This document shows, in pieces, positions 1-64,000 of a stretch of 64,000 nt of DNA. Both the position numbers and the translations under genes were made by a program. The stretch is taken from the NCBI GenBank assembly GCA_947561395.2, contig OX387186.1, forward strand, positions 41,745,220 to 41,809,219, written 5' to 3'. The stretch's first letter is position 1. Each line of letters starts with the position of its first letter. Below the pieces are notes generated by a model. That model did no database searches, was not told where the DNA came from, and saw only the letters and a program-made list of their open reading frames with translations. This DNA comes from Buxus sempervirens (taxonomy: Eukaryota > Streptophyta > Magnoliopsida > Buxales > Buxaceae).

Positions 1-620
1 GTCTGCAAAACATCAGTATTAGCTTTGAAATGAAAAAAGACGAAGAAGAAGAATCCAAATGAAGGCTTTTACAATACTAAATGTAACTGATTAGTTTCAA
101 TTAAAACAATGTACAAAACATAATACTGGGTATTGATCTATGGAAGCTTTAAAGCAAACCCAAATAACAAAAGAAGCAAAAGGCAGCCTCAATGATCCCA
201 GGCCATTGTGCCTGATTTGCAAAAAAGGCTCATAAAAGAAAAATGAAAGTTACAATGCTGTCGAGACCCACGCGGTTAGGCTGTGTTTTGGTACCGCGTT
301 GTTAGAACAATTACAAATGCCGTTAACTGTCATCCGAAGATGCGGTGGGACGCACAAATATGAACTTCAATTAAACGGAAAAAACACAAGGAAAGAAAGG
401 ATAAAGTCAAAGAAAAGGGAGACTCATATGCGGATGAGAATTAAAAGATGAATTTGAACCCTCTTCGTGCGACACTACTTGGTAGATGGGTGTACGAGAT
501 CATCTTCTGCGTTTAAGCAGTCCAATTTAGATGATCAGACTTTTATCACTAAGACTAATATCTAGTGGTCTTCAGCTTTGGAGTATAGATAGAGTGAATT
601 CCGTGGAAAGAACACCAACA
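1..620. repeat. Duplicated upstream region of the NLR gene
   Basis: Two blocks here have recognisable diverged copies around the intact NLR gene. Bases 1-150 match about 12691-12850 (shared words CATCAGTATTAGCTTTG and AATACTGGGTATTGATC). Bases about 190-620 match about 11391-12235, the region upstream of the NLR start (shared words TCAATGATCCCAGG, AGTGGCCTT/AGTGGTCTT, AACACTTTCA). I infer a remnant of a second NLR unit whose coding part was lost or lies outside the window. The alignment was made by eye. Confidence 0.65.
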
Positions 621-3171
621 CTTTCAATCCAGCTAAAAATATACTCGTCAACTCCATTAACCATTAATAATTTTTCTTAAGAAAAAAAAGACAAAATTAT
701 GGGAAATGCCTCTTTTTTGGGAGGTCTTTTCAAGAAGGCCTGTACGTCGAACCATGGATACTGGAGGCGGGTAAAATCATGGAAAATGCCTCACATGATG
801 AACATATGAGTGCCAACTTCTAGGTTTATTCTTGTGATGATCAAGATTTTGCTATCTGTCTTCTATGCTTTAAAAAGGGTCCACAAGACATTCTAATTAA
901 TGCATTATTGATCAGTCTCTGTCATCCAAAACAATAAGAATTTTTTTATCATTAAAGTTCTCCTGCAAAAAAATGCATGTTTTTGTTGAGATGCTTGGCT
1001 CATTGGATGTAAGTAGATTTGGGAATGTGATTACAGCCTCATTATTAGCTGATAGCATTATTGACAGGAGAAGAATAAGTGCATTATCAGGATATATAAA
1101 GGTGCTACAACGCATCATGTTATAGGCAATTGGAGTTAGATCTGATGATATGGAAGTGATGATGAGGATGAAAGATTGGCTTTGATCCCATCCGTGAGTA
1201 ATTTCTTTTGCTGGGTGGTTTAAGCATCCGTTTGATTTGGAAGGTATAGTACGTTTAGCATCCAGCTGCAGCACCCAAGGACAACAATCCTCAAAACAAA
1301 GAAAGTGATTCATTTTGGGTTGATGACATCACCTTTCCTCAGTCACATTTTGCCGAGGATGGATACAACAAAGACTTTCACTTTTCTGAGCCTCTTGAAA
1401 TTTCGTGAGGACTTATACTCAAGCTCAACGCCACGAGACATAACGATGTATGAAATTGGGTGCTTCTTTATGGGTATTAAAGTGTGAGTGCATACAAGTC
1501 TTCAGACATTCAAAAAAAAAAAAAGATATGTTAAATTTGTGTATACAACAAAGACTTTCAGTTATGAGTAATGACAAGATATGTTAAATTTGTGTATGTA
1601 CATACACAAATTTAAGAACATTCTGGAAACATGGAAACCAATTTTAGAACTTCCCCCTCCACTTTTTGACATTATCAATGACCATTGACTAGTTAGCCAT
1701 TTTGGCAAAGAGTAGCTGTGGGATCTCCAGACTCCAGTCTTCTTCAAAGAGAATCTCCTGTAAAATGAAATATATGTTAATAGGCTAGAATATTGGATAA
1801 TGTATATTTTTGTTTTTGTATTTTCCATTTCTAGCACTCATTCCTGTGTGTAAATTCGGTACATACTGACATGAATAGACAAGTTGAATCTTCCATATTT
1901 CATCTTTTTATAGAGGGAAAAAGGGTAATGTCAGAATTAATCTCATGTTTGAGGGCAGAGACAATCCCAATATTTATAAGAGGGGTCACAATGGACCCAA
2001 AAAAAAAATTGAGTAAAATTAATAGTTAAACTAGATGCAAATATGCAACTGATGGGCGTCTGAAGGTTGCTTTTATTTGTGGACTAGCTATAGAAGGACT
2101 AGTAAAGCTTCAATATGCAAATATCTGCAACCTTGATTGAGACATCTTGAAACCCATTAAGAGAAATAAAAGAAAATTAAAGAAAACGTGTTTGAAAATT
2201 AACAGCCATATTTTGTAATGATCTATGCTTGTAACAGTTCCCATAAAAGGTTTAAATTTCTAAAAAGGTAACAACCTTTGTTTTAGTATTAAAATACGGG
2301 CTTCAAATTTGTGCCTCAAGACTCAAAAGTAGACGTAGAAAGATGGTTTTATTTACTTGGTTCACGCAGTTAGTTTGTGCTTCAGCATCTTTGCTTTAAT
2401 TAACAAAAGATTCATGCAAACTTCTAACTGAAGGACCTCATCAACAGGCACTTGCAAACCATATAAATTTAGGATTTCTATGCTTATAGATTTACAATTA
2501 TTTTAAAGCAAAAAATTTTCCTATGAACAGCCATCTCTGCATTGTGACTTGCCTAGACATTCACTTTGCTGCAACCAAAAAACAATATACTCATCTCATG
2601 AATGGCTTTCAAAAAAAAATCAGGAGAATTTGACACATAAGCATTGCTTAGATCCTTTTATAATGATGCATATTGATTTTCACTTGTAGAAATTAGGTCC
2701 TTCGGAAAGTGGCCATGCTTTGAGTAAAATCCAACAAGAGTTATTTTAAGTATAGCCACGATACAAATATTTAGTTACGAACTAAAAATGGTAGGAACTC
2801 GAACCATTTACAAACAAGCACCAATTAGAGTCCAAACCTTTAATCAGTCAAACTGAAAGCATTAGAGTTCAAAAATAATCTTTAAATAGTATATTAGGTG
2901 TCTAGTTTTGATGTCTCTACTGCAGAGTACAATCAAACATCAATATAAAGAAAGTTAAGGGTTTCCACAAGTTGTAGGAAGTTGAAGCAAATATTCGTCC
3001 CAAAAAATGCAAGAAGATTGAGTTATAGCCATCATTAAACAAGTAATCAGGGCTTAGAACCTCCAAGACACGTTCTGTATATATAACTGGTGTTGGACTT
3101 CGCACCTGCAATGCAGCTTTCAACAAGTTTTCAATAACATTCTGCATGATCTTAACCTATTGCAAATATGT
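621..3171. other. No gene recognised
   Basis: AT-rich intergenic DNA. Short open frames exist on both strands (for example 912-1313 and 2917-3147, minus) but none resembles a family I know. A short direct duplication is visible near 1365-1380, 1545-1560 and 1576-1600 (words ACAACAAAGACTTTCA and GATATGTTAAATTTGTGTAT). Splice-like words flank 2917-3147 minus, so an exon of an unknown transcript cannot be excluded. Confidence 0.4.
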
Positions 3172-3176
3172 ATAGA

Positions 3177-6100
3177 TGTAAAATCCCGAATTTAAAAAAA
3201 TAAATAAATTTATTATTTAGTTTTCATGGTAGATGAATTTATTTAATTGATAGAAAATTTTCAGAATTCGAGAAAAAGGACTCAAGCCGAGGGATTTTTG
3301 GTTGAACTAGATGGGGAAATTTAATTAATAGGTAAGAAGTGTTGGTTAACTTTAATTGGCTGGTTTGGGATGGTAAGATGATGTGGCAGATGGGGGAATT
3401 ATAGTGATTTACTTTTGCTGGTGTAGGAAATCTGTGGAGTGCCAAAGCATGGAATCATGCTTTAAATCTATTCTGGCGGTAACTATATAAATAGAGGTGC
3501 GTTCGTGCATTTGTTTTGTTTGATATCTGAGAAACTGATTTTGGAGATCTGATCAGAGAACTTAGTGAGGAAAGAAGCTATGGTTTGAGAAGGTCAAAGC
3601 TAGTTTCGGTGGAGGTTAGAGAGAGAGTGAAGGTTGTCGTTGATTTCTGTTCAAGAGGAGTGAGGTCTCTTGCGGCAGTAGTTGCAGATTTTGTCAGGAG
3701 CTGTGCCTTTCATCAATTCGATCTAAATTCCAGGTAAGAATGGTTATCTAGGTTAGATATTGTTGAGTTTTTAATGGATAATCTCAGATCAATAGAGATC
3801 TGATTAGGTTTCTACTAAATTCCAGAGAAGTCAATCGCTGGTTAAAATGGAGTTGCTATTAGCTGCGGCAGCACTCTAAGAGTGTCAAGATCAGAAAAGG
3901 GAGTTGGCGGCTGGGCTACTGTTGGGCTATTGAGGTGCTGTTGGTCGAATTGAGAGGTTAGGGCTGTGATTAATATACAAACAAGTAAGTAGCATCATTC
4001 AAATCTGGTTTAGCTGATTTAATCGAGAGTTGTGTTAGTCTAGGAACTAATATCACATGAACTCTGTTTTAATATGGATTTGACATTTACTTTAGTAGAG
4101 ATCGTTTTCAGTGATAGATTTAATTCAAAAGTATGTATAATGATCCTTTAAAAGAATAGAAACACTCTGGAAATGACATGAAGGTGAAATAGTAGATCAG
4201 ATTTGCATGAACTAAAACTGTCGTACCTATTCTTAATGATTCTTTTTTTTGTCGCCTAAACCATGAGCAATAGCAGATTCGATTAAATTAAATTCAGAAG
4301 CAGGTTTGAGGATTTAATAGATGATTTCAAGTGTGTTGAAGGTGAATTCCAGAAGAGAATTTCAGATCTATTAATAAAGAAGGGGAGTTACGTTTGTTTT
4401 TTTTAGCAAAAAGTTCTGTTTGAAAACTTCATGAGCGTCTAAGATGAAGTTGAATATTGTTGTTGAGTAATTAATTTCAAATGAGGTTAAATATGCTCTT
4501 TAGAGTGCTAGAATTATCCTAGAAGTGTATTGAATGCAAAATATTAACTCGGATCTGGTGGAGTGTCTCATTAGCATCACTTTAACCTGGGAAATTTAGC
4601 TTAGCACTGAGCACTTGTATCTGGTGCCAACCTCTTCAGAGGTCAGCGCCAGATCAACTTCTCCAGTTATTCAGGTGTTCAGCAAGGGCCATATTTGATA
4701 GGTAAAAATCAATATTATAAGCTTTGTTTCCTTTAGCTAAGTGCTTGTAATATGATATGGAAAATAAGTGGTTGATTAACTGTGTTTAGGGAGGATTGGA
4801 GTAGGTGTTGGGAGCTGCCAACCTCTTCTGAGGTCAGCGCCAGCTCCATACCAGATTATATTTGTCTCAATTGAAGCTTATGTTCCATTATACCTTGGGG
4901 CTATCCTAGGAAGTGATTCAGGGAGCTTAAATAAAGGGTAGAATTGAAGTTCTTAGGAGAATCAAGAGGTGCTGAATTGGGTTTCATGAGCTGTGCTGCT
5001 GTGGTGTGCTGAGTGCTGTCAGTGGCCTATGTTATGGTCATATATAAACCTCCTGTTAACCTTATTTTGGGAGTTAATTTAGTATCACTATGGGTCTTAT
5101 TTAAGTTGTAATTGGCAGTACTTGGAGGAGATTTTATTGGCCACAGTACATCACATAAAAACTGGTTGGTGCTGAGTGGTATCCACCTCCCTAGAGGTTG
5201 GCGCCCAGCTCTTTCCAGCATTGTTGGAATTTGATTAAGTTCCATAAGTGGGGGTTTGATTAAAGAGTGTAATGTGAGGTTATTAAGGAACTTTGGGAAA
5301 TAGGAAACACCAGGATTGAGAGTATATCTATGGTATCAATTAAAGGAAATCTGAGGAACTGCTTAGATAAGTATTTTGAGTAAAGATTAGATGCTGAATT
5401 AGGATCAGATCTGAGTTTTAAATGCAGGGAATTGGGTACTTGTTCAGGTAAGGATCAGATCTTATAATAATGAAATGGTGTCAACTAAATTTTCAGCCTT
5501 GGTTCAACTGTTTTAAATTCTAGTTTGAGGTTTTCCTTTGTGGATCTAGTTAAGATTATTAAAGATCTGTAGAAGAGTAAGATTACTACTGAAATAAGCT
5601 TATTCTTGAGTTCTGAAAATTTCAGTAGAGCGCCAGGTGCTGTTGGGGTTGGCGCCAGGTGCTATTGTAGTCCACTTTGGTAATTGTTTTGGGGAAATTA
5701 TTAAAGGTGATTAAAGGACCTTGGGGGAGAAAAGAAATGCTGAAATCAGAATTTAAAAGAGAGGTGAACAATTCAGTTTTGGTATAGGTTATCCAAGAGC
5801 ATTGAAGTTACAAAGTAAAGACTTATTGATTGTTTTTTTTGGGTTCAGACCACATTTAAAGTTGCTTGGAATCTTATTAGAAAATAATTAAAGAAATGAA
5901 ATTAACTAAAAGGTGTAAAGTTGTGGAAGGCATTTAATAGAATTAGAAGTGTTAGAAGGGTGTCTAAGAGTTTATTTTAAAATAAGTGAACTAAGGATAA
6001 TTCTTGTGAGAAAAATCTATATTTTAAGCTTTAAAAGAGTAGAACATATCTAGATTAATAATAAGAATAAATTTTGAGATTTTGCACTCGAAGATGCCGG

Positions 6101-7324
6101 TTTAGCCGTAATTGATAGTTTTTCTAAATTTTGGACTATAAAAGGGACTTCTATAGAAAAATTATAGAATGTAGGTTGTTAACAAATTATTTTGGTTTAA
6201 GAAAGTTATTTGGATTAAAGTTCTGATTTTGTGAATACGGTTGAACCTTTATTATTAGTATTGGATCTCAACTCAGATTAGACAAGGATTGCTATGATTA
6301 TGAAATCTTTACGTCGTACTGGTTTTATACGGATTCTACGGAAAAGGATTTTTAAATTAAATATAGATGTTTTGTTTTTCTGGTTTGGAGTTGGTTTTCG
6401 TCCATGTACTTGGAGATACGGATTGTGATGCCTATGTATGTGGGTTGTTGTTTTACCTCCGTGTATCTCAGAGATGCCCCGTGTATCTCGGGAGGATTGA
6501 TTGAGATGAGATGAGTTGTGCTTACTGGATTTCACTGTTGGTTTTGGTTTAGAGTCTAGTGGGCATAACTCGATATGGATCCATGTTAGGAGCTATATAG
6601 TGGGAAGGATTGTCCTTTGCTACTCGTAACACTTTGTTCACGTACGCGTTCCATCGTGTATCTCGATGAGGCCTTCACTGTATCTGGTTGGCTGCGGCTA
6701 TGTTTGGGATAGTACATGCCAACCCATTCCTATATCAGAATGGGTTCTCCTGCAATAAGTCGATGACCGTGTAGCTCGGCTTCGCTCATAAGCCGGGAGG
6801 TGGCATAGTGAGCATGGTCTTACACTAGTTAAAGGCAGTCTTATTTCATGAGTCCTGCGGCGACTTATCAACTGTTGATTTGATGTTACATATATGGTTG
6901 TTGAACTGGATTATTCCTGTATCTTATACTGAATGATTGGATTACTGTTGAATTACTCGGATTATTCGAAATGGGGTGTTATCGCTACTGTTGCATGATT
7001 TACAACTGTATCATATTTTAGAACTGATGAACTGTATTTGAGCATGCATGTGCTACTTACTGGGATATTCGTATCTCATTCTTTTCCGTTTTGTTTTGTT
7101 TTCAGATTTTGGTAAGGACGGCACCAGCGGGTATAGGCTTGGTTAATGTGAGTTAGCCTCGGCTAGGGTATTTATATTGGAGCTTGGGTTATAGTGCACT
7201 CTGATTTTATAGTTATTGTTTATTTCATGTTTTTTTTCACTCTGATTTGCTATCCTGGGTTATATAATAACCTTCGGAGATAAGTTACAGCTTTATCTAC
7301 GTAACTTGGATCCGGGGCGTTACA
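3177..7324 (+). mobile_element. Solo LTR, 4148 bp, long-LTR Gypsy-type
   Basis: The block begins TGTAAAATCCCG and ends CGGGGCGTTACA, so the ends are imperfect inverted repeats of TG...CA type. It is flanked by a perfect 5 bp duplication ATAGA (3172-3176 and 7325-7329). No gag or pol coding is present. A TATA box (TATATAAATA, 3484-3493) about 300 bp inside the left end suggests + orientation. Very long LTRs are known in Ogre-like and some other Gypsy lineages; the exact lineage is not resolved. The simplest reading is a solo LTR left by recombination. A non-coding element with its own short LTRs is less likely, because I see no internal terminal repeat. Confidence 0.85.
4621..5668. repeat. Dispersed GGCGCC-type hairpins inside the solo LTR
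   Basis: A 32 bp near-palindrome occurs at 4621-4652 (arms CTGGTGCCAACCTCT and AGAGGTCAGCGCCAG). It recurs at about 4812-4846 with arms GAGCTGCCAACCTC and GAGGTCAGCGCCAGCTC, and in weaker form at about 5171-5209. A related direct repeat of GCGCCAGGTGCT lies at about 5631-5668. The arms vary while pairing is mostly kept. Confidence 0.7.
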
Positions 7325-7329
7325 ATAGA

Positions 7330-7746
7330 TAGGCCAGTCATCAAAGTTAAAGAAACCGGAAGTTCTCACTTTAGAAAAAAGTATTTCCTTCTTTTTGGTA
7401 TTTGCATGTATTCAAGTGTTTTTTTGTGTGTGAAGGAACAAAGAGGAACAAAATAGCACCACAATCTAATCTCAGATTGATAATATTAAACAAGGATATA
7501 AAATAAAGCATAAAAAAAAGTCATGCTATTGATAAATGGAAGTAAACAATAATCTTTGCATAAACTGAAGACAACATAAGGTTTTGCAAATATGCGTGAT
7601 ATTTGTCAAGGAGAGATGCTAGCTTGCAGTTATGTAGGCATTCAAATTTTCAAATAAATTTAGTTCCCTTCAAATTGTAAACTTCACCAATTATGAGCTC
7701 AACGAAATAGAGGAAATAAAAAGGAAGGAGAGAGAGAGAGAGAGAC
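7330..7746. other. NLR downstream DNA with GA microsatellite
   Basis: AT-rich sequence on the 3' side of the NLR gene. It contains a short (GA)n run at about 7726-7745 and no coding sequence I can support. Confidence 0.4.
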
Positions 7747-7804
7747 CTGATTGAGCAAGCTGTAGTTGTATGAAGAGAGGATGCTACAGTACTGAGTGGT
7801 ATTC
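7747..7804 (-). other. Possible 3'-UTR exon of the NLR gene
   Basis: On the minus strand a 58-nt stretch is bounded by an acceptor-like TTGGCAG and a donor-like CAG/GTCTCT, about 110 bp beyond the NLR stop. RPP13-like genes often have introns in the 3' untranslated region. This is inference from splice words only. Confidence 0.3.
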
Positions 7805-7914
7805 CTGCCAAGAATACATCAATAAGTTAGATGGATAATGTTAATTATGAATTGTGCATTACCAATAATAGTAAACATATTAAAGTGCATGGGTTACTTA
7901 GTAAACACAATAAA

Positions 7915-10900
7915 TTATGCTGCCTTTAAATCAATCACCACGCGTGGAATGTTTGCAAGAGAGGGCCAATCTTCTCTTTTATTACTCCAGCACCATTCTG
8001 TAATACTCTTGCACCATTGTTCGAGCAGAAAACAATTATAGATGCTCAACACACGAAGCTTGGTGGGCAGTAATTGGTCTGGCAATGAGGATACTTTAGG
8101 ACACTCACTGATAGTTAAGGATTCAAGGGAGGTGAGGTGCTGCAGCCCATTGGGTAGAGCTTTAAGATTGGGAAATTCCATAATTTCAAAATTGGTAAGA
8201 GTGCTTGGGAGCAACAAATCAGAAAGGGACTCTATACCCTCACATCCAGAAATAACAAGCTTCCTAAGAGAAGTGAATTCGTGAAAATGAGATTTCCATT
8301 CTGATAAGGGCCTGTAAGTGTTGGAAACGATGGAGATAGTGAGTGATTCTAGGTGAGGCGAAAAAAGGTTTTCCGGAAAGGAGATGAGAGCAGGGCAATC
8401 TGTGATGCTTAAACTACGGAGAGATGTGAAGCTATGCTGCTGATTTCCTAGGGACTTGAGACCCTTGCAATCATCAATTTGAAGATCTCTGAGGTTGATA
8501 GAGGACAAACCTCCTTCAGGAATGGACAAGAGATTTGGACAACCAACAATTCTTAATTTTTCAAGAGATGTGAGGAGGATCATTTGATTGGGCAGGGACT
8601 TGAGATCCTCACAACCCTCGATTGTAAGGCATTTGAGCTTGGTGGAGGGTAAGCCCCCTTCTGGAAAGGACAAGAGACGTGGGCACTCGTAGATTTGCAG
8701 TTCTTCGAGGCAATAGAGGCAATGCATTTCATCAGGCAAGGAAGGGTCCTCCGGCCAACTTGGCAAACATGTTCCATAATAGCCTCTAATAGTGAGCCTT
8801 TCTAGATTGGCATGAGGTTGCAGTAGGTCCAGTACAAGTTCTGCAACACTTTTGGCCTCTGAATCAATTTCTAGGTCCCTGTTATCCCATATGAGCTCGA
8901 GCGTACGAAGGTGCTGTTTATTCCTCAAGTTAATCTTCTTGTGAATGGGATCTCTTATAGTGTCTAACCCTAAAATCAGAAGCGTCCCTCGAAGATGCTC
9001 CAAGTTTGTCAACTCCTCTATTCCAATATCATTATTTTCATCTACAATGAAATATGGCAACATTTGAAGCTCCTTCAATCTGCCAATTCCCTGTGGCATT
9101 TTTTGTAAGTTATCACATTCCGACAAGTCAAGACACCGAAGATTGATTAGTTTTCCCGTGTTGATATGCAACTCTTCCAGGAACACACATTTTTGTAGAA
9201 GCAATGTCTGCAAATTGCAAAGAGCATTTATCGATTCTGGTAATCTTTTAATTGAGGTATAAGAAAGGCCTAGGTACCGCAGATGTACCAAATTACCGAT
9301 CGATTCTGGCAACTCAACTATGTCACAGGAATTCAAACATAAGACACGTAAGCATACGAGCCTTGATAACAATTCAGGTGCCACCTTAACTCTGATTGCA
9401 AATCTCATAAGCCAATATTCTCCAAAAGATGCGTAGGTTCTTAATTTATTTGCTCTATAAAATGCTTCAGATTTTAGTATGTCCTCATATTGGTGCCCCG
9501 AGCCCCAGTATGACACGTGCCGAGTCCTTTCAGAAATCAATTTTTCCCAGTGCTCCGTAGTCGTTGTTAAACATGTTTCTCCTGAAGCAACTCGAGCCAA
9601 ATCATGCACAAGGTCATGCATTACAAATTGATCGTCACCGGATTGTTGGAAGAATGACCTCGACACCAGCTCACAAAAATACCCCTCCCCTATATCCTCC
9701 ATCCTTTTCTTGTGATTTTCCGCCTTTTGCTCCACAAAACCTTCTGCCATCCATAAACAGATTAATTTTTCCTTACCAAACTCAAAGTCCTTGGGGATTA
9801 TCCCACAGTAAGCAAAGCACCTCTTTAAATGTGCAGGCAAATAATGGTAACTCAACCATAAAGCCGGACCAAGTTCAGTTTCTAGATCCCATATCTCGCT
9901 GTCCAATATCCCCTCCCACTCAGCCTCGCCTAGCTTTGTACGCAATAATCCTCCCAGTGCCTTTGTAGCCAAGGGCAAGCCCTTGCATTTTCTTGCAATT
10001 TCCTTACCGATTCTTTCCAAAGCTGGCTGTGCATCTGAATTTTGAATTGAAAAGGCATGTCGCTTCAACAATTTGAAACAGTCTTCCTCTGATAACAAAT
10101 TTAGATGGTGAGAAGGAACTGTTCCGGTAATTGAACAAACATTCTCGCTTCTTGTGGTTATTATGACCTTACTCCCTTTTGCCCCAGCTCCAAAGGGAGA
10201 GCTCAGAGCAATCCAATCCTTGTACTCCTCCGTCCAGATATCGTCCAAAACGAGCAAAAATTTCTTCCCCGCCAATGTTTTCTTCAATTCCTCATGAAGA
10301 GCAGGCAATTGGGTTTGATTACAAGACAAGCCAGATGCCGACTCGATGATGCCTTTTGTTACCCGAATGACATCGAATACATCCGAAACACAGACCCACG
10401 CTCTCAATTGAAAATGCTTCTCCACTGCCATGTGGTTGTACAATCGTTGAGCAAAGGTGGTTTTGCCAATCCCACCTTGGCCGACTATTGGAATCACACC
10501 AACGTTAGCATTACAGGGTTCCGCTGATAGCAGTAGTTTAATCAACTTCTCAACATCTGTGTCCCTACCATAAAGGCTAGGTTCATCTTCTAAGGAGCTC
10601 GTTGGCAATCTTGGTTCCATGATCACAATAGAACCTCCTCCAACCGAAGTTCCTGGTGTACCCTTTATCAATCCAAGACCTTCCTTGCGACGGGCAATGC
10701 CCTCTAACCTCTTGGTGATCTTCTTTATCTTATCATTTAATGCAGAACAATGTTCGGTTGAAGTCACAGAGGAGGTTGAAGGATCCAATAATACCTAAAG
10801 AGGAGAAGTATTGAAAAAGTATCCTGAATTTTATCTCAATATTTAATGGAAAATAATCTTCAATTTTAATTATTAAAAGATCCCATACCTGAAGAGGAGA

Positions 10901-11221
10901 AGCGTTATCAGTATGGGATGGAGAGTCCGATTGCTTCAGTTTGCAACATAGTGACTCGGTTTGAATTAGATCGAAGACGTCTTCGACGTCGTAGACGACG
11001 TCTTTAAGCTCTGCTAACCACCTCTTCACTAGTTTGGATTTGAATTGCTTTTCTTCTGCATCGTTGATCACGGGCAGAATTTCTAAGAACTTATCCTCCA
11101 TCCCTTGAATCAGGTCAGCTTCAACTCCACATTGGCATGCAAAATTCACAAGTTCAGGAGAGTCCAAACTATCGAACAACGCCTGAAGGGATGCGCCCAC
11201 AAGACCCTCACACACAGGCAT
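7915..11221 (-). CDS. CC-NB-ARC-LRR disease-resistance protein (RPP13-like type), 2 exons
   Basis: Likely intracellular immune receptor. Exon 1 is 11221-10889 (111 codons) and exon 2 is 10794-7915, joined across a 94 bp intron with donor CAG/GTATGG and acceptor TTTAG; phase 0 gives about 1070 residues. The ATG at 11221 is chosen because the protein then starts in the family's usual N-terminal pattern (MPVCEGLVGASLQALFDSL). Visible motifs: EDVID-like EDVFD (80-84), P-loop GQGGIGKTT (216-224), kinase-2 LLVLDDIW, RNBS-B GSKVIITTR, GLPLA, RNBS-D-like CFAYCGIIPKDFEF, and MHD at about 503-505. Leucine-rich repeats run from about 570 to 1040, ending in the usual EDWPSLANIPRVVID-type tail. The frame is intact. 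The LRR region looks shorter than in relatives: after LPSWPEDPSL it passes almost directly to repeats normally found further on. Probably functional or recently so; ligand unknown. Confidence 0.92.
10795..10888 (-). other. NLR intron 1
   Basis: The 94 bp intron lies between the coiled-coil exon and the NB-ARC/LRR exon. Donor GT is at 10888-10887 and acceptor AG at 10796-10795. The AGGAGAAG word is repeated at both splice edges. Joining the exons keeps the frame and links ...NASPLQ to VLLDPSTS... Confidence 0.8.
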
Positions 11222-11430
11222 GTTTCCTTGCCACTTTCCAGAGAGGATGTGTGAACACGTAACCAGATAATCCAAGTAACCAATACACAAGACACCGGAG
11301 ACACAGGCTTGTGATTTGAGGTGCAGAAAAGCTTTAGCAAACTCAAATTGTAACTGATGAAGCCGATGAAAGAGAACAAGAAGAGGAAGAATACGGCAAC
11401 GTCAATGATCCCAGGTCATCACTGTGCCTG

Positions 11431-11442
11431 CTTTTATAAAAA
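11431..11442 (-). promoter_or_regulatory. Likely TATA box of the NLR gene
   Basis: TTTTTATAAAAG on the minus strand, about 210 bp before the ATG at 11221. A related TCATAAAAG word sits in the duplicated upstream copy near 230. Confidence 0.5.
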
Positions 11443-11650
11443 GATCAAAAAGTGAAAATTAAATTATTATAGCGCTGTCGGTGGGGGGACACACGCTATG
11501 GGACGTGACATAGAGTAAGAAATTTAAACGGAAAAGAGAATCAAAAAGATAAAGTAGAAGGGAGAAAGGAGCTCACTTCTTCTGTTACTCGTTTTCTATG
11601 TCGGGCATGTTACATTCAAAAGAGCCTAACGCATGTCTCCAAAAATGGCA

Positions 11651-11900
11651 TCTAGATTGATGCAACATTTTTGTTGTACAATTTTTTTATTAGTATATAC
11701 CAATTATTCATCAGCTTAATACCTGTTTTTATCAAATATACCAATATATTCATCATCGCATACTAGTTAGATGTAACTTTTTTGTACTATCTTCTCATTA
11801 AATACCAATTATTCATCACATATATACCTGTTTTTCATCAAATATACCAACACATTCATCATGCATGCTAGTTTAATGTAACGTTTTTGTTACACAATCT
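11651..11900. repeat. Tandem repeat, ~105-118 bp unit, upstream of the NLR
   Basis: Two full units and a partial third are visible. Each carries GATGTAAC/GATGCAAC, ACCAATTATTCATCA, ATACCTGTTTTT and ATCAAATATACCAA in the same order. The duplicated upstream copy at 1-620 appears to lack this array, so it arose or was lost after duplication. Confidence 0.7.
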
Positions 11901-12235
11901 TTGTTAGCGTGGACCCCATTTTTTTGGACACATGTTAGACTCTTACAAGTGTAACATGCTTGGCACAGAGAACATGTAACAGAAGAATCCGCTTATGAAG
12001 AAAGTTAGTGGAAGACTCGCATGTCACATGCCAATGCCGGTGAGAATTAAAATTACGATTACAGCCCTCTATGTTGTATAATCTCCTGTTTTGAGCCAGT
12101 CCACGACAGATGATCAAAACTTATTTCTTGACAAGTCTACTATCTAGTGGCCTTGCCTTCGCTTTTGGAGGATAAATAGATTGTATTCAACATCCAAACG
12201 AAGGACACTTAACACTTTCAGTCCGTCGAACGCAT

Positions 12236-13494
12236 TAGCCCTTCAGTTCCACTCCTTTTGGAAGTTAAGTAATGATATTACTATATTTTTTATCATATAA
12301 TAATGTTTCTTATTGTATTAGCTATGTATTCCAGTATCATTGAATTCTAATAAAGTAAACTAAGGCTATTATTCTTTTTCTCCATTTTCATGTTTTTATC
12401 TATTTGTTAAATAATTAATCAATTCTTTGTTGGTTTGTCTTGACATTTAAAATTAAAATTAATTTTTAGTGCTATACGAAAGGAAGGCTTCTAGAAACCT
12501 ATCACCGAGAGAATCCAAATAACCAAGACATCAGAGATATTAGCAAGTGATTTGTAACAGTAGTGATGGAAGTTTTGTAACATTAGTGGTAATGGCGATG
12601 GTGGTGGTGGTGGCCATAGGGGTGGAGGCAGCGGAAATGGTGAGATGCTCCACATGAAATCAAAATGAAGTAACCAAAACAGTCAACACATTTGTCTACA
12701 AAACATCAGTATTAGCTTTGAAATGGAAAGGTATGAAGAAGAATAATCAAAACTAAAACTCCAGAAATATTAAGTGCAATTGATTAGTTTCAATTAAAGT
12801 AATAACAGCCTGGCTATCAGTAGAAAAAATAATACTGGGTATTGATCCAAAGGACTTATAAGAGATCTGGGTTTTCTGAATTCATGAAATTAATTTGACA
12901 AGGCTATATAGCTAATAAAGTTGCAGCAAATTAAAGTGAAAACCATAATCAAGTAGAACAAATGTAAGGAAGATGATGAATTAGTTAAGTGAGCAACCAA
13001 ATGCTAAGCACTGCAAAATAAAGCAAACTTGTGGTCTCCTCCTTGGTTCCTGAAGAAGAAAATGAAGAAGAACCATTTTAGTCTTTGTCGAAAGCCACTT
13101 AAAGGAATGCACCCAGAAACACACCTCGCCCACAGCTTTTTATGTTTCCTTCTCAATTTGCAACGGACATCAGAAAACGTAACCAGAGGATCCAAACAAC
13201 CACACCAGAGATTGCTGAGTGATTTGAACTTTGTGGTGTTTTCAACTCATGAGTCTTCCACTCCCCCGACCGTTTGCAATCCTTCCACCAGTGTGGGTTC
13301 CACGCCGACCGATTACATTATCCTGTTTGCTTTTGATGAAAAAAGAAAATAATAATAATAAGAAAAAGTAGTGGGTGACTTTTGATCGAAGTCTTTACTT
13401 GGTCCGGGTCCATTGTGGGTCCAACGCGGCTTGTGGTGGCTCGGTCCAACGTGGTGTTATAATGACAGTGGAACACTTTTGACTTCTCAAGGCA
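12236..13494. other. Left flank of the MULE; no gene recognised
   Basis: Contains the second copy of the 1-150 block (about 12691-12850) and a short GGT/GAT-rich tract near 12580-12640. That tract resembles the start of the longer GGT-rich tract at 62700 on the other side of the MULE. Open frames such as 13029-13352 show no recognisable family. Confidence 0.4.
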
Positions 13495-13503
13495 ATAATG
13501 GTC
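13495..13503. repeat. Left 9 bp target-site duplication of the MULE
   Basis: ATAATGGTC directly before the left terminal inverted repeat; identical to 62515-62523. Nine base pairs is the usual Mutator duplication length. Confidence 0.93.
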
Positions 13504-13655
13504 GCGCTCGGATCCTCTGTGAAGCGCATCCTCTGTGAAGCAAAAACATCGTCTGTGAAGCGCAATCCAACGGACCAGAATAAGCGAAGGTTATAATAGT
13601 AATTTTGAGCGCAATACTTAAAAAAGTATTAAAATTCTACTTGGCTCTCTCCTCT
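13504..13655 (+). repeat. Left terminal inverted repeat of the MULE
   Basis: It pairs with the reverse complement of 62364-62514. The first ~36 bases are identical, and most bases match out to ATTAAAATTCT. It contains three tandem near-copies of ATCCTCTGTGAAGCGC, plausible transposase-binding sites. Weaker resemblance may continue to about 13900. Confidence 0.93.
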
Positions 13656-14136
13656 GCAAGACAAAAACGCGCGAAACATTTATATTATTGAACTTATAAT
13701 CTTGTCCACGACCGAACTTTCTCTATTCTTACTCAGACATTTCTGTGTTTACTCCGACATTGGCGGGAAAGGTGCTGTCTTTACTCTCGATTCGAAGAAA
13801 AGGAAGGCAGCTACCACAATTCCACTTCCAAGTGTTAAAGAAGAAAGGACCACCACTCACTCCACCATTATTTGTTTCTATTTAAGACTCCAACAACCAA
13901 TCTAAACCAGGTACATAAACAGATTTTTGGCTTTTCCCATTAATGTCAACCCCCGAAGATGGTGGAACCTTAAATAAATTCAAATGATGGTCGGGCGAAC
14001 AATTCCGCGCCGCCACACATCGACAGGGTACCATGTGGTATCCTCAATGATACACCTGGGGTACTAAAAAAAAATCAGAAGTAAAGGGAGATAATAAATT
14101 TGTAATTACGATTCAACCAATTAAATAATAGGTACC
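13656..14136. other. Left subterminal DNA of the MULE
   Basis: No supported gene. It holds scattered words shared with the reverse complement of 62060-62360 (for example ACATTTCTG and GGACCACCA) and begins to show the GGTACC words typical of the element. Confidence 0.4.
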
Positions 14137-15953
14137 TGTAGACACCCCAAATTGCACTACAAAATGAGAAAATAATGGAAAATATGTAATTGGGATTTGA
14201 AACAGGTCCATAAAGTATAAAATCTGGCCAAACGGGTCATGCCCGTATTTTGTTTACGGTCTGGTCATACCTGCAGTTGATATACGGTCACGGCGTGCCC
14301 GTATTAATAATACGGGCAGGGCGCGACCGTAATATATATACGGGCACGGGGGTCTTTGTGCGAATTTTACCTTTTTGATTTTTGAGCCTTATCTGCACTC
14401 AAATATCTCTCTTGGATAAGCGAATTCTCTTATTTATCTGTTCGAATTATCTCATTTATCCTTGTGGATAAAGGATTGGCATGATCTTGTGTTTAACTCA
14501 AACTGAAACTCTATCTTGCCAAACCTTGGACCAACCATACCCCTGGGTTTGCCTATAAATAAAGGACCTCTCCTCAAGCAAAAGGCCACGAAATTTTGAA
14601 GAATCAAAAGCTCCAAGAGAAGGAAAGGAATCCCTGCTGCTCTGCCTGCTCAATCCAGGTAAGTCCCCTATCCCTTTTATTTTCTGTCTTCAATTCTAGA
14701 AGTAATAGGATCATCTCTATTGCAGTAGAATAAGGCCATATCTGTTTTTGTATCCCTAAACCTGCCTCCAAGTACCTCAAGGGTCTCTCTAGCCGTAAAA
14801 CGTGAAGAAAGAACTAGGGGAAAGGAGAACAGGTGGATCCCTAGAATAGAACCCCATATCTGTTTTTTTCTTTTTTTCATAGAATAAGGCCTTTGATTGT
14901 GTTTGTGTAACCAAACCTATCTCCAAGTACCTCAAGGGTCTCTCTAGCCGTAAAACGTGAAGAGAGAACTAGGGGAAAAGAGAACAGGTGGATCGGTAGG
15001 GTAGACCCCCATGTGCTCTAATTTGTGAGATGTGGCTGTTTTAAATATCCTGATCATGTTTTAATGCTTTTTATGATATATCTGAATGAATAACATGAAT
15101 CCATGATGTTTATAGCATGAGATCCCCTATTTTTGCCAAAATTTGGATTTTTGCCACTTTTGCACCTACAGCACTGTTTTCGTGATTTTTGTGGTCTTAG
15201 GCTAAGATTTTGGATTTATCATGATCAATATGATAGATCTGGATCCAGAAGCCTGAAAATAAATTCTAGGGTTTCATGAGATGATTTTTAAATTGTTTTT
15301 CATTATTGAGAGAAGACCCTATGGTCTCAGTTCTCCCCTTTTGGTGTTTTTCATCAATGTGGATATTTTTGGTTTTGATTTTCAGATTTAATGTGAAATT
15401 TGAGCTTTATCTATGTCTTGGACTATTCAAGTTCAATTTTGAAATATTTTATAAAAATCATATTTTTCTAGATTTCTAGAATTTTGACTTGAAGCCAGAT
15501 TTTTGGATTTTTCACTTTAAATTGATTTTATTCGATTTTATCTCAAATTTGTCTTGATCATGAAACCCTAGGAATGGTATGATCATGTTTGATAGTTCTG
15601 GATCAATCAGACTATTCATATGAAAAAACCATACAATTTTGTCCTTTTTTGTGATTTTGTGTGATTTTTATAGCAAGCTTTTTCCTTTACTTTAAACATC
15701 AACAATACCTGGCAACCACCTTGTGTGGATGAATAGGGGTGCCTAACACCTTCCCATGTTCATAACTTAATCCCCTTACCCATCTCTGGTTGTTTTTTTA
15801 GGAGGGATATTTTGCCCTAAAATTGCCTTTTGTGCTTATTTAATATTTTGGTGTCCATTCACACCTAAATTGAATGGTGGCGACTCTTTGTTTAATATAA
15901 TCCCATGTGATGATTGAGGAAATCATTAGATTGATTTTTTCCCATGTCTCACA
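14137..15953 (+). mobile_element. Solo LTR (Tat-type), 1817 bp
   Basis: It begins TGTAGACACCCC and ends CATGTCTCACA, and is flanked by a perfect 5 bp duplication GTACC (14132-14136, 15954-15958). It is the same family as the LTRs at 34374 and 53191 but more diverged. It carries the CCGTAT/ATACGG palindrome cluster (about 14230-14350), a TATA box in CCTATAAATAAAGG (about 14553), a donor-like CCAGGTAAGT near 14656, and two copies of a CTCTCTAGCCGTAAAACGTG hairpin region (about 14785 and 14938). No internal coding region remains. Confidence 0.92.
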
Positions 15954-16450
15954 GTACCTACCGAAGTAAGCCGCATGTTGGGTGTACTTAAGTCGTAGGT
16001 AGCCCCAATTAAGCCTAAGGTACACGTTAATCTTCAGGTACATGCATATTTAGCCATAAGTACACCCGAGGACAACCCTTAGGTACCTGTAAAAAAAACG
16101 CTCCCAAATAAGCCTTGGGTAACCCCATTAAGCACTCATTACCCACACAAAAAGGCTAGTCAAATAAGAATTCGGTACCCCCGAAATAAACAATGAAGCA
16201 CCCCCAAAATAACCTTAGGTACGCCCAGAAATAAACAGCTGTCAAATAAGCTATTACCACCCCCGAACAAGCCTTAGGTACCCACCGAATAAATGTGAGG
16301 TTCACCACAATTAAGCCTTAGGTACACACCATAAGAACCTGTAGGTACCCACCAAAAAACAGCCAATAATGCCCTAGGTACCCCCAATTAATCATTAGGT
16401 ATCCCCAAAATAAGGCATAGGTACCAAGAAATTTTCGTAGGTATCCCAAA
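15954..16450. repeat. GGTACC-rich degenerate array
   Basis: Fifteen or more variants of TTAGGTACCCCCAAATAAGCC are spaced 25-45 bp apart, each centred on the palindrome GGTACC or a one-base variant. The same word type, in both orientations, recurs at 16740-16870, 19965-20470, 25950-26340, the 26-33.6 kb core, 56820-57480 and 61130-62060, always within the MULE and never within the nested retroelements. The retroelement at 14137 inserted into one such site. Confidence 0.8.
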
Positions 16451-16640
16451 TCGCCTGGCATCGATTAATCCTGGGATTTAATCGTGATGAAACAGAGACT
16501 TCATGTTCTCTGGAAAGTTAATCGGGAAGGTCGCGATTAATCGCGAGACCTAATCTCGACTGGGCGATTAGTCGTGGATGCTAATCGTGGAAAATCCGTG
16601 TCTTAAAATTCTAATCGCGGATCTCACGATTAATCTCTGG
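16440..16640. promoter_or_regulatory. GATTAATCG palindrome cluster upstream of the transposase
   Basis: About ten variants of GATTAATCG (for example GATTAATCGCGAG, CTAATCGCGG) occur in 200 bp, plus the block GATGAAACAGAGACTT. Related clusters precede the minus-strand gene at 25614 and the protease gene at 61040. A role as promoter or transposase-binding region is inferred from position only. Confidence 0.55.
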
Positions 16641-16968
16641 GCTAATCGCGCGGACATGTTTTGTCTTTTTTTTTACTTTATTTTTTGCCAGTATATTCTA
16701 TCTTATTTTAACCAAACCTATGGGAATGAAGAAGGTCCAAAACTTATGTACCACCTTCGTACCCTTGGCGTACCGTAAAAATAATTCGTAGGTACCATGT
16801 GTCTAGGTACTAAGAAATTATTCCGACGTACTCAAGTTTTGTAATAAGCCCTCAAAATACACCAACTTGGCACATGGTTGAAGAGAATGGTTACCCTGTG
16901 ATGTTCATGGGTACTATATATTGTTATTAGTATGATATTCTAAGTGGAATATCTGTTTTATGTTGTAG

Positions 16969-19710
16969 GGACAAATAGAGCAAGTCATTTCTACAAGTGG
17001 AAGTGAGCAATTAAGTGGAGATGAGGTCAGTGATGATATAGCGGATATAAATACAGTGCCTAGAGTTGTAAGAGCACTAAGGTTCGATGACGGCGAAGGG
17101 CATACTCAAAATTTTAGGCCATCCGTGGGAATGGAGTTCCCATCTACCGATGAAGCATATAGATTTTACAATGCTTATGCAGCACAGAAGGGCTTCAGTA
17201 TTCGAAAGAGTACGAGATGGAAAAGTCGGAAAGATGGTAAGGAGTTGTGTAGGAAGTTTTGTTGCTATAAAGAAGGGAAGAAGGGAATAGACAAACGGGA
17301 TAAAGATGTGAAGAACCCTAGAAAGGAAACACGTACGGGTTGTTTGGCACACATGAGTGTGAAAGCTCAAGACAATGGCATGTATTTTGTAGCGAGCTTT
17401 GAGGACGAGCATAATCATGAGGTTGTTACCTCAAGTAAGGCCCACATGCTACCTTCACAGAGGAAAGTTACAGAGGCGCAATTAGCAGAAATTGTATTAG
17501 CAGAAAGCAGTGGCATACGACCAAAGCATGCTTTTAAGTTCATGGGTAAAGAAGCCGGCGGAAGAGAGAATTTGGGCTTCCTACCTATTGACCATAAGAA
17601 CCAGATGCGTGACAGATGGAGAGCAATGAAAGTAGGAGACGGATCAAGGTTATTAATTTATTTTGAAGGACAACTGATTGACGATCCGTCTTTCTTTTAT
17701 GCTGTACAAGTTGATGAGAACAATGAAATAACAAACTTTCTGGGCTGATCGGAAGATGCAAGAAGACTACAATAATTTTGGAGATGTCATTTGTTTTGAT
17801 ACAACTTATAGGACAAACGAAGCTCAAAGGCCATTTGCACCATTGGTTGGAGTCAACCATCATAGACGAATGGTAGTGTTCGGAGCCTCAATGCTTTATG
17901 ATGAGACAAAGGCATCCTTTGTTTGGTTGTTTGAAACATTTATAAAGGCAATGAATGGGAAAAGGCCAGTTACCATCTTGACAGACCAAGATGCAACTAT
18001 GTCAGCTGCAATTGCTTTTTTTTTTTCCGAACACCTATCATCGGTTATGTGTATGGCATTTGCACCAAAATTCATTGAAGCATCTCGGTCATGTATTCCA
18101 AACGAGAACCTCATTTTCATCTGATTTCAATCGGTGTATATATGATTACGAGGAAGAGGCTGAGTTCTTGGAAGCGTGGGATACAATGATTCAAAAATAC
18201 GATCTCCAAGACAATGAGTGGCTGAAGGGCATATTTAAGATAAAGGAGAAATGGGCCCTTGTATATGGAAGAACTACATTTTGTGCTGACATGAAGAGCA
18301 CCCAACTGAGTGAAAGCTTCAACAGCCAGTTAAAGAAATACACGAAGTACAACATGGACGTCTCGTGTTTTTTCCAGCATTTTTCAAGGCTTTTGGATGA
18401 TATCCGTTACAAGGAACAGGAAGACAATTATAATATGAGCCAGCGTATTCCAAGAATGATGGCGGAAATCATCATATTAAAGCATGCAATGGAGGTATAC
18501 ACATCGAAGCTGTTTGAGATTTTTCAATCGGAATATGCAAAAGCTCAGAATCTTGTTGTTAATGAGACTTCACATACTGAGACATCCAAAATCTATAAAG
18601 TTAGCTTATTTGATAATCCTCGAGGGCATGTTGTTACAGTTATCACTGAGGATGATATGTTGAAATGCAGTTGCCGTAAGTTTGAATTTGTTGGGATTTT
18701 GTGTAGCCATGCACTCAAAGTACTTGACATGCAAAATATTAAGAGGATCCTAAGTCAATACATATTAAAGCGGTGGACAAAGGATGCAAAGGGTTGCAGC
18801 CCAAGTTATAGTCGTATGTTAGATGAGGAAGTGGCAAAGCTTTCCATGGTTAAACGGTACAGAGAACTTTGCCATAATGCCGTTAAATTGTCAGCAATTG
18901 TTGCCGAAACTTTCGAGGCATATGAATGTGCTGCGAATGGGCTGGCCATTTTAATGACCGAAGTTGGAAATGTGCTGAAGAACAAGCCTCCGAGCATAGT
19001 GGATGGGAATGAAGGAGAGAATTTATCTGAAAATATTCAAAACACCATTGCTGGACTAAAGAGGAAGCCGGGTCGAGGTCGTAGTGGACGTCGACCAAAA
19101 CATTTTTCAGAAAGGGCTCCAAAGAGGAAGAGGAACCATGACATACCAACTCAAACGGCAAATACAATTCAGAGTCAAACTCCACCACAGACACAATATG
19201 CAAGTCAAAGCTCTGGATGGAGTGAGACAATGGTATAATACTTACCTCATACTAATGTATTTGTTTTATCGTATCATGTTTATGGTTTTATGGGGGATTT
19301 TCTGATTTTTTATGAATTTTATCTATTCCATAGGCCTCTCATCAGTTTCGAACAGATGGAGTGGTGACGGGAATGCAATCGAGAACATATCCTATGGCTG
19401 AATATGCAATTTTGTCTCCATTCCAACAACCTGGTACTTACACACAGCTACTGTGGGTATATTTTCTAGAAGATCCTACTCTTCAATACTTTGTGAAGAA
19501 TTTCAATGCTTTGCAATGACATTCCATTAATGACAGGAATCAATGAGTCCAAACATATTCCAAGAATCCAACTCAAGCAATACTGTTGGCCAGAATCAAT
19601 TTGGCTCCTGTTCAAACTCTACTGTAGGGAGATCTCCAGGAGTTTATAGTGGAGATGGGAGCTTATATCGTCAAGAAGGAGATTTAGGTCATTTCCCCAG
19701 AGATTTGTGA
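16969..19710 (+). pseudogene. FAR1/FHY3-like MULE transposase, two frameshifts
   Basis: Would bind the element ends and catalyse cut-and-paste transposition in the nucleus. The main exon follows an acceptor TTGTAG at about 16968 and ends at 19232 (ATG/GTATAA). Smaller exons fit at 19334-19456 and 19537-19710 (stop TGA). Visible in order: FAR1 DNA-binding domain (GMEFPSTDEAYRFYNAYA, then Cys and HNHE residues), MULE DDE core with Asp in ICFDTTY, Asp in ILTDQDATM and Glu in QLSESFNSQ, a SWIM zinc finger (CSC...CSH), and a basic AT-hook-like KPGRGRSGRRPK. Frame is lost near 17738 (just before FWADRKMQ) and again in the T run near 18018-18028 (before the PNTYHRLCVWHLH region). Upstream exons are unresolved. 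Length and domains otherwise match active relatives. Confidence 0.88.
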
Positions 19711-20654
19711 TTCTTTTGTATATTGGTACGACAAAAAAGGGGGAGTGAATTGTGTATATTGAATGTAATGACAGTGTTAGTCCTGTAATTATATTGTTTT
19801 TGTAGTGCAATGTAAGTGTTCATTTTTTCTAATTGTACAAGGATGTGTATGTACCAAATGTATACTTCCAGTGGAATGAGAATCACAATTTTGAGTTAAT
19901 TATTTAGTTCCGTTAATTGGTTAATATTTTCAGAGCTTCTTGCTGTTTCTCTTGCAAGTACATCCCAAATCAAAATAAGGTTCCCCCATTAATAACACAG
20001 GTACATCCAAAATCAACCCTTAGGTACCCCCTATCTACCTTAGGCACCACCCATAATGGCTCCCAAAACCCCCAAATATATATATTTTGTACACCCCAAC
20101 TGAAGAGTTAAGGTATCCCCTCAAACAACAATAAGAACCCACTCATCTGGACCTTAGGTACTGTAGATTAAGCGTTAGGTACCCACAATCATGCTTTAGG
20201 TACCCCACAAATAAGCCCAAGGTACCCTCTGCACAAATAGCATGACGCGCGTACCTGGGATATCAACGCCCAAACGTTTCAGTACGAATTGGTGATTGAG
20301 ATTTCAACGCGCGAACGTTGCTTCGTAACGTCCGCACGTTAGAAGGAAATTCTTCCTACTTCTTAACGTACCACTTTGTTCCCTGTAATTATGCCCTTGT
20401 CCTCAAGGAATCCCCCCAATGATGCCTTAGGTAGCCCCCAATTGAGGCCTACGGTACACCGCCAATCATCTTTTCAAAGAAGGAACTGATTCGGAGTAGA
20501 TTGATGGACAAAATTATATCAAATGGAAACAACAGAGGATTATGATGCTGTAATTACGAATACTTTTACTATGTGAAATGAGTATACATTTGAGTTGCGT
20601 TGAGATAAATACATTTATATCCAAAAACATAGAAGTACGTCTAAAATCAGCACA
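19711..20654. repeat. Inter-gene block with GGTACC array and CGCG palindromes
   Basis: DNA between the 3' ends of two convergent genes. GGTACC-type words cover about 19965-20250 and 20395-20470. Between them, about 20250-20345, are AACGCGCGAACGTT-like palindromes (for example CAACGCGCGAACGTT and AACGTCCGCACGTT). No gene is supported. Confidence 0.65.
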
Positions 20655-21825
20655 CTACGGTGCAATGTCATCGTCATCAAACCCGAGAAGTGGTGGGAGG
20701 GATGGAGTCTGCTGACTGGAGCAAGTGAAGAGATGAGTCACTATCTTCACGGCTTTCTTGACCAACTTCTTTAGTCCACCAACTTCATGAGTGATAGATT
20801 CCTGAAACATTCCAAAATCACGTCGTAGATTGCCAAAATCCTCTCTAATCTCTCCAACGTCTTGGCTAAGCTACGAAAGGCTTCTAACGACGGTCCACGT
20901 CGTGAATATGTCTTGAAAGAGCTGGGTTGAGAAGTGGGTGGACGAGGATGTGATGACGAAGGTTGTGCTGGCTCTGCTTCCTCTCTTTGTTGTGGCTGCT
21001 GTTGGTGCGCCATTGATTCTCCAGATCTCTGAGCCGCGTGACAGTGGTGGTGCAAAGGTGCAAGTTGCATTTGATTTAGATTCATCTGTGAAAAATGTCT
21101 TGAAATAACCATGGAATTAGGAGGTCCACGTAAACCAAACCTCATCCCAATCCTGGTCATAAGATAGGCAAACGGAAGGGCTCTGTGACCAGATGAATGG
21201 ACAACTTGACATATATGCCTGCAAATGAATGTGGGCAGACAAAGGCACGTCCGAGTAATGAGACGGTAGAGAAAGAAGACCATGGCCTTGGTCAGCTCGA
21301 ACTTATTACCGCACCTAGGATAGACATTGAATGTGAAGATGAGATGGAGTATTCTATACGTAGGGAAGAGCTGATTAGCTTGAAGCACAGTCTTTTTCCA
21401 TGGTGCATCAATCCCACACAGACATTGAGTGGCCTCAGCAAGTTCCTTGCGTTGGTGGGTTCAGGAAACGGACCTCTGATCTAGGTATACCCATTAGATC
21501 ACTTATCAAGTCAGGTGTGACAGTATAGGTAGAGTCTGCCACTTTGATCTCAAATGCAGGCTCACGAAAAGGAGGGTTGGACAAGTTATGGGATCCGGCG
21601 TAAAGTTGAGCAACAGTCGAGGAGTTGGCAGCATCCCCCCAATCTAGAATGCCGGACCAACCAACAGCTTCCAGAATCTGTACAATACCATATGGTGCTT
21701 GTAAGCACCCAAATTTTGATCAAACCAAATAAAAGAGAAAAAATGTGCTAAAAGACAGCAGAAAAGTCAAACCCTGAGGGATCAAAAATTGACTTTTTGA
21801 TCAAGAGAAAATTGGTCACCTTGCC

Positions 21826-22050
21826 CTATCTCAATGGATAGAGAATCTCGACGTGGTTCCAACGCAACTGAGTTTGCTGGAATCGGAGTCCGGATGAAGG
21901 ATCTATGGGCCGGTCAAACTTAAAGAGGAGCCGAAAGTTGACTTTTTCTCGAGCCCCGTGCCGAGTGCTTAGCCCTATGCCAATGGATAGAGGACTCCGA
22001 CACGGTTCTAACGCAATTGAGTTTGCCCAAATCGGAGTCCGGATGAAGAA
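21826..22050. repeat. Duplicated ~80 bp segment inside the solo LTR
   Basis: The segment CAATGGATAGAG ... ATCGGAGTCCGGATGAAG occurs at about 21831-21900 and again at about 21980-22048 with several substitutions, about 145 bp apart. Confidence 0.65.
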
Positions 22051-22259
22051 GATGTAAGCAGTTGAAGTTCTAGGGCAGCGTGCTGGAAAACTGCACACGT
22101 GGCAAAAGTCTGCACACGTGGCAAGCAGCAGAGCAAAAAGGTCTCAGGGATTAAATCTGTAATTACCCAAATCAGTGAAAAATATCTCAATGGTAAAGCT
22201 GCAGATATCCAAGGGTATCAGGGACTAGATCCATAAGCATCAAAACTTGAGAAAATATC

Positions 22260-22405
22260 CCAGGGACCAATCTGTAAATATCCAAAAGTATCAGGGACTA
22301 AATCTGTAAATATCAAAAGTATCAGGGACTAAATCTGTAAATATCCAAAAGTATCATGGACTAAATCTGTAAAAATCCAAAGTTCCAGGGACCAATCCAC
22401 AAATA
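22260..22405. repeat. Tandem repeat, 32-33 bp unit
   Basis: Four to five copies of a unit containing GTATCAGGGACTAAATCTG and TAAATATCCAAAA. Diverged copies extend back to about 22195. Confidence 0.8.
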
Positions 22406-22466
22406 CCAAGATTTGCTCATGATTGATGTCCCCTATGGGCATGCATGGGCATCATCCATGCATGCA

Positions 22467-22470
<4 letters not shown>

Positions 22471-22524
<54 letters not shown>
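22471..22524. repeat. CT microsatellite
   Basis: Uninterrupted (CT)n of about 26 units inside the solo LTR, with a shorter run near 22627-22645 and CATGCATG words around it. It explains the Ser/Leu-rich open frames here. Confidence 0.9.
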
Positions 22525-22526
<2 letters not shown>

Positions 22527-25500
22527 CCCATGATCATACATCATCATTCATACATGCATCCCCTCTCTCTCATGGTTGATGGGCATGCATGTGCATCATA
22601 CATGCATGCCATCCATCCATCCATAACTCTCTCTCTCTCTCTCTCCCATAATTGTGTCCCCCATGCATGCACACACATCACATGCATGCATACCCATACC
22701 ACCCCACTATAAAAAGCCCAAGCCCCCATACGTATGGGGGGTTGAGCATATTTTTCTCCCACCAATCTTCTTCTCCATGCTCCTTCCCTCCCATCTCTCC
22801 CAAGCTCTCTTGGTGTCCCACAAGTTCATCCCATCTCTAACCCCCTCTAAGCTCCCAAAAACCCCCTAGGATCACCTTCAAACCCTTCCCCATCTCCTCT
22901 CCTTCCACTTGCCATCAAGGAGGAATCAAGGAGGTGTTGTTGGAGCCCAAGAAGAAGGCTCCAAGGTGCTGTCCAAGCCTTCAAGAGGCTTCCACATACA
23001 CCAAGGAAGTTCACTAACACCAAGGTAAGCTTCCTAAAACCATTTTGTATGACATAAATGAATCTAAGGGTAATGTGAGCATGTTTGTTACATACACTGT
23101 TTCTTCCACTTAAGCATGCTTCCTCCTTCCTTCTTCTTCATTGCTTCTCTATTTCCTTCATAAGATCAAACTCCCATGGTAAGGGGAGATAGGTTGGTCG
23201 AATGGAGGGGAAGGTGAGAGCCCTCTTAGTGTAAGGAAAATCATGTTAATGTCTTCACTTAATGTCTTACCATGCTTTCATGTTATGATTTTATGGGAGA
23301 GAATGTTCCCCCCTCTTTCTCTCATGTCTAATGTATCCCTTTAATCCCCCAAGTCCCTTCCTTTTATCTGCCTTCAAGCTAACTTCACGTGCAATATTTC
23401 CTATGCAATATAGTTGTATGGATTAATGGATTGGCACACACACAAATATCACACCTCATAAGCATCTCCACCATAATCTTTTGTCCACTTTTCTTATTCA
23501 TCTTTAGGTCCACTTGCATGACCATTCCCATGTTGTGTGCACAAAGGTATCATGTGTGTGCATGAAACCCTTAGGACACTTGCATAGGTCTTCCTCTAAG
23601 TTACTTTATCTGCATGTACACATTCCAAGCACACACTCCTCACCTCAAATACATGATAGGTCATTCATTAGCACTGCCATATATCCTTCAGTATGAGTAG
23701 GGGTGTGCACACCCTTGAACCATGATACGGGGTATGTTTGGAGCACCCCTTTGGTTTAGTTGGTATTAACTCTACATGCTTGCTGTTTTTTTTATGGAAT
23801 TAGAAACCAAAACAGGGACTCTTTGGTCCCTGTTTAGTCCTTGCATATGGTCCAAATGGGAGGAGGCAACTTCAATGCCTCTCCCTTCCTTTGCCTTGCT
23901 GTAAAATCAACCCAAAAGAGATCGAATGGGGTGTTCCCCTCTCCTCTGAGCCACTGTGGGCTCAAATAAGGGCCCACACGATTACCAGAACCTCGTAGGA
24001 GACCCAAGAAACCAACCCCATTGGAAAAATCCAAAAAAATGGATTTTTTATGTTGATCCGGCAACTCAGGCCGAATCAACAGAGATCTGTTTGTAACCGG
24101 CGAAGAATGCTAGATACACTGTCCTGTGTGCGTAGCCGGCATCTCAGGCCGGCTACACTGCCAGATTGCCTTTTTTGCTATTTTGAGATATTGTGTTGAT
24201 TTCTTTGGTTTGTTTGTTCAATCCGGGTCAACCGGAAACCCAAGATGGGCCATGGACCGACCCAGTCCAAATCGATTTCCGGTGGGCCTTCCAACGGGGC
24301 CCATCAAGCCCGACCAACTTAGTCGTACTTAAATAAGACAATTAAAAAGAATTGAGTGGGCCAGACCCTGTGAGGCCCTTCAAAGCCCAACTGGGGCAAC
24401 ATGCATGCTTAGATCTAGGCTTGGTTTGGCCGAGACCATGGGCAAGGCCTGTCGGGCCCACTAAGCCCATTGAACCAAACAAGTGTAGGGTTTCCAAAAC
24501 CCTAACTCAAGAAGTCTTGGGCTTTCAAGCCCAAGCCCAGGTAAAGGGCCCCAAGCCCAAAATCTGGCCCATTTTGTCACAGTTAAGAAAGATAATCTAA
24601 AATCACTTGGCAACCCACTGTGTGGCCCACTCACGAGCCCACAAAGCAACCCAGACTCATCTTTTGCATGGAAATCAAATTTAATCAAACTTGGAATTTA
24701 AATAAAATCAATTCACTTGAACCAAAGCCCAAAGGGCCTCTCAGGTTAGTCTGAGGCCCACTAAGGGAGATGTGGGCTGGTCTTAGCCCACCAAGGACCG
24801 CGGGCCTTCCAACGGGGCCCGCCCAATCAGACTCACACCACTTTAAGCTAAGAAAGATAAAACCAAGTAAAGGGACCCACACCACTTTGGCGGTCCCGCC
24901 AGACTTAACCAAAATTGAATGCTGGATTAGGAAACGGGTGAGTAAGAGACCAACTGAGTTGACTCAAACCAGGGAAACTTATGGGACCCGTCACTTGACG
25001 GGGTGGACTGGGGTGTCTACGGACTTCCCCAGACCGCAACCGAGAACCTACTTAGAATCTCAAGCCGCAGACCGCCTAATAGAAAAACCTAGGCACCCAG
25101 GTGTCTGCCTGCACCCCATCAGGCAGTGGCGACTCCAACATTCCCGAATTACCCTTTAGGAGGCGTGCCTACCCGTACGACCATGCGCACAGTGCTAAAC
25201 ATGATTTAACAACCAGTTTCTCAACAATCAAGGGTCGCTGCCGAATCTGCTCGGCTTCAGAAGGTGCAGACGATGAATTATCAGGAGAATAAGGCTCCCT
25301 GTGGATGGTAAACTGAGAGGGATTGGGTTCCTCTGTCTCAGAAGGGCTGTAATGAGAGCCGGAAGATAATGAGGGACTTGCAGGTGCAGGAGTCCCATCC
25401 CTTCTCCTCTTATGGTGTATGCTAGAATTCTTTGTTCGAGGTATGATTTTAAAAAATGACAGAGAAAAAAACAATGTTCGACACAACTCACAGTGGAAAC

Positions 25501-25606
25501 TTGGTGGAGCCAAACCGTAAACCCCGTATATTTGGCCTTGAGTTGGACAGTATACAGACTTGGAGAACCCTGGAAGAAACAGGAAGTGCGTATAAGATAC
25601 CGTAGA

Positions 25607-25870
25607 TTAATCATGATTTGGAGGCGAGAGGCAGCAGGAGAACAGTGGAATAAGGGGACCCATGCGTAGGAAACCCTAGATTAATCGTGAGTATGAAGTG
25701 GAGCGAAACCCTCTATTTATACACCCAAACATAAACCCTCGCTTGCGTGCATACAAATAATACATATGGCCGCAAGATTAGTCGTAAAAATCAGTAGATT
25801 AATCGCATGCTTAATCGCCATGTTCCGATTACGCATGGGACCTAACCCTGATGAAACAGCGACTTGATGT
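25607..25870. promoter_or_regulatory. GATTAATCG palindrome cluster upstream of plant-transposon-domain gene 1
   Basis: Variants GATTAATCATG, GATTAATCGTGAG, GATTAGTCG, GATTAATCGC, TTAATCGCC and GATTACGC occur here. The block GATGAAACAGCGACTTGATG at about 25850-25869 closely matches 16484-16503 upstream of the transposase. A TATA-like box for the minus-strand gene sits within it at about 25712-25726. Confidence 0.55.
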
Positions 25871-26349
25871 ATGAAAATATTATATTATTATGATATAATA
25901 ATGTGTCTAAAAATCATGGGAAATGGATTGAATGATGTGAGAGTTTATAACATTCATGTCACGTTATAAATGTGACTTATGTAAGATATATGCACGTATT
26001 TTTGAAGCTTCAATACATACAAATCTGAGTACCCCCTAAATAAGGCCAAGCTACCCCAGACTTAAGCCCAAGGTACTGTGCAAAGTTTTCCAAAACGTGA
26101 CCCCACGATCCATGCACCAATAGCACAGAGTTGTAGCGAGGTAACCCAAGAAATACGACCAGGGCACCCCTCAAATAATTCTAAGGTACATAAGAAAATA
26201 AGCCAAAGGTGCCCCCAAATGATGCCTTACGGTAGCCACAATTATGAAGCCAGGTACTATATGGGTACCCCACATAACACGTAGGTACCCCATAAATAAT
26301 ATGAAGGTACGCTATACGTAAGCCCAAGGTACCCCATATAAGGAATTAC

Positions 26350-26460
26350 CAAGAAACGAAAACGCGCGGACATTAAGGCCCAACGCGCGAACGTTTAAGC
26401 TATAAAAGAAGATACCGCGCGAGCGTTTAGAAGAACGTCCGCGCGTTGAAGTTCTCTAGG
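26350..26460. repeat. CGCG palindromes with central TATAAAAG
   Basis: ACGCGCGGACATT, CAACGCGCGAACGTT, CTATAAAAG, CGCGCGAGCGTT and AACGTCCGCGCGTT in order. The same arrangement recurs at about 28135-28250, and inverted at 28935-29035 and 30070-30141 plus 32556-32605. Confidence 0.75.
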
Positions 26461-26689
26461 CAGAGCACGTACTGAGGTACCTTCGGTATAATGCGGTGTA
26501 CCCCAATCTTCCATGGGGAGTACCTGATTTTTACAGGGGGTACCCATATTTGATTTTATGACTTATTTTTTTGGGGAGAACTAAAGGCTTGTATGGGGGG
26601 TACAATGGGCTGATCTGGGGGATACCCCACTGGCTTACAAGATGGTACCCTGCCTTATATATACAAATACGTGTTACATGACCCATAAG

Positions 26690-27010
26690 ATGTACATACA
26701 ACTACGTACTCGTGTGCACATGCAAAGGTACATGTGTGCATATGTACACATGTGTTCGTGTGCATGAACACATGTACATGAACCTTTACATCTGCACATG
26801 TACGAGTACATGTGTGTACTTCTCATCACATGTATGTGCATTTGTATATGTGTACACATGTACACATGTGTGTACTTGTGTGCAAAGGTATGTACATGTA
26901 CACGTACAACAACATATACGTGTGTACTTGTACACGTTCACGTGTACATGAATAAATATGAATACATATGCATGTACATGTGTACACGCGTACATGGCTT
27001 AGATACATAG
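26690..27010. repeat. Alternating purine-pyrimidine array 1
   Basis: Dense TGTACA, ACATGT and GTGTAC words. Nearly every step alternates purine and pyrimidine. All six reading frames are largely free of stops, giving false Cys/His/Tyr/Val-rich frames. Confidence 0.9.
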
Positions 27011-27194
27011 TGTGCGTATGTAACCACACACACACACACACAAATGAAAGATTACGGAACTCCCAAAAAAAAAAACTTGCCCAAAAAAATGGTAAAGGTA
27101 CCCCTGTACCGCATGTAGAACATAGGTACCCCACAATAAAACATTCAGGTACACACCCTTATACCGAAGGTATCTCAGGAAACAATTATTAACA

Positions 27195-27290
27195 AACTTC
27201 AATGCGCGAACGGTCCTTTTGAAAGCGCGCGCATCAGTTGTCTTCTTCAGGCGCAACGTTCGCGCGTTGGAGATCAACGTCCGCGCGTTG
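27195..27290. repeat. CGCG palindrome cluster next to array 2
   Basis: AATGCGCGAACGGT, GCGCGCGCATC, AACGTTCGCGCGTT and AACGTCCGCGCGTT in 95 bp. It forms the first part of an H block and has an inverted counterpart at 30070-30141. Confidence 0.75.
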
Positions 27291-27405
27291 ACGTCTGTTC
27301 GCCTTTCCTTCTACGGGGTACCTTCGCCTTAACAGTGGGGTATCTTCGTATTATATCCTGGGGTACCTTAGTTTTAATTGGGGTACTTGTTGCCTACCCT
27401 AATAT

Positions 27406-27910
27406 ATGCGTCTGTACATGTACATACATGTGTACACATATAAACAAGTAAGCCGGTACACATCAAAAAATGTACTTACATGTGTGCACACAAGTACACA
27501 CATGTATACGCAGGTATACATGTGTGAGCGTGTGTACGTGTACATGTACACAAGTATATGTTCTTGTACGTGTACATGTACACGCATGTGTACACATGTA
27601 CACACATGTCTACATCTGTTCAAATGCATGTAAATGTACATGTATGTGTACAAATGTACACATATGTACATGTGTGCACATATAGACATGTGTACTTGTG
27701 TACACATGTACACACATGGGCACATGAGTGTACACACATGTACATGTGTGCACATATACACATGTGTACACAGATGACAATGTGCATGTGTACACATGTA
27801 CACACATGTGTACACATATATACATGTACATGTGTACACACACATGTGAAGATGGAAAGGTTCACGTACACATGTTAGTGCAGCTGTACATGTGTACACG
27901 TGTACATGGA
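27406..27910. repeat. Alternating purine-pyrimidine array 2
   Basis: About 500 bp of TGTACA/ACATGT/GTGTACAC words. Its right end (GTACATGGATCAGGTACC) is the inverse of the left ends of arrays 5 and 6. Confidence 0.9.
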
Positions 27911-28369
27911 TCAGGTACCCAAAGAATTTAGACCAAGGGCACCCCTCAAATAATTCTAAGGTATATCAGCAAATAAGCCAGAGGTGCCCCCAAATGATAA
28001 CTTATGGTAGCCACAATTATGAAGCCAGATACTGTATGGGTACCCCAAATAACACGTGGGTACCCAAACAATAATATGAAGGTACCCCATACGTAAGGCG
28101 AAGGTACCCAATATAAGGAATTACTAAGAAACGTTAACGCGCAGACGTTAAGGTTCAAAGCGCGAACGTTAAAGCTATAAAAGCGCGCGCGTCAGTTGTC
28201 TTCTTCAGGCGGAACGTTCGCGCGTTAGAGATCAACGTCCGCGCGTTGACGTCTGTTCGCCTTTCCTTCTACGGGGTACCTTCGCCTTAACAGTGGGGTA
28301 CCTTCGTATTATATCCTGGGGTACCTTAGTTTTAATTGGGGGTACCTGTTGCCTACCCTAATATATGCG

Positions 28370-28600
28370 TCTGTACATGTACATACATGTGTACACATAT
28401 ATACAAGTAAGCCGGTACACATCAAAAAATGTACTTACATGTGTGTACACAAGTACACACATGTATACGCAGATATACATGTGTGTGCGTGCGTACATGC
28501 ACATGTACACAAGTATATGTTCTTTTACGTGTACATGTACACACATGTGTACACATGTACACACATGTCTACATCTGTACACAGATGTACATGTACATCT
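28370..28600. repeat. Alternating purine-pyrimidine array 3
   Basis: It starts with the same ~90 bp as array 2 (including AAGTAAGCCGGTACACATC). An AT-rich stretch (28600-28740) and a short array 4 (28740-28800) follow. Confidence 0.9.
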
Positions 28601-28739
28601 GTAAGTAAGAAATTTAATTTTCTAATATATTTAAGTGTACATATATATAAGTAAGAAATCTATAAGAATGTTTATACATCTCTTATATAGATACGTATAT
28701 ATATATGTATGTATAAGAAATTTCTTATAAGAAAAGGTT

Positions 28740-28800
28740 CATGTACACATGTTCATGCACACGCACACATGTGTACACATGCACACACGTACACGCATAC
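28740..28800. repeat. Alternating purine-pyrimidine array 4 (short)
   Basis: About 60 bp of GTACACATG and CACACGTACACGC words, ending at the inverted G block. Confidence 0.75.
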
Positions 28801-29255
28801 AAGCCTTTAGTTGTCCCCAAAAAAAAAAGTCACAAAATCAAATATGGGTACCCCCTGTAAAATTCAGGTACTCCCCATGGAAGATTGCGGTACACCGCAT
28901 TATACCGAAGGTACCTAAGTAAATGCTCTGCGTAAAGAACTTCAACGCGCGGACGTTCTTCTAAACGTTCGCGCGTCATCTTCTTTTATAGCTTAAACGT
29001 TCGCGCGTTGAACCTTAGCGTCCGCGCATTAACGTTTCTTCGTAATTCCTTATATTGGGTACCTTCGCCTTACGTATGGGGTACCTTCATATTATTGTTT
29101 ACGTACCCACGTGTTATTTGGGGTACCCATACAGTACCTGGCTTCATAATTGTGGCTACCGTAAGTTATCATTTGGGGCCACCTCTGGCTTATTTGCTGA
29201 TGTACCTTAGAATTATTTGAGGGGTGCCCTTGGTCTAAATTCTTTGGGTACCTGA

Positions 29256-29960
29256 TCCATGTACACGTGTACACATGTACAGGTGCACTAACATGTGTAC
29301 GTGAACCTTTACATATGCACATGTGTGTACATGTGTACATGTGTACACATGTTCATGTACGTCTGTTTACATATGTACACATGTGTATATGTGTACACAT
29401 GTACATGTATATATGCGTGCACATACATGTACACATGTACATGTACATTTGTTTACACATGTACACATGTGTATATGTGTAAACATGTACATGTATATAT
29501 GCATAGACATGTACACATGTGTATATGTGCACACATGTACATGTGTGTAAACATGTGCCCATGTGTGTACATTTGTAAACATGTACATGTGTGTACATAG
29601 GTACATGTGTGTACATAGGTACATGTGTGTACACATGTACATGTACATACATGTTTACACATGTACACATGTGTACATGTGCACGCACGCACAGATGTGT
29701 ACACATGTGCACATGTGTGTACATTTGTACACACACGTGTACATGTACAGATATAGACATGTGTGTACATGTGTACACATGTATGTACATGTACACGTAC
29801 AAGAACATATACTTGTGTACATGCGCATGTACGCACGCACACACATGTATACCTGCGTATACATGTGTGTACTTGTGTACACACATGTAAGTACATTTTT
29901 TGATGTGTACCGGCTTATTTGTATATATGTGTACACATGTATGTACATGTACAGACGCAT
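29256..29960. repeat. Alternating purine-pyrimidine array 5
   Basis: The longest array, about 700 bp. Its right end is the inverse of the left ends of arrays 2 and 3. Its left end is the inverse of the right end of array 2. Confidence 0.9.
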
Positions 29961-30141
29961 ATATTAGGGTAGGCAACAGGTACCCCAATTAAAACTAAGG
30001 TACCCCAGGATATAATACGAAGGTACCCCACTGTTAAGGCGAAGGTACCCCGTAGAAGGAAAGGCGAACAGACGTCAACGCGCGGACGTTGATCTCTAAC
30101 GCGCGAACGTTCCGCCTGAAGAAGACAACTGATGCGCGCGC

Positions 30142-32550
30142 TGTGAGACATGGATTCGTCATCTCAGATGACTTCCGATATCGTCACGCGGGGATCGATA
30201 AATGTTAGAGTCGCCACCATCCATTTTAGGGTGTGAATGGACACCAAAGGGTTCATTGATGTCAAATAGAGCCAAAGTGGCTCTAATACAGGGAAAAATC
30301 CAGAGATTGGGTACGCGGAATTATTTATGAGCAGGGGAAGGTTTTAGGCACCCCCACTCGTCCGTCTAAGACGGTTACCATATGCTTGCTCATACTAAGA
30401 ATTATTTTCAAACAAAATGGGCAAAAGGGTGCTTACAACAAGCACCATGTATGTGATCATTCCACATGAGAAGTCTAATGAACTTAGGCTCTCTTTGTGG
30501 ATTCATCACTTCTAAAACTTCATGAGTGAAGGAAAATCAAAGTAAAATTGAAGAAAATGAAGCCAAGGCAAATCTGGAGAAATTCGGTCAAAAGAGCTTG
30601 AAAGCTTTGATAAACCATAACTCATTCAATTTAAATCTAAATCAAATGAAACCAAAGCCATTTGAAAACTGGTATATAGTAGAATATACAGTAAAAAATT
30701 CAGCTCGATCCGATTCAAAACTAGAGAGAGATCCACATCTGAAATCTGCTGTTATAACTCAGAAAAAGTGTTAAGTAGGCATTTTCAAAGCTCTATTCGT
30801 GGAGTTTGGCTCAAAAAAAATCCATGAAAATTGGTATGGAGGAAGTCTGTGGTGCCATATTTCCAAAGAAAAAAACCTCACACCAATCTCTATCCGGATG
30901 TGACTTGTGTGCTCTCTTGAACAGGCCTAGAAGACCACAGATGAGCTCTGGACTATGCCAGCGAGCACCTCTGAGTCCATTGAGCACCCAAGGCACAAAA
31001 CAGATTGAAATTTGCCGAAACCAGTTGGAAATGAAAATAGACTTCACAAAGAAAACTCAGAAACTGGAATCACATGAAACGGATTAAAACTGAGCAAATA
31101 GTGCACCATCGAAGTAGCAAGTTCAGCAATCTGGGCTGAACTGACCTACAAACTTTGAAGAGATGGTGTCAAAAATTGGCTACATGGAAGTGGACGAAAA
31201 TTTCCAGATATTAAGTAGGCTTTCCAATCTATCACATGTCTTTAGAATCAATCAAAAATTCATCCGGAGGATGAAGTTATAAGCATTCCAAGACAGGCCA
31301 CAGATCTGCCCTATTTTGAAGTTTTTGAAGAGGAAACATGGAAACCAGTGCATGTGTGCATGTGGATTCGACCAAAACCTCAAAAATCAATAAAAAAAAC
31401 CTCTCATGAAGTTCTAAAAACTCATTCTAAGGCTAATGATCTCAGATTTTCCATATTTAACATGGAAATCCAAGATCTAGCCTATCTTTGCAAAAACAGT
31501 GACAAGTGGGTGCGAAGATGTGGAAAATCACATTTCTATGAGAAAGTTGGAATCCATGGCTATTGAGAACATGGATTCACATCTTCTACAAATATAAAAT
31601 AAATCAGAGAAGCATTCATGGATTCAAAATAACCATATAGCATGCTTTTCATCATTTGAGGGTTCTAAACCTAGAGGATCCATTCCACCTTCCTTTTCCC
31701 CAGGCTCTCTCTTCACGTTTTACGGCTAGAGAGGATTCCCAGGTACTTTAGAAGGGGTTTGGGGCTACAAACAACACCCAGCCCTTATACTACAGAAAGG
31801 TAGAAGATGAGAGATTGCTAGAACATAAAAAGGAAGCAATAACTCAAATGGGCTTTACCTTAGTAGCTTGAACAGTTGAGTAGACAATCCAGCAGAGGTT
31901 CTCCTTCTTCTTGCAGAGCTTCTAAGCTTCAGATTGTCAGCCATTTGCAAGAGGAGGACCCCTCTATTTATAGGCCAAGTCAAGGGTAGAAGAGTCCCAA
32001 GGGTAGGCCAAAAGGCCTTCTAGATTATTCCAATTCTCCTCCAAGGCTTGAATTGGAGTAATTGAGCAAGTTTCGGAGGGTGAAATAGGGAGTTCAAGTC
32101 CCCAAGAGAGAGGTAATATGCGTAAATAAGGCTCAGAGATCGAGCCATTTCGCAAATCCCCGAAACAGCCAAAACCGTATACTCAGTGCGGTTTCTACAC
32201 AACCGTCACTCAAAGTATGGTTTATATACAAATTTAACCAAACCGCACATACAAAGCGGTTCAATTCAGTTATGCTTTAATTGATTGCTGTCCACGCGGC
32301 TCAACGGCCAAAGCTTCGCGAAGCCACGTGGCCGCCAGCGCAACAAGCATGGACCTGAACCGTGCTGTGTGTGCGGTTGCAACCGTACATACAGGGCGGT
32401 TGAGACCAAACCTATAAAAACCGTATACATAGTGCGGTTGGCACTGATTCAGAAAGTTTTTGTATGTTTCACACATGTCAAGGCTCAAATAAGACTTTTG
32501 AAGCTCTTCTTAGGTATTGTCTTATGGAAGTGCAATTTGGGGTGTCTACA
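30142..32550 (-). mobile_element. Solo LTR (Tat-type relative), 2409 bp, minus orientation
   Basis: On the minus strand it begins TGTAGACACCCC and ends CATGTCTCACA, with a perfect 5 bp duplication CGCGC (30137-30141, 32551-32555). It shares terminal sequences, the CCTATAAATAGAGG TATA region (about 31966-31980) and the AGCCGTAAAACGTGAAGAGA hairpin region (about 31710-31730) with the other Tat LTRs, but its U3 is different: it has an AACCGTATAC/GTGCGGTT palindrome cluster (about 32165-32440) instead of CCGTAT/ATACGG. It inserted into a CGCG module of the MULE core. Confidence 0.9.
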
Positions 32551-32827
32551 CGCGCTTTTATAGCTTTAACGTTCGCGCGTTGAACCTTAACGTCCGCGCG
32601 TTAACGTTTCTTAGTAATTCCTTATATTGGGTACCTTCGCCTTACGTATGGGGTATCTTCATATTATTGTTTGGGTACCCACGTGTTATTTGGGGTACCC
32701 ATACAGTACCTGGCTTCATAATTGTGGCTACCGTAAGTTATCATTTGGGGGCACCTCTGGCTTATTTGCTGATGTACCTTAGAATTATTTGAGGGATTCC
32801 CTTGGTCTAAATTCTTTGGGTACCTGA

Positions 32828-33290
32828 TCCATGTACACGTGTACACATGTACAGGTGCACTAACATGTGTACGTGAACCTTTCCATCTACACGTGTGTGT
32901 ACACATGTGTGTACATGTGTACACATGCACATTGTCATCTGTGTACACATGTACACATGTGTATATGTGCACACATGTGTATATGTGCACACATGTACAT
33001 GTGTGTACATGTGTACACATTTACATGTGTGTACACAGGTACATGTGCATGTGTACACATGTACATTTGTGTACACATGTACATGTATATATGTGTACAC
33101 AAGTACACATGTCGATATGTGTACACAAGTACATGTGTGTACATTTGTACACACATATGGGTACATGTGTACACATGTACACACATGGGTACATGTGTAC
33201 ACATATATACATATACATGTGTACACATGTACACACATGTGTACAATCATGTGTACACACATATACAAATGTACATACATGTGCGCACAA
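32828..33290. repeat. Alternating purine-pyrimidine array 6
   Basis: Same composition as the other arrays. Its left end is the inverse of the right end of array 2. Confidence 0.9.
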
Positions 33291-33610
33291 CATAAACCGA
33301 AGGTTCCCTTTAAAAAACCGAAGGGACCCTTTAAAAACCCGTTGGGACCCTTTAAAAAAGTTAAGAGGCCCTAGGTACGACACATTTAATATCAACGCGC
33401 GCACGTTCTCGTGAACGCTCGGACGTTCGCTTTGGGCTTGGGTACCTCCGCTTTTTTGCATGAGGTATCCCCACATTTTGCCGGAGGTACCCCGAACATA
33501 AACCGAAGGTACCCTTTGAAAAATTCCCTATGTTTTTACACATATTTAATATCAACGCGCGCACGTTCTGAGCGCGTGCGTCCGGGCGTTTGCCTATATT
33601 TACAAAGAAA
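33291..33610. promoter_or_regulatory. Probable promoter block of plant-transposon-domain gene 2
   Basis: Repeated AAACCGAAGG(T/G)ACCCTTT words and two ATTTAATATCAACGCGCGCACGTTCT palindromic units (at about 33386 and 33546) are followed by CCTATATTTAC at about 33592, then about 600 bp of possible leader with introns before the ATG at 34193. The promoter role is inferred. Confidence 0.45.
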
Positions 33611-34373
33611 CAGGTCTGGCGCGTTATTTTGTCCATGCGAATAAAAGCCATCCGAAGCGCTTCATCTTCATTTCGATAAAGTCTTCTCAGGGTGGGTACC
33701 ACTTCATTCTCTTCTGGAAGAGTTCCAAAGCCTATATTTCTGGTTCGAAGGACGTACAAGATGCTTTACGAACTTTACTGCTTTGATTTTATATGTTACG
33801 ATTAGGGTATTAATTTGTTCATTTAGGGTTTCCGATCTATGTGTTTATTCTAATGTCTTGAAGAGGTACATTTTGCTTTATCTTGGTCGGAATGGTTTAT
33901 ATTATCGGTTGCAATCAAGTTACTATTCACTTTTCCTATAAGCCTTTGACAAGTACACATCCCTATTGTTATCTTCCTAACGCGTGAATAACGCCTGCAC
34001 TTTTTCCTCAAGTGTTGGGGTTTTTTTATGTATATAGGGAGTGGGTTTTTTTCCACACAATTATTCATATTATTCACATTCTATATTATTTGCATTCGGT
34101 AGCACTCATCTTTTCTATGTCTAACATTATCGTTTGCTCTGTGTTGTTTTGTGCATATTTATTTTTCTTCCTCTCTTCTTCTGAACTCTTAGATGGCCCC
34201 TAAGACCAGAGCCTCATCTTCTAAACCTAAGACATCCTCTAGGAAAGCCAATAAGAAACCCAGGACTGATTCATTTGATAATTCAATCTTCATCAATCGG
34301 AAGGCCAAGAAGATGTACGATAATAATATCAGCCACAGAAAAATCTTGCTTGAAAGAGGGGTTATTCTAGAAG

Positions 34374-36188
34374 TGTAGACACCCCAAATTGCACTACAGA
34401 ATGAGAAAGTAATAAAAACATGTAATTAGAACTTAAAACAGGTCAAAAATGCATAAAATTTGACTAAGCAGGCTTTGCCCGTATTTCATTCACGGGCCGG
34501 TCACACCCGAGATCTCTCTACGGTCAAGCGCGCCCGTATTGAAAATATGGTCACCGTTGGACCGTAATTCATTTACGGTCACTAAAGACTCGTGCGAGTT
34601 TTATTCTTCTCTCAATTTCCGAGCTTTATCTTTAGTCCAATATATCTTTAAATGAGTGAATTACGTCTTTTATTCGCTGAAGCCACCTTGGTTGGCTAGG
34701 GATGGGCATTATCTCTGTCTTTCACTCTATCTTAAGGATCAAGATATATCCTTCTGGACCAACCATGCCCCTGTGTTTGCCTATAAATAGAGGGCCTTTC
34801 CTCAAGCAAAAGGCCACGAAAATTTGAAGTCTAAGGAGCTCCAAGAGAAGAAGAGGAACCCCTGCTTCTCTGCTTGCTCAATCCAGGTAAGTCCCTTTTC
34901 CCTTTTATTTTTTGTCTTCAATTCTAGATGTAATAGGATCATCTCTATTGCTGTAGAATAAGGCCATATCTTTCGTATCTAGTATTCCTAAACTTGTCTC
35001 CAAGTACCTCAAGAGTCTCTCTAGCTGTAAAACGTGAAAAGAGAGCTAGGGGAAAAGAGAACAGGTGGATCCCTAGAATAGAACCCTATATCTGTTTTTC
35101 TCCTTTTTCTAAAATAAGGCCTTTGATTGTGTTTGTATAACCAAACCTATCTCCAAGTACCTCAAGAATCCTCTTTAGCCGTAAAACGTGAAAAGAGAGC
35201 TAGGGGAAAAGAGAACAGGTGGATCCGTAGGGTAGACCCCCATGTGCTCTAATCTATGAGATGTGGCTGCTTTGAATACCCTGATCATGTTTTAATGGTT
35301 TTTATGATGAATCTGAATGAATAACATGAATCTATGATGTTTATAGCATGAGATCCCCAATTTTTGATAAAATTTGGATTTTTCACATATTTGCACCTAC
35401 AACACTCTTTTCGTGATTTTTGTGATTTTAGGCTAGGATCTTGGATTTATCATGATCAATATAGTAGATCTGGATCCAGAAGCCTGAAAGTAACTTCTAG
35501 GGTTTCATGAGATGGTTTTTAAATCGTTTTTCACTATTGAGAGAAGACCCTACGGTCTAAGTTCTCCTCTTTTGATGTTTTTCATCAACTTGGGTATTTT
35601 TGGTTTTTATTTCTTGATTTAATGTGAAATATGGGATATATCTATGTCCTGGACTATTAAAGTTCAATTTTGAAATATTTTATAAAAATCATATTTTTCT
35701 AGATTTCTAGAATTTGACTTGAAGCCAGATTTTTGGATTTTTCACTTTAAATTGATTTTATTTGATTTTATCTCAATTTTATTTTGATCATGAAACCCTA
35801 GGCATGTTATGATCATATTTGAAAGTTCTGGATCAATCAGACTATTCGTATGAAAAAACCATATATTTTGTCTTTTTTGTGATTTTCATGATTTTTATAG
35901 CAAGCTTTTCTTCTTTGTAAAACATGAACATGAACAATACCTGGCAACCAGCTTGTGTGGATGAATAGGGGTGCCTAACACCTTCCCCTGTTCATAACCT
36001 AATCCCCTTACCCATCTCTGGTTGTTTTTTTAGGAGGGTTATTTTTACCCTAAAAATTGCTTTTGAGCTTATTTAATATTTTGGTGTCCATTCACACCTA
36101 AATTGAATGGTGGCGACTCTTTGTTTAATTTAATCCCGTGTGATGATCGAAGATGTCAACGGAAATTGATTTTTTCCCATGTCTTACA
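34374..36188 (+). repeat. 5' LTR of the Tat element
   Basis: 1815 bp. U3 carries the CCGTAT/ATACGG cluster (about 34475-34590). The TATA box is in GCCTATAAATAGAGG at about 34780. A donor-like CCAGGTAAGT is near 34885. Two hairpin-prone CTCTCTAGC(C/T)GTAAAACGTG regions lie at about 35010 and 35170. Confidence 0.95.
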
Positions 36189-37404
36189 ACTGGCGACTCT
36201 GCTGGGGACTTGAGGATTTGAGCCTTTTGGGTGTTTTAGTTCATGTTTTTGATATTTTTTTATTTGCTTGCTATTTTGTGTTCTTAAGCATGTTGGGTAT
36301 GTTTTAAATCTGAATTATTGTTTAAGAATTCATGGGGGTAGAAACATGCTTAATTTTGATTTATAGGATTGTTTCTAGAAACATGCGTAGGGGAGGTTCA
36401 TTTTGCTGAACTATGCTGATTTCTTGCTATATTTTTATAATAGCATGTTTTAATTTTCAGCATGATCTCCATGATGATTTTTGGTGTATAACATGATCAT
36501 ATGTTTGCATGATTAGATGATTTTTTTTATGAGCATGTTTTAGGTACTATAGGATTGCTGTATTTACTTGTTTATTTTAAATATGCTTTCCTATTATGCC
36601 TTGGTTTGTTTATGCATGGCTGCGAAAAGAGTGGCAAGGGTTTGGGACGTTGTGAATGCACCCTATCTTTACAATGCACTGTGCACCTTTTATTTTTTAC
36701 ACAGCCTACCCTTAACCTATAGGAAGTTGAACCCGAATGTGTGTAGCTTGGCGCAACGAGGTCGATACTTCGGAAAGCGAAAGTGAAAACATTTACCTTA
36801 GAACTTTGGGCCAATGATGTGATGATAACGTGGATCTGGGATTTTGGTCATCACTAGGCTTGAGTGCTAAGTTGCCATTAAGCCAAAACCCAAAACCCCT
36901 ACGCTTGAAGGTGGAGTTACACGTTTTTTGCTAAAGTACACAATTACGTGGGGATATGGGTTTGTATGATTGTGGGAAGGCTGTGTGCATGGCTTACAAA
37001 CCAGGGCATAATGCGGATGCCATATTGAAGGTAAACAAGGTAATCCTATTGTTTTGCATTATTTCCATGTTATAGGGGTGTCATGATGCCCATTGGTTCG
37101 GGATAAAATTGGTCCCAAAATATGCATATTTTCTAAAATTGGTGCAGCCCATAGGAAGAGTTTCTAACTCTGTTTAAAATCAATCCTACCCAATGTTCAT
37201 ACAAAGGGCAACAAAAAGGGTACCAAATTCTTGAGTATGGTGTCAATTTGGAGGGTACATGTGCCTTCCTAAACATGTGTTTTAGCAAAAAGGTCAAAGT
37301 CCACTTTGGGACAGTTTAGAAGCCCTGCACTGGGTGAACCGTACGTTTGGATGAGCAATTAAAGTGATCAAACCATGAAAAAACTGAGAAAACATAAAGG
37401 AGCT

Positions 37405-37545
37405 CCGTAAAACCGTATTTGATACACGGGCTGGGCTCGTCCGTATTAGCTATACGGGCGGGGTTCGCCCATGAATGGCATACGGTTACGGCTCGCTTGT
37501 AATTAGAATATGGGCAGGGCTGGACCGTACTGTATATACTGTTTT
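37405..37545. promoter_or_regulatory. CCGTAT/ATACGG palindrome cluster upstream of gag
   Basis: Words ACCGTATTTGATACACGGGC, CCGTATTAGCTATACGGGC, GCATACGGTTACGG and GGACCGTACTG recur within 140 bp. They match the type in LTR U3 and upstream of both antisense genes. Confidence 0.55.
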
Positions 37546-37683
37546 CGCGGAAAATTAAATTTTAATCAGTTTTTCCCACTAAATCTTTTTCCTTTAACCT
37601 TTAAATAATGATAAAGGGAAATGAGTTTGAATAAAATGCTTCAAAAAAAATGAATGAATAAAAAACAAATGTGGGAGAAAATC

Positions 37684-37910
37684 CTTTGGGCCTCTGAAAG
37701 CCTTTGAATTTCAGACTTTTTCTCAAAAACTCTTTGGGCCTCTGAAAGCCTTTGAATTTCAGACTTTTATCAAAAATCCTCGGGCCTCTGAAAGCCTTTG
37801 AATTTCAGACCTTTTCCAAAAATATCCCTGGGCCTCTGAAAGCCTTTGAATTTCAGACATTTTCCAAAAATATCCCTGGGCCTCTGAAAGCCTTTGAATT
37901 TCAGATCATT
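37684..37910. repeat. Tandem repeat, 5 copies of a ~45-56 bp unit
   Basis: Each copy contains GGGCCTCTGAAAGCCTTTG followed by AATTTCAGA. Spacer lengths between copies vary slightly. Confidence 0.9.
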
Positions 37911-38160
37911 TTCTCTATTGTGGGACCTGTTGGAAGCCCTAGAATATTCCAACAATTCTAAAAAAAAAAGAAAAAAAGAAAAAGAAAAGAAGCAAATAAA
38001 GAAAAAAAAATCCAAACTCGTGTTCACCTAGCTTGCACATAGGCATTCCTAGGCATGTGACTGAGATTAAACGGACACTGATATTTTTCCTTTATTGTTT
38101 TGCTAGGTACCAAGTACACTTGCAACCATAGCTCCTGTAACCAGATCAAGAGCTCGCGCC

Positions 38161-41100
38161 ATGAATCCCATTGAAGACGAAACTGATGCTCCTCATCCAG
38201 ATGTTGTCCTGCTCCAGGAACAAGTAGCAGGACTAGTCCGAATGTTAGAGAACATATTGTCCGTGCAGGCCCAACAAGTGCAAGCCCAACAAATGCAGGC
38301 CCAGAACCAAGCATCCACTTCCAACCCTGCACCTCCACCCCAAATCAATATTCCACCTCCAGTGCAACCAATTCCTGAACCCGTCTATGAACCCACCCCT
38401 GAACCTATACTGACCAGGGATGAGACAGCTGAGTCAAACAAGGCTAAGGAAAAGGAAAGGATAAGGGAAGAGGTTGAAAGAAAGTTCCTGCACAAATTGG
38501 AAATGATCCAAGATGAACTTAGTGAAGTAAAAGGGGTGAGCAACTTTGGGGGCACCAACTTTGAGGACTTATGCCTATACCCCAATGTTAACCTGCCGGC
38601 TAAGTTCAAGTGCCCAGACCTAGATAAATATGATGGCACTGGCTGCCCCATGAGCCATCTGAAGCTGTACTGTGATGCCTTATGCCAGTTCGGTCGAGAT
38701 GAGGGTGTTCTTATCCAGCTTTTCCAAAGGAGCCTGACTGGAACCGCATTAAGGTGGTTCGCTACTCTAGACCATGGAAAGATTAGAAGATGGAAGCACC
38801 TAGCAGATGCCTTCCTAGCTCAATACCGGTTCAATTCAGAGATCGTACCAGACAGGTATGATGTAATGGAAATGAGCAAGGAAAGGGACGAATCTGTGAG
38901 ACAGTACGCCAAGAGATGGAGGGAGACAGCCTCTCAAGTTAGGCCACCCATGCTAGAGCAGGAGATGATTTCCACTTTCATCAGCACATTGGGTCAACCA
39001 TTCTACAGCCATTTGGTGGGTCAGACCACCACTAATTTTGCTGCCTTAGTCCAAGTGGCTGACCGAATTGAAGACGGGATAAGATCAGGTAAGATAGTTG
39101 ACCACTCTACTATGGTCAGTCAGCAAGACCCCAATGTGAAGAAAGGAAGCGGGATTAAGAAGAATGGGAACAAGAAAGAAGGGGAGGTGAACATGGTACA
39201 GCCACCATCAGGCCCTAACAAGCCCATACAAATCAACATACCTGCTCATTTTCCTACTCCATCTCCATCTACCCAGGCCCCTATGAGGGTTAATGTTCCA
39301 GCAGCACCTTCAAACCAAAAAAGGGTTTTTACTAAGGAGGAAAAGGATGCATATTTTGCATCAAGGAGAAACAGGGTTTTCACTTCTATTCTGATGACTC
39401 CTTCTCAGTTGCTACCCACCTTATTGCAAGCAGGGTATATTACTTTAAGAGAACCCAATCCGAATGCACCCAAGGGGAGAAATTTTGACCCCTCCACCAC
39501 TTGTGATTACCACATGGGTGCACCCGGGCACCCTACGGACAAGTGCTAGCCTCTGAAGCATGCCATTCAGGATTTACTGGACCAGAATACCCTGTCTTTC
39601 AATACAGGGGCTCCCAATCCTCCCAGAACTGATATTGGCCAAAACCCGTTGCCTCAGCATCATGGGGCAGGCCCCTCTAATGTCATAGGGATAATTTCCT
39701 CTGATAAAATAACCTTTGACCCATCCCAGTTAATTGCTCCAATAGGGACAACGGTCAAAGTGTATTTTGACAGAAGAAATAAAGACAAAGAAATAAATGT
39801 AATTTCAAAAGGGAATGATAGTGCTGCAAAGAACATTAACTCATCTCTAGACCGGGTCTCGTCCCTCATGGCCCAAATGAACATTGCAAAACCACCGTTG
39901 GTCATCAATTGTAGTCCATCCACCTTTACTTCACACATTCATTCCAAACCACCATTGGTCATAAACTGTGACCTTCTTAGTGCATCCGTCACTTCTGCAA
40001 CCCCCCAACCAAAACAACTTCCACCATTGGTTGTTGATATCCCTCTCACTCAAATTTCATCAGCCAAGTCTAAACTTCCTCCCTTTGTGATAAATGTCCC
40101 CAAGCCTTCCTACTCTGAATCGGCTGTACCATGGAACTACAGTGAAGCTTTTACCACTACATGCCCTGCAGCGGAAAGCAAGGAAGAAGTGAACCTCATG
40201 ATGAGGTCAGGAAAATGTGTAGCAGTAGAAGAAAAACAAAAGGAGACAGAGAAGAAAAAGGAAGAAGAAAAAATTAAAGGAAAGGCCAAGATAGGGGAAG
40301 ATGCCCCTCAGGTAACTAACAGTGAGGCTGCTGACCTCATGAAGGTAATAAAAAAGAGTGAGTTCAATGTTGTCGAAAAGTTGAACAAAGTCCCTGCTCA
40401 GATCTCAATACTGGGCCTATTGTTAAATTCTGAAAAGCATAGGGACTCCTTGTTAAGGATACTCCAGGGGGCCCATGTGCCTAAAAACATTGAACCAGAC
40501 CAACTAGGCCGGATGGTTCGGCAAATATTATCCCACAATGTCATAACTTTTTCAGAGACTGAGATCAGCCCAGCAGGGTACCATCATGTTGACCCATTGC
40601 ACATAGCTGTACTCAGTAAGGGTTGCATGATAGCCCAGGTCTTGATCGATAATGGGTCGGCTCTCAATGTCTACCCGTTAATAACCTTTGTTAAGCTCGG
40701 TCTGGAGCAAAACAAAATCAAGCAGAACGGAAGAATCATAAGAGCATTTGAAAGCTCTAAAACACACTCCCTAGGGGAGGTTGAACTGCCAGTCACAATT
40801 GGACCGTATATCTTCAACATCACATTTGAAGTGATGGATATACCTGCAGCCTTCAACCTACTCCTAGGAAGGCCGTGGATTCATACGGCTAGGGCTATAC
40901 CATCTACCCTCCACCAAAGAGTCAAATATATCAGAGGGCAAAAGGTGATTACTGTCCTAGCCGAAAATTTGGTTCCTCCCATGTGGTCCCCTGATGTACC
41001 CTATATAAACATGGAAATGACTACTGACAAGATGGCCTTTCACTCTTTCCAATTTGAAACTGTTAATTTCATACCTGGGGGGTATCAGGAAAAAGAAGGA

Positions 41101-44100
41101 AAATTGACCTGTGCTGAGAAAATGGTCAAGAATGTGCTAGAAAAGTACAATTTTCACCCTGGAAAAGGTCCGGGGGTTAACCTGCAAGGAAGAATAGAAC
41201 CAGTAAAAATTAAGAAGACGGTCCACAGAGCAGGATTGGGGTCCAAGCCAAGGAAATGGAGAAGTCAGAGGGAAATGCAAGACATGAAAGTCCCTCACAT
41301 CAAGGAAACTTTTCCTAAACTTTCTCACATGATTCAGCTCTCTCCTCCTGAGGTTCAGTCCAAACCCCCATATTACAATGTCAACCCATTCCAGAAACCC
41401 AAGTCCTCAACCGTGCAACCATATGTTCCACCTCCACCTCCACAAGCATTGGGTGGGCCTGGGCCACATACAAAACAGCAGCATGATTTCTCTGAGGACG
41501 TGGGAGCCTTTTTTGCCATGACTGAAGGCAAGCAAGAAGGAGCAAAGGAGCTACCTTTTATTGATTGGGTTGCAGTAGAAGTTCCATCTGGAACTGGCCC
41601 TACAGAAGAAGCAGGCGATGCAACTCACCCAGTATTGGTGATTTCAGATGCAGACCCTGAGCTTGAGGAGCAGGCTTGTATCCCTGCCCCAGATTCTTTT
41701 ATTCTGAACAATTGGGAGGAAACTCCCCTTACTTTTGAAGCCGCGTTTGTTTGGCAAACAGACATGGCTTCCAAAAAAAAAACTCTACTAGTGGAATACC
41801 CTTTCCTTGAAGGTTTTAATGAGCCTTCGTCTTCAGGGAAAGATTTTGTAGAAGGCTCTCAAAAAACACAAAAAGATTTTCCAATTTTTTTTAGAAAAGA
41901 TAAAATTTTCAAAAAGGTCCAAACCACTTATGAACCATATAAGCAAACTGAATTGGATCAGGTTGATTATGACTTCGACCTCGAGCTCGACTTTGACCTA
42001 ATGGGGGTTGAGGAAGAGACCGAGGACGAAGAAGACGACCCTCCAAAAGAAATCACATATCAATTGGAGCGTCATGAAATGGGGGTCCAACCCAATATTG
42101 AAGAAACCATATCAATAAACCTAGGGACCGAAGATGACCCAAAGATAGTAAAAATTGGGGTATGCTTATCTGAGATACAGCGAGATGAAATGATACGGTT
42201 CTTGGCTAATTATGAAGATGTATTTGCATGGTCGTATCGGGATATGCCGGGTTAGACACGGATATGGTTGTGCATAGGCTACCCATTCTACCAGATGCCA
42301 AGCCAGTTAAGCAGAAACTGAGAAGGTTAAAACCTGAATGGACATTGAAGGTCAAAGATGAAGTGGTTAAGCAATTCCAAGCTGGATTCTTGGCAGTCTC
42401 CACATATCTTGAATGGCTTGCAAATATAGTACCAGTGCCAAAGAAGGATGGAAAGGTCAAAATGTGTGTAGACTACAGAGACTTGAATAAGGCAAGCCCA
42501 AAGGATGATTTTCCACTTCCACACATCGACATCTTAGTGGACAACACTGCGGTACATAGCCTGTTCTCATTCATGGACGGCTTCTCAGGGTACAATTAAA
42601 TTAAGATGGCTAAGGGGGATCAAGAAAAAACAGCCTTCATTACACCTTAGGGTACCTTCAACTACACTGTCATGCCATTTGGGCTTAAGAACGCCGGGGC
42701 AACCTACCAACGGGCCATGACAGCCTTATTCCATGATATGATCCATAAGGAAATGGAGGTTTATGTGGATGATATGATAGCCAAATCATGTGAAGAAGAA
42801 GACCACTTGATCAACTTGAAGAAGGTGTTCGATCGGCTCAGGAAATACAGTCTAAGGCTTAACCCTGCGAAATGCGTCTTTGGGGCTACATCAGGAAAAT
42901 TACTAGGCTTTATAGTAAGCAGGAAGGGAATTGAGATTGACCCAGCTAAAGCCAGAGCAATCATTGAAATGCCATCACCCAGAACAGAGAAGGAAGTTCG
43001 TGGTTTTCTTGGAAGGATTCAATACATAAGCCGGTTCATAGCACAGCTCACCGCTATCTGTGAACCAATTTTCAAGCTTCTAAGAAAGAATAACCCGACA
43101 GTCTGGAATGACGATTGCCAAGAAGCCTTCGACACAATAAAGGAGTATTTATTGAACCCACCTGTGCTAGTACCACCGACTCCAGGAAGACCATTGATCT
43201 TATACTTGTCAGTTTTGGAGACGTCAATGGGGTGTGTCTTGGGACAGCATGACGATACAAGCAGAAAGGAAAGAGCGATTTACTACCTAAGCAAGAAATT
43301 TACAGAATATGAAGCAAAGTACTCTCCTTTAGAAAAGACTTGTTGTGCCTTAGTGTGGGCAACTCAGAAACTGAGGCATTATTTCCTTAGTCATTCCACT
43401 TTATTGATATCCCGAATGGACCCTTTGAAGTATCTATTTGAGAAACCAGCTTTAACTGGCAGAACAGCAAAGTGGCAGTTGTTACTCTCTGAATTTGATT
43501 TCACCTATATCACACAGAAAGCCATTAAAGGTCAAGCCATTGCTGATCACTTAGCTGCACACCCTTTACCAGAATACCAACCTTTGAAGACTAATTTCCC
43601 TGATGAGGCAATCCTGTTTACTGAAGAAGAAGAAGGTGAAAGCTCTTGGCAAATGTTTTTTGATGGGGCCGCCAATATGAATGGAAATGGAATAGGGGCT
43701 GTGTTGATCAAGCCAGATGGGGCACATATCCCGATCGCAGTGAAGCTAAGGTTCCAATGCACAAACAATATAGCAGAGTATGAAGCATGCATAATTGGGT
43801 TGCAAGCTGCCTTAGACCATGAAGTAGAGGAACTTGACGTATATGGGGATTCGAGTCTTATCATCTTCCAAACAACTAGTGAATGGAAAACCAAGGATCA
43901 CAAATTGATCCCCTATCACCAGTATTTGGAAGAAATAAGCACTAAATTTACTCGAATTTCCTTCAATTATATGCCAAGGGCCAAAAACCAATTTGCGGAT
44001 ACTCTAGCAACATTGGCTTCAATGGTCAGTATGCCAGAAGGTGTTGATATTAGACCACCGGAAATTGAAGTCAGAGATGAACCAGCTTATTGCCTTGTTT

Positions 44101-45377
44101 TAGAAGAAACCCCAGAAGAAGAGGTACCGTGGTTTCAAGATATTAAGAACTTCCTAAATGATCGGAGTTTGCCAGAAAATGTCACTTCTACAGAGAAAAG
44201 AACAATACAGAGGCTGGCAGGACAGTTCTTACTAAGTAGTGGGCAGTTGTACAAAAGATCACACAATGATATCCTGCTCAGATGTGTTGCCAAGACCGAG
44301 TCAGAAAGGTTAGTTGAAACTATACATGGAGGAGTGTGTGGACCCCATATGAACGGGCACATGCTTGCCAAGAAGATTCTGCGATTGGGATATTACTGGT
44401 CAACAATGGAGCATAATTGCTATATACATGTCAAAAGGTGTCATTTATACCAAGTGTACGCGGATAACAAGAATGCACCTCCAAGTGAATTACACAACAT
44501 GATATCCCCGTGGCCCTTCTCCATGTGGGGTATAGACGTCATTGGAATGATCTCTCCAAAGGCATCAAATGGGCACAGGTTTATACTTGTAGCAATTGAT
44601 TACTTCACCAAGTGGGTAGAGGCAGCTTCATATGCAAACATTACAAGTAGCCACGTTTTGAAATTCTTGAAGCACAATATCATTTGTCGCTACGGTTTGC
44701 CAAGTGCCATAGTATCAGACAATGCTTCAAACCTTAAGAACAAGGACATGAGAAAGATGTGTGAACAATTTCACATCACCCACCACAAGTCAGCTCCGTA
44801 TAGACCAAAGATGAATGGGGCAGTGGAAGCAGCAAATAAGAATATAAAGAAGATCATTCAGAGGATGGTAGTGAGTTTCAAAGATTGGCATGAAATGCTG
44901 CCACTTGCTCTACATGCTTACAGAACCTCGATTCGAACTTCTACAGGGGCAACCCCGTATTCCTTAGTATATGGAATGGAAGCAGTTTTACCAGTGGAAG
45001 TGGAAATACCTTCACTAAGGGTGCTAATGGAAGCTGAACTAGAAGAAGCTGAATGGATACAGTTAAGACATGATCAACTCAATCTAATAGAGGAAAAGCG
45101 CTTGTTGGCGCTTTGTCATGGCCAATTGTATCAGAAGAGAATGGCCAGGGCTTACAATAAGAAGGTGAAGCCCAGAACTTTCAAAGAAGGAAATTTAGTA
45201 TTGAAGAAAATTTTCCCCTTTTTGGAAGATCCTCGTGGAAAATTCAAACCAAATTGGGAAGGACCTTACGTTGTCAAGAAGGTCCTATCAGGGGGTGCTC
45301 TCATCTTAACAGAAATGGATGGGAAGGATTTTCCTGAGCCAATTAACTCTGATGCAGTAAAGAGATATTTTCCATGA
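38161..45377 (+). pseudogene. Tat/Ogre gag-pol polyprotein, three stops and one frameshift
   Basis: Structural and replication polyprotein of the retrotransposon. Gag (38161-39549) has the retrotransposon gag core (GTALRWFATLDHGKIRRWKHL) and a CDYHMGAPGHPTDKC zinc-knuckle-like end. A TAG at 39547-39549 stands where relatives have Trp, and the same frame continues. Aspartic protease has VLIDNGSALNV (about 40638). The frame slips at about 42250 (MPG/LDTD). TAA at 42597 and TAG at 42648 interrupt RT. RT has YVDD at 42761-42772. RNase H 1 is at about 43180-43560, and a second archaeal-like RNase H (MFFDGAANMNGNGIGAVL) at about 43650-44020. Integrase has DDE residues in GIDVIG, SDNAS and AVEAAN, but the second zinc-binding Cys is Tyr (RCHLYQVYAD). 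Not functional as it stands. Confidence 0.9.
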
Positions 45378-46327
45378 ATGAATATTACTAGGAAATGATC
45401 TGAGGCCATTTTTCCTTATATCCCAAAATTTTCATCCCTAGTCAAGCCAATTTGAGCCTGTTCGTCTTTTTTGTTAAACCTAAACTGGACTTACAGTCTT
45501 ATACTGGGGCAAGGCCAATAGGGGCAAGGCCAATAAGGGCAAGGCCAATAGGGGCAAGGCCAATAAGGGCAAAGCCAATAGGGGCAAAAAGAAAAAATGA
45601 AAAAAAAAAAGAGAGAAAAGAAAAAATAGGGGCAAATGAAAGCCAAATACAAAAGAAGGGGAATGGGATTGAATTCACCATGACTGTAAGTCCGGTTGAC
45701 CCATTTTCACACTTAGAAAATTTCGAGCCTTTAATACCTTTTCTTTCATAAACCGAGCTTAGCCTTTGTTTCGTCCTATTCTTAAGCCCTCGGTGATTTT
45801 AGTATATTCATTCAACTTTCAGAGTAAGATTGGTGATGACGGAATGCAGAAGCCGGCCCTAGTGAAAACCGTAATTGGCGCTAGGGGCAATAAGGGCAAA
45901 AAAAAAGGGGGGGAATTAAAGTTAGAGTTGATCATGTGGTCCAAATGTAATCAGCATAAGTACTGGAAACTGAGCAGATTAGCAGGGTCAATCATGAGGG
46001 TAAAGCCATTAGGGGATGATTCTAAAGGTCACGGGGTAGACAGATTTGGTCTCTCCCTATTGCTTGGACTACCCTTTTCATTATTCAACCTGATTTTAAT
46101 TCCTTTAATTATATGTGATTAAGTGTTTTGAATCAGCTTTCAAAAAAAAAAACTATACTTTGGCCAGTGATGAGAAATCAAATACTTTTTCATGAAACTT
46201 CTGTTTTTACAAGCATCTGAGAATTCTGAGGCCAATAATATAAAACCTATTTTTGAATTAAATCTATTATCTTTCCACTGATAGAGTTTGCTTTTGTATA
46301 AAAGTATGAAAAAAAAGATAAAAGAAT
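45378..46327. other. Spacer between pol and antisense gene 1
   Basis: Contains a 15 bp minisatellite (GGGGCAAGGCCAATA, about 45507-45592, 5-6 copies) and purine-rich low-complexity DNA near 45590-45650. No gene is supported. Confidence 0.6.
45507..45592. repeat. 15 bp minisatellite
   Basis: Units GGGGCAAGGCCAATA and AGGGCAAGGCCAATA alternate, 5-6 copies. A related GCGCTAGGGGCAATAAGGGC lies at about 45879. Confidence 0.85.
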
Positions 46328-48066
46328 CTAAACCCTACTCCCTAAGTGCTCCTCAAGCTCCCTAATCCTAGCTGCTTGAGTTGACATGATTCCAGAAGCT
46401 CCCTCTGCATCAAGATCACTCAAAAAGGAGATGATCTCATCTGAAAGAGAATGCTTGATCTTCAACGCCCTAAGGTCGGCCAAGGAATCCTGATATTTCT
46501 TCCGCATCACTCGGACTTCAAAGCGACGAGCCTGCCTTTGTTCTTCAAGTTTCTTCTCCATGGCAATGCGGCCAGACTTCTGCTCTTCAAGTTTCCTCTC
46601 CAGATCAATGACTTTTATCCTGAGCTCTTGTGCTTCTCGTACCCATATTTGTTGAAGCCGCTTATAGGTTGCCCTTTCAGACTCCAGAATGTCCTCATAG
46701 GTAGGAGGAAGAACTGCAGGAGGATCCTCTGATACTGGGGCATGACTCTGCACCTGCTCTTTGATCCAAAAGTGATAGTCCTTCACATGGGACTCAGAAA
46801 AGACAGGACCCCGCAGAAAGCGAACATAGGACCACTCATTCATTAATTGAGCATTTAGCCCCATGGTGGCTGATGTAAGTGGCCCTACAAGGCTCTCATA
46901 GCCAGTTGGGATCATAATTCCCTGGGTCGCTCCAAACTGTCGAAGAACCCTCAAGGGAAGATAGAGAACAGCAGATTTCAAGCCTGCCAGGACCAGAAAG
47001 TTCCTATCTCTGAAGCTGATCACTGTCTCTGGATTGGGTTGATAAGTACCAGGCCATCTCACTTGATCATCCTGGAGAGTACCCAAGAAAGTGAACCATC
47101 CCTTCTTGCCGCCTTGGATATTAGGACAACCCCTGTGGCTCATCAGAACATGAACTTTCAACCTTGGAAAGAAGCGGCGAGTTATCTCTTCAACTTGGCT
47201 CAGGTGGTCAAGCAACCAAAGCTGCAGAAAAGGGGAGAATTTCAATTTATTTCAAAAAGAAAAAAAAGAAAAAAAAAGAAAAAAAAAGAAAAAAAAGGAA
47301 AAAAAAAGAAAAAAAAAGAAAAAAAAAAAGGAAGAAGAAAAAATATATATAATATTTATTTTCTTACCTGTAGGATAGGGGCGCAGGCAAGGAAGCGTTT
47401 CTTCTTTCTGAAATAGCAGTCAGTAAGGGCCTGGTATATCTCTGCTAAGATTATAGGGGCCAACCGCTCACGTTCCCTAACCTGGCAAATAACTGAGATG
47501 AGAGCCAAGTCAACCTGGTCATCACCCCGTGGAAAAAGCAGCTGATTGACCACTACCAAAGTCAAAGCATTAAACCTGGCATCCTTGTCCCCACTCCTTA
47601 GAAGTTTTTCAGTCAAAAAGGTCTTGGACAAGGTCAGTAGGGTATCAGAATTCCCTAAGTCTTTCTTCCCTATACCCAAGAAGGTAGAGGCCTCCTTTTT
47701 GTAACTGGGCTTTAGGGGCGGGTTCACAACTTTTTCAGAAAATTTTAAGCCAAGGATGGTTTCAATTTCTTTTATGGTAGGAGTCATCTCTTTGTCATCA
47801 AAGCGGAAGAGATTCAGTTCAGGAACCCAGTGGCCAATCAAAGCTTCAATGATTTCCCACTTGAAGGGAATTTTAGGGATGTGTAGGATATGCCCTAAGT
47901 GGATGGAATCCCAGCGAATCTCCTCATCAAGGGTCACGGAGTTAACCCATCTGTCATAGAAAGAATCTACCACGTTATACCTAGTGAGATTAGGAGGTTT
48001 GGATCTAACATGTTGTCTTACAGGAGGAGATTCAACGATAGAAGAGAACGGTGCAGGGGAAGCCAT
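46328..48066 (-). CDS. Antisense gene 1 of the Tat element (DUF7745-like), 2 exons
   Basis: Role unknown. Antisense genes between integrase and the 3' LTR are a known feature of some Tat elements. Exon 1 is 48066-47368 (233 codons, ending ACAPILQ, donor CAG/GTAAGA). Exon 2 is 47221-46328 (starting LWLLDHL, acceptor TTCTGCAG). The 146 bp intron has a long T-rich tract before the acceptor. The join is phase 0 and restores the family pattern ...LLQLWLLDHL. Product is about 530 residues: DUF7745-like region (IPFKWEIIEALIGHWVPEL, MTPTIKEIETILGL) followed by a coiled-coil tail rich in Glu, Arg and Lys. No stops or frameshifts, unlike gag-pol. A TATA box (TATATAAA, 48158-48165) lies about 95 bp upstream and a CCGTAT/ATACGG cluster just beyond it. 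Confidence 0.8.
47222..47367 (-). other. Intron of antisense gene 1
   Basis: On the minus strand it starts GTAAGAAAAT and ends TTTTCTGCAG, with a long pyrimidine tract (the A/G-rich run at about 47255-47340 on the + strand). Confidence 0.75.
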
Positions 48067-48157
48067 GGAAGCACCAAAGAAGCCAAGGAAAGCGAGAAAA
48101 GACGTGCTCAGGGAGTTTTCAAATTAGTAAAAGTGTCATAATGACGTTCCCCATGAG

Positions 48158-48315
48158 TTTATATAGAAAAAATCGTAAGGCAGTAAAATCCGTACTTATA
48201 ATACGGGCATAGTGCACCCGTATAGGAAATACGGGCACCCATGACCGTGAACAATTCACGGGCAGAGTGTGCCCGTATTAACATTACGGGCACGGCTTGC
48301 TCGTAGACTAAGTAC
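48158..48315 (-). promoter_or_regulatory. Promoter of antisense gene 1: TATA box plus CCGTAT/ATACGG cluster
   Basis: TATA at 48158-48165 on the minus strand. About 15-150 bp further upstream are five or more variants of CCGTATTA/TAATACGGGC (for example CCGTACTTATAATACGGGC, GCCCGTATTAACATTACGGG). Confidence 0.65.
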
Positions 48316-48521
48316 GGTTCCTTCGAAAAAATGCAAAAAAATGGGAATTTTTAATTTCCTTGTTTCCCTAGGCTTCACCTATCCCTGCTTTAACATTCAT
48401 CATGTAATAAGAACTGAAAAGAAAGAAGGAAAGAGCACAAATGAATAAAAATCAAACTTCTTTTATATATATGAATGTGTACATCAGTTTGTCAAAATAC
48501 ATATACATCAAAAATCCTAAT

Positions 48522-51408
48522 CTACTGTGCCTCCGCAGATCCATCTCCTCTGCCACGTCCTCTGCCTCGAGATCGTCGACGCCCGAAGACTATCGGCACT
48601 TTATCACGAGCAGAAATACGCTCCCTCCTGCATCCAAAAATGGATTGGATGTCATGCAAATATAAGAATAGAAGTCAAGAGCATAAAAGAAACATACCTA
48701 GAATCAGCTGAAGAAGCAGGGGCAGACCCCGGGAGATCTACGTCCCTAGCAGACTCAAGATCAGGCTCTGCAGGAATAGGCTCAACCATAGGATCGGTAC
48801 CAATAGCAGGCTCAGAAGCTGGAGTCGGCACCTCTGGAACATCAATCATAGATGGAGGGTCTATCAAAACATCAGGAGCAGCAGTCTCTACCACAGGATC
48901 AACAGTAGCCTCCCCCATCACCACGGCCTCCACGGCGGGTTCTACCACAACAGCATCCCCAGCTGACTCCATATCCACAGAGGCCACAGGAGCAATCTCA
49001 GGAACTGGGGCAGACTCTAGCACATCCTCAGCAGCAGGTGCAATATCAGCCTCGATCTCAGGCTCTGTTGCAGGTGCCTCTACCGGACTGGGAGAAGTCA
49101 CGAACTCCACCCGTGCCACAGAAAATACCTCACCCCGAAGATGCATGGGCATAGGTGAAGCAGGTGAAGAAGGGCCGGCTGTGTCCTCCTGAAACTAAGA
49201 AAAAAAATTTCGGTTAGAACAAGACAAACTAATACAAAAGCAGGAATGGAAATAAAAAAGGAAAATAACCTGAGTATGAGATGGACCCGCCTGGTCCTGT
49301 GCATCAGATGGACCCTCCTGGCCCTGTGCTCTGGCTAGCTACCCCCGGAGGTCTAAGATCGTGATATAGAGGGCGTCCCTCTCGGCAATCGCAGCATCAC
49401 GCTGGCGCTCGAGATCAGCGTACTGAGACCAGATCTCTGCCAACTGAGCCTCCTGAAATAGAAAAGAAAGAAGTCAGAAAAATGCTAAGTTCAAATGAAA
49501 TGGAAATAGAAGATCACAAACAGAGAAGGCATACCGTCGTATCATAAGCCCTGATCACTACCCCTCCTATCTCCGTGACTCCACCACGGATATGCATGGG
49601 TGGCATGAGGCACCCAACAGAAGCTCACCTGAACCAGGCATCATAGTCACCCTCCTCTAATAATGTCTCTGCCTCAGTCCAATCTAGGAACTGGGCAGGA
49701 TCTACAGGCATAGGAAGAAAGGATGGGGTAGTATCTGGAGGAATGGCAGGAATCCGCGGCTCTCCTACATGCTGATAGAAAAAGCGCTCGCCGCAATACC
49801 AGATGCTGCCCAGCTGACCAATGAAAAACTGATATCTCTAACGTCTCTGGTCAGGGATGAAAGCATCATCTCTGGCTGCATGCAGGGCCAGCACCTCATG
49901 AATGTCCTCCATCCTGGGGACGAACAGCTGGAAAATAGAATGGTATATTCGGTATGTGATTCAAGAAGAAAAGGAAAAAAGAAAGAAGAGGAATTAATGT
50001 AGATTACCTCATACCAGTATAGCCTGTCCAAGTGGGCCCGGGCGGACCTAGGACGACTCTTTTCAGAGTCATGCTCTACATGACACCATCTACGTGCCAT
50101 GGGATACGTCTCCTCAGACATCGTAGAGGTAGGACGGAAATAGGGTATATAAACCCTAGCAAAAAACTGCAGAAAGAAGAAAAGAGTCAGAGGAATAGAA
50201 AAGGAGAGATAGAAAAAAAGAGAGAAAGAAAGAAAAAGGAAAAAATGATTCACCTGCAAGAAGGGCCAGAAGAATCTGCACCCAACTCCAGCTCCTCTGG
50301 AGGTAGAGAGGCCGCTCACTGATCGGCGCAGACCGGCCAAAATAGTACCAAAAATGAGCGGGCCCCATGCATACCTCCTCGCTCGATGCAGATCCCCCAA
50401 TAAGCTCAGAAAATGAGGACTAACGGAAGTCGTGTCCTCTAGGAAGAATCAGGAGCCCATCATGTACAGAAAAAGGAATCGAAAGGCATACGGGAAAACG
50501 TGATCACCGGCGGCAAGCTAGCCAAACTACCTCGCCCTGAAAGTCTCTCTCAACCATGTCAGAGACAATCTCGCTCTCCCTCTATCCCATGCCTTAGGAG
50601 GCAGCACAATATATCCAAGGTAAGCAGCGATCTCATCAGTCTCTAGCATCACCATCTCAGGAATAACATCACCGATCATCCTAATCCCGGTGATAAGAGT
50701 GAAGTCAGAAGGTCGGATCCTGATCTCAATATCTGGGAAGTGAAAGCTCAACGTCTCTGGGAAGAATCTCTCGAGCAGTGCTGCAATAAGGGCCCGATCC
50801 AAGCGAACATCAGGGATGGTGATGAATAGACCAAAGCCATACAAGCCTAACTCCCGACGGTAGGCCGAACTGTAAGCTCCTATAAATTTAATAAAGCTGG
50901 CCCAGCTCCCTCTGTAATGGGACATCGGATACTCCAAAGGGATATCCGCCCTAATGCACGCTGAGGGATGAGTCCTCAAGCCATGCAAAAGATCAGTATC
51001 CCTAATCTGAGCAGCAATCGCCTCAGGGACCTCAACCCTGGTCCTGGCCTCATCTCTGACACGGCCTCCTCTGCGACCTCCTCTACGGCCCTCATCATGG
51101 CCTATATCTCTGCCTCCACCTCGGCGCCTGCTACGGCTCCTGTCTCTGCCCGAAGCCTCAACTGCCGGCTAAAGAAACAATGGGAAGGAAGAAGGAATCA
51201 GGGTGATGTATTTTGTATTAAATTCAAAAGAGTTAGAGTTTACCTCTGGGGTCGCCTCACGCGAATCCCCAGAAGGGAGATCTGGGATATCAGAATCCGA
51301 ATCTCTCTCGGCCCTCGAAGACGAGGCCACATCAGCAGGATCACGCCTAACCCTCGAAGAGGAAGGCTCATCTGCAGGATCCCTGGAAGCTGATCGAAGG
51401 CGGGCCAT
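48522..51408 (-). pseudogene. Antisense gene 2 of the Tat element (plant mobile domain-like), 7 exons, six stops
   Basis: A plant mobile domain (aminotransferase-like) protein. Exons: 51408-51244, 51168-50254, 50166-50008, 49927-49535, 49452-49270, about 49194-48698, 48627-48522. Phases fit throughout. Features in order: Ser/Arg/Asp-rich N-terminus, an RG-rich stretch (SRSRRRGGGRD), the domain core (ALIAALLERFFPETLSFHF, RPSDFTLITGI, then HRARRYAWGPLIFGTIL), a Pro/Glu/Ala-rich acidic segment and an RG-rich C-terminus (RRRSRGRGRGRGDG). In-frame stops: TAG 50529-50527, TAG 50520-50518, TGA 50451-50449, TAG in exon 4 after DQRR, TGA in exon 4 after DAWFR, TAG in exon 5 after LDLRG. No frameshift is needed. 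Related genes occur in plant retroelements and MULEs; function in the element is unknown. Confidence 0.75.
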
Positions 51409-53190
51409 CTACGGTTCAAACCAGGGAGTTGGTTAATTATTATTGTTAAAATTTTTAATTGCTTAATTTTTATTTTAAACAAGATCAATTGATTGGCAGG
51501 AAGAAGAAAAAATGGAGAATGGAAGAAAGTGCTTCAGAAACTCCCGATCAAATCAAGAATTAACTAAAGGAGTTTATATTTTTCTAAAAATATTTTGTTT
51601 GTCTTCACTTTAAAAATTATATAGAGAAATTGTATAAGAAGTACATGCTTCTTATAGGTTCTCTTTATATGAAAAAAAATGTGTGGATGTTTTAATTTAT
51701 TCCTTGGTATGTCCTAAAGATATCTAATCATTTATTTTACTTGGTTTCAGGACAATCAAAGCATGCTCAAAATGGCACGAAAATTATCTATTCCATGCCA
51801 AGATGTTTAAACATCATGTGAATCAAGGATCGATTCATGCCAAGTCATTAAGTATTCCGCTTCATGGAATAAAATCCAAGTCTAAACATGTATGGCAGCA
51901 CCACAGGCCAAAAGCCAAGATGGAGATAGCACAATTGCACTCAAGACTTGGAAATAAAGATGCTCTAGCAGTTCATAGAGTAGCATTCAAGAACAGATTC
52001 AAAAGAAGAAGTCACTAAGGCTGATGTGACAAAACAACTCAAGCAAAGTATGGTTCATACATATTGGCAGAAGCAATTCCCAGAACTATCACAAATCAGA
52101 TGATTAGTGCAATGATGACCAATGGTTAGATACAACAATTCTAAGCCAGTATTCAGTTGGTCAAAACAGAAAATTGCATGGGACAGCCTCTTGCTTCAAG
52201 AGCATGAGCAAGTCTCGGCCAAATGAATAGATAGAATCAATTCTGGTCAAACATGAGAACCAATACAGGCAAAATAATCATGGAAGTGTTCAAGGCATTA
52301 AACGGTTACAATCTTAGTCATATTCGGATGCTCAGAGAAATTGCAAGGCTTAGTCGAGCAAAAATCATGGTTATAATCTGTTAAGGAATACAAGAAAAAT
52401 GAAAAGACTCTTTGGCATACCTGTTTATGTCGAAAGGAGAACTCAGCAGAGAAAAAAAAATGGAAACTTCAAGCTCACCCACAATGGATGCTCGAAACAG
52501 CAATGAGGAGGCTTGACAGTAGCTCGAAATGAAGAGGACTCGCTGGGGAAACAGGGATTCGCCGGAGGAGAACAAGTTCGCCGGAAGGAGAGAGTCGCCG
52601 GAGAACAACAGGAGTCGTCGGAGATTTGAAGAAGAAGAAGAAGGACCGGAGAAGAGAGTGCGGTCGCGGAGAAATTAGGGTGAAATGCGAGCAGAAGAAG
52701 AATAGGTCGCGGTCGCGGTCTTAAGAAGAGAATAAATTCCGTAAACTCAGTACGGGCTTCAGACGACCGTAAAAGTAATACGGTCCAGTTCGCCCATGAT
52801 CAAACTACGGGTAGCATTGGTCCGTGATACAAATACGGGCAAAGCCAAAAAGTTGCATATTTTATTATTTTCTCCACAATTATCAAAAGATTAGTGTTTA
52901 TATTAGTTGTAAGTTGCAAGGATTGCCACCATACTCACTTTTGTTTAAAAATTTTGTCTCAAATCTCACTTCATAGCCATGAGAGCTCAGTGAGAGGAGA
53001 GAGGAGGATTTGGCCCTTAAGCTGAGGGACTTCTAGCAAATCTTCCACAATCAATTCTGTTTTCCAAAAATCATCCATTTAATCCTTGCAAAGTGCAATT
53101 GATTAGACAAAAATCTCAGAAAGTGCAATTGGTGGGTCTTTTTGCTCTCTGCTTGTAATTGATTCCAATTACCAGCAAAGAGGGGGCAGC
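51409..53190 (-). other. 5' region of antisense gene 2 and U3-proximal DNA
   Basis: On the minus strand an acceptor (ACCGTAG) directly precedes the ATG at 51408. A likely untranslated first exon lies at about 52690-52470: CT-rich, with repeated TCCGGCGA words, ending at a donor-like TTGTGGGTGAG. A CCGTAT/ATACGG cluster at about 52735-52850 lies upstream of it. The intron between is AT-rich and has no other recognisable gene. A purine tract at about 53176-53187 precedes the 3' LTR. Confidence 0.5.
52735..52850. promoter_or_regulatory. CCGTAT/ATACGG palindrome cluster upstream of antisense gene 2
   Basis: Words AGTACGGGCTTC, GACCGTAAAAGTAATACGG, ACTACGGGTAG and AATACGGGCAAAGCC. They are of the same type as the clusters in the LTRs and before gag and antisense gene 1. 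Confidence 0.55.
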
Positions 53191-55000
53191 TGTAGACACC
53201 CCAAATTGCACTACAGAATGAGAAAGTAATAAAAACATATAATTAGAACTTAAAACAGGTCAAAAATGCATAAAAATTGACTAAGCAGGCTTTTCCCGTA
53301 TTTCATTCACGGGCCGGTCGCGCCCGAGATTTCTCTACGGTCAGGTGCGCCCATATTGAAAATACGGTCACCGTTGGACCGTAATTCATTTACGGTCACT
53401 AAAGACTCGTGCGAGTTTTATTCTTCTCTCAATTTCCGAGCTTTATCTTTAGTCCAATATATCTTTAAATGAGCGAATTACGCCTTTTATTCGTTGAAGC
53501 CACCTTGGTTGGCTAGGGATGGCCATTATCTCTGTCTTTCACTCTATCTTAAGGATCAGGATATATCCTTCTGGACCAACCATGCCCCTGTGTTTGCCTA
53601 TAAATAGAGGGCCTTTCCTCAAGCAAAAGGCCACGAAAATTTGAAGTCTAAGGATCTCCAAGAGAAGAAGAGGAACCCCTGCTGCTCTGCTTGCTCAATC
53701 CAGCTAAGTCCCTTTTCCCTTTTATTTTTTGTCTTCAATTCTAGATGTAATAGGATCATCTCTATTGCTGTAGAATAAGGCCATATCTTTTGTATCTAGT
53801 ATTCCTAAACTTGTCTCCAAGTACCTCAAGAGTCTCTCTAGCTGTAAAACGTGAAGAGAGAGCTAGGGGAAAAGAGAACAGGTGGATCCCTAGAATAGAA
53901 CCCTATATCTGTTTTTCTCCTTTTTCTAAAATAAGGCCTTTGATTGTGTTTGTATAACCAAACCTATCTCCAAGTACCTCAAGAATCCTCTTTAGCCGTA
54001 AAACGTGAAAAGAGAGCTAGGGGAAAAGACAACAGGTGGATCCGTAGGGTAGACCCCCATGTGCTCTAATCTGTGAGATGTGGCTGCTTTGAATATCCTG
54101 ATCATGTTTTAATGGTTTTTATGATGAATCTGAATGAATAACATGAATCTATGATGTTTATAGCATAATATCCCCAATTTTTGATAAAATTTGGATTTTT
54201 CACATATTTGCACCTACAGCACTGTTTTCGTGATTTTTGTGATTTTAGGCTAGGATCTTTGATTTATCGTGATCAATATGGTAGATCTGGATCCAGAAGC
54301 CTGAAAGTAACTTCTAGGGTTTCATGAGATGGTTTTTAAATCGTTTTTCACTATTGAGAGAAGACCCTACGGTCTAAGTTCTCCCCTTTTGATGTTTTTC
54401 ATCAACGTGGGTATTTTTGGTTTTTATTTCTTGATTTAATGTGAAATATGGGATATATCTATGTCCTGGACTATTCAAGTTCAATTTTGAAATATTTTAT
54501 AAAAATCATATTTTTCTAGATTTCTAGAATTTGACTTGAAGCCAGATTTTTGGATTTTTCACTTTAAATTGATTTTATTTGATTTTATCTCAATTTTATT
54601 TTGATCATGAAACCCTAGGCATGGTATGATCATATTTGAAAGTTCTGGATCAATCAGACTATTCGTATGAAAAAACCATATATTTTGTCTTTTTTGTGAT
54701 TTTTCATGATTTTTATAACAAGCTTTTCTTCTTTGTAAAACATGAACAATACCTGGCAACCAGCTTGTGTGGATGAATAGGGGTGCCTAACACCTTCCCC
54801 TGTTCATAACCTAATCCCCTTACCCATCTCTGGTTGTTTTTTTAGGAGGGTTATTTTTACCCTAAAAATTGCTTTTGAGCTTATTTAATATTTTGGTGTC
54901 CATTCACACCTAAATTGAATGGTGGCGACTCTTTGTTTAATTTAATCCCGTGTGATGATCGAAGAAGTCATCGGAAATTGATTTTTTCCCATGTCTCACA
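53191..55000 (+). repeat. 3' LTR of the Tat element
   Basis: 1810 bp, very similar to the 5' LTR with scattered substitutions; many are C/T or G/A (for example CCCGTATT versus CCCATATT near 53350). Same TATA, donor-like site and hairpin regions. Confidence 0.95.
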
Positions 55001-56473
55001 AAAAGACTTCCCCGAGTCTATTCGTGCAGGATTTACCGGGAGAGGATGGGATAACCTCTTCACCAACTTCCTGCTCCCATCCCAACACCTAGTATATGAA
55101 TTCTATTCAAACATCCACAACATCGCAGACGGTCCCGCATCCTTCGATACCTCTCTCAGAAGGCAGCCCATCCATGTAGATTCTGATACCATCGCTGGGG
55201 CCCTAGGTATTCCGAGAGTTGAAAATCCTGAATTCCCGTATGTTGATACTCCCTTACCACATTTGCTCAATGAAGTGGCTGCTTGTTTACTGACCACTGA
55301 GAGGGAGGGGGACTATGAGGGCAAAGCTCTGGATTCCTCCAAGTTTACATTTGACACCTCATTCATATACAAAATCCAATGCTCTAACCTTGCGCCGGTG
55401 AGTCATAGATCAACTGTGCCTCCTATGAGAGCACTCTTGCTTTATGCATTGGTCAAAAGGCATTCAATTGATGTTCCCACCATCATGATTTCGTCTATGC
55501 TTGACTGTTTTCTCGATACCAAACATAGGTGTGGACTTCCTCTCGGGTGTACCATTGCAAAGATAGTCAAAATGCATCAAATTGACTTCCCCGAGTATGA
55601 GTTACTTGCTCCCCTTCCTCCTATCAGTACTGCAACATATAATAAGTCCAAGGGGCAATACAACAAGTCTCATCCTCCTCCTCCACCCCTTCCCCCTGTT
55701 CCAGGGGTCCATGCTCCTGCTCCTCCATCTCCTCCCCCTAATGTTTCTATAGGACATGAGCATGATCTTCCTCTCCTGGAGTCTGCTACACATGATCACC
55801 TGTGGAACCTGATATTCCATCCTCATCGGCACCTGCTCCTGCTGCTGCTCCTATAGACCAAACAACTTCTTCCCAATTTCCTCATGGACTCGCATCAATC
55901 CTTTCACAGGTTATGGGCATGCAATGTGAGTTGATGAATCAAACCAAGCTACTTCTTGAGAAACAGGAGACGATGAAGTAGCAGATAAAACAATTGTACG
56001 ATGGTCAGCTTGCATACAAGCATGAAACTGATCGCCACGTTGCTAAGATGGAACATCTTCTTCAGAACATAGAAGGTGACACCTACTATACGAAAAAGGA
56101 CGTACGAGAACTGATTAAGCCGAAGTTTGCACAAATTGACACCAAGTTGAATTGGGTGAGGACAATAGTATGGAATGCTGATGACACACTAAAAGCAGTG
56201 CATGAGAAGCAGATCAGGCTGAACGAGATATATTTGGAGATGCAACAAGACTACAGCCGGGCCATGAAGCACTTTGAATTGGAAAATCAGGAGCTTCACA
56301 GGCTGAATAGGGACAGGAGAGAACAGAGGACAGTTGCCGATGCAGCTTCTCAAGGTGTCGTTGGAGAGCATATTCCTCCAAGTGATGCGGAGTACATTCG
56401 AGATGAACATTTGTTGCTTGAATCCCTTGAGCCTGCACACAAAGTTCCTGATCCAGCAGGGCCTGCCCCATAG

Positions 56474-57799
56474 TCTTGAACCTCTTTTCATGTCATTTGA
56501 GTATCGAATGCATATAATTTGACCATCTTTTTTACTTATGTGCCTGTAAAACGTTGCGATAAGTGCATGCAAAGCAAATATTGTTTGGTCTTAGCTTTCA
56601 TTTGTCATATTCCTCTATCTCCCCAATGCACACACATTGGGTCTAGCACGTCGTAATGCGTGTACATGCAAAACAACCAGTCCAAGGTGCCACTTATATT
56701 AGCCTATGGTAATGAACTTCCACCTATAAGACTAAGGTATTATACGAAATGATTAAAATCTGCAACGAAGGCTGTGGGAAGACGGGGAATGCAAAAAAAG
56801 TTAGCTTATATTACGTATTAATCTTGAGATACCCTTCCAAACGTGCCTACGTATCCCCCAAATCAGCCCAGGGTACCCCCACACGAGCCTTAATTTATCC
56901 ACAAAAAATTCTCCAAATTAAGGGGAGAGTACCTCCAAGTAACACTTAGGTACCCCAAAGGTAAATTTAAGGTACCCCACAAGAAACCCGAAGATACCCA
57001 CACGTACAAAATAGTGGGAGCACATTCAACGCGCGAATGTTTCCTGGTAACGCTCGCGCGTACTGTGCACTTTAAAGCTGCAACGTGCGGGCGTTAATGA
57101 TTAACGTCCGCGCGTTTTGTTCATTATCAATTCCTACTCGAGGGTACCTTCGGCTTACTTATGGGTTACCTTAATATTAATTTTGGGGGTACCTGGGTAT
57201 TACTTAGGGGTACCCTTCCATTATTTCGCATCATACTTTTCAGTACCTCAATGTTTTTATTGGGGGGGGGGGGGTACTTTGGCTTATTTGCTTATGTAAA
57301 TTAGGCTTATTTCATGGGGGCCTTGGCCGTATTTCAGCATGTACTCAACTCTTACTAGATGACACCTAAGCTTATATGGGGTGGGGGTGGTACATTGTGC
57401 TGGTTAGGGGGTTACCTTACCCTTCACACGAACCATACCTTCATTTTGTTTTGGGGGGGAGTACCTAATGTATAGTAACTTGTTTTAAAATTTGACGTAA
57501 TTTACGATCAATGAGTTTGACGAATCTGTGGCAGAACTTAAGCAATCAAAATAACCAAGCTTTTATTCAATGGATACAATGTCCTATGTACACAATACTT
57601 TACAAAAATCTGATCATGAAACATCATAAAAAACTAAACATGCCATAAAAGTAAAATCCAAGTGAATGCTTGATTCAGCTACAGCATTCATTACAGGAAC
57701 ATCCTTGTTCTCAAATAAATACATACAGATTCCCCAAAAATTAAAATTTTAGTTTGACGCATGTATAATATTAAAATGTTAATGCATCTAACTCTCCCC
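56474..57799. repeat. Inter-gene block with GGTACC array and CGCG palindromes
   Basis: DNA between the 3' ends of the second convergent gene pair. GGTACC-type words run forward at about 56830-57000 and inverted at about 57140-57480. Between them, about 57025-57115, are CAACGCGCGAATGTT, AACGCTCGCGCGT, CAACGTGCGGGCGTT and AACGTCCGCGCGTT. This repeats the layout of 19711-20654. A (G)10 run lies near 57264. Confidence 0.65.
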
Positions 57800-60700
57800 C
57801 TAGGTAGAACTCTTCTTCACAATATCATCCTTCACCGTGTTTTCTTCGTGGAGGATCATCTCACTCACAATGCTTCTTCTGAAGCCCGGAATATCATTCT
57901 ATTCAAAAATAACGAAACTATATTAATAATGTGATCATTTGGAGCTTTTGAAAACACAACTGGATAGGTTAGGAGTTGTAGCGTACCTGCGTGAATCGAG
58001 GAGAAAGTTCTCCTCTCCAGTAAGCGACGAACTTCATGGCGACGAACTTCATGGTGAAGATTCCACAGTCATGGCTACAAAAGATGCGATTACAAGTTAA
58101 TGCTATTAATATCATATCGTAGTAAGGATAGAAAAGAAAGTATAGGTGGAAAATGTACGGGTTGCCTTGCCGAGGAAGCTTAAGAGTCTCTGCTTTCGTC
58201 CTTGGAAATTTGCTTACTAAAACTTCCTTTTCCCATTGCCAAGTGCATATAATATCTAATCCTTTTAGCTGAAATATAAAAATTGATACTTAATAACAAC
58301 ATTAGTGACACAAGAAATTATTAGGCTGATCACTTACCACTCCAGTGAGAACTTTGCGGGTTCTCCACACCTTCATCGAGTTCAAAAAAAATACTTTCTT
58401 CTTATTCATGTCAACAACACATATGTACCAATGTTCTTGCTCCAATATGGGGAAAAACAACTGCATACAAACATATTTATTAGCCCTACCCTATTAAAAG
58501 ATCCCAACAACAATGGTGAGTTAAGCTTACCATTTTGTAGTTGACCACATTCAGTAAGTACGATGGATCAAATTGATCAGTAAGTCTGGCAAGGTCTCGG
58601 TTTTCTTCTGCCTTGCAAAAAGTCTGCAAAGTTATAATATAAGTTCAACAGGAGTATTACAGACATTGTCAAATGATTTTGAAGAATGTCGTAGTAATTA
58701 CCCCAATATCTAACATGAAGAAGTAGCATGGGCCTCCAACCTGCCGTTCCTAGAAATTCAGCATCTGCATGTAGCAATCCAAGATCTACATAGAAAAAAA
58801 TAAAATCTAAGAATCCAAATATTTATGCGATCTGACAAGATACTTTGGTTGTTAGACTCCTACCCAGTTGGTAACCAATTTCTCAGGCTTCAAACACTCG
58901 AACTCACTGCGGGCAATGAAGATATCGAAGAATCTCACCAAAACCTCGCTACATATATATCCCACAAAAGAAACAGTCAAACCATACGCAACAATTTACA
59001 AAGAAACAATGCATAAAACATAAATATGCGAAAGTACGTACTCTGGATTGAGGTCCTCACGGAATGCATAGTTGCATACCGCGCATCCAACATCCACCAG
59101 AGTCCTACTAGAAGATGCCTCCACTGGTTTGCTTCCCTACAAGTTTATTAAAAATTCCAAAAAATGAATATATGTCTGTCAACCTAATTCTAACCGAAAA
59201 ACATAAAACAATTCCTTTAGAAAAACTGAGAACAAACATACCAATGGCTGTATGGCCGGATCTGCAGTGTTCAGATCCAGCAACAACCTAGCCTCCGCAC
59301 GTTGATCATCGCCAGATGGCACCTGACATATATTTCATGTAGGTCACACGATCATTACATTGACAATTTTGCTCTTCAATCTACTATAGTAAAGTTTTAC
59401 ATGAATGGTTGACATGTAATTAGACATCCAATTATATACTACTTACTGTTTGCGTTGGCCTCTCGGTATCGAGCGATTGCTTACTCTTTCTGGCCCTCTT
59501 ATTTTTCTCCTCGGTGATGGTTGTAAAAGGACTCCTTTTTGCCTTGCCGGGCACCTTCATTCGTTTCAATCTCGGAGCTTCAACGGGTTGAAATGGAACG
59601 ATTGACCCTTCATATTCTCCTGCTGTTGGATCCGGGATACATTCCGCCCTAAGTTCAATATCTTCCATCGGCGACACTGGGCAAGGGCCCTCCGGTGCAG
59701 AAGCAACGTTCACTGGAACCTCAAATGGTTCACGTGGACATTCAGGGGCAGAGTAGCTTCGGTAGTCACGAGCATATCCAACAAGCTCGAGAACCATCTC
59801 TCTTAATTCAGCTTTCCCTACTTCAAGATTGCTTATCATCAACTTCAATTTCTCCACATAAACAAATCAAGCCACAAACATTTGCATTTCTATAAGATCT
59901 GGAACTTATAATGAATAATGACAAAAACCGAATTCCATTACCTCCTTCTCCAAAGCCTTCAATCTCGGGGATTCGGCTACCTCACGCTGAAGGGCAGCAA
60001 CTACCTTCGTTAGCTTCTTTATCACTGCCCTCAATTTATCCTGCTAAAACACACAATCAAGTAAAATTTATGTCCATGTACGTATAATGAATATTGATAT
60101 TGAGTACCCCTATTCGAAAATATAAATACAATATAATATAATATACCTTCTTCCTCCCCTTTGATTTATCGGACTCCGGGACATTTTCATATTCAATATG
60201 GTCCGGAGTTTTCATGTCCTTTTCCTTTCATTCTTTCTCCCTCTCCAACACATCCTCATCATTCCACACGGTGATGAGAGGAGCTGTTGCATCCAAGCCT
60301 ATCACGGTCCCATCCATGCGTAAACATTCATAATAGAACATCTGCGATTGAGTAAACATTTCTTCCATTACAATTTAAGCATACCAAATATATGAAATGT
60401 GTGTATAACAATAATTTACATTTAGAAAAACCAAACAACCACCGACATATATTTGGTGCTTCTCCTTGTATCGGCGGATTGCGGCAATGAGCCAATCAAG
60501 AACCAACTTCGACCAGTTGAGGGTACGGAGTCCCTCCATATCCATTACGAGATTTAAGAACTTTGTGCTGGCCTCCGGCTTAGCTTGAGGGCATAAAAAT
60601 GAGCCCAATGCAAGCAATACAAAAAGCCTCAAAAAATCTTCATCCGCCGTCTCCTTCTCTTGCAGTCTTCTCTCCAGCTCTCCTAAAGGTATCTTACCCT

Positions 60701-61040
60701 TATCATCACAATACATTTTCTTTAATTCTGTGAGGTCGTTTTCCACCTCATCGATTTCTATAGTCTCCCCGGCAGAGGTCACCCCCAATATCCGCTGAAC
60801 ATCAGGAGGTGATATATCAAACGTCCTTCCACTTACTTCAAGGCAACATTTATCGGGATCAAATGAAGCCAATAAGGACGCAATGTTGCCCTTATAACAG
60901 TGTTTAATCGTCATATCAAGAAGGCTTCCCAACCCAATTTCTCTAACAGCTAGCCTCTGGGACTCATTCAACCTTTCGATAATTTTTAGCAATCGTTGAG
61001 GAGTACATCTATTGCGAACTCCTTCCCCGCTTGGTGCCAT
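57800..61040 (-). pseudogene. Ulp1-type (C48) cysteine protease gene inside the MULE, 13 exons, two stops
   Basis: Family removes SUMO-like modifiers; such genes are known MULE passengers (Kaonashi, CUMULE). Exons: 61040-60420, 60341-60147, 60043-59942, 59851-59447, 59322-59242, 59136-59042, 58948-58864, 58785-58702, 58623-58531, 58460-58338, 58268-58159, 58074-57987, 57898-57800. All junctions are GT-AG and phases agree, giving about 726 residues. The N-terminal domain (GSLLDMTIKHCYKGNIASLL, ISPPDVQRILGV) is typical of transposon-borne plant Ulp1 proteins. Protease part: FECLKPEKLVTNW, catalytic His in EQEHWYICVVD, Cys in HDCGIFTMKF. The usual Asp (DS) position reads FFLNSM, i.e. Asn. A 15 bp tandem duplication gives MKFVAMKFVA after the Cys. 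Stops: TGA 60230-60228, TAG 58752-58750. Confidence 0.85.
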
Positions 61041-62063
61041 TTATCTACAAATAAATACACAAATTGATAAAAAAAAACTTTGCAATGTGACTATTTACAT
61101 GTGCTATCTATAAAATCAAAATGTAAATTGAAATACGCCTTACGTACCCCACAAATATGCATTTTGTACCCCACAAATAGGCCCCCTAAATTGGTTTACC
61201 TACACCTACAAATTGGCTTACCAAAACCCAATTAAGCCTTAGGTACCCCCAACAAAATAAGGCTTTCGTACCCCACAAATAAGCCTTGGGTATCCCCAAA
61301 TATCCCCCCCCCCCCCAAAAAATGTTCTAGGTACACCCCAAAAATGCCTTGGTACAAACAAGTGAGCCTTAGGTACCAGCCCCATAAGCCTTGGGTAACC
61401 CACCAATTATGAATTAATTGGGGAGGGGAAAGGAATCTAAGCCTTACTTCCCAAGATTTTCATCACGATTAAGTACAGGATTAATCGTGACCTGGCGATT
61501 AGGTGCGGCGATTAATCAGACGACTAATCGCGGATTTGCGATTAACTGTAAGCAGTGAAACATTGTCTCTGTTTCGTAGCGATTAGGTCTCAGGACAAAT
61601 TGCCGAATCACGATTTCAGGAAGTACCTTAGCCTTATATTGGGGATACCTTGGGCTTATATTGTGGGTACTGTAGGTTTAGGGGGTACCTTAGGCTAATT
61701 TTGGTGAGTGGGTTTGGCTTACCATGGGGTACCTTAGGTTTATATGGGAGCTACCTTAGGCTTATATGCGGTACCTTGGGCTTAGAGTGGGGTACCTTAA
61801 TCTGATTTGTGGGGCGTACTTATGGGTTATTTGACTGGGGGTACCTACGCTTTATTTGGCCTGTGAATTAAATGGGGATGTAGCTAATGCTTATTTGGAT
61901 GGTACCATAGGTTTATTTGTTGACTACAAAAATGTTTTTTGGGGAGCTCTTCGGGCGTACCTAAAGCTTAACTCGGCAGGTACCCATCGTTATTTGGAGC
62001 AGTACCTTTGGCTTATTTCGCCTGGTACCCATGGCTCCTTATGTATACATTTGGTCATTATAT
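61041..62063. repeat. Right subterminal GGTACC arrays
   Basis: GGTACC-type words run forward at about 61130-61430 (TTAGGTACCCCCAACAAAATAAGG) and inverted at about 61620-62060 (GGTACCTTAGGCTTATATGGG). They bracket the GATTAATCG cluster, so the whole forms a loose inverted repeat. A (C)12 run lies near 61305. No gene is supported. Confidence 0.75.
61455..61625. promoter_or_regulatory. GATTAATCG palindrome cluster upstream of the protease gene
   Basis: Variants GATTAAGTAC, GATTAATCGTGACC, GATTAGGTGCG, GATTAATCAG, CTAATCGCGG, GATTAACTG and GATTAGGTCTC. On the minus strand the block CTACGAAACAGAGACAATG matches the TGATGAAACAGAGACTTCATG-type block before the transposase. Confidence 0.55.
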
Positions 62064-62363
62064 TATAAAATTAAATTAGGGCTTACAGTCGTCTTTCAAT
62101 GAGGCTGGTGGCTGTCGTGGTGGTCCCTCGCTTACGAAGTTCTTGTGATGGTGGTGGTCCCTTTCCTTCGTCAAGTGGGCGTGCGCGTTTGTAAGAAAGG
62201 GAAACCTCTGTGAAGCAAATGGAGTATGATCCTATCCTTTTCGTATGCGATGAGGATGACGAAGACGAAGAAGGTCCAGAAATGTCGAGTAAGGTGCGGA
62301 CGTGGAGAGGATCCTAAATTAAATAAAATGTTTTGCACGTTTTCATCGAGACGAGGAGATTGC

Positions 62364-62514
62364 CGAGGACAAAGCCGAGGAGAATTTTAATAGTTTTTTA
62401 AGCGTTTCGTTCAAAATTACGCTACTACCCTTCACTTATTCTGGTCCGTTGGATTGCGCTTCACAGACGATGCGTTGCTTCACAGAGGATGCGCTTCACA
62501 GAGGATCCGAGCGC
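62364..62514 (-). repeat. Right terminal inverted repeat of the MULE
   Basis: Reverse complement of the left repeat, with the same three tandem ATC(C/G)TCTGTGAAGC units. It ends CCGAGCGC, directly followed by the 9 bp duplication. Confidence 0.93.
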
Positions 62515-62523
62515 ATAATGGTC
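62515..62523. repeat. Right 9 bp target-site duplication of the MULE
   Basis: ATAATGGTC, identical to 13495-13503. Confidence 0.93.
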
Positions 62524-62699
62524 CGCTGCATTACAAATGCTTTAGACTTCTGTCTCTCTCACATTTTCACATTTGACCGTTTGCAATTCTTTTGTTGGAT
62601 TGCAATTGAGAATTAACATTCTAAAACTTTGATTTTATTATAATTCCAATTCCAATATTTGTTTGTCGCAAAAAAAATTTTTATAAAACTAATACCAAA

Positions 62700-63500
62700 T
62701 AAAATAAAAGATGATTTTGTAACAATAGTGGTGGTTGTCATGGTGGTTGTTTTGTAATGGTAGTGCTGGTAGCAATGGTGATATTGGAGGTGGTGGTGGT
62801 AGGAGTGGAGTCGGTATAAGTGGTGGTGTTGATGGCGAGGGAGGTGGCAGTGGTTGTGGTAGTAGAGGTTGTATTGGTGGTGGCAGCAATGGTGGTGGGG
62901 GGTCACAGCAGCGATGGTGGTGGTGGGTGCAACTATGGTGGTGGGGATAGCGACAACAATGGTGGTGGTGGTGGTGGTGGTGGTGGGCACAACAATGGGA
63001 ATGATGGTGGTGGTGGAGGCAGTGCCGATAGCGACGGCGGCAATAATGGTTGTCGTGGTAGTGGTGGTATATTTGGTGATTGTGTGATGGTGGTGGTATT
63101 GGTGAAGACAACAATGGTGGTAATGGTGCGGTGGTGTTGGTGATCATTGTAGTGGTAGTGGTGGTGGCAATATTAGTGGTGCTTCTGGTAGTTATAGTAT
63201 ATTAATATAGTGGTGGTTGCAGTGGTGATGTGATGGTGGAAATAGATGTGGTGGGTAATGGTTAATGGGGTAGTAATAGTGTGGCACGATGATAGTAATG
63301 GCAGTAGCTGTTTTGGTAGTGGTCATAATGATAATAGTGGTAGTGGTGGTGGTTTTGGCTATGTTAGTGATGTCATAGTGGTTATGATTATAATGATGAT
63401 GGTAAACTTGTGGTTGTGGAGGTGGTGGTGATGATTAATTGTGATACCGATGGTAGTGGTAGTAATAGCGATGGTGATGGTGCTACTAGCGATGATAGTA
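62700..63500. repeat. GGT/GAT-rich imperfect trinucleotide tract
   Basis: About 800 bp of degenerate (GGT)n mixed with GAT, AGT and GGC. It explains the Gly/Val/Trp-rich and His/Pro-rich frames on both strands. Its first ~90 bp resembles 12540-12640 on the left side of the MULE. Confidence 0.85.
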
Positions 63501-63865
63501 GACGGTGAGTTGTTTAATCTCTTTGGAAGCTATTATTGACTACAATTGCTTATAATAAGCATAAAACTCAATTCTAACGCATATGTATATATATAGATAT
63601 ATATATAGATTCTTAATTCCAATTCCTTATCTTGAACCAAACAAAAAATTTAAAAATTTTTATTCCAATTCCAATTCTTGGCCTCAATTTCTAACCGAAT
63701 TTCATTTTACGTTATCTAATATAAGACGGCCCTAATTTTAAAGAATTTGAATTGTTTATGAAACCCCTCTTTAAATTTGATAATGTTTTTTTTAATCATT
63801 TTTTCCCAACAATAGGAAACCATCAAAAGACATATATTTTACATTCTTAGTACTGTGATTAATGG

Positions 63866-64000
63866 TGTAGCGCCCCAGAACCAAGTTTGCCCTATCACGG
63901 CACCAACCCGTTTCCGAGACTTACTTATGGGACCAAAACAAGCTAATAAACACAATTAACGTGAGCTATTATAATATAATCATCAGAGTGCATAAGCTAA
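63866..64000. mobile_element. Start of a probable LTR, cut by the window edge
   Basis: TGTAGCGCCCCAGAACCAAG resembles the reverse complement of the right end of the solo LTR at 3177-7324 (TGTAACGCCCCGGATCCAAG). This suggests a related LTR in opposite orientation that extends beyond 64000. The second end is not visible. Confidence 0.45.

Follow-up and report, generated by a model that had tools for sequence, protein, structure and literature searches.

Mutator-like elements (MULEs) generate target duplications of 8–11 bp (PMC6446971), and members of considerable size are on record: MULEs of 14–18 kb appear in Table 4 of PMC2528002, which also gives 17.7 kb for the large MuDR-like element Mutavine-1 and, among the Jittery-like MULEs of grapevine and melon that carry a ULP region, 11.9 kb for Jitvine-1 and 14.4 kb for Jitvine-2. 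Some Jittery-like families described in that paper have a ULP sequence downstream of the transposase, with duplications of 9 bp where these were found. Neither large size nor the presence of Ulp1 in a Jittery-like MULE is without precedent. In KAONASHI elements (the KIU genes) the Ulp1 gene and the transposase point in opposite directions (PMC2528002), and a review links KAONASHI to VANC (PMC13317346). DUF1985 is a domain of VANC, whose targets, as described for Arabidopsis VANDAL elements, are short motifs within tandem repeats of noncoding DNA; these motifs differ between elements, and that of VANC6 occurs also in an unrelated element (PMC5735166). A further domain relevant here, the Athila ORF1-related Transposase_32 (PF20167), is known from sunflower Athila (PMC11728184).

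The window – the whole stretch of 64,000 nucleotides of Buxus sempervirens DNA analysed here – contains a real Mutator-like transposon of 49 kb. A sequence-only reading had proposed a MULE with intact ends and a perfect 9-bp target duplication, and in this it was exact: the left inverted end starts at 13504 with GCGCTCGGATCCTCTGTG, its reverse complement finishes at 62514, the distance end to end is 49,011 bp, and the flanks at 13495–13503 and 62515–62523 both read ATAATGGTC. The chance probability of a 9-bp flank match is 3.8e-6, and among mismatched flank pairs taken as a control a 9/9 match was seen in 0 of 552. The terminal inverted repeats (left, 156 bp, 13504–13659, forward strand, with repeated TCTGTGAAGC words; right, 62360–62514, reverse strand) are 87.8% identical to each other. 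The insertion point is spanned by empty sites on contig C3 that carry a single target copy, ATAATTGTC, one base off the target in the window; the single-copy junction that the reading had named as a check is therefore present, at loci that are paralogous and not orthologous. The assignment of the 49 kb to a MULE is borne out by its transposase, by duplications of 9 bp and by the long inverted ends.

That the 49 kb is instead no single element, its two ends belonging to different MULE copies brought together by chance, is scarcely credible. Eight of the 43 end pairs read across the genome do lack a clear duplication, which speaks for such pairing, but a perfect duplication and a paralogous empty site mark the window locus and the order of its interior agrees with that of other complete copies; on these grounds chance pairing was rejected. 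A target duplication was found in the remaining 35 pairs (24 exact at 9/9, seven with one mismatch and four shifted or with an 8- or 10-bp boundary). The ends also occur mostly in pairs, which was the other check set by the sequence-only reading: 64 of the 115 ends listed (an older group with some younger ends, one of the listings covering 100 of 163) lie in convergent pairs less than 160 kb apart, 68 of 82 younger-group ends pair at less than 100 kb, and convergent pairs under 60 kb number 27 among the 115 ends listed against a random mean of 0.3. The family can indeed be searched as a unit.

The window copy is dead and has been swollen by inserted retrotransposons. Three of the four nested insertions are solo LTRs or LTR-like: a TG..CA solo LTR at 14137–15953 (duplication GTACC), which shares about 86% identity with the LTRs of the Ty3 element described below; a TG..CA insert of 3,492 bp at 21700–25191 (duplication GTGCT; solo LTR or LTR-like) within Transposase_32 gene b; and a TG..CA insert of 2,409 bp at 30142–32550 (duplication CGCGC; solo LTR or LTR-like) within the central satellite. 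The fourth is a full-length Ty3 retrotransposon on the forward strand, with antisense plant-mobile-domain ORFs and an LTR K2P of 0.021, whose limits (34374–55001) are approximate; an exact 5-bp duplication was looked for around it and not found. By arithmetic on the insert limits, subtraction of the four leaves about 20.6 kb, the figure at which the sequence-only reading had also arrived. The element is, as claimed, large for a MULE, though MULEs of 14–18 kb have been published (PMC2528002).

Four genes can be recognized, in agreement with the earlier count: a FAR1-MULE-SWIM transposase, two Transposase_32 genes and a DUF1985-Ulp1 gene. The transposase gene (16969–19235, forward strand) is disrupted, when compared with a young sister copy, by the loss of 2 bp and the gain of 1 bp, and because of these indels only the FAR1 and SWIM domains score in the window's own reading frames, which are mostly broken. 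The MULE domain was found in the unbroken frame of another copy, C1, which aligns with window positions 16969–19235. Transposase_32 gene b lies on the reverse strand, split by a solo LTR into a 3′ part (20659–21696) and a 5′ part (25195–25680), while gene a, on the forward strand, is split by the Ty3 element into its start (34193–34373) and the remainder (55003–56470). A stretch on the reverse strand at 57899–61040 matches, at 94.8% identity, the young copy's multi-exon DUF1985-Ulp1 (Peptidase_C48) gene, with the DUF1985 exon at 60375–61040 on the same strand; the two domains were scanned in C1 and in the young copy, and the window stretch is assigned by its match to the latter. Between the Transposase_32 genes, at 26264–33695, sits a block of TGTACA/ACATGT palindrome satellite with AGGTACC motifs, the layout of which varies among copies. 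Further AGGTACC motifs occupy the right subterminal region (61242–62024) and groups at 16082–16791, 20023–20221 and 56872–57209.

The intact form, of about 20.7 kb, resides in a young sister subfamily to which the window copy does not belong. Its representative, the young copy Y, measures 20,759 bp, has inverted ends identical across 156 bp, and retains open frames for the transposase, both Transposase_32 proteins and the first exon of the DUF1985-Ulp1 gene. The MULE transposase domain (PF10551) scores E 5.8e-27 in Y and 5.4e-28 in C1, and FAR1 DNA-binding and SWIM domains were detected in both; the Y protein contains FDTTY, TDQDAAM and SESFN, which we take to be the catalytic acidic triad of MULE transposases. 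By its FAR1 and SWIM domains the element appears to be of the Jittery/FAR1 type. Both extra genes of Y score above the Pfam cut-off for Transposase_32 (PF20167). DUF1985 in Y (E 3.7e-5, 24.2 bits) falls under its cut-off of 35.1, while Ulp1 (PF02902), antisense to the transposase, reaches 26.6 bits against a cut-off of 20.7 over a short stretch of 30 residues. DUF287, sought beside DUF1985 across the C1 gene region (three frames) and in the scanned parts of Y, gave no match, nor did a PDB sequence search with Transposase_32 a up to E 0.1. Against NCBIfam the transposase matched an IS256 family below its cut-off; the matches of Transposase_32 a and the DUF1985 exon, weak and likewise below cut-off, we take as chance.

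That the family, with its many near-identical young copies, underwent a recent burst is clear from sequence comparison. Transposase ORF copies are 99–100% identical (best 40 of 388 candidates, Y itself included), which argues that the burst is recent; inverted ends match at 155–156 of 156 positions in eight of ten young pairs read, and 23 of 34 paired young copies measure 20.4–21.5 kb. Stop-free transposase frames were found in 35 of 61 scored, old and young together. One copy of 5,965 bp keeps the ends and transposase, is missing the other genes and has a perfect duplication, so an element may not need the extra genes in cis.

In a comparison for selection within the family, pN/pS is 0.60 for the transposase, 0.79 for the DUF1985 exon, 0.91 for Transposase_32 a and 1.18 for Transposase_32 b, values that are uninformative given that neutral decay probably dominates. 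Measured against the young copy, w is 0.47–0.89 for the transposase, 0.20–0.93 for the DUF1985 exon, 0.96–1.32 for Transposase_32 a and 0.68–1.71 for Transposase_32 b; three of the 31 comparisons have p < 0.05 (two transposase, one DUF1985).

New in this analysis are AGGTACC arrays phased at 22 bp. They lie in the noncoding DNA of the family and recur both in a MITE whose ends are related to those of the family and in a repeat that is unrelated. In Y, GGTACC occurs once in 8.5 kb of gene spans (shuffle mean 0.9), 35 times in 7.5 kb of other noncoding DNA (2.4) and 46 times in 4.75 kb of satellite (2.2). Same-strand AGGTACC distances of up to 140 bp deviate by no more than 2 bp from a multiple of 22 bp in 332 of 426 cases (23% expected), the distances being pooled from eight related copies and hence not independent. 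Conservation of motif over spacer in this family is modest, and anchoring on the motif would by itself produce part of it. The MITE, of 594 bp, has a 9-bp duplication (GGTGCAATA), related inverted ends and 11 GGTACC; the unrelated repeat has no detected domains.

A DUF1985-Ulp1 gene in company with AGGTACC arrays leads us to propose a VANC-like, sequence-specific anti-silencing system. Our preferred reading, to which we give a probability of roughly 0.45, is that the window holds a dead member of a Mutator family of the FAR1 (Jittery-like) type, the full form of which, about 20.7 kb long, combined transposition with motif-guided, VANC-like anti-silencing. The transposase would bind the inverted ends, probably via the TCTGTGAAGC words, excise the element and reinsert it with a 9-bp staggered cut. 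The DUF1985-Ulp1 protein, perhaps assisted by the two fast-changing Transposase_32 proteins, would act as VANC does in VANDAL elements, docking in the noncoding gaps, where AGGTACC motifs are spaced by about two turns of DNA; docking would lift silencing across the entire element and so allow one this large to multiply, and small elements sharing such arrays and related ends could be helped in trans. The noncoding distribution of the motifs, their 22-bp phase and the MITE speak for the anti-silencing part; the DUF1985 score below cut-off, the modest conservation of the motif, Transposase_32 w values near or above 1, the arrays in an unrelated repeat and the 5,965-bp copy weigh against it. More tentative still is the wider suggestion that such anti-silencing arose in a MULE of FAR1 type, using a different motif (AGGTACC at intervals of roughly two helical turns), and that it serves a whole network of elements in trans. 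That network would comprise the 20.7 kb form, the related-end MITEs and an unrelated repeat that acquired the same arrays.

A realistic competitor, though one we hold to be less than evenly probable, is that a large MULE jumps in the same manner while its Ulp1, DUF1985 and Transposase_32 genes are passengers, and arrays and satellite are products of slippage, all without a role in silencing. Values of w near 1 for Transposase_32 fit this, as does the perfect duplication of the transposase-only 5,965-bp copy; arrays in an unrelated repeat mean, moreover, that they may be a generic minisatellite. Yet passengers sit uneasily with the long frames that are open in Y for each of the Transposase_32 genes, with motifs that avoid gene spans and hold a 22-bp phase, and with the joint presence of motifs and ends in the 594-bp MITE. 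It is unlikely that the arrays serve as transposase binding sites, or as a transcription or insulator feature, in place of sites for an anti-silencing protein: FAR1 is a DNA-binding domain and the motifs are subterminal at both ends and in the MITE, but the same motifs recur deep inside, between genes, and the inverted ends have a repeated word of their own.

DNA transposition is said to fall sharply with cargo above 6 kb (PMC6431247), and despite this a four-gene element of about 20.7 kb has multiplied recently. The extra genes and repeated motifs may help the family escape host silencing; a VANC-like system, if true, would explain the burst of so large a DNA transposon. Should a self-encoded protein dock on the arrays, VANC-type anti-silencing would extend beyond VANDAL, a proposition testable with one protein and one motif, and the shared arrays would show the way in which unrelated elements take advantage of it.

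Set beside the described systems, the Buxus element resembles Jitvine and Mutavine in being a large MULE, the families of that survey with known duplications in their length of 9 bp, and some Jittery-like families in its Ulp1 (PMC2528002). It departs from Jitvine, for which Table 4 of that paper is without inverted-end and duplication lengths, in its 156-bp ends with duplications, two Transposase_32 genes, arrays, young burst and size of about 20.7 kb. An Ulp1 domain antisense to the transposase recalls KAONASHI MULEs, whereas the KI-MULEs are described as non-TIR elements with a mudrA gene and the Buxus element has 156-bp ends and a FAR1-type transposase. Transposase_32 is shared with Athila, there in an LTR retrotransposon and here in a MULE. 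Unlike VANDAL, the element has a FAR1-type transposase, long inverted ends, an Ulp1 domain, the motif AGGTACC and no DUF287 match; like Arabidopsis VANDAL/VANC, it is a MULE with a DUF1985 protein, here a putative one, and a short motif in noncoding tandem repeats, and, as with VANC6, that motif is not fully restricted to its own family (PMC5735166).

The 49,011-bp Mutator-like element (MULE) of the window has the first base of its left end at 13504 and the last base of its right end at 62514; its terminal inverted repeats (TIRs) span 156 bp at 87.8% identity and ATAATGGTC lies on each side – the inverted ends and identical flanks were exactly as the sequence-only reading had them. That reading also proposed a search for an empty site. 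When the left and right flanks were joined and run against the genome, paralogous stretches on contig C3 near 12.18 and 12.56 Mb (83% and 70% identity) spanned the join, both with CTCAAGGCAATAATTGTC, one base apart from ATAATGGTC, followed directly by right-flank sequence. A single target copy is present, albeit at paralogs and not at orthologous alleles; at a third paralogous stretch, L110, the target site is degraded. The flank's repeated paralogs, source of the empty sites, are clustered on C3 near 12.18–12.74 Mb. Adjoining the element is a 959-codon NB-ARC/LRR resistance-type open frame (window 7915–10794, minus strand), which, like the domains of plant type, suggests a flowering-plant host.

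The ends define a family. Across the 676.5 Mb searched (247 contigs) the 18-bp end had 55 exact matches and the 32-bp end, with up to three mismatches, had 163; reversed controls gave none for either. The 18-bp matches plus 100 of the 163 32-bp matches amount to 115 distinct ends, mainly of an older group with some younger, which form 32 convergent pairs closer than 160 kb, 27 of them closer than 60 kb. Random placement of 115 ends (500 trials, with 45 Mb assumed for some contigs) gave a mean of 0.3 pairs and a maximum of 3. Among the matches listed 51 of the 115 ends had no partner, in part because those matches hold 100 of the 163. The ends GCGCGCGGATCC mark a younger sister subfamily: they have 82 matches genome-wide (control 0), and 68 of these fall into 34 pairs closer than 100 kb, where random placement gives a mean of 0.3 and a maximum of 3. 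Spans of 20.4–21.5 kb are seen in 23 of these pairs, the median being 20,778 bp. The ends thus pair as the earlier reading supposed. Flanks were examined for 43 pairs, comprising all 32 from the 115-end set and 11 of 27 further younger pairs. The 9-bp target duplication was exact in 24 and had one mismatch in seven more; in four the boundary was shifted or the duplication was 8 or 10 bp (judged by eye), and eight showed no clear duplication, one of these matching at 7 of 9 positions. For fixed boundaries only, 552 cross pairs yielded no exact duplication and three with two or fewer mismatches. Exact duplications also flank spans of 55, 83.9 and 150 kb, presumably copies enlarged by nested insertions.

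Gene content is clearest in Y, a young copy of 20,759 bp (C15:729103–749861) that is flanked by the duplication TTTATATTG and whose TIRs match at all 156 bp. Here the four genes proposed from the window were recovered: open frames encode the transposase (756 codons), Transposase_32 b (508 codons), Transposase_32 a (614 codons) and a DUF1985 first exon (221 codons), and a domain scan detected the Ulp1 exon. Both Transposase_32 proteins, 23% identical to each other, pass the Pfam cut-off, whereas DUF1985 scores 24.2 bits, below its cut-off of 35.1. Ulp1 exons of the related copy C11 keep the His and Cys motifs HW...VVD and DCG, which we take to be catalytic residues; the exon structure of the DUF1985-Ulp1 gene is provisional.

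Among the best 40 of 388 candidates, Y included, the Y transposase frame is 99–100% identical over some 2,268 bp, and a protein search over old and young copies left 35 of 61 scored transposase frames stop-free (best of 1,249 candidates). Exact duplications flank eight of ten young pairs examined; TIRs are identical at 155–156 of 156 positions in eight, and at 93 in the remaining two by a position count that an indel would explain. Judged from sequence, the young copies record a recent burst; present transposition would be an extrapolation from it.

The window copy, by comparison, is dead. Relative to other copies it carries three TG..CA inserts, each a solo LTR or LTR-like and flanked by a 5-bp duplication, as well as a full Ty3 retrotransposon of about 20.6 kb (window 34374–55001; LTR K2P 0.021). 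The Ty3 element shows several RNase H-like matches and, in antisense, plant-mobile-domain/DUF7745 ORFs. Removal of all four inserts leaves about 20.6 kb, the size that the sequence-only reading gave after subtracting four nested LTR elements. One TG..CA insert interrupts Transposase_32 gene b, the Ty3 element interrupts gene a, and two small indels lie in the transposase gene; the region of that gene differs from its counterpart in the young copy by K2P 0.025.

What the non-transposase cargo does is suggested by analogy. VANC proteins, in which DUF1985 is one of two marked domains, are described as binding a 9-bp motif within tandem repeats of noncoding DNA, whereupon methylation is lost over the whole element; VANC6 motifs are reported from an unrelated element as well (PMC5735166, PMC10398659). 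We favour the view that the giant MULE family encodes a putative anti-silencing system, in which the product of the DUF1985-Ulp1 gene would act on the AGGTACC arrays as VANC does on its motifs in VANDAL, because that gene occurs together with motif arrays that are noncoding, phased and rearranging. In Y the gene spans (8.5 kb) hold a single GGTACC (shuffle mean 0.9), against 35 in the other noncoding DNA (7.5 kb; 2.4) and 46 in the satellite (4.75 kb; 2.2); the motif is found in both subterminal stretches and every intergenic gap. Six occur in the 20.6 kb of the nested Ty3 element, where shuffling gives a mean of 1.9 and at most 4, and two in the 13.5 kb of the window to the left of the element. 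Of 426 distances between AGGTACC motifs on the same strand (140 bp or less), 332 fall no more than 2 bp from a multiple of 22; they are pooled from eight copies that are related and not independent. Genome-wide, the AGGTACC pair at 22-bp spacing has 7,462 matches against 33 for the reversed control (among the matches listed, 100 places, all on contig C1). A TGTACA/ACATGT palindrome satellite fills the centre in six of the first seven copies examined, its layout varying between them; in the window it lies at 26691–33270, with 119 TGTACA sites. A 594-bp MITE (L085:4344–4937) with 69-bp inverted ends related to the family and duplication GGTGCAATA holds 11 GGTACC.

Several observations argue against anti-silencing. 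Long arrays occur in an unrelated repeat (L083:5292–6303; L084:3496–4130 and 6532–7328). The two stretches of that repeat align piecewise at 71–83% identity over some 3.5 kb; Y proteins matched neither at better than E 0.5, and a Pfam scan of ten L084 frames, nine on the plus strand, found no domain. Conservation of motif over spacer is modest (0.68 versus 0.42 for Y with the satellite excluded; 0.55 versus 0.48 in copies C1, C6 and C11 pooled), and the selection ratio w is near 1 for the Transposase_32 genes. Finally, a transposase-only derivative exists: L082 (C4:9141810–9147774; 5,965 bp), an internal deletion lacking Y 4872–19652 with 11 bp shared at the junction, retains both ends, an intact transposase frame and a perfect duplication.

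Among known MULEs, a review puts the first-reported rice Pack-MULEs all at 7 kb or less (PMC6431247), arthropod MULEs are given as up to 10 kb (PMC13359780), and grapevine MULEs reach 16.2 and 17.7 kb, with Jittery-like elements of 11.9 and 14.4 kb (PMC2528002). Titles and abstract openings of mostly non-subscription literature yielded neither larger MULEs nor a Jittery element with VANC-type anti-silencing; we claim no size record for this family of about 20.7 kb. ULP is recorded in some Jittery-like families (PMC2528002), and a review describes VANC together with Ulp1, termed KIU, in some VANDAL elements (PMC13317346).
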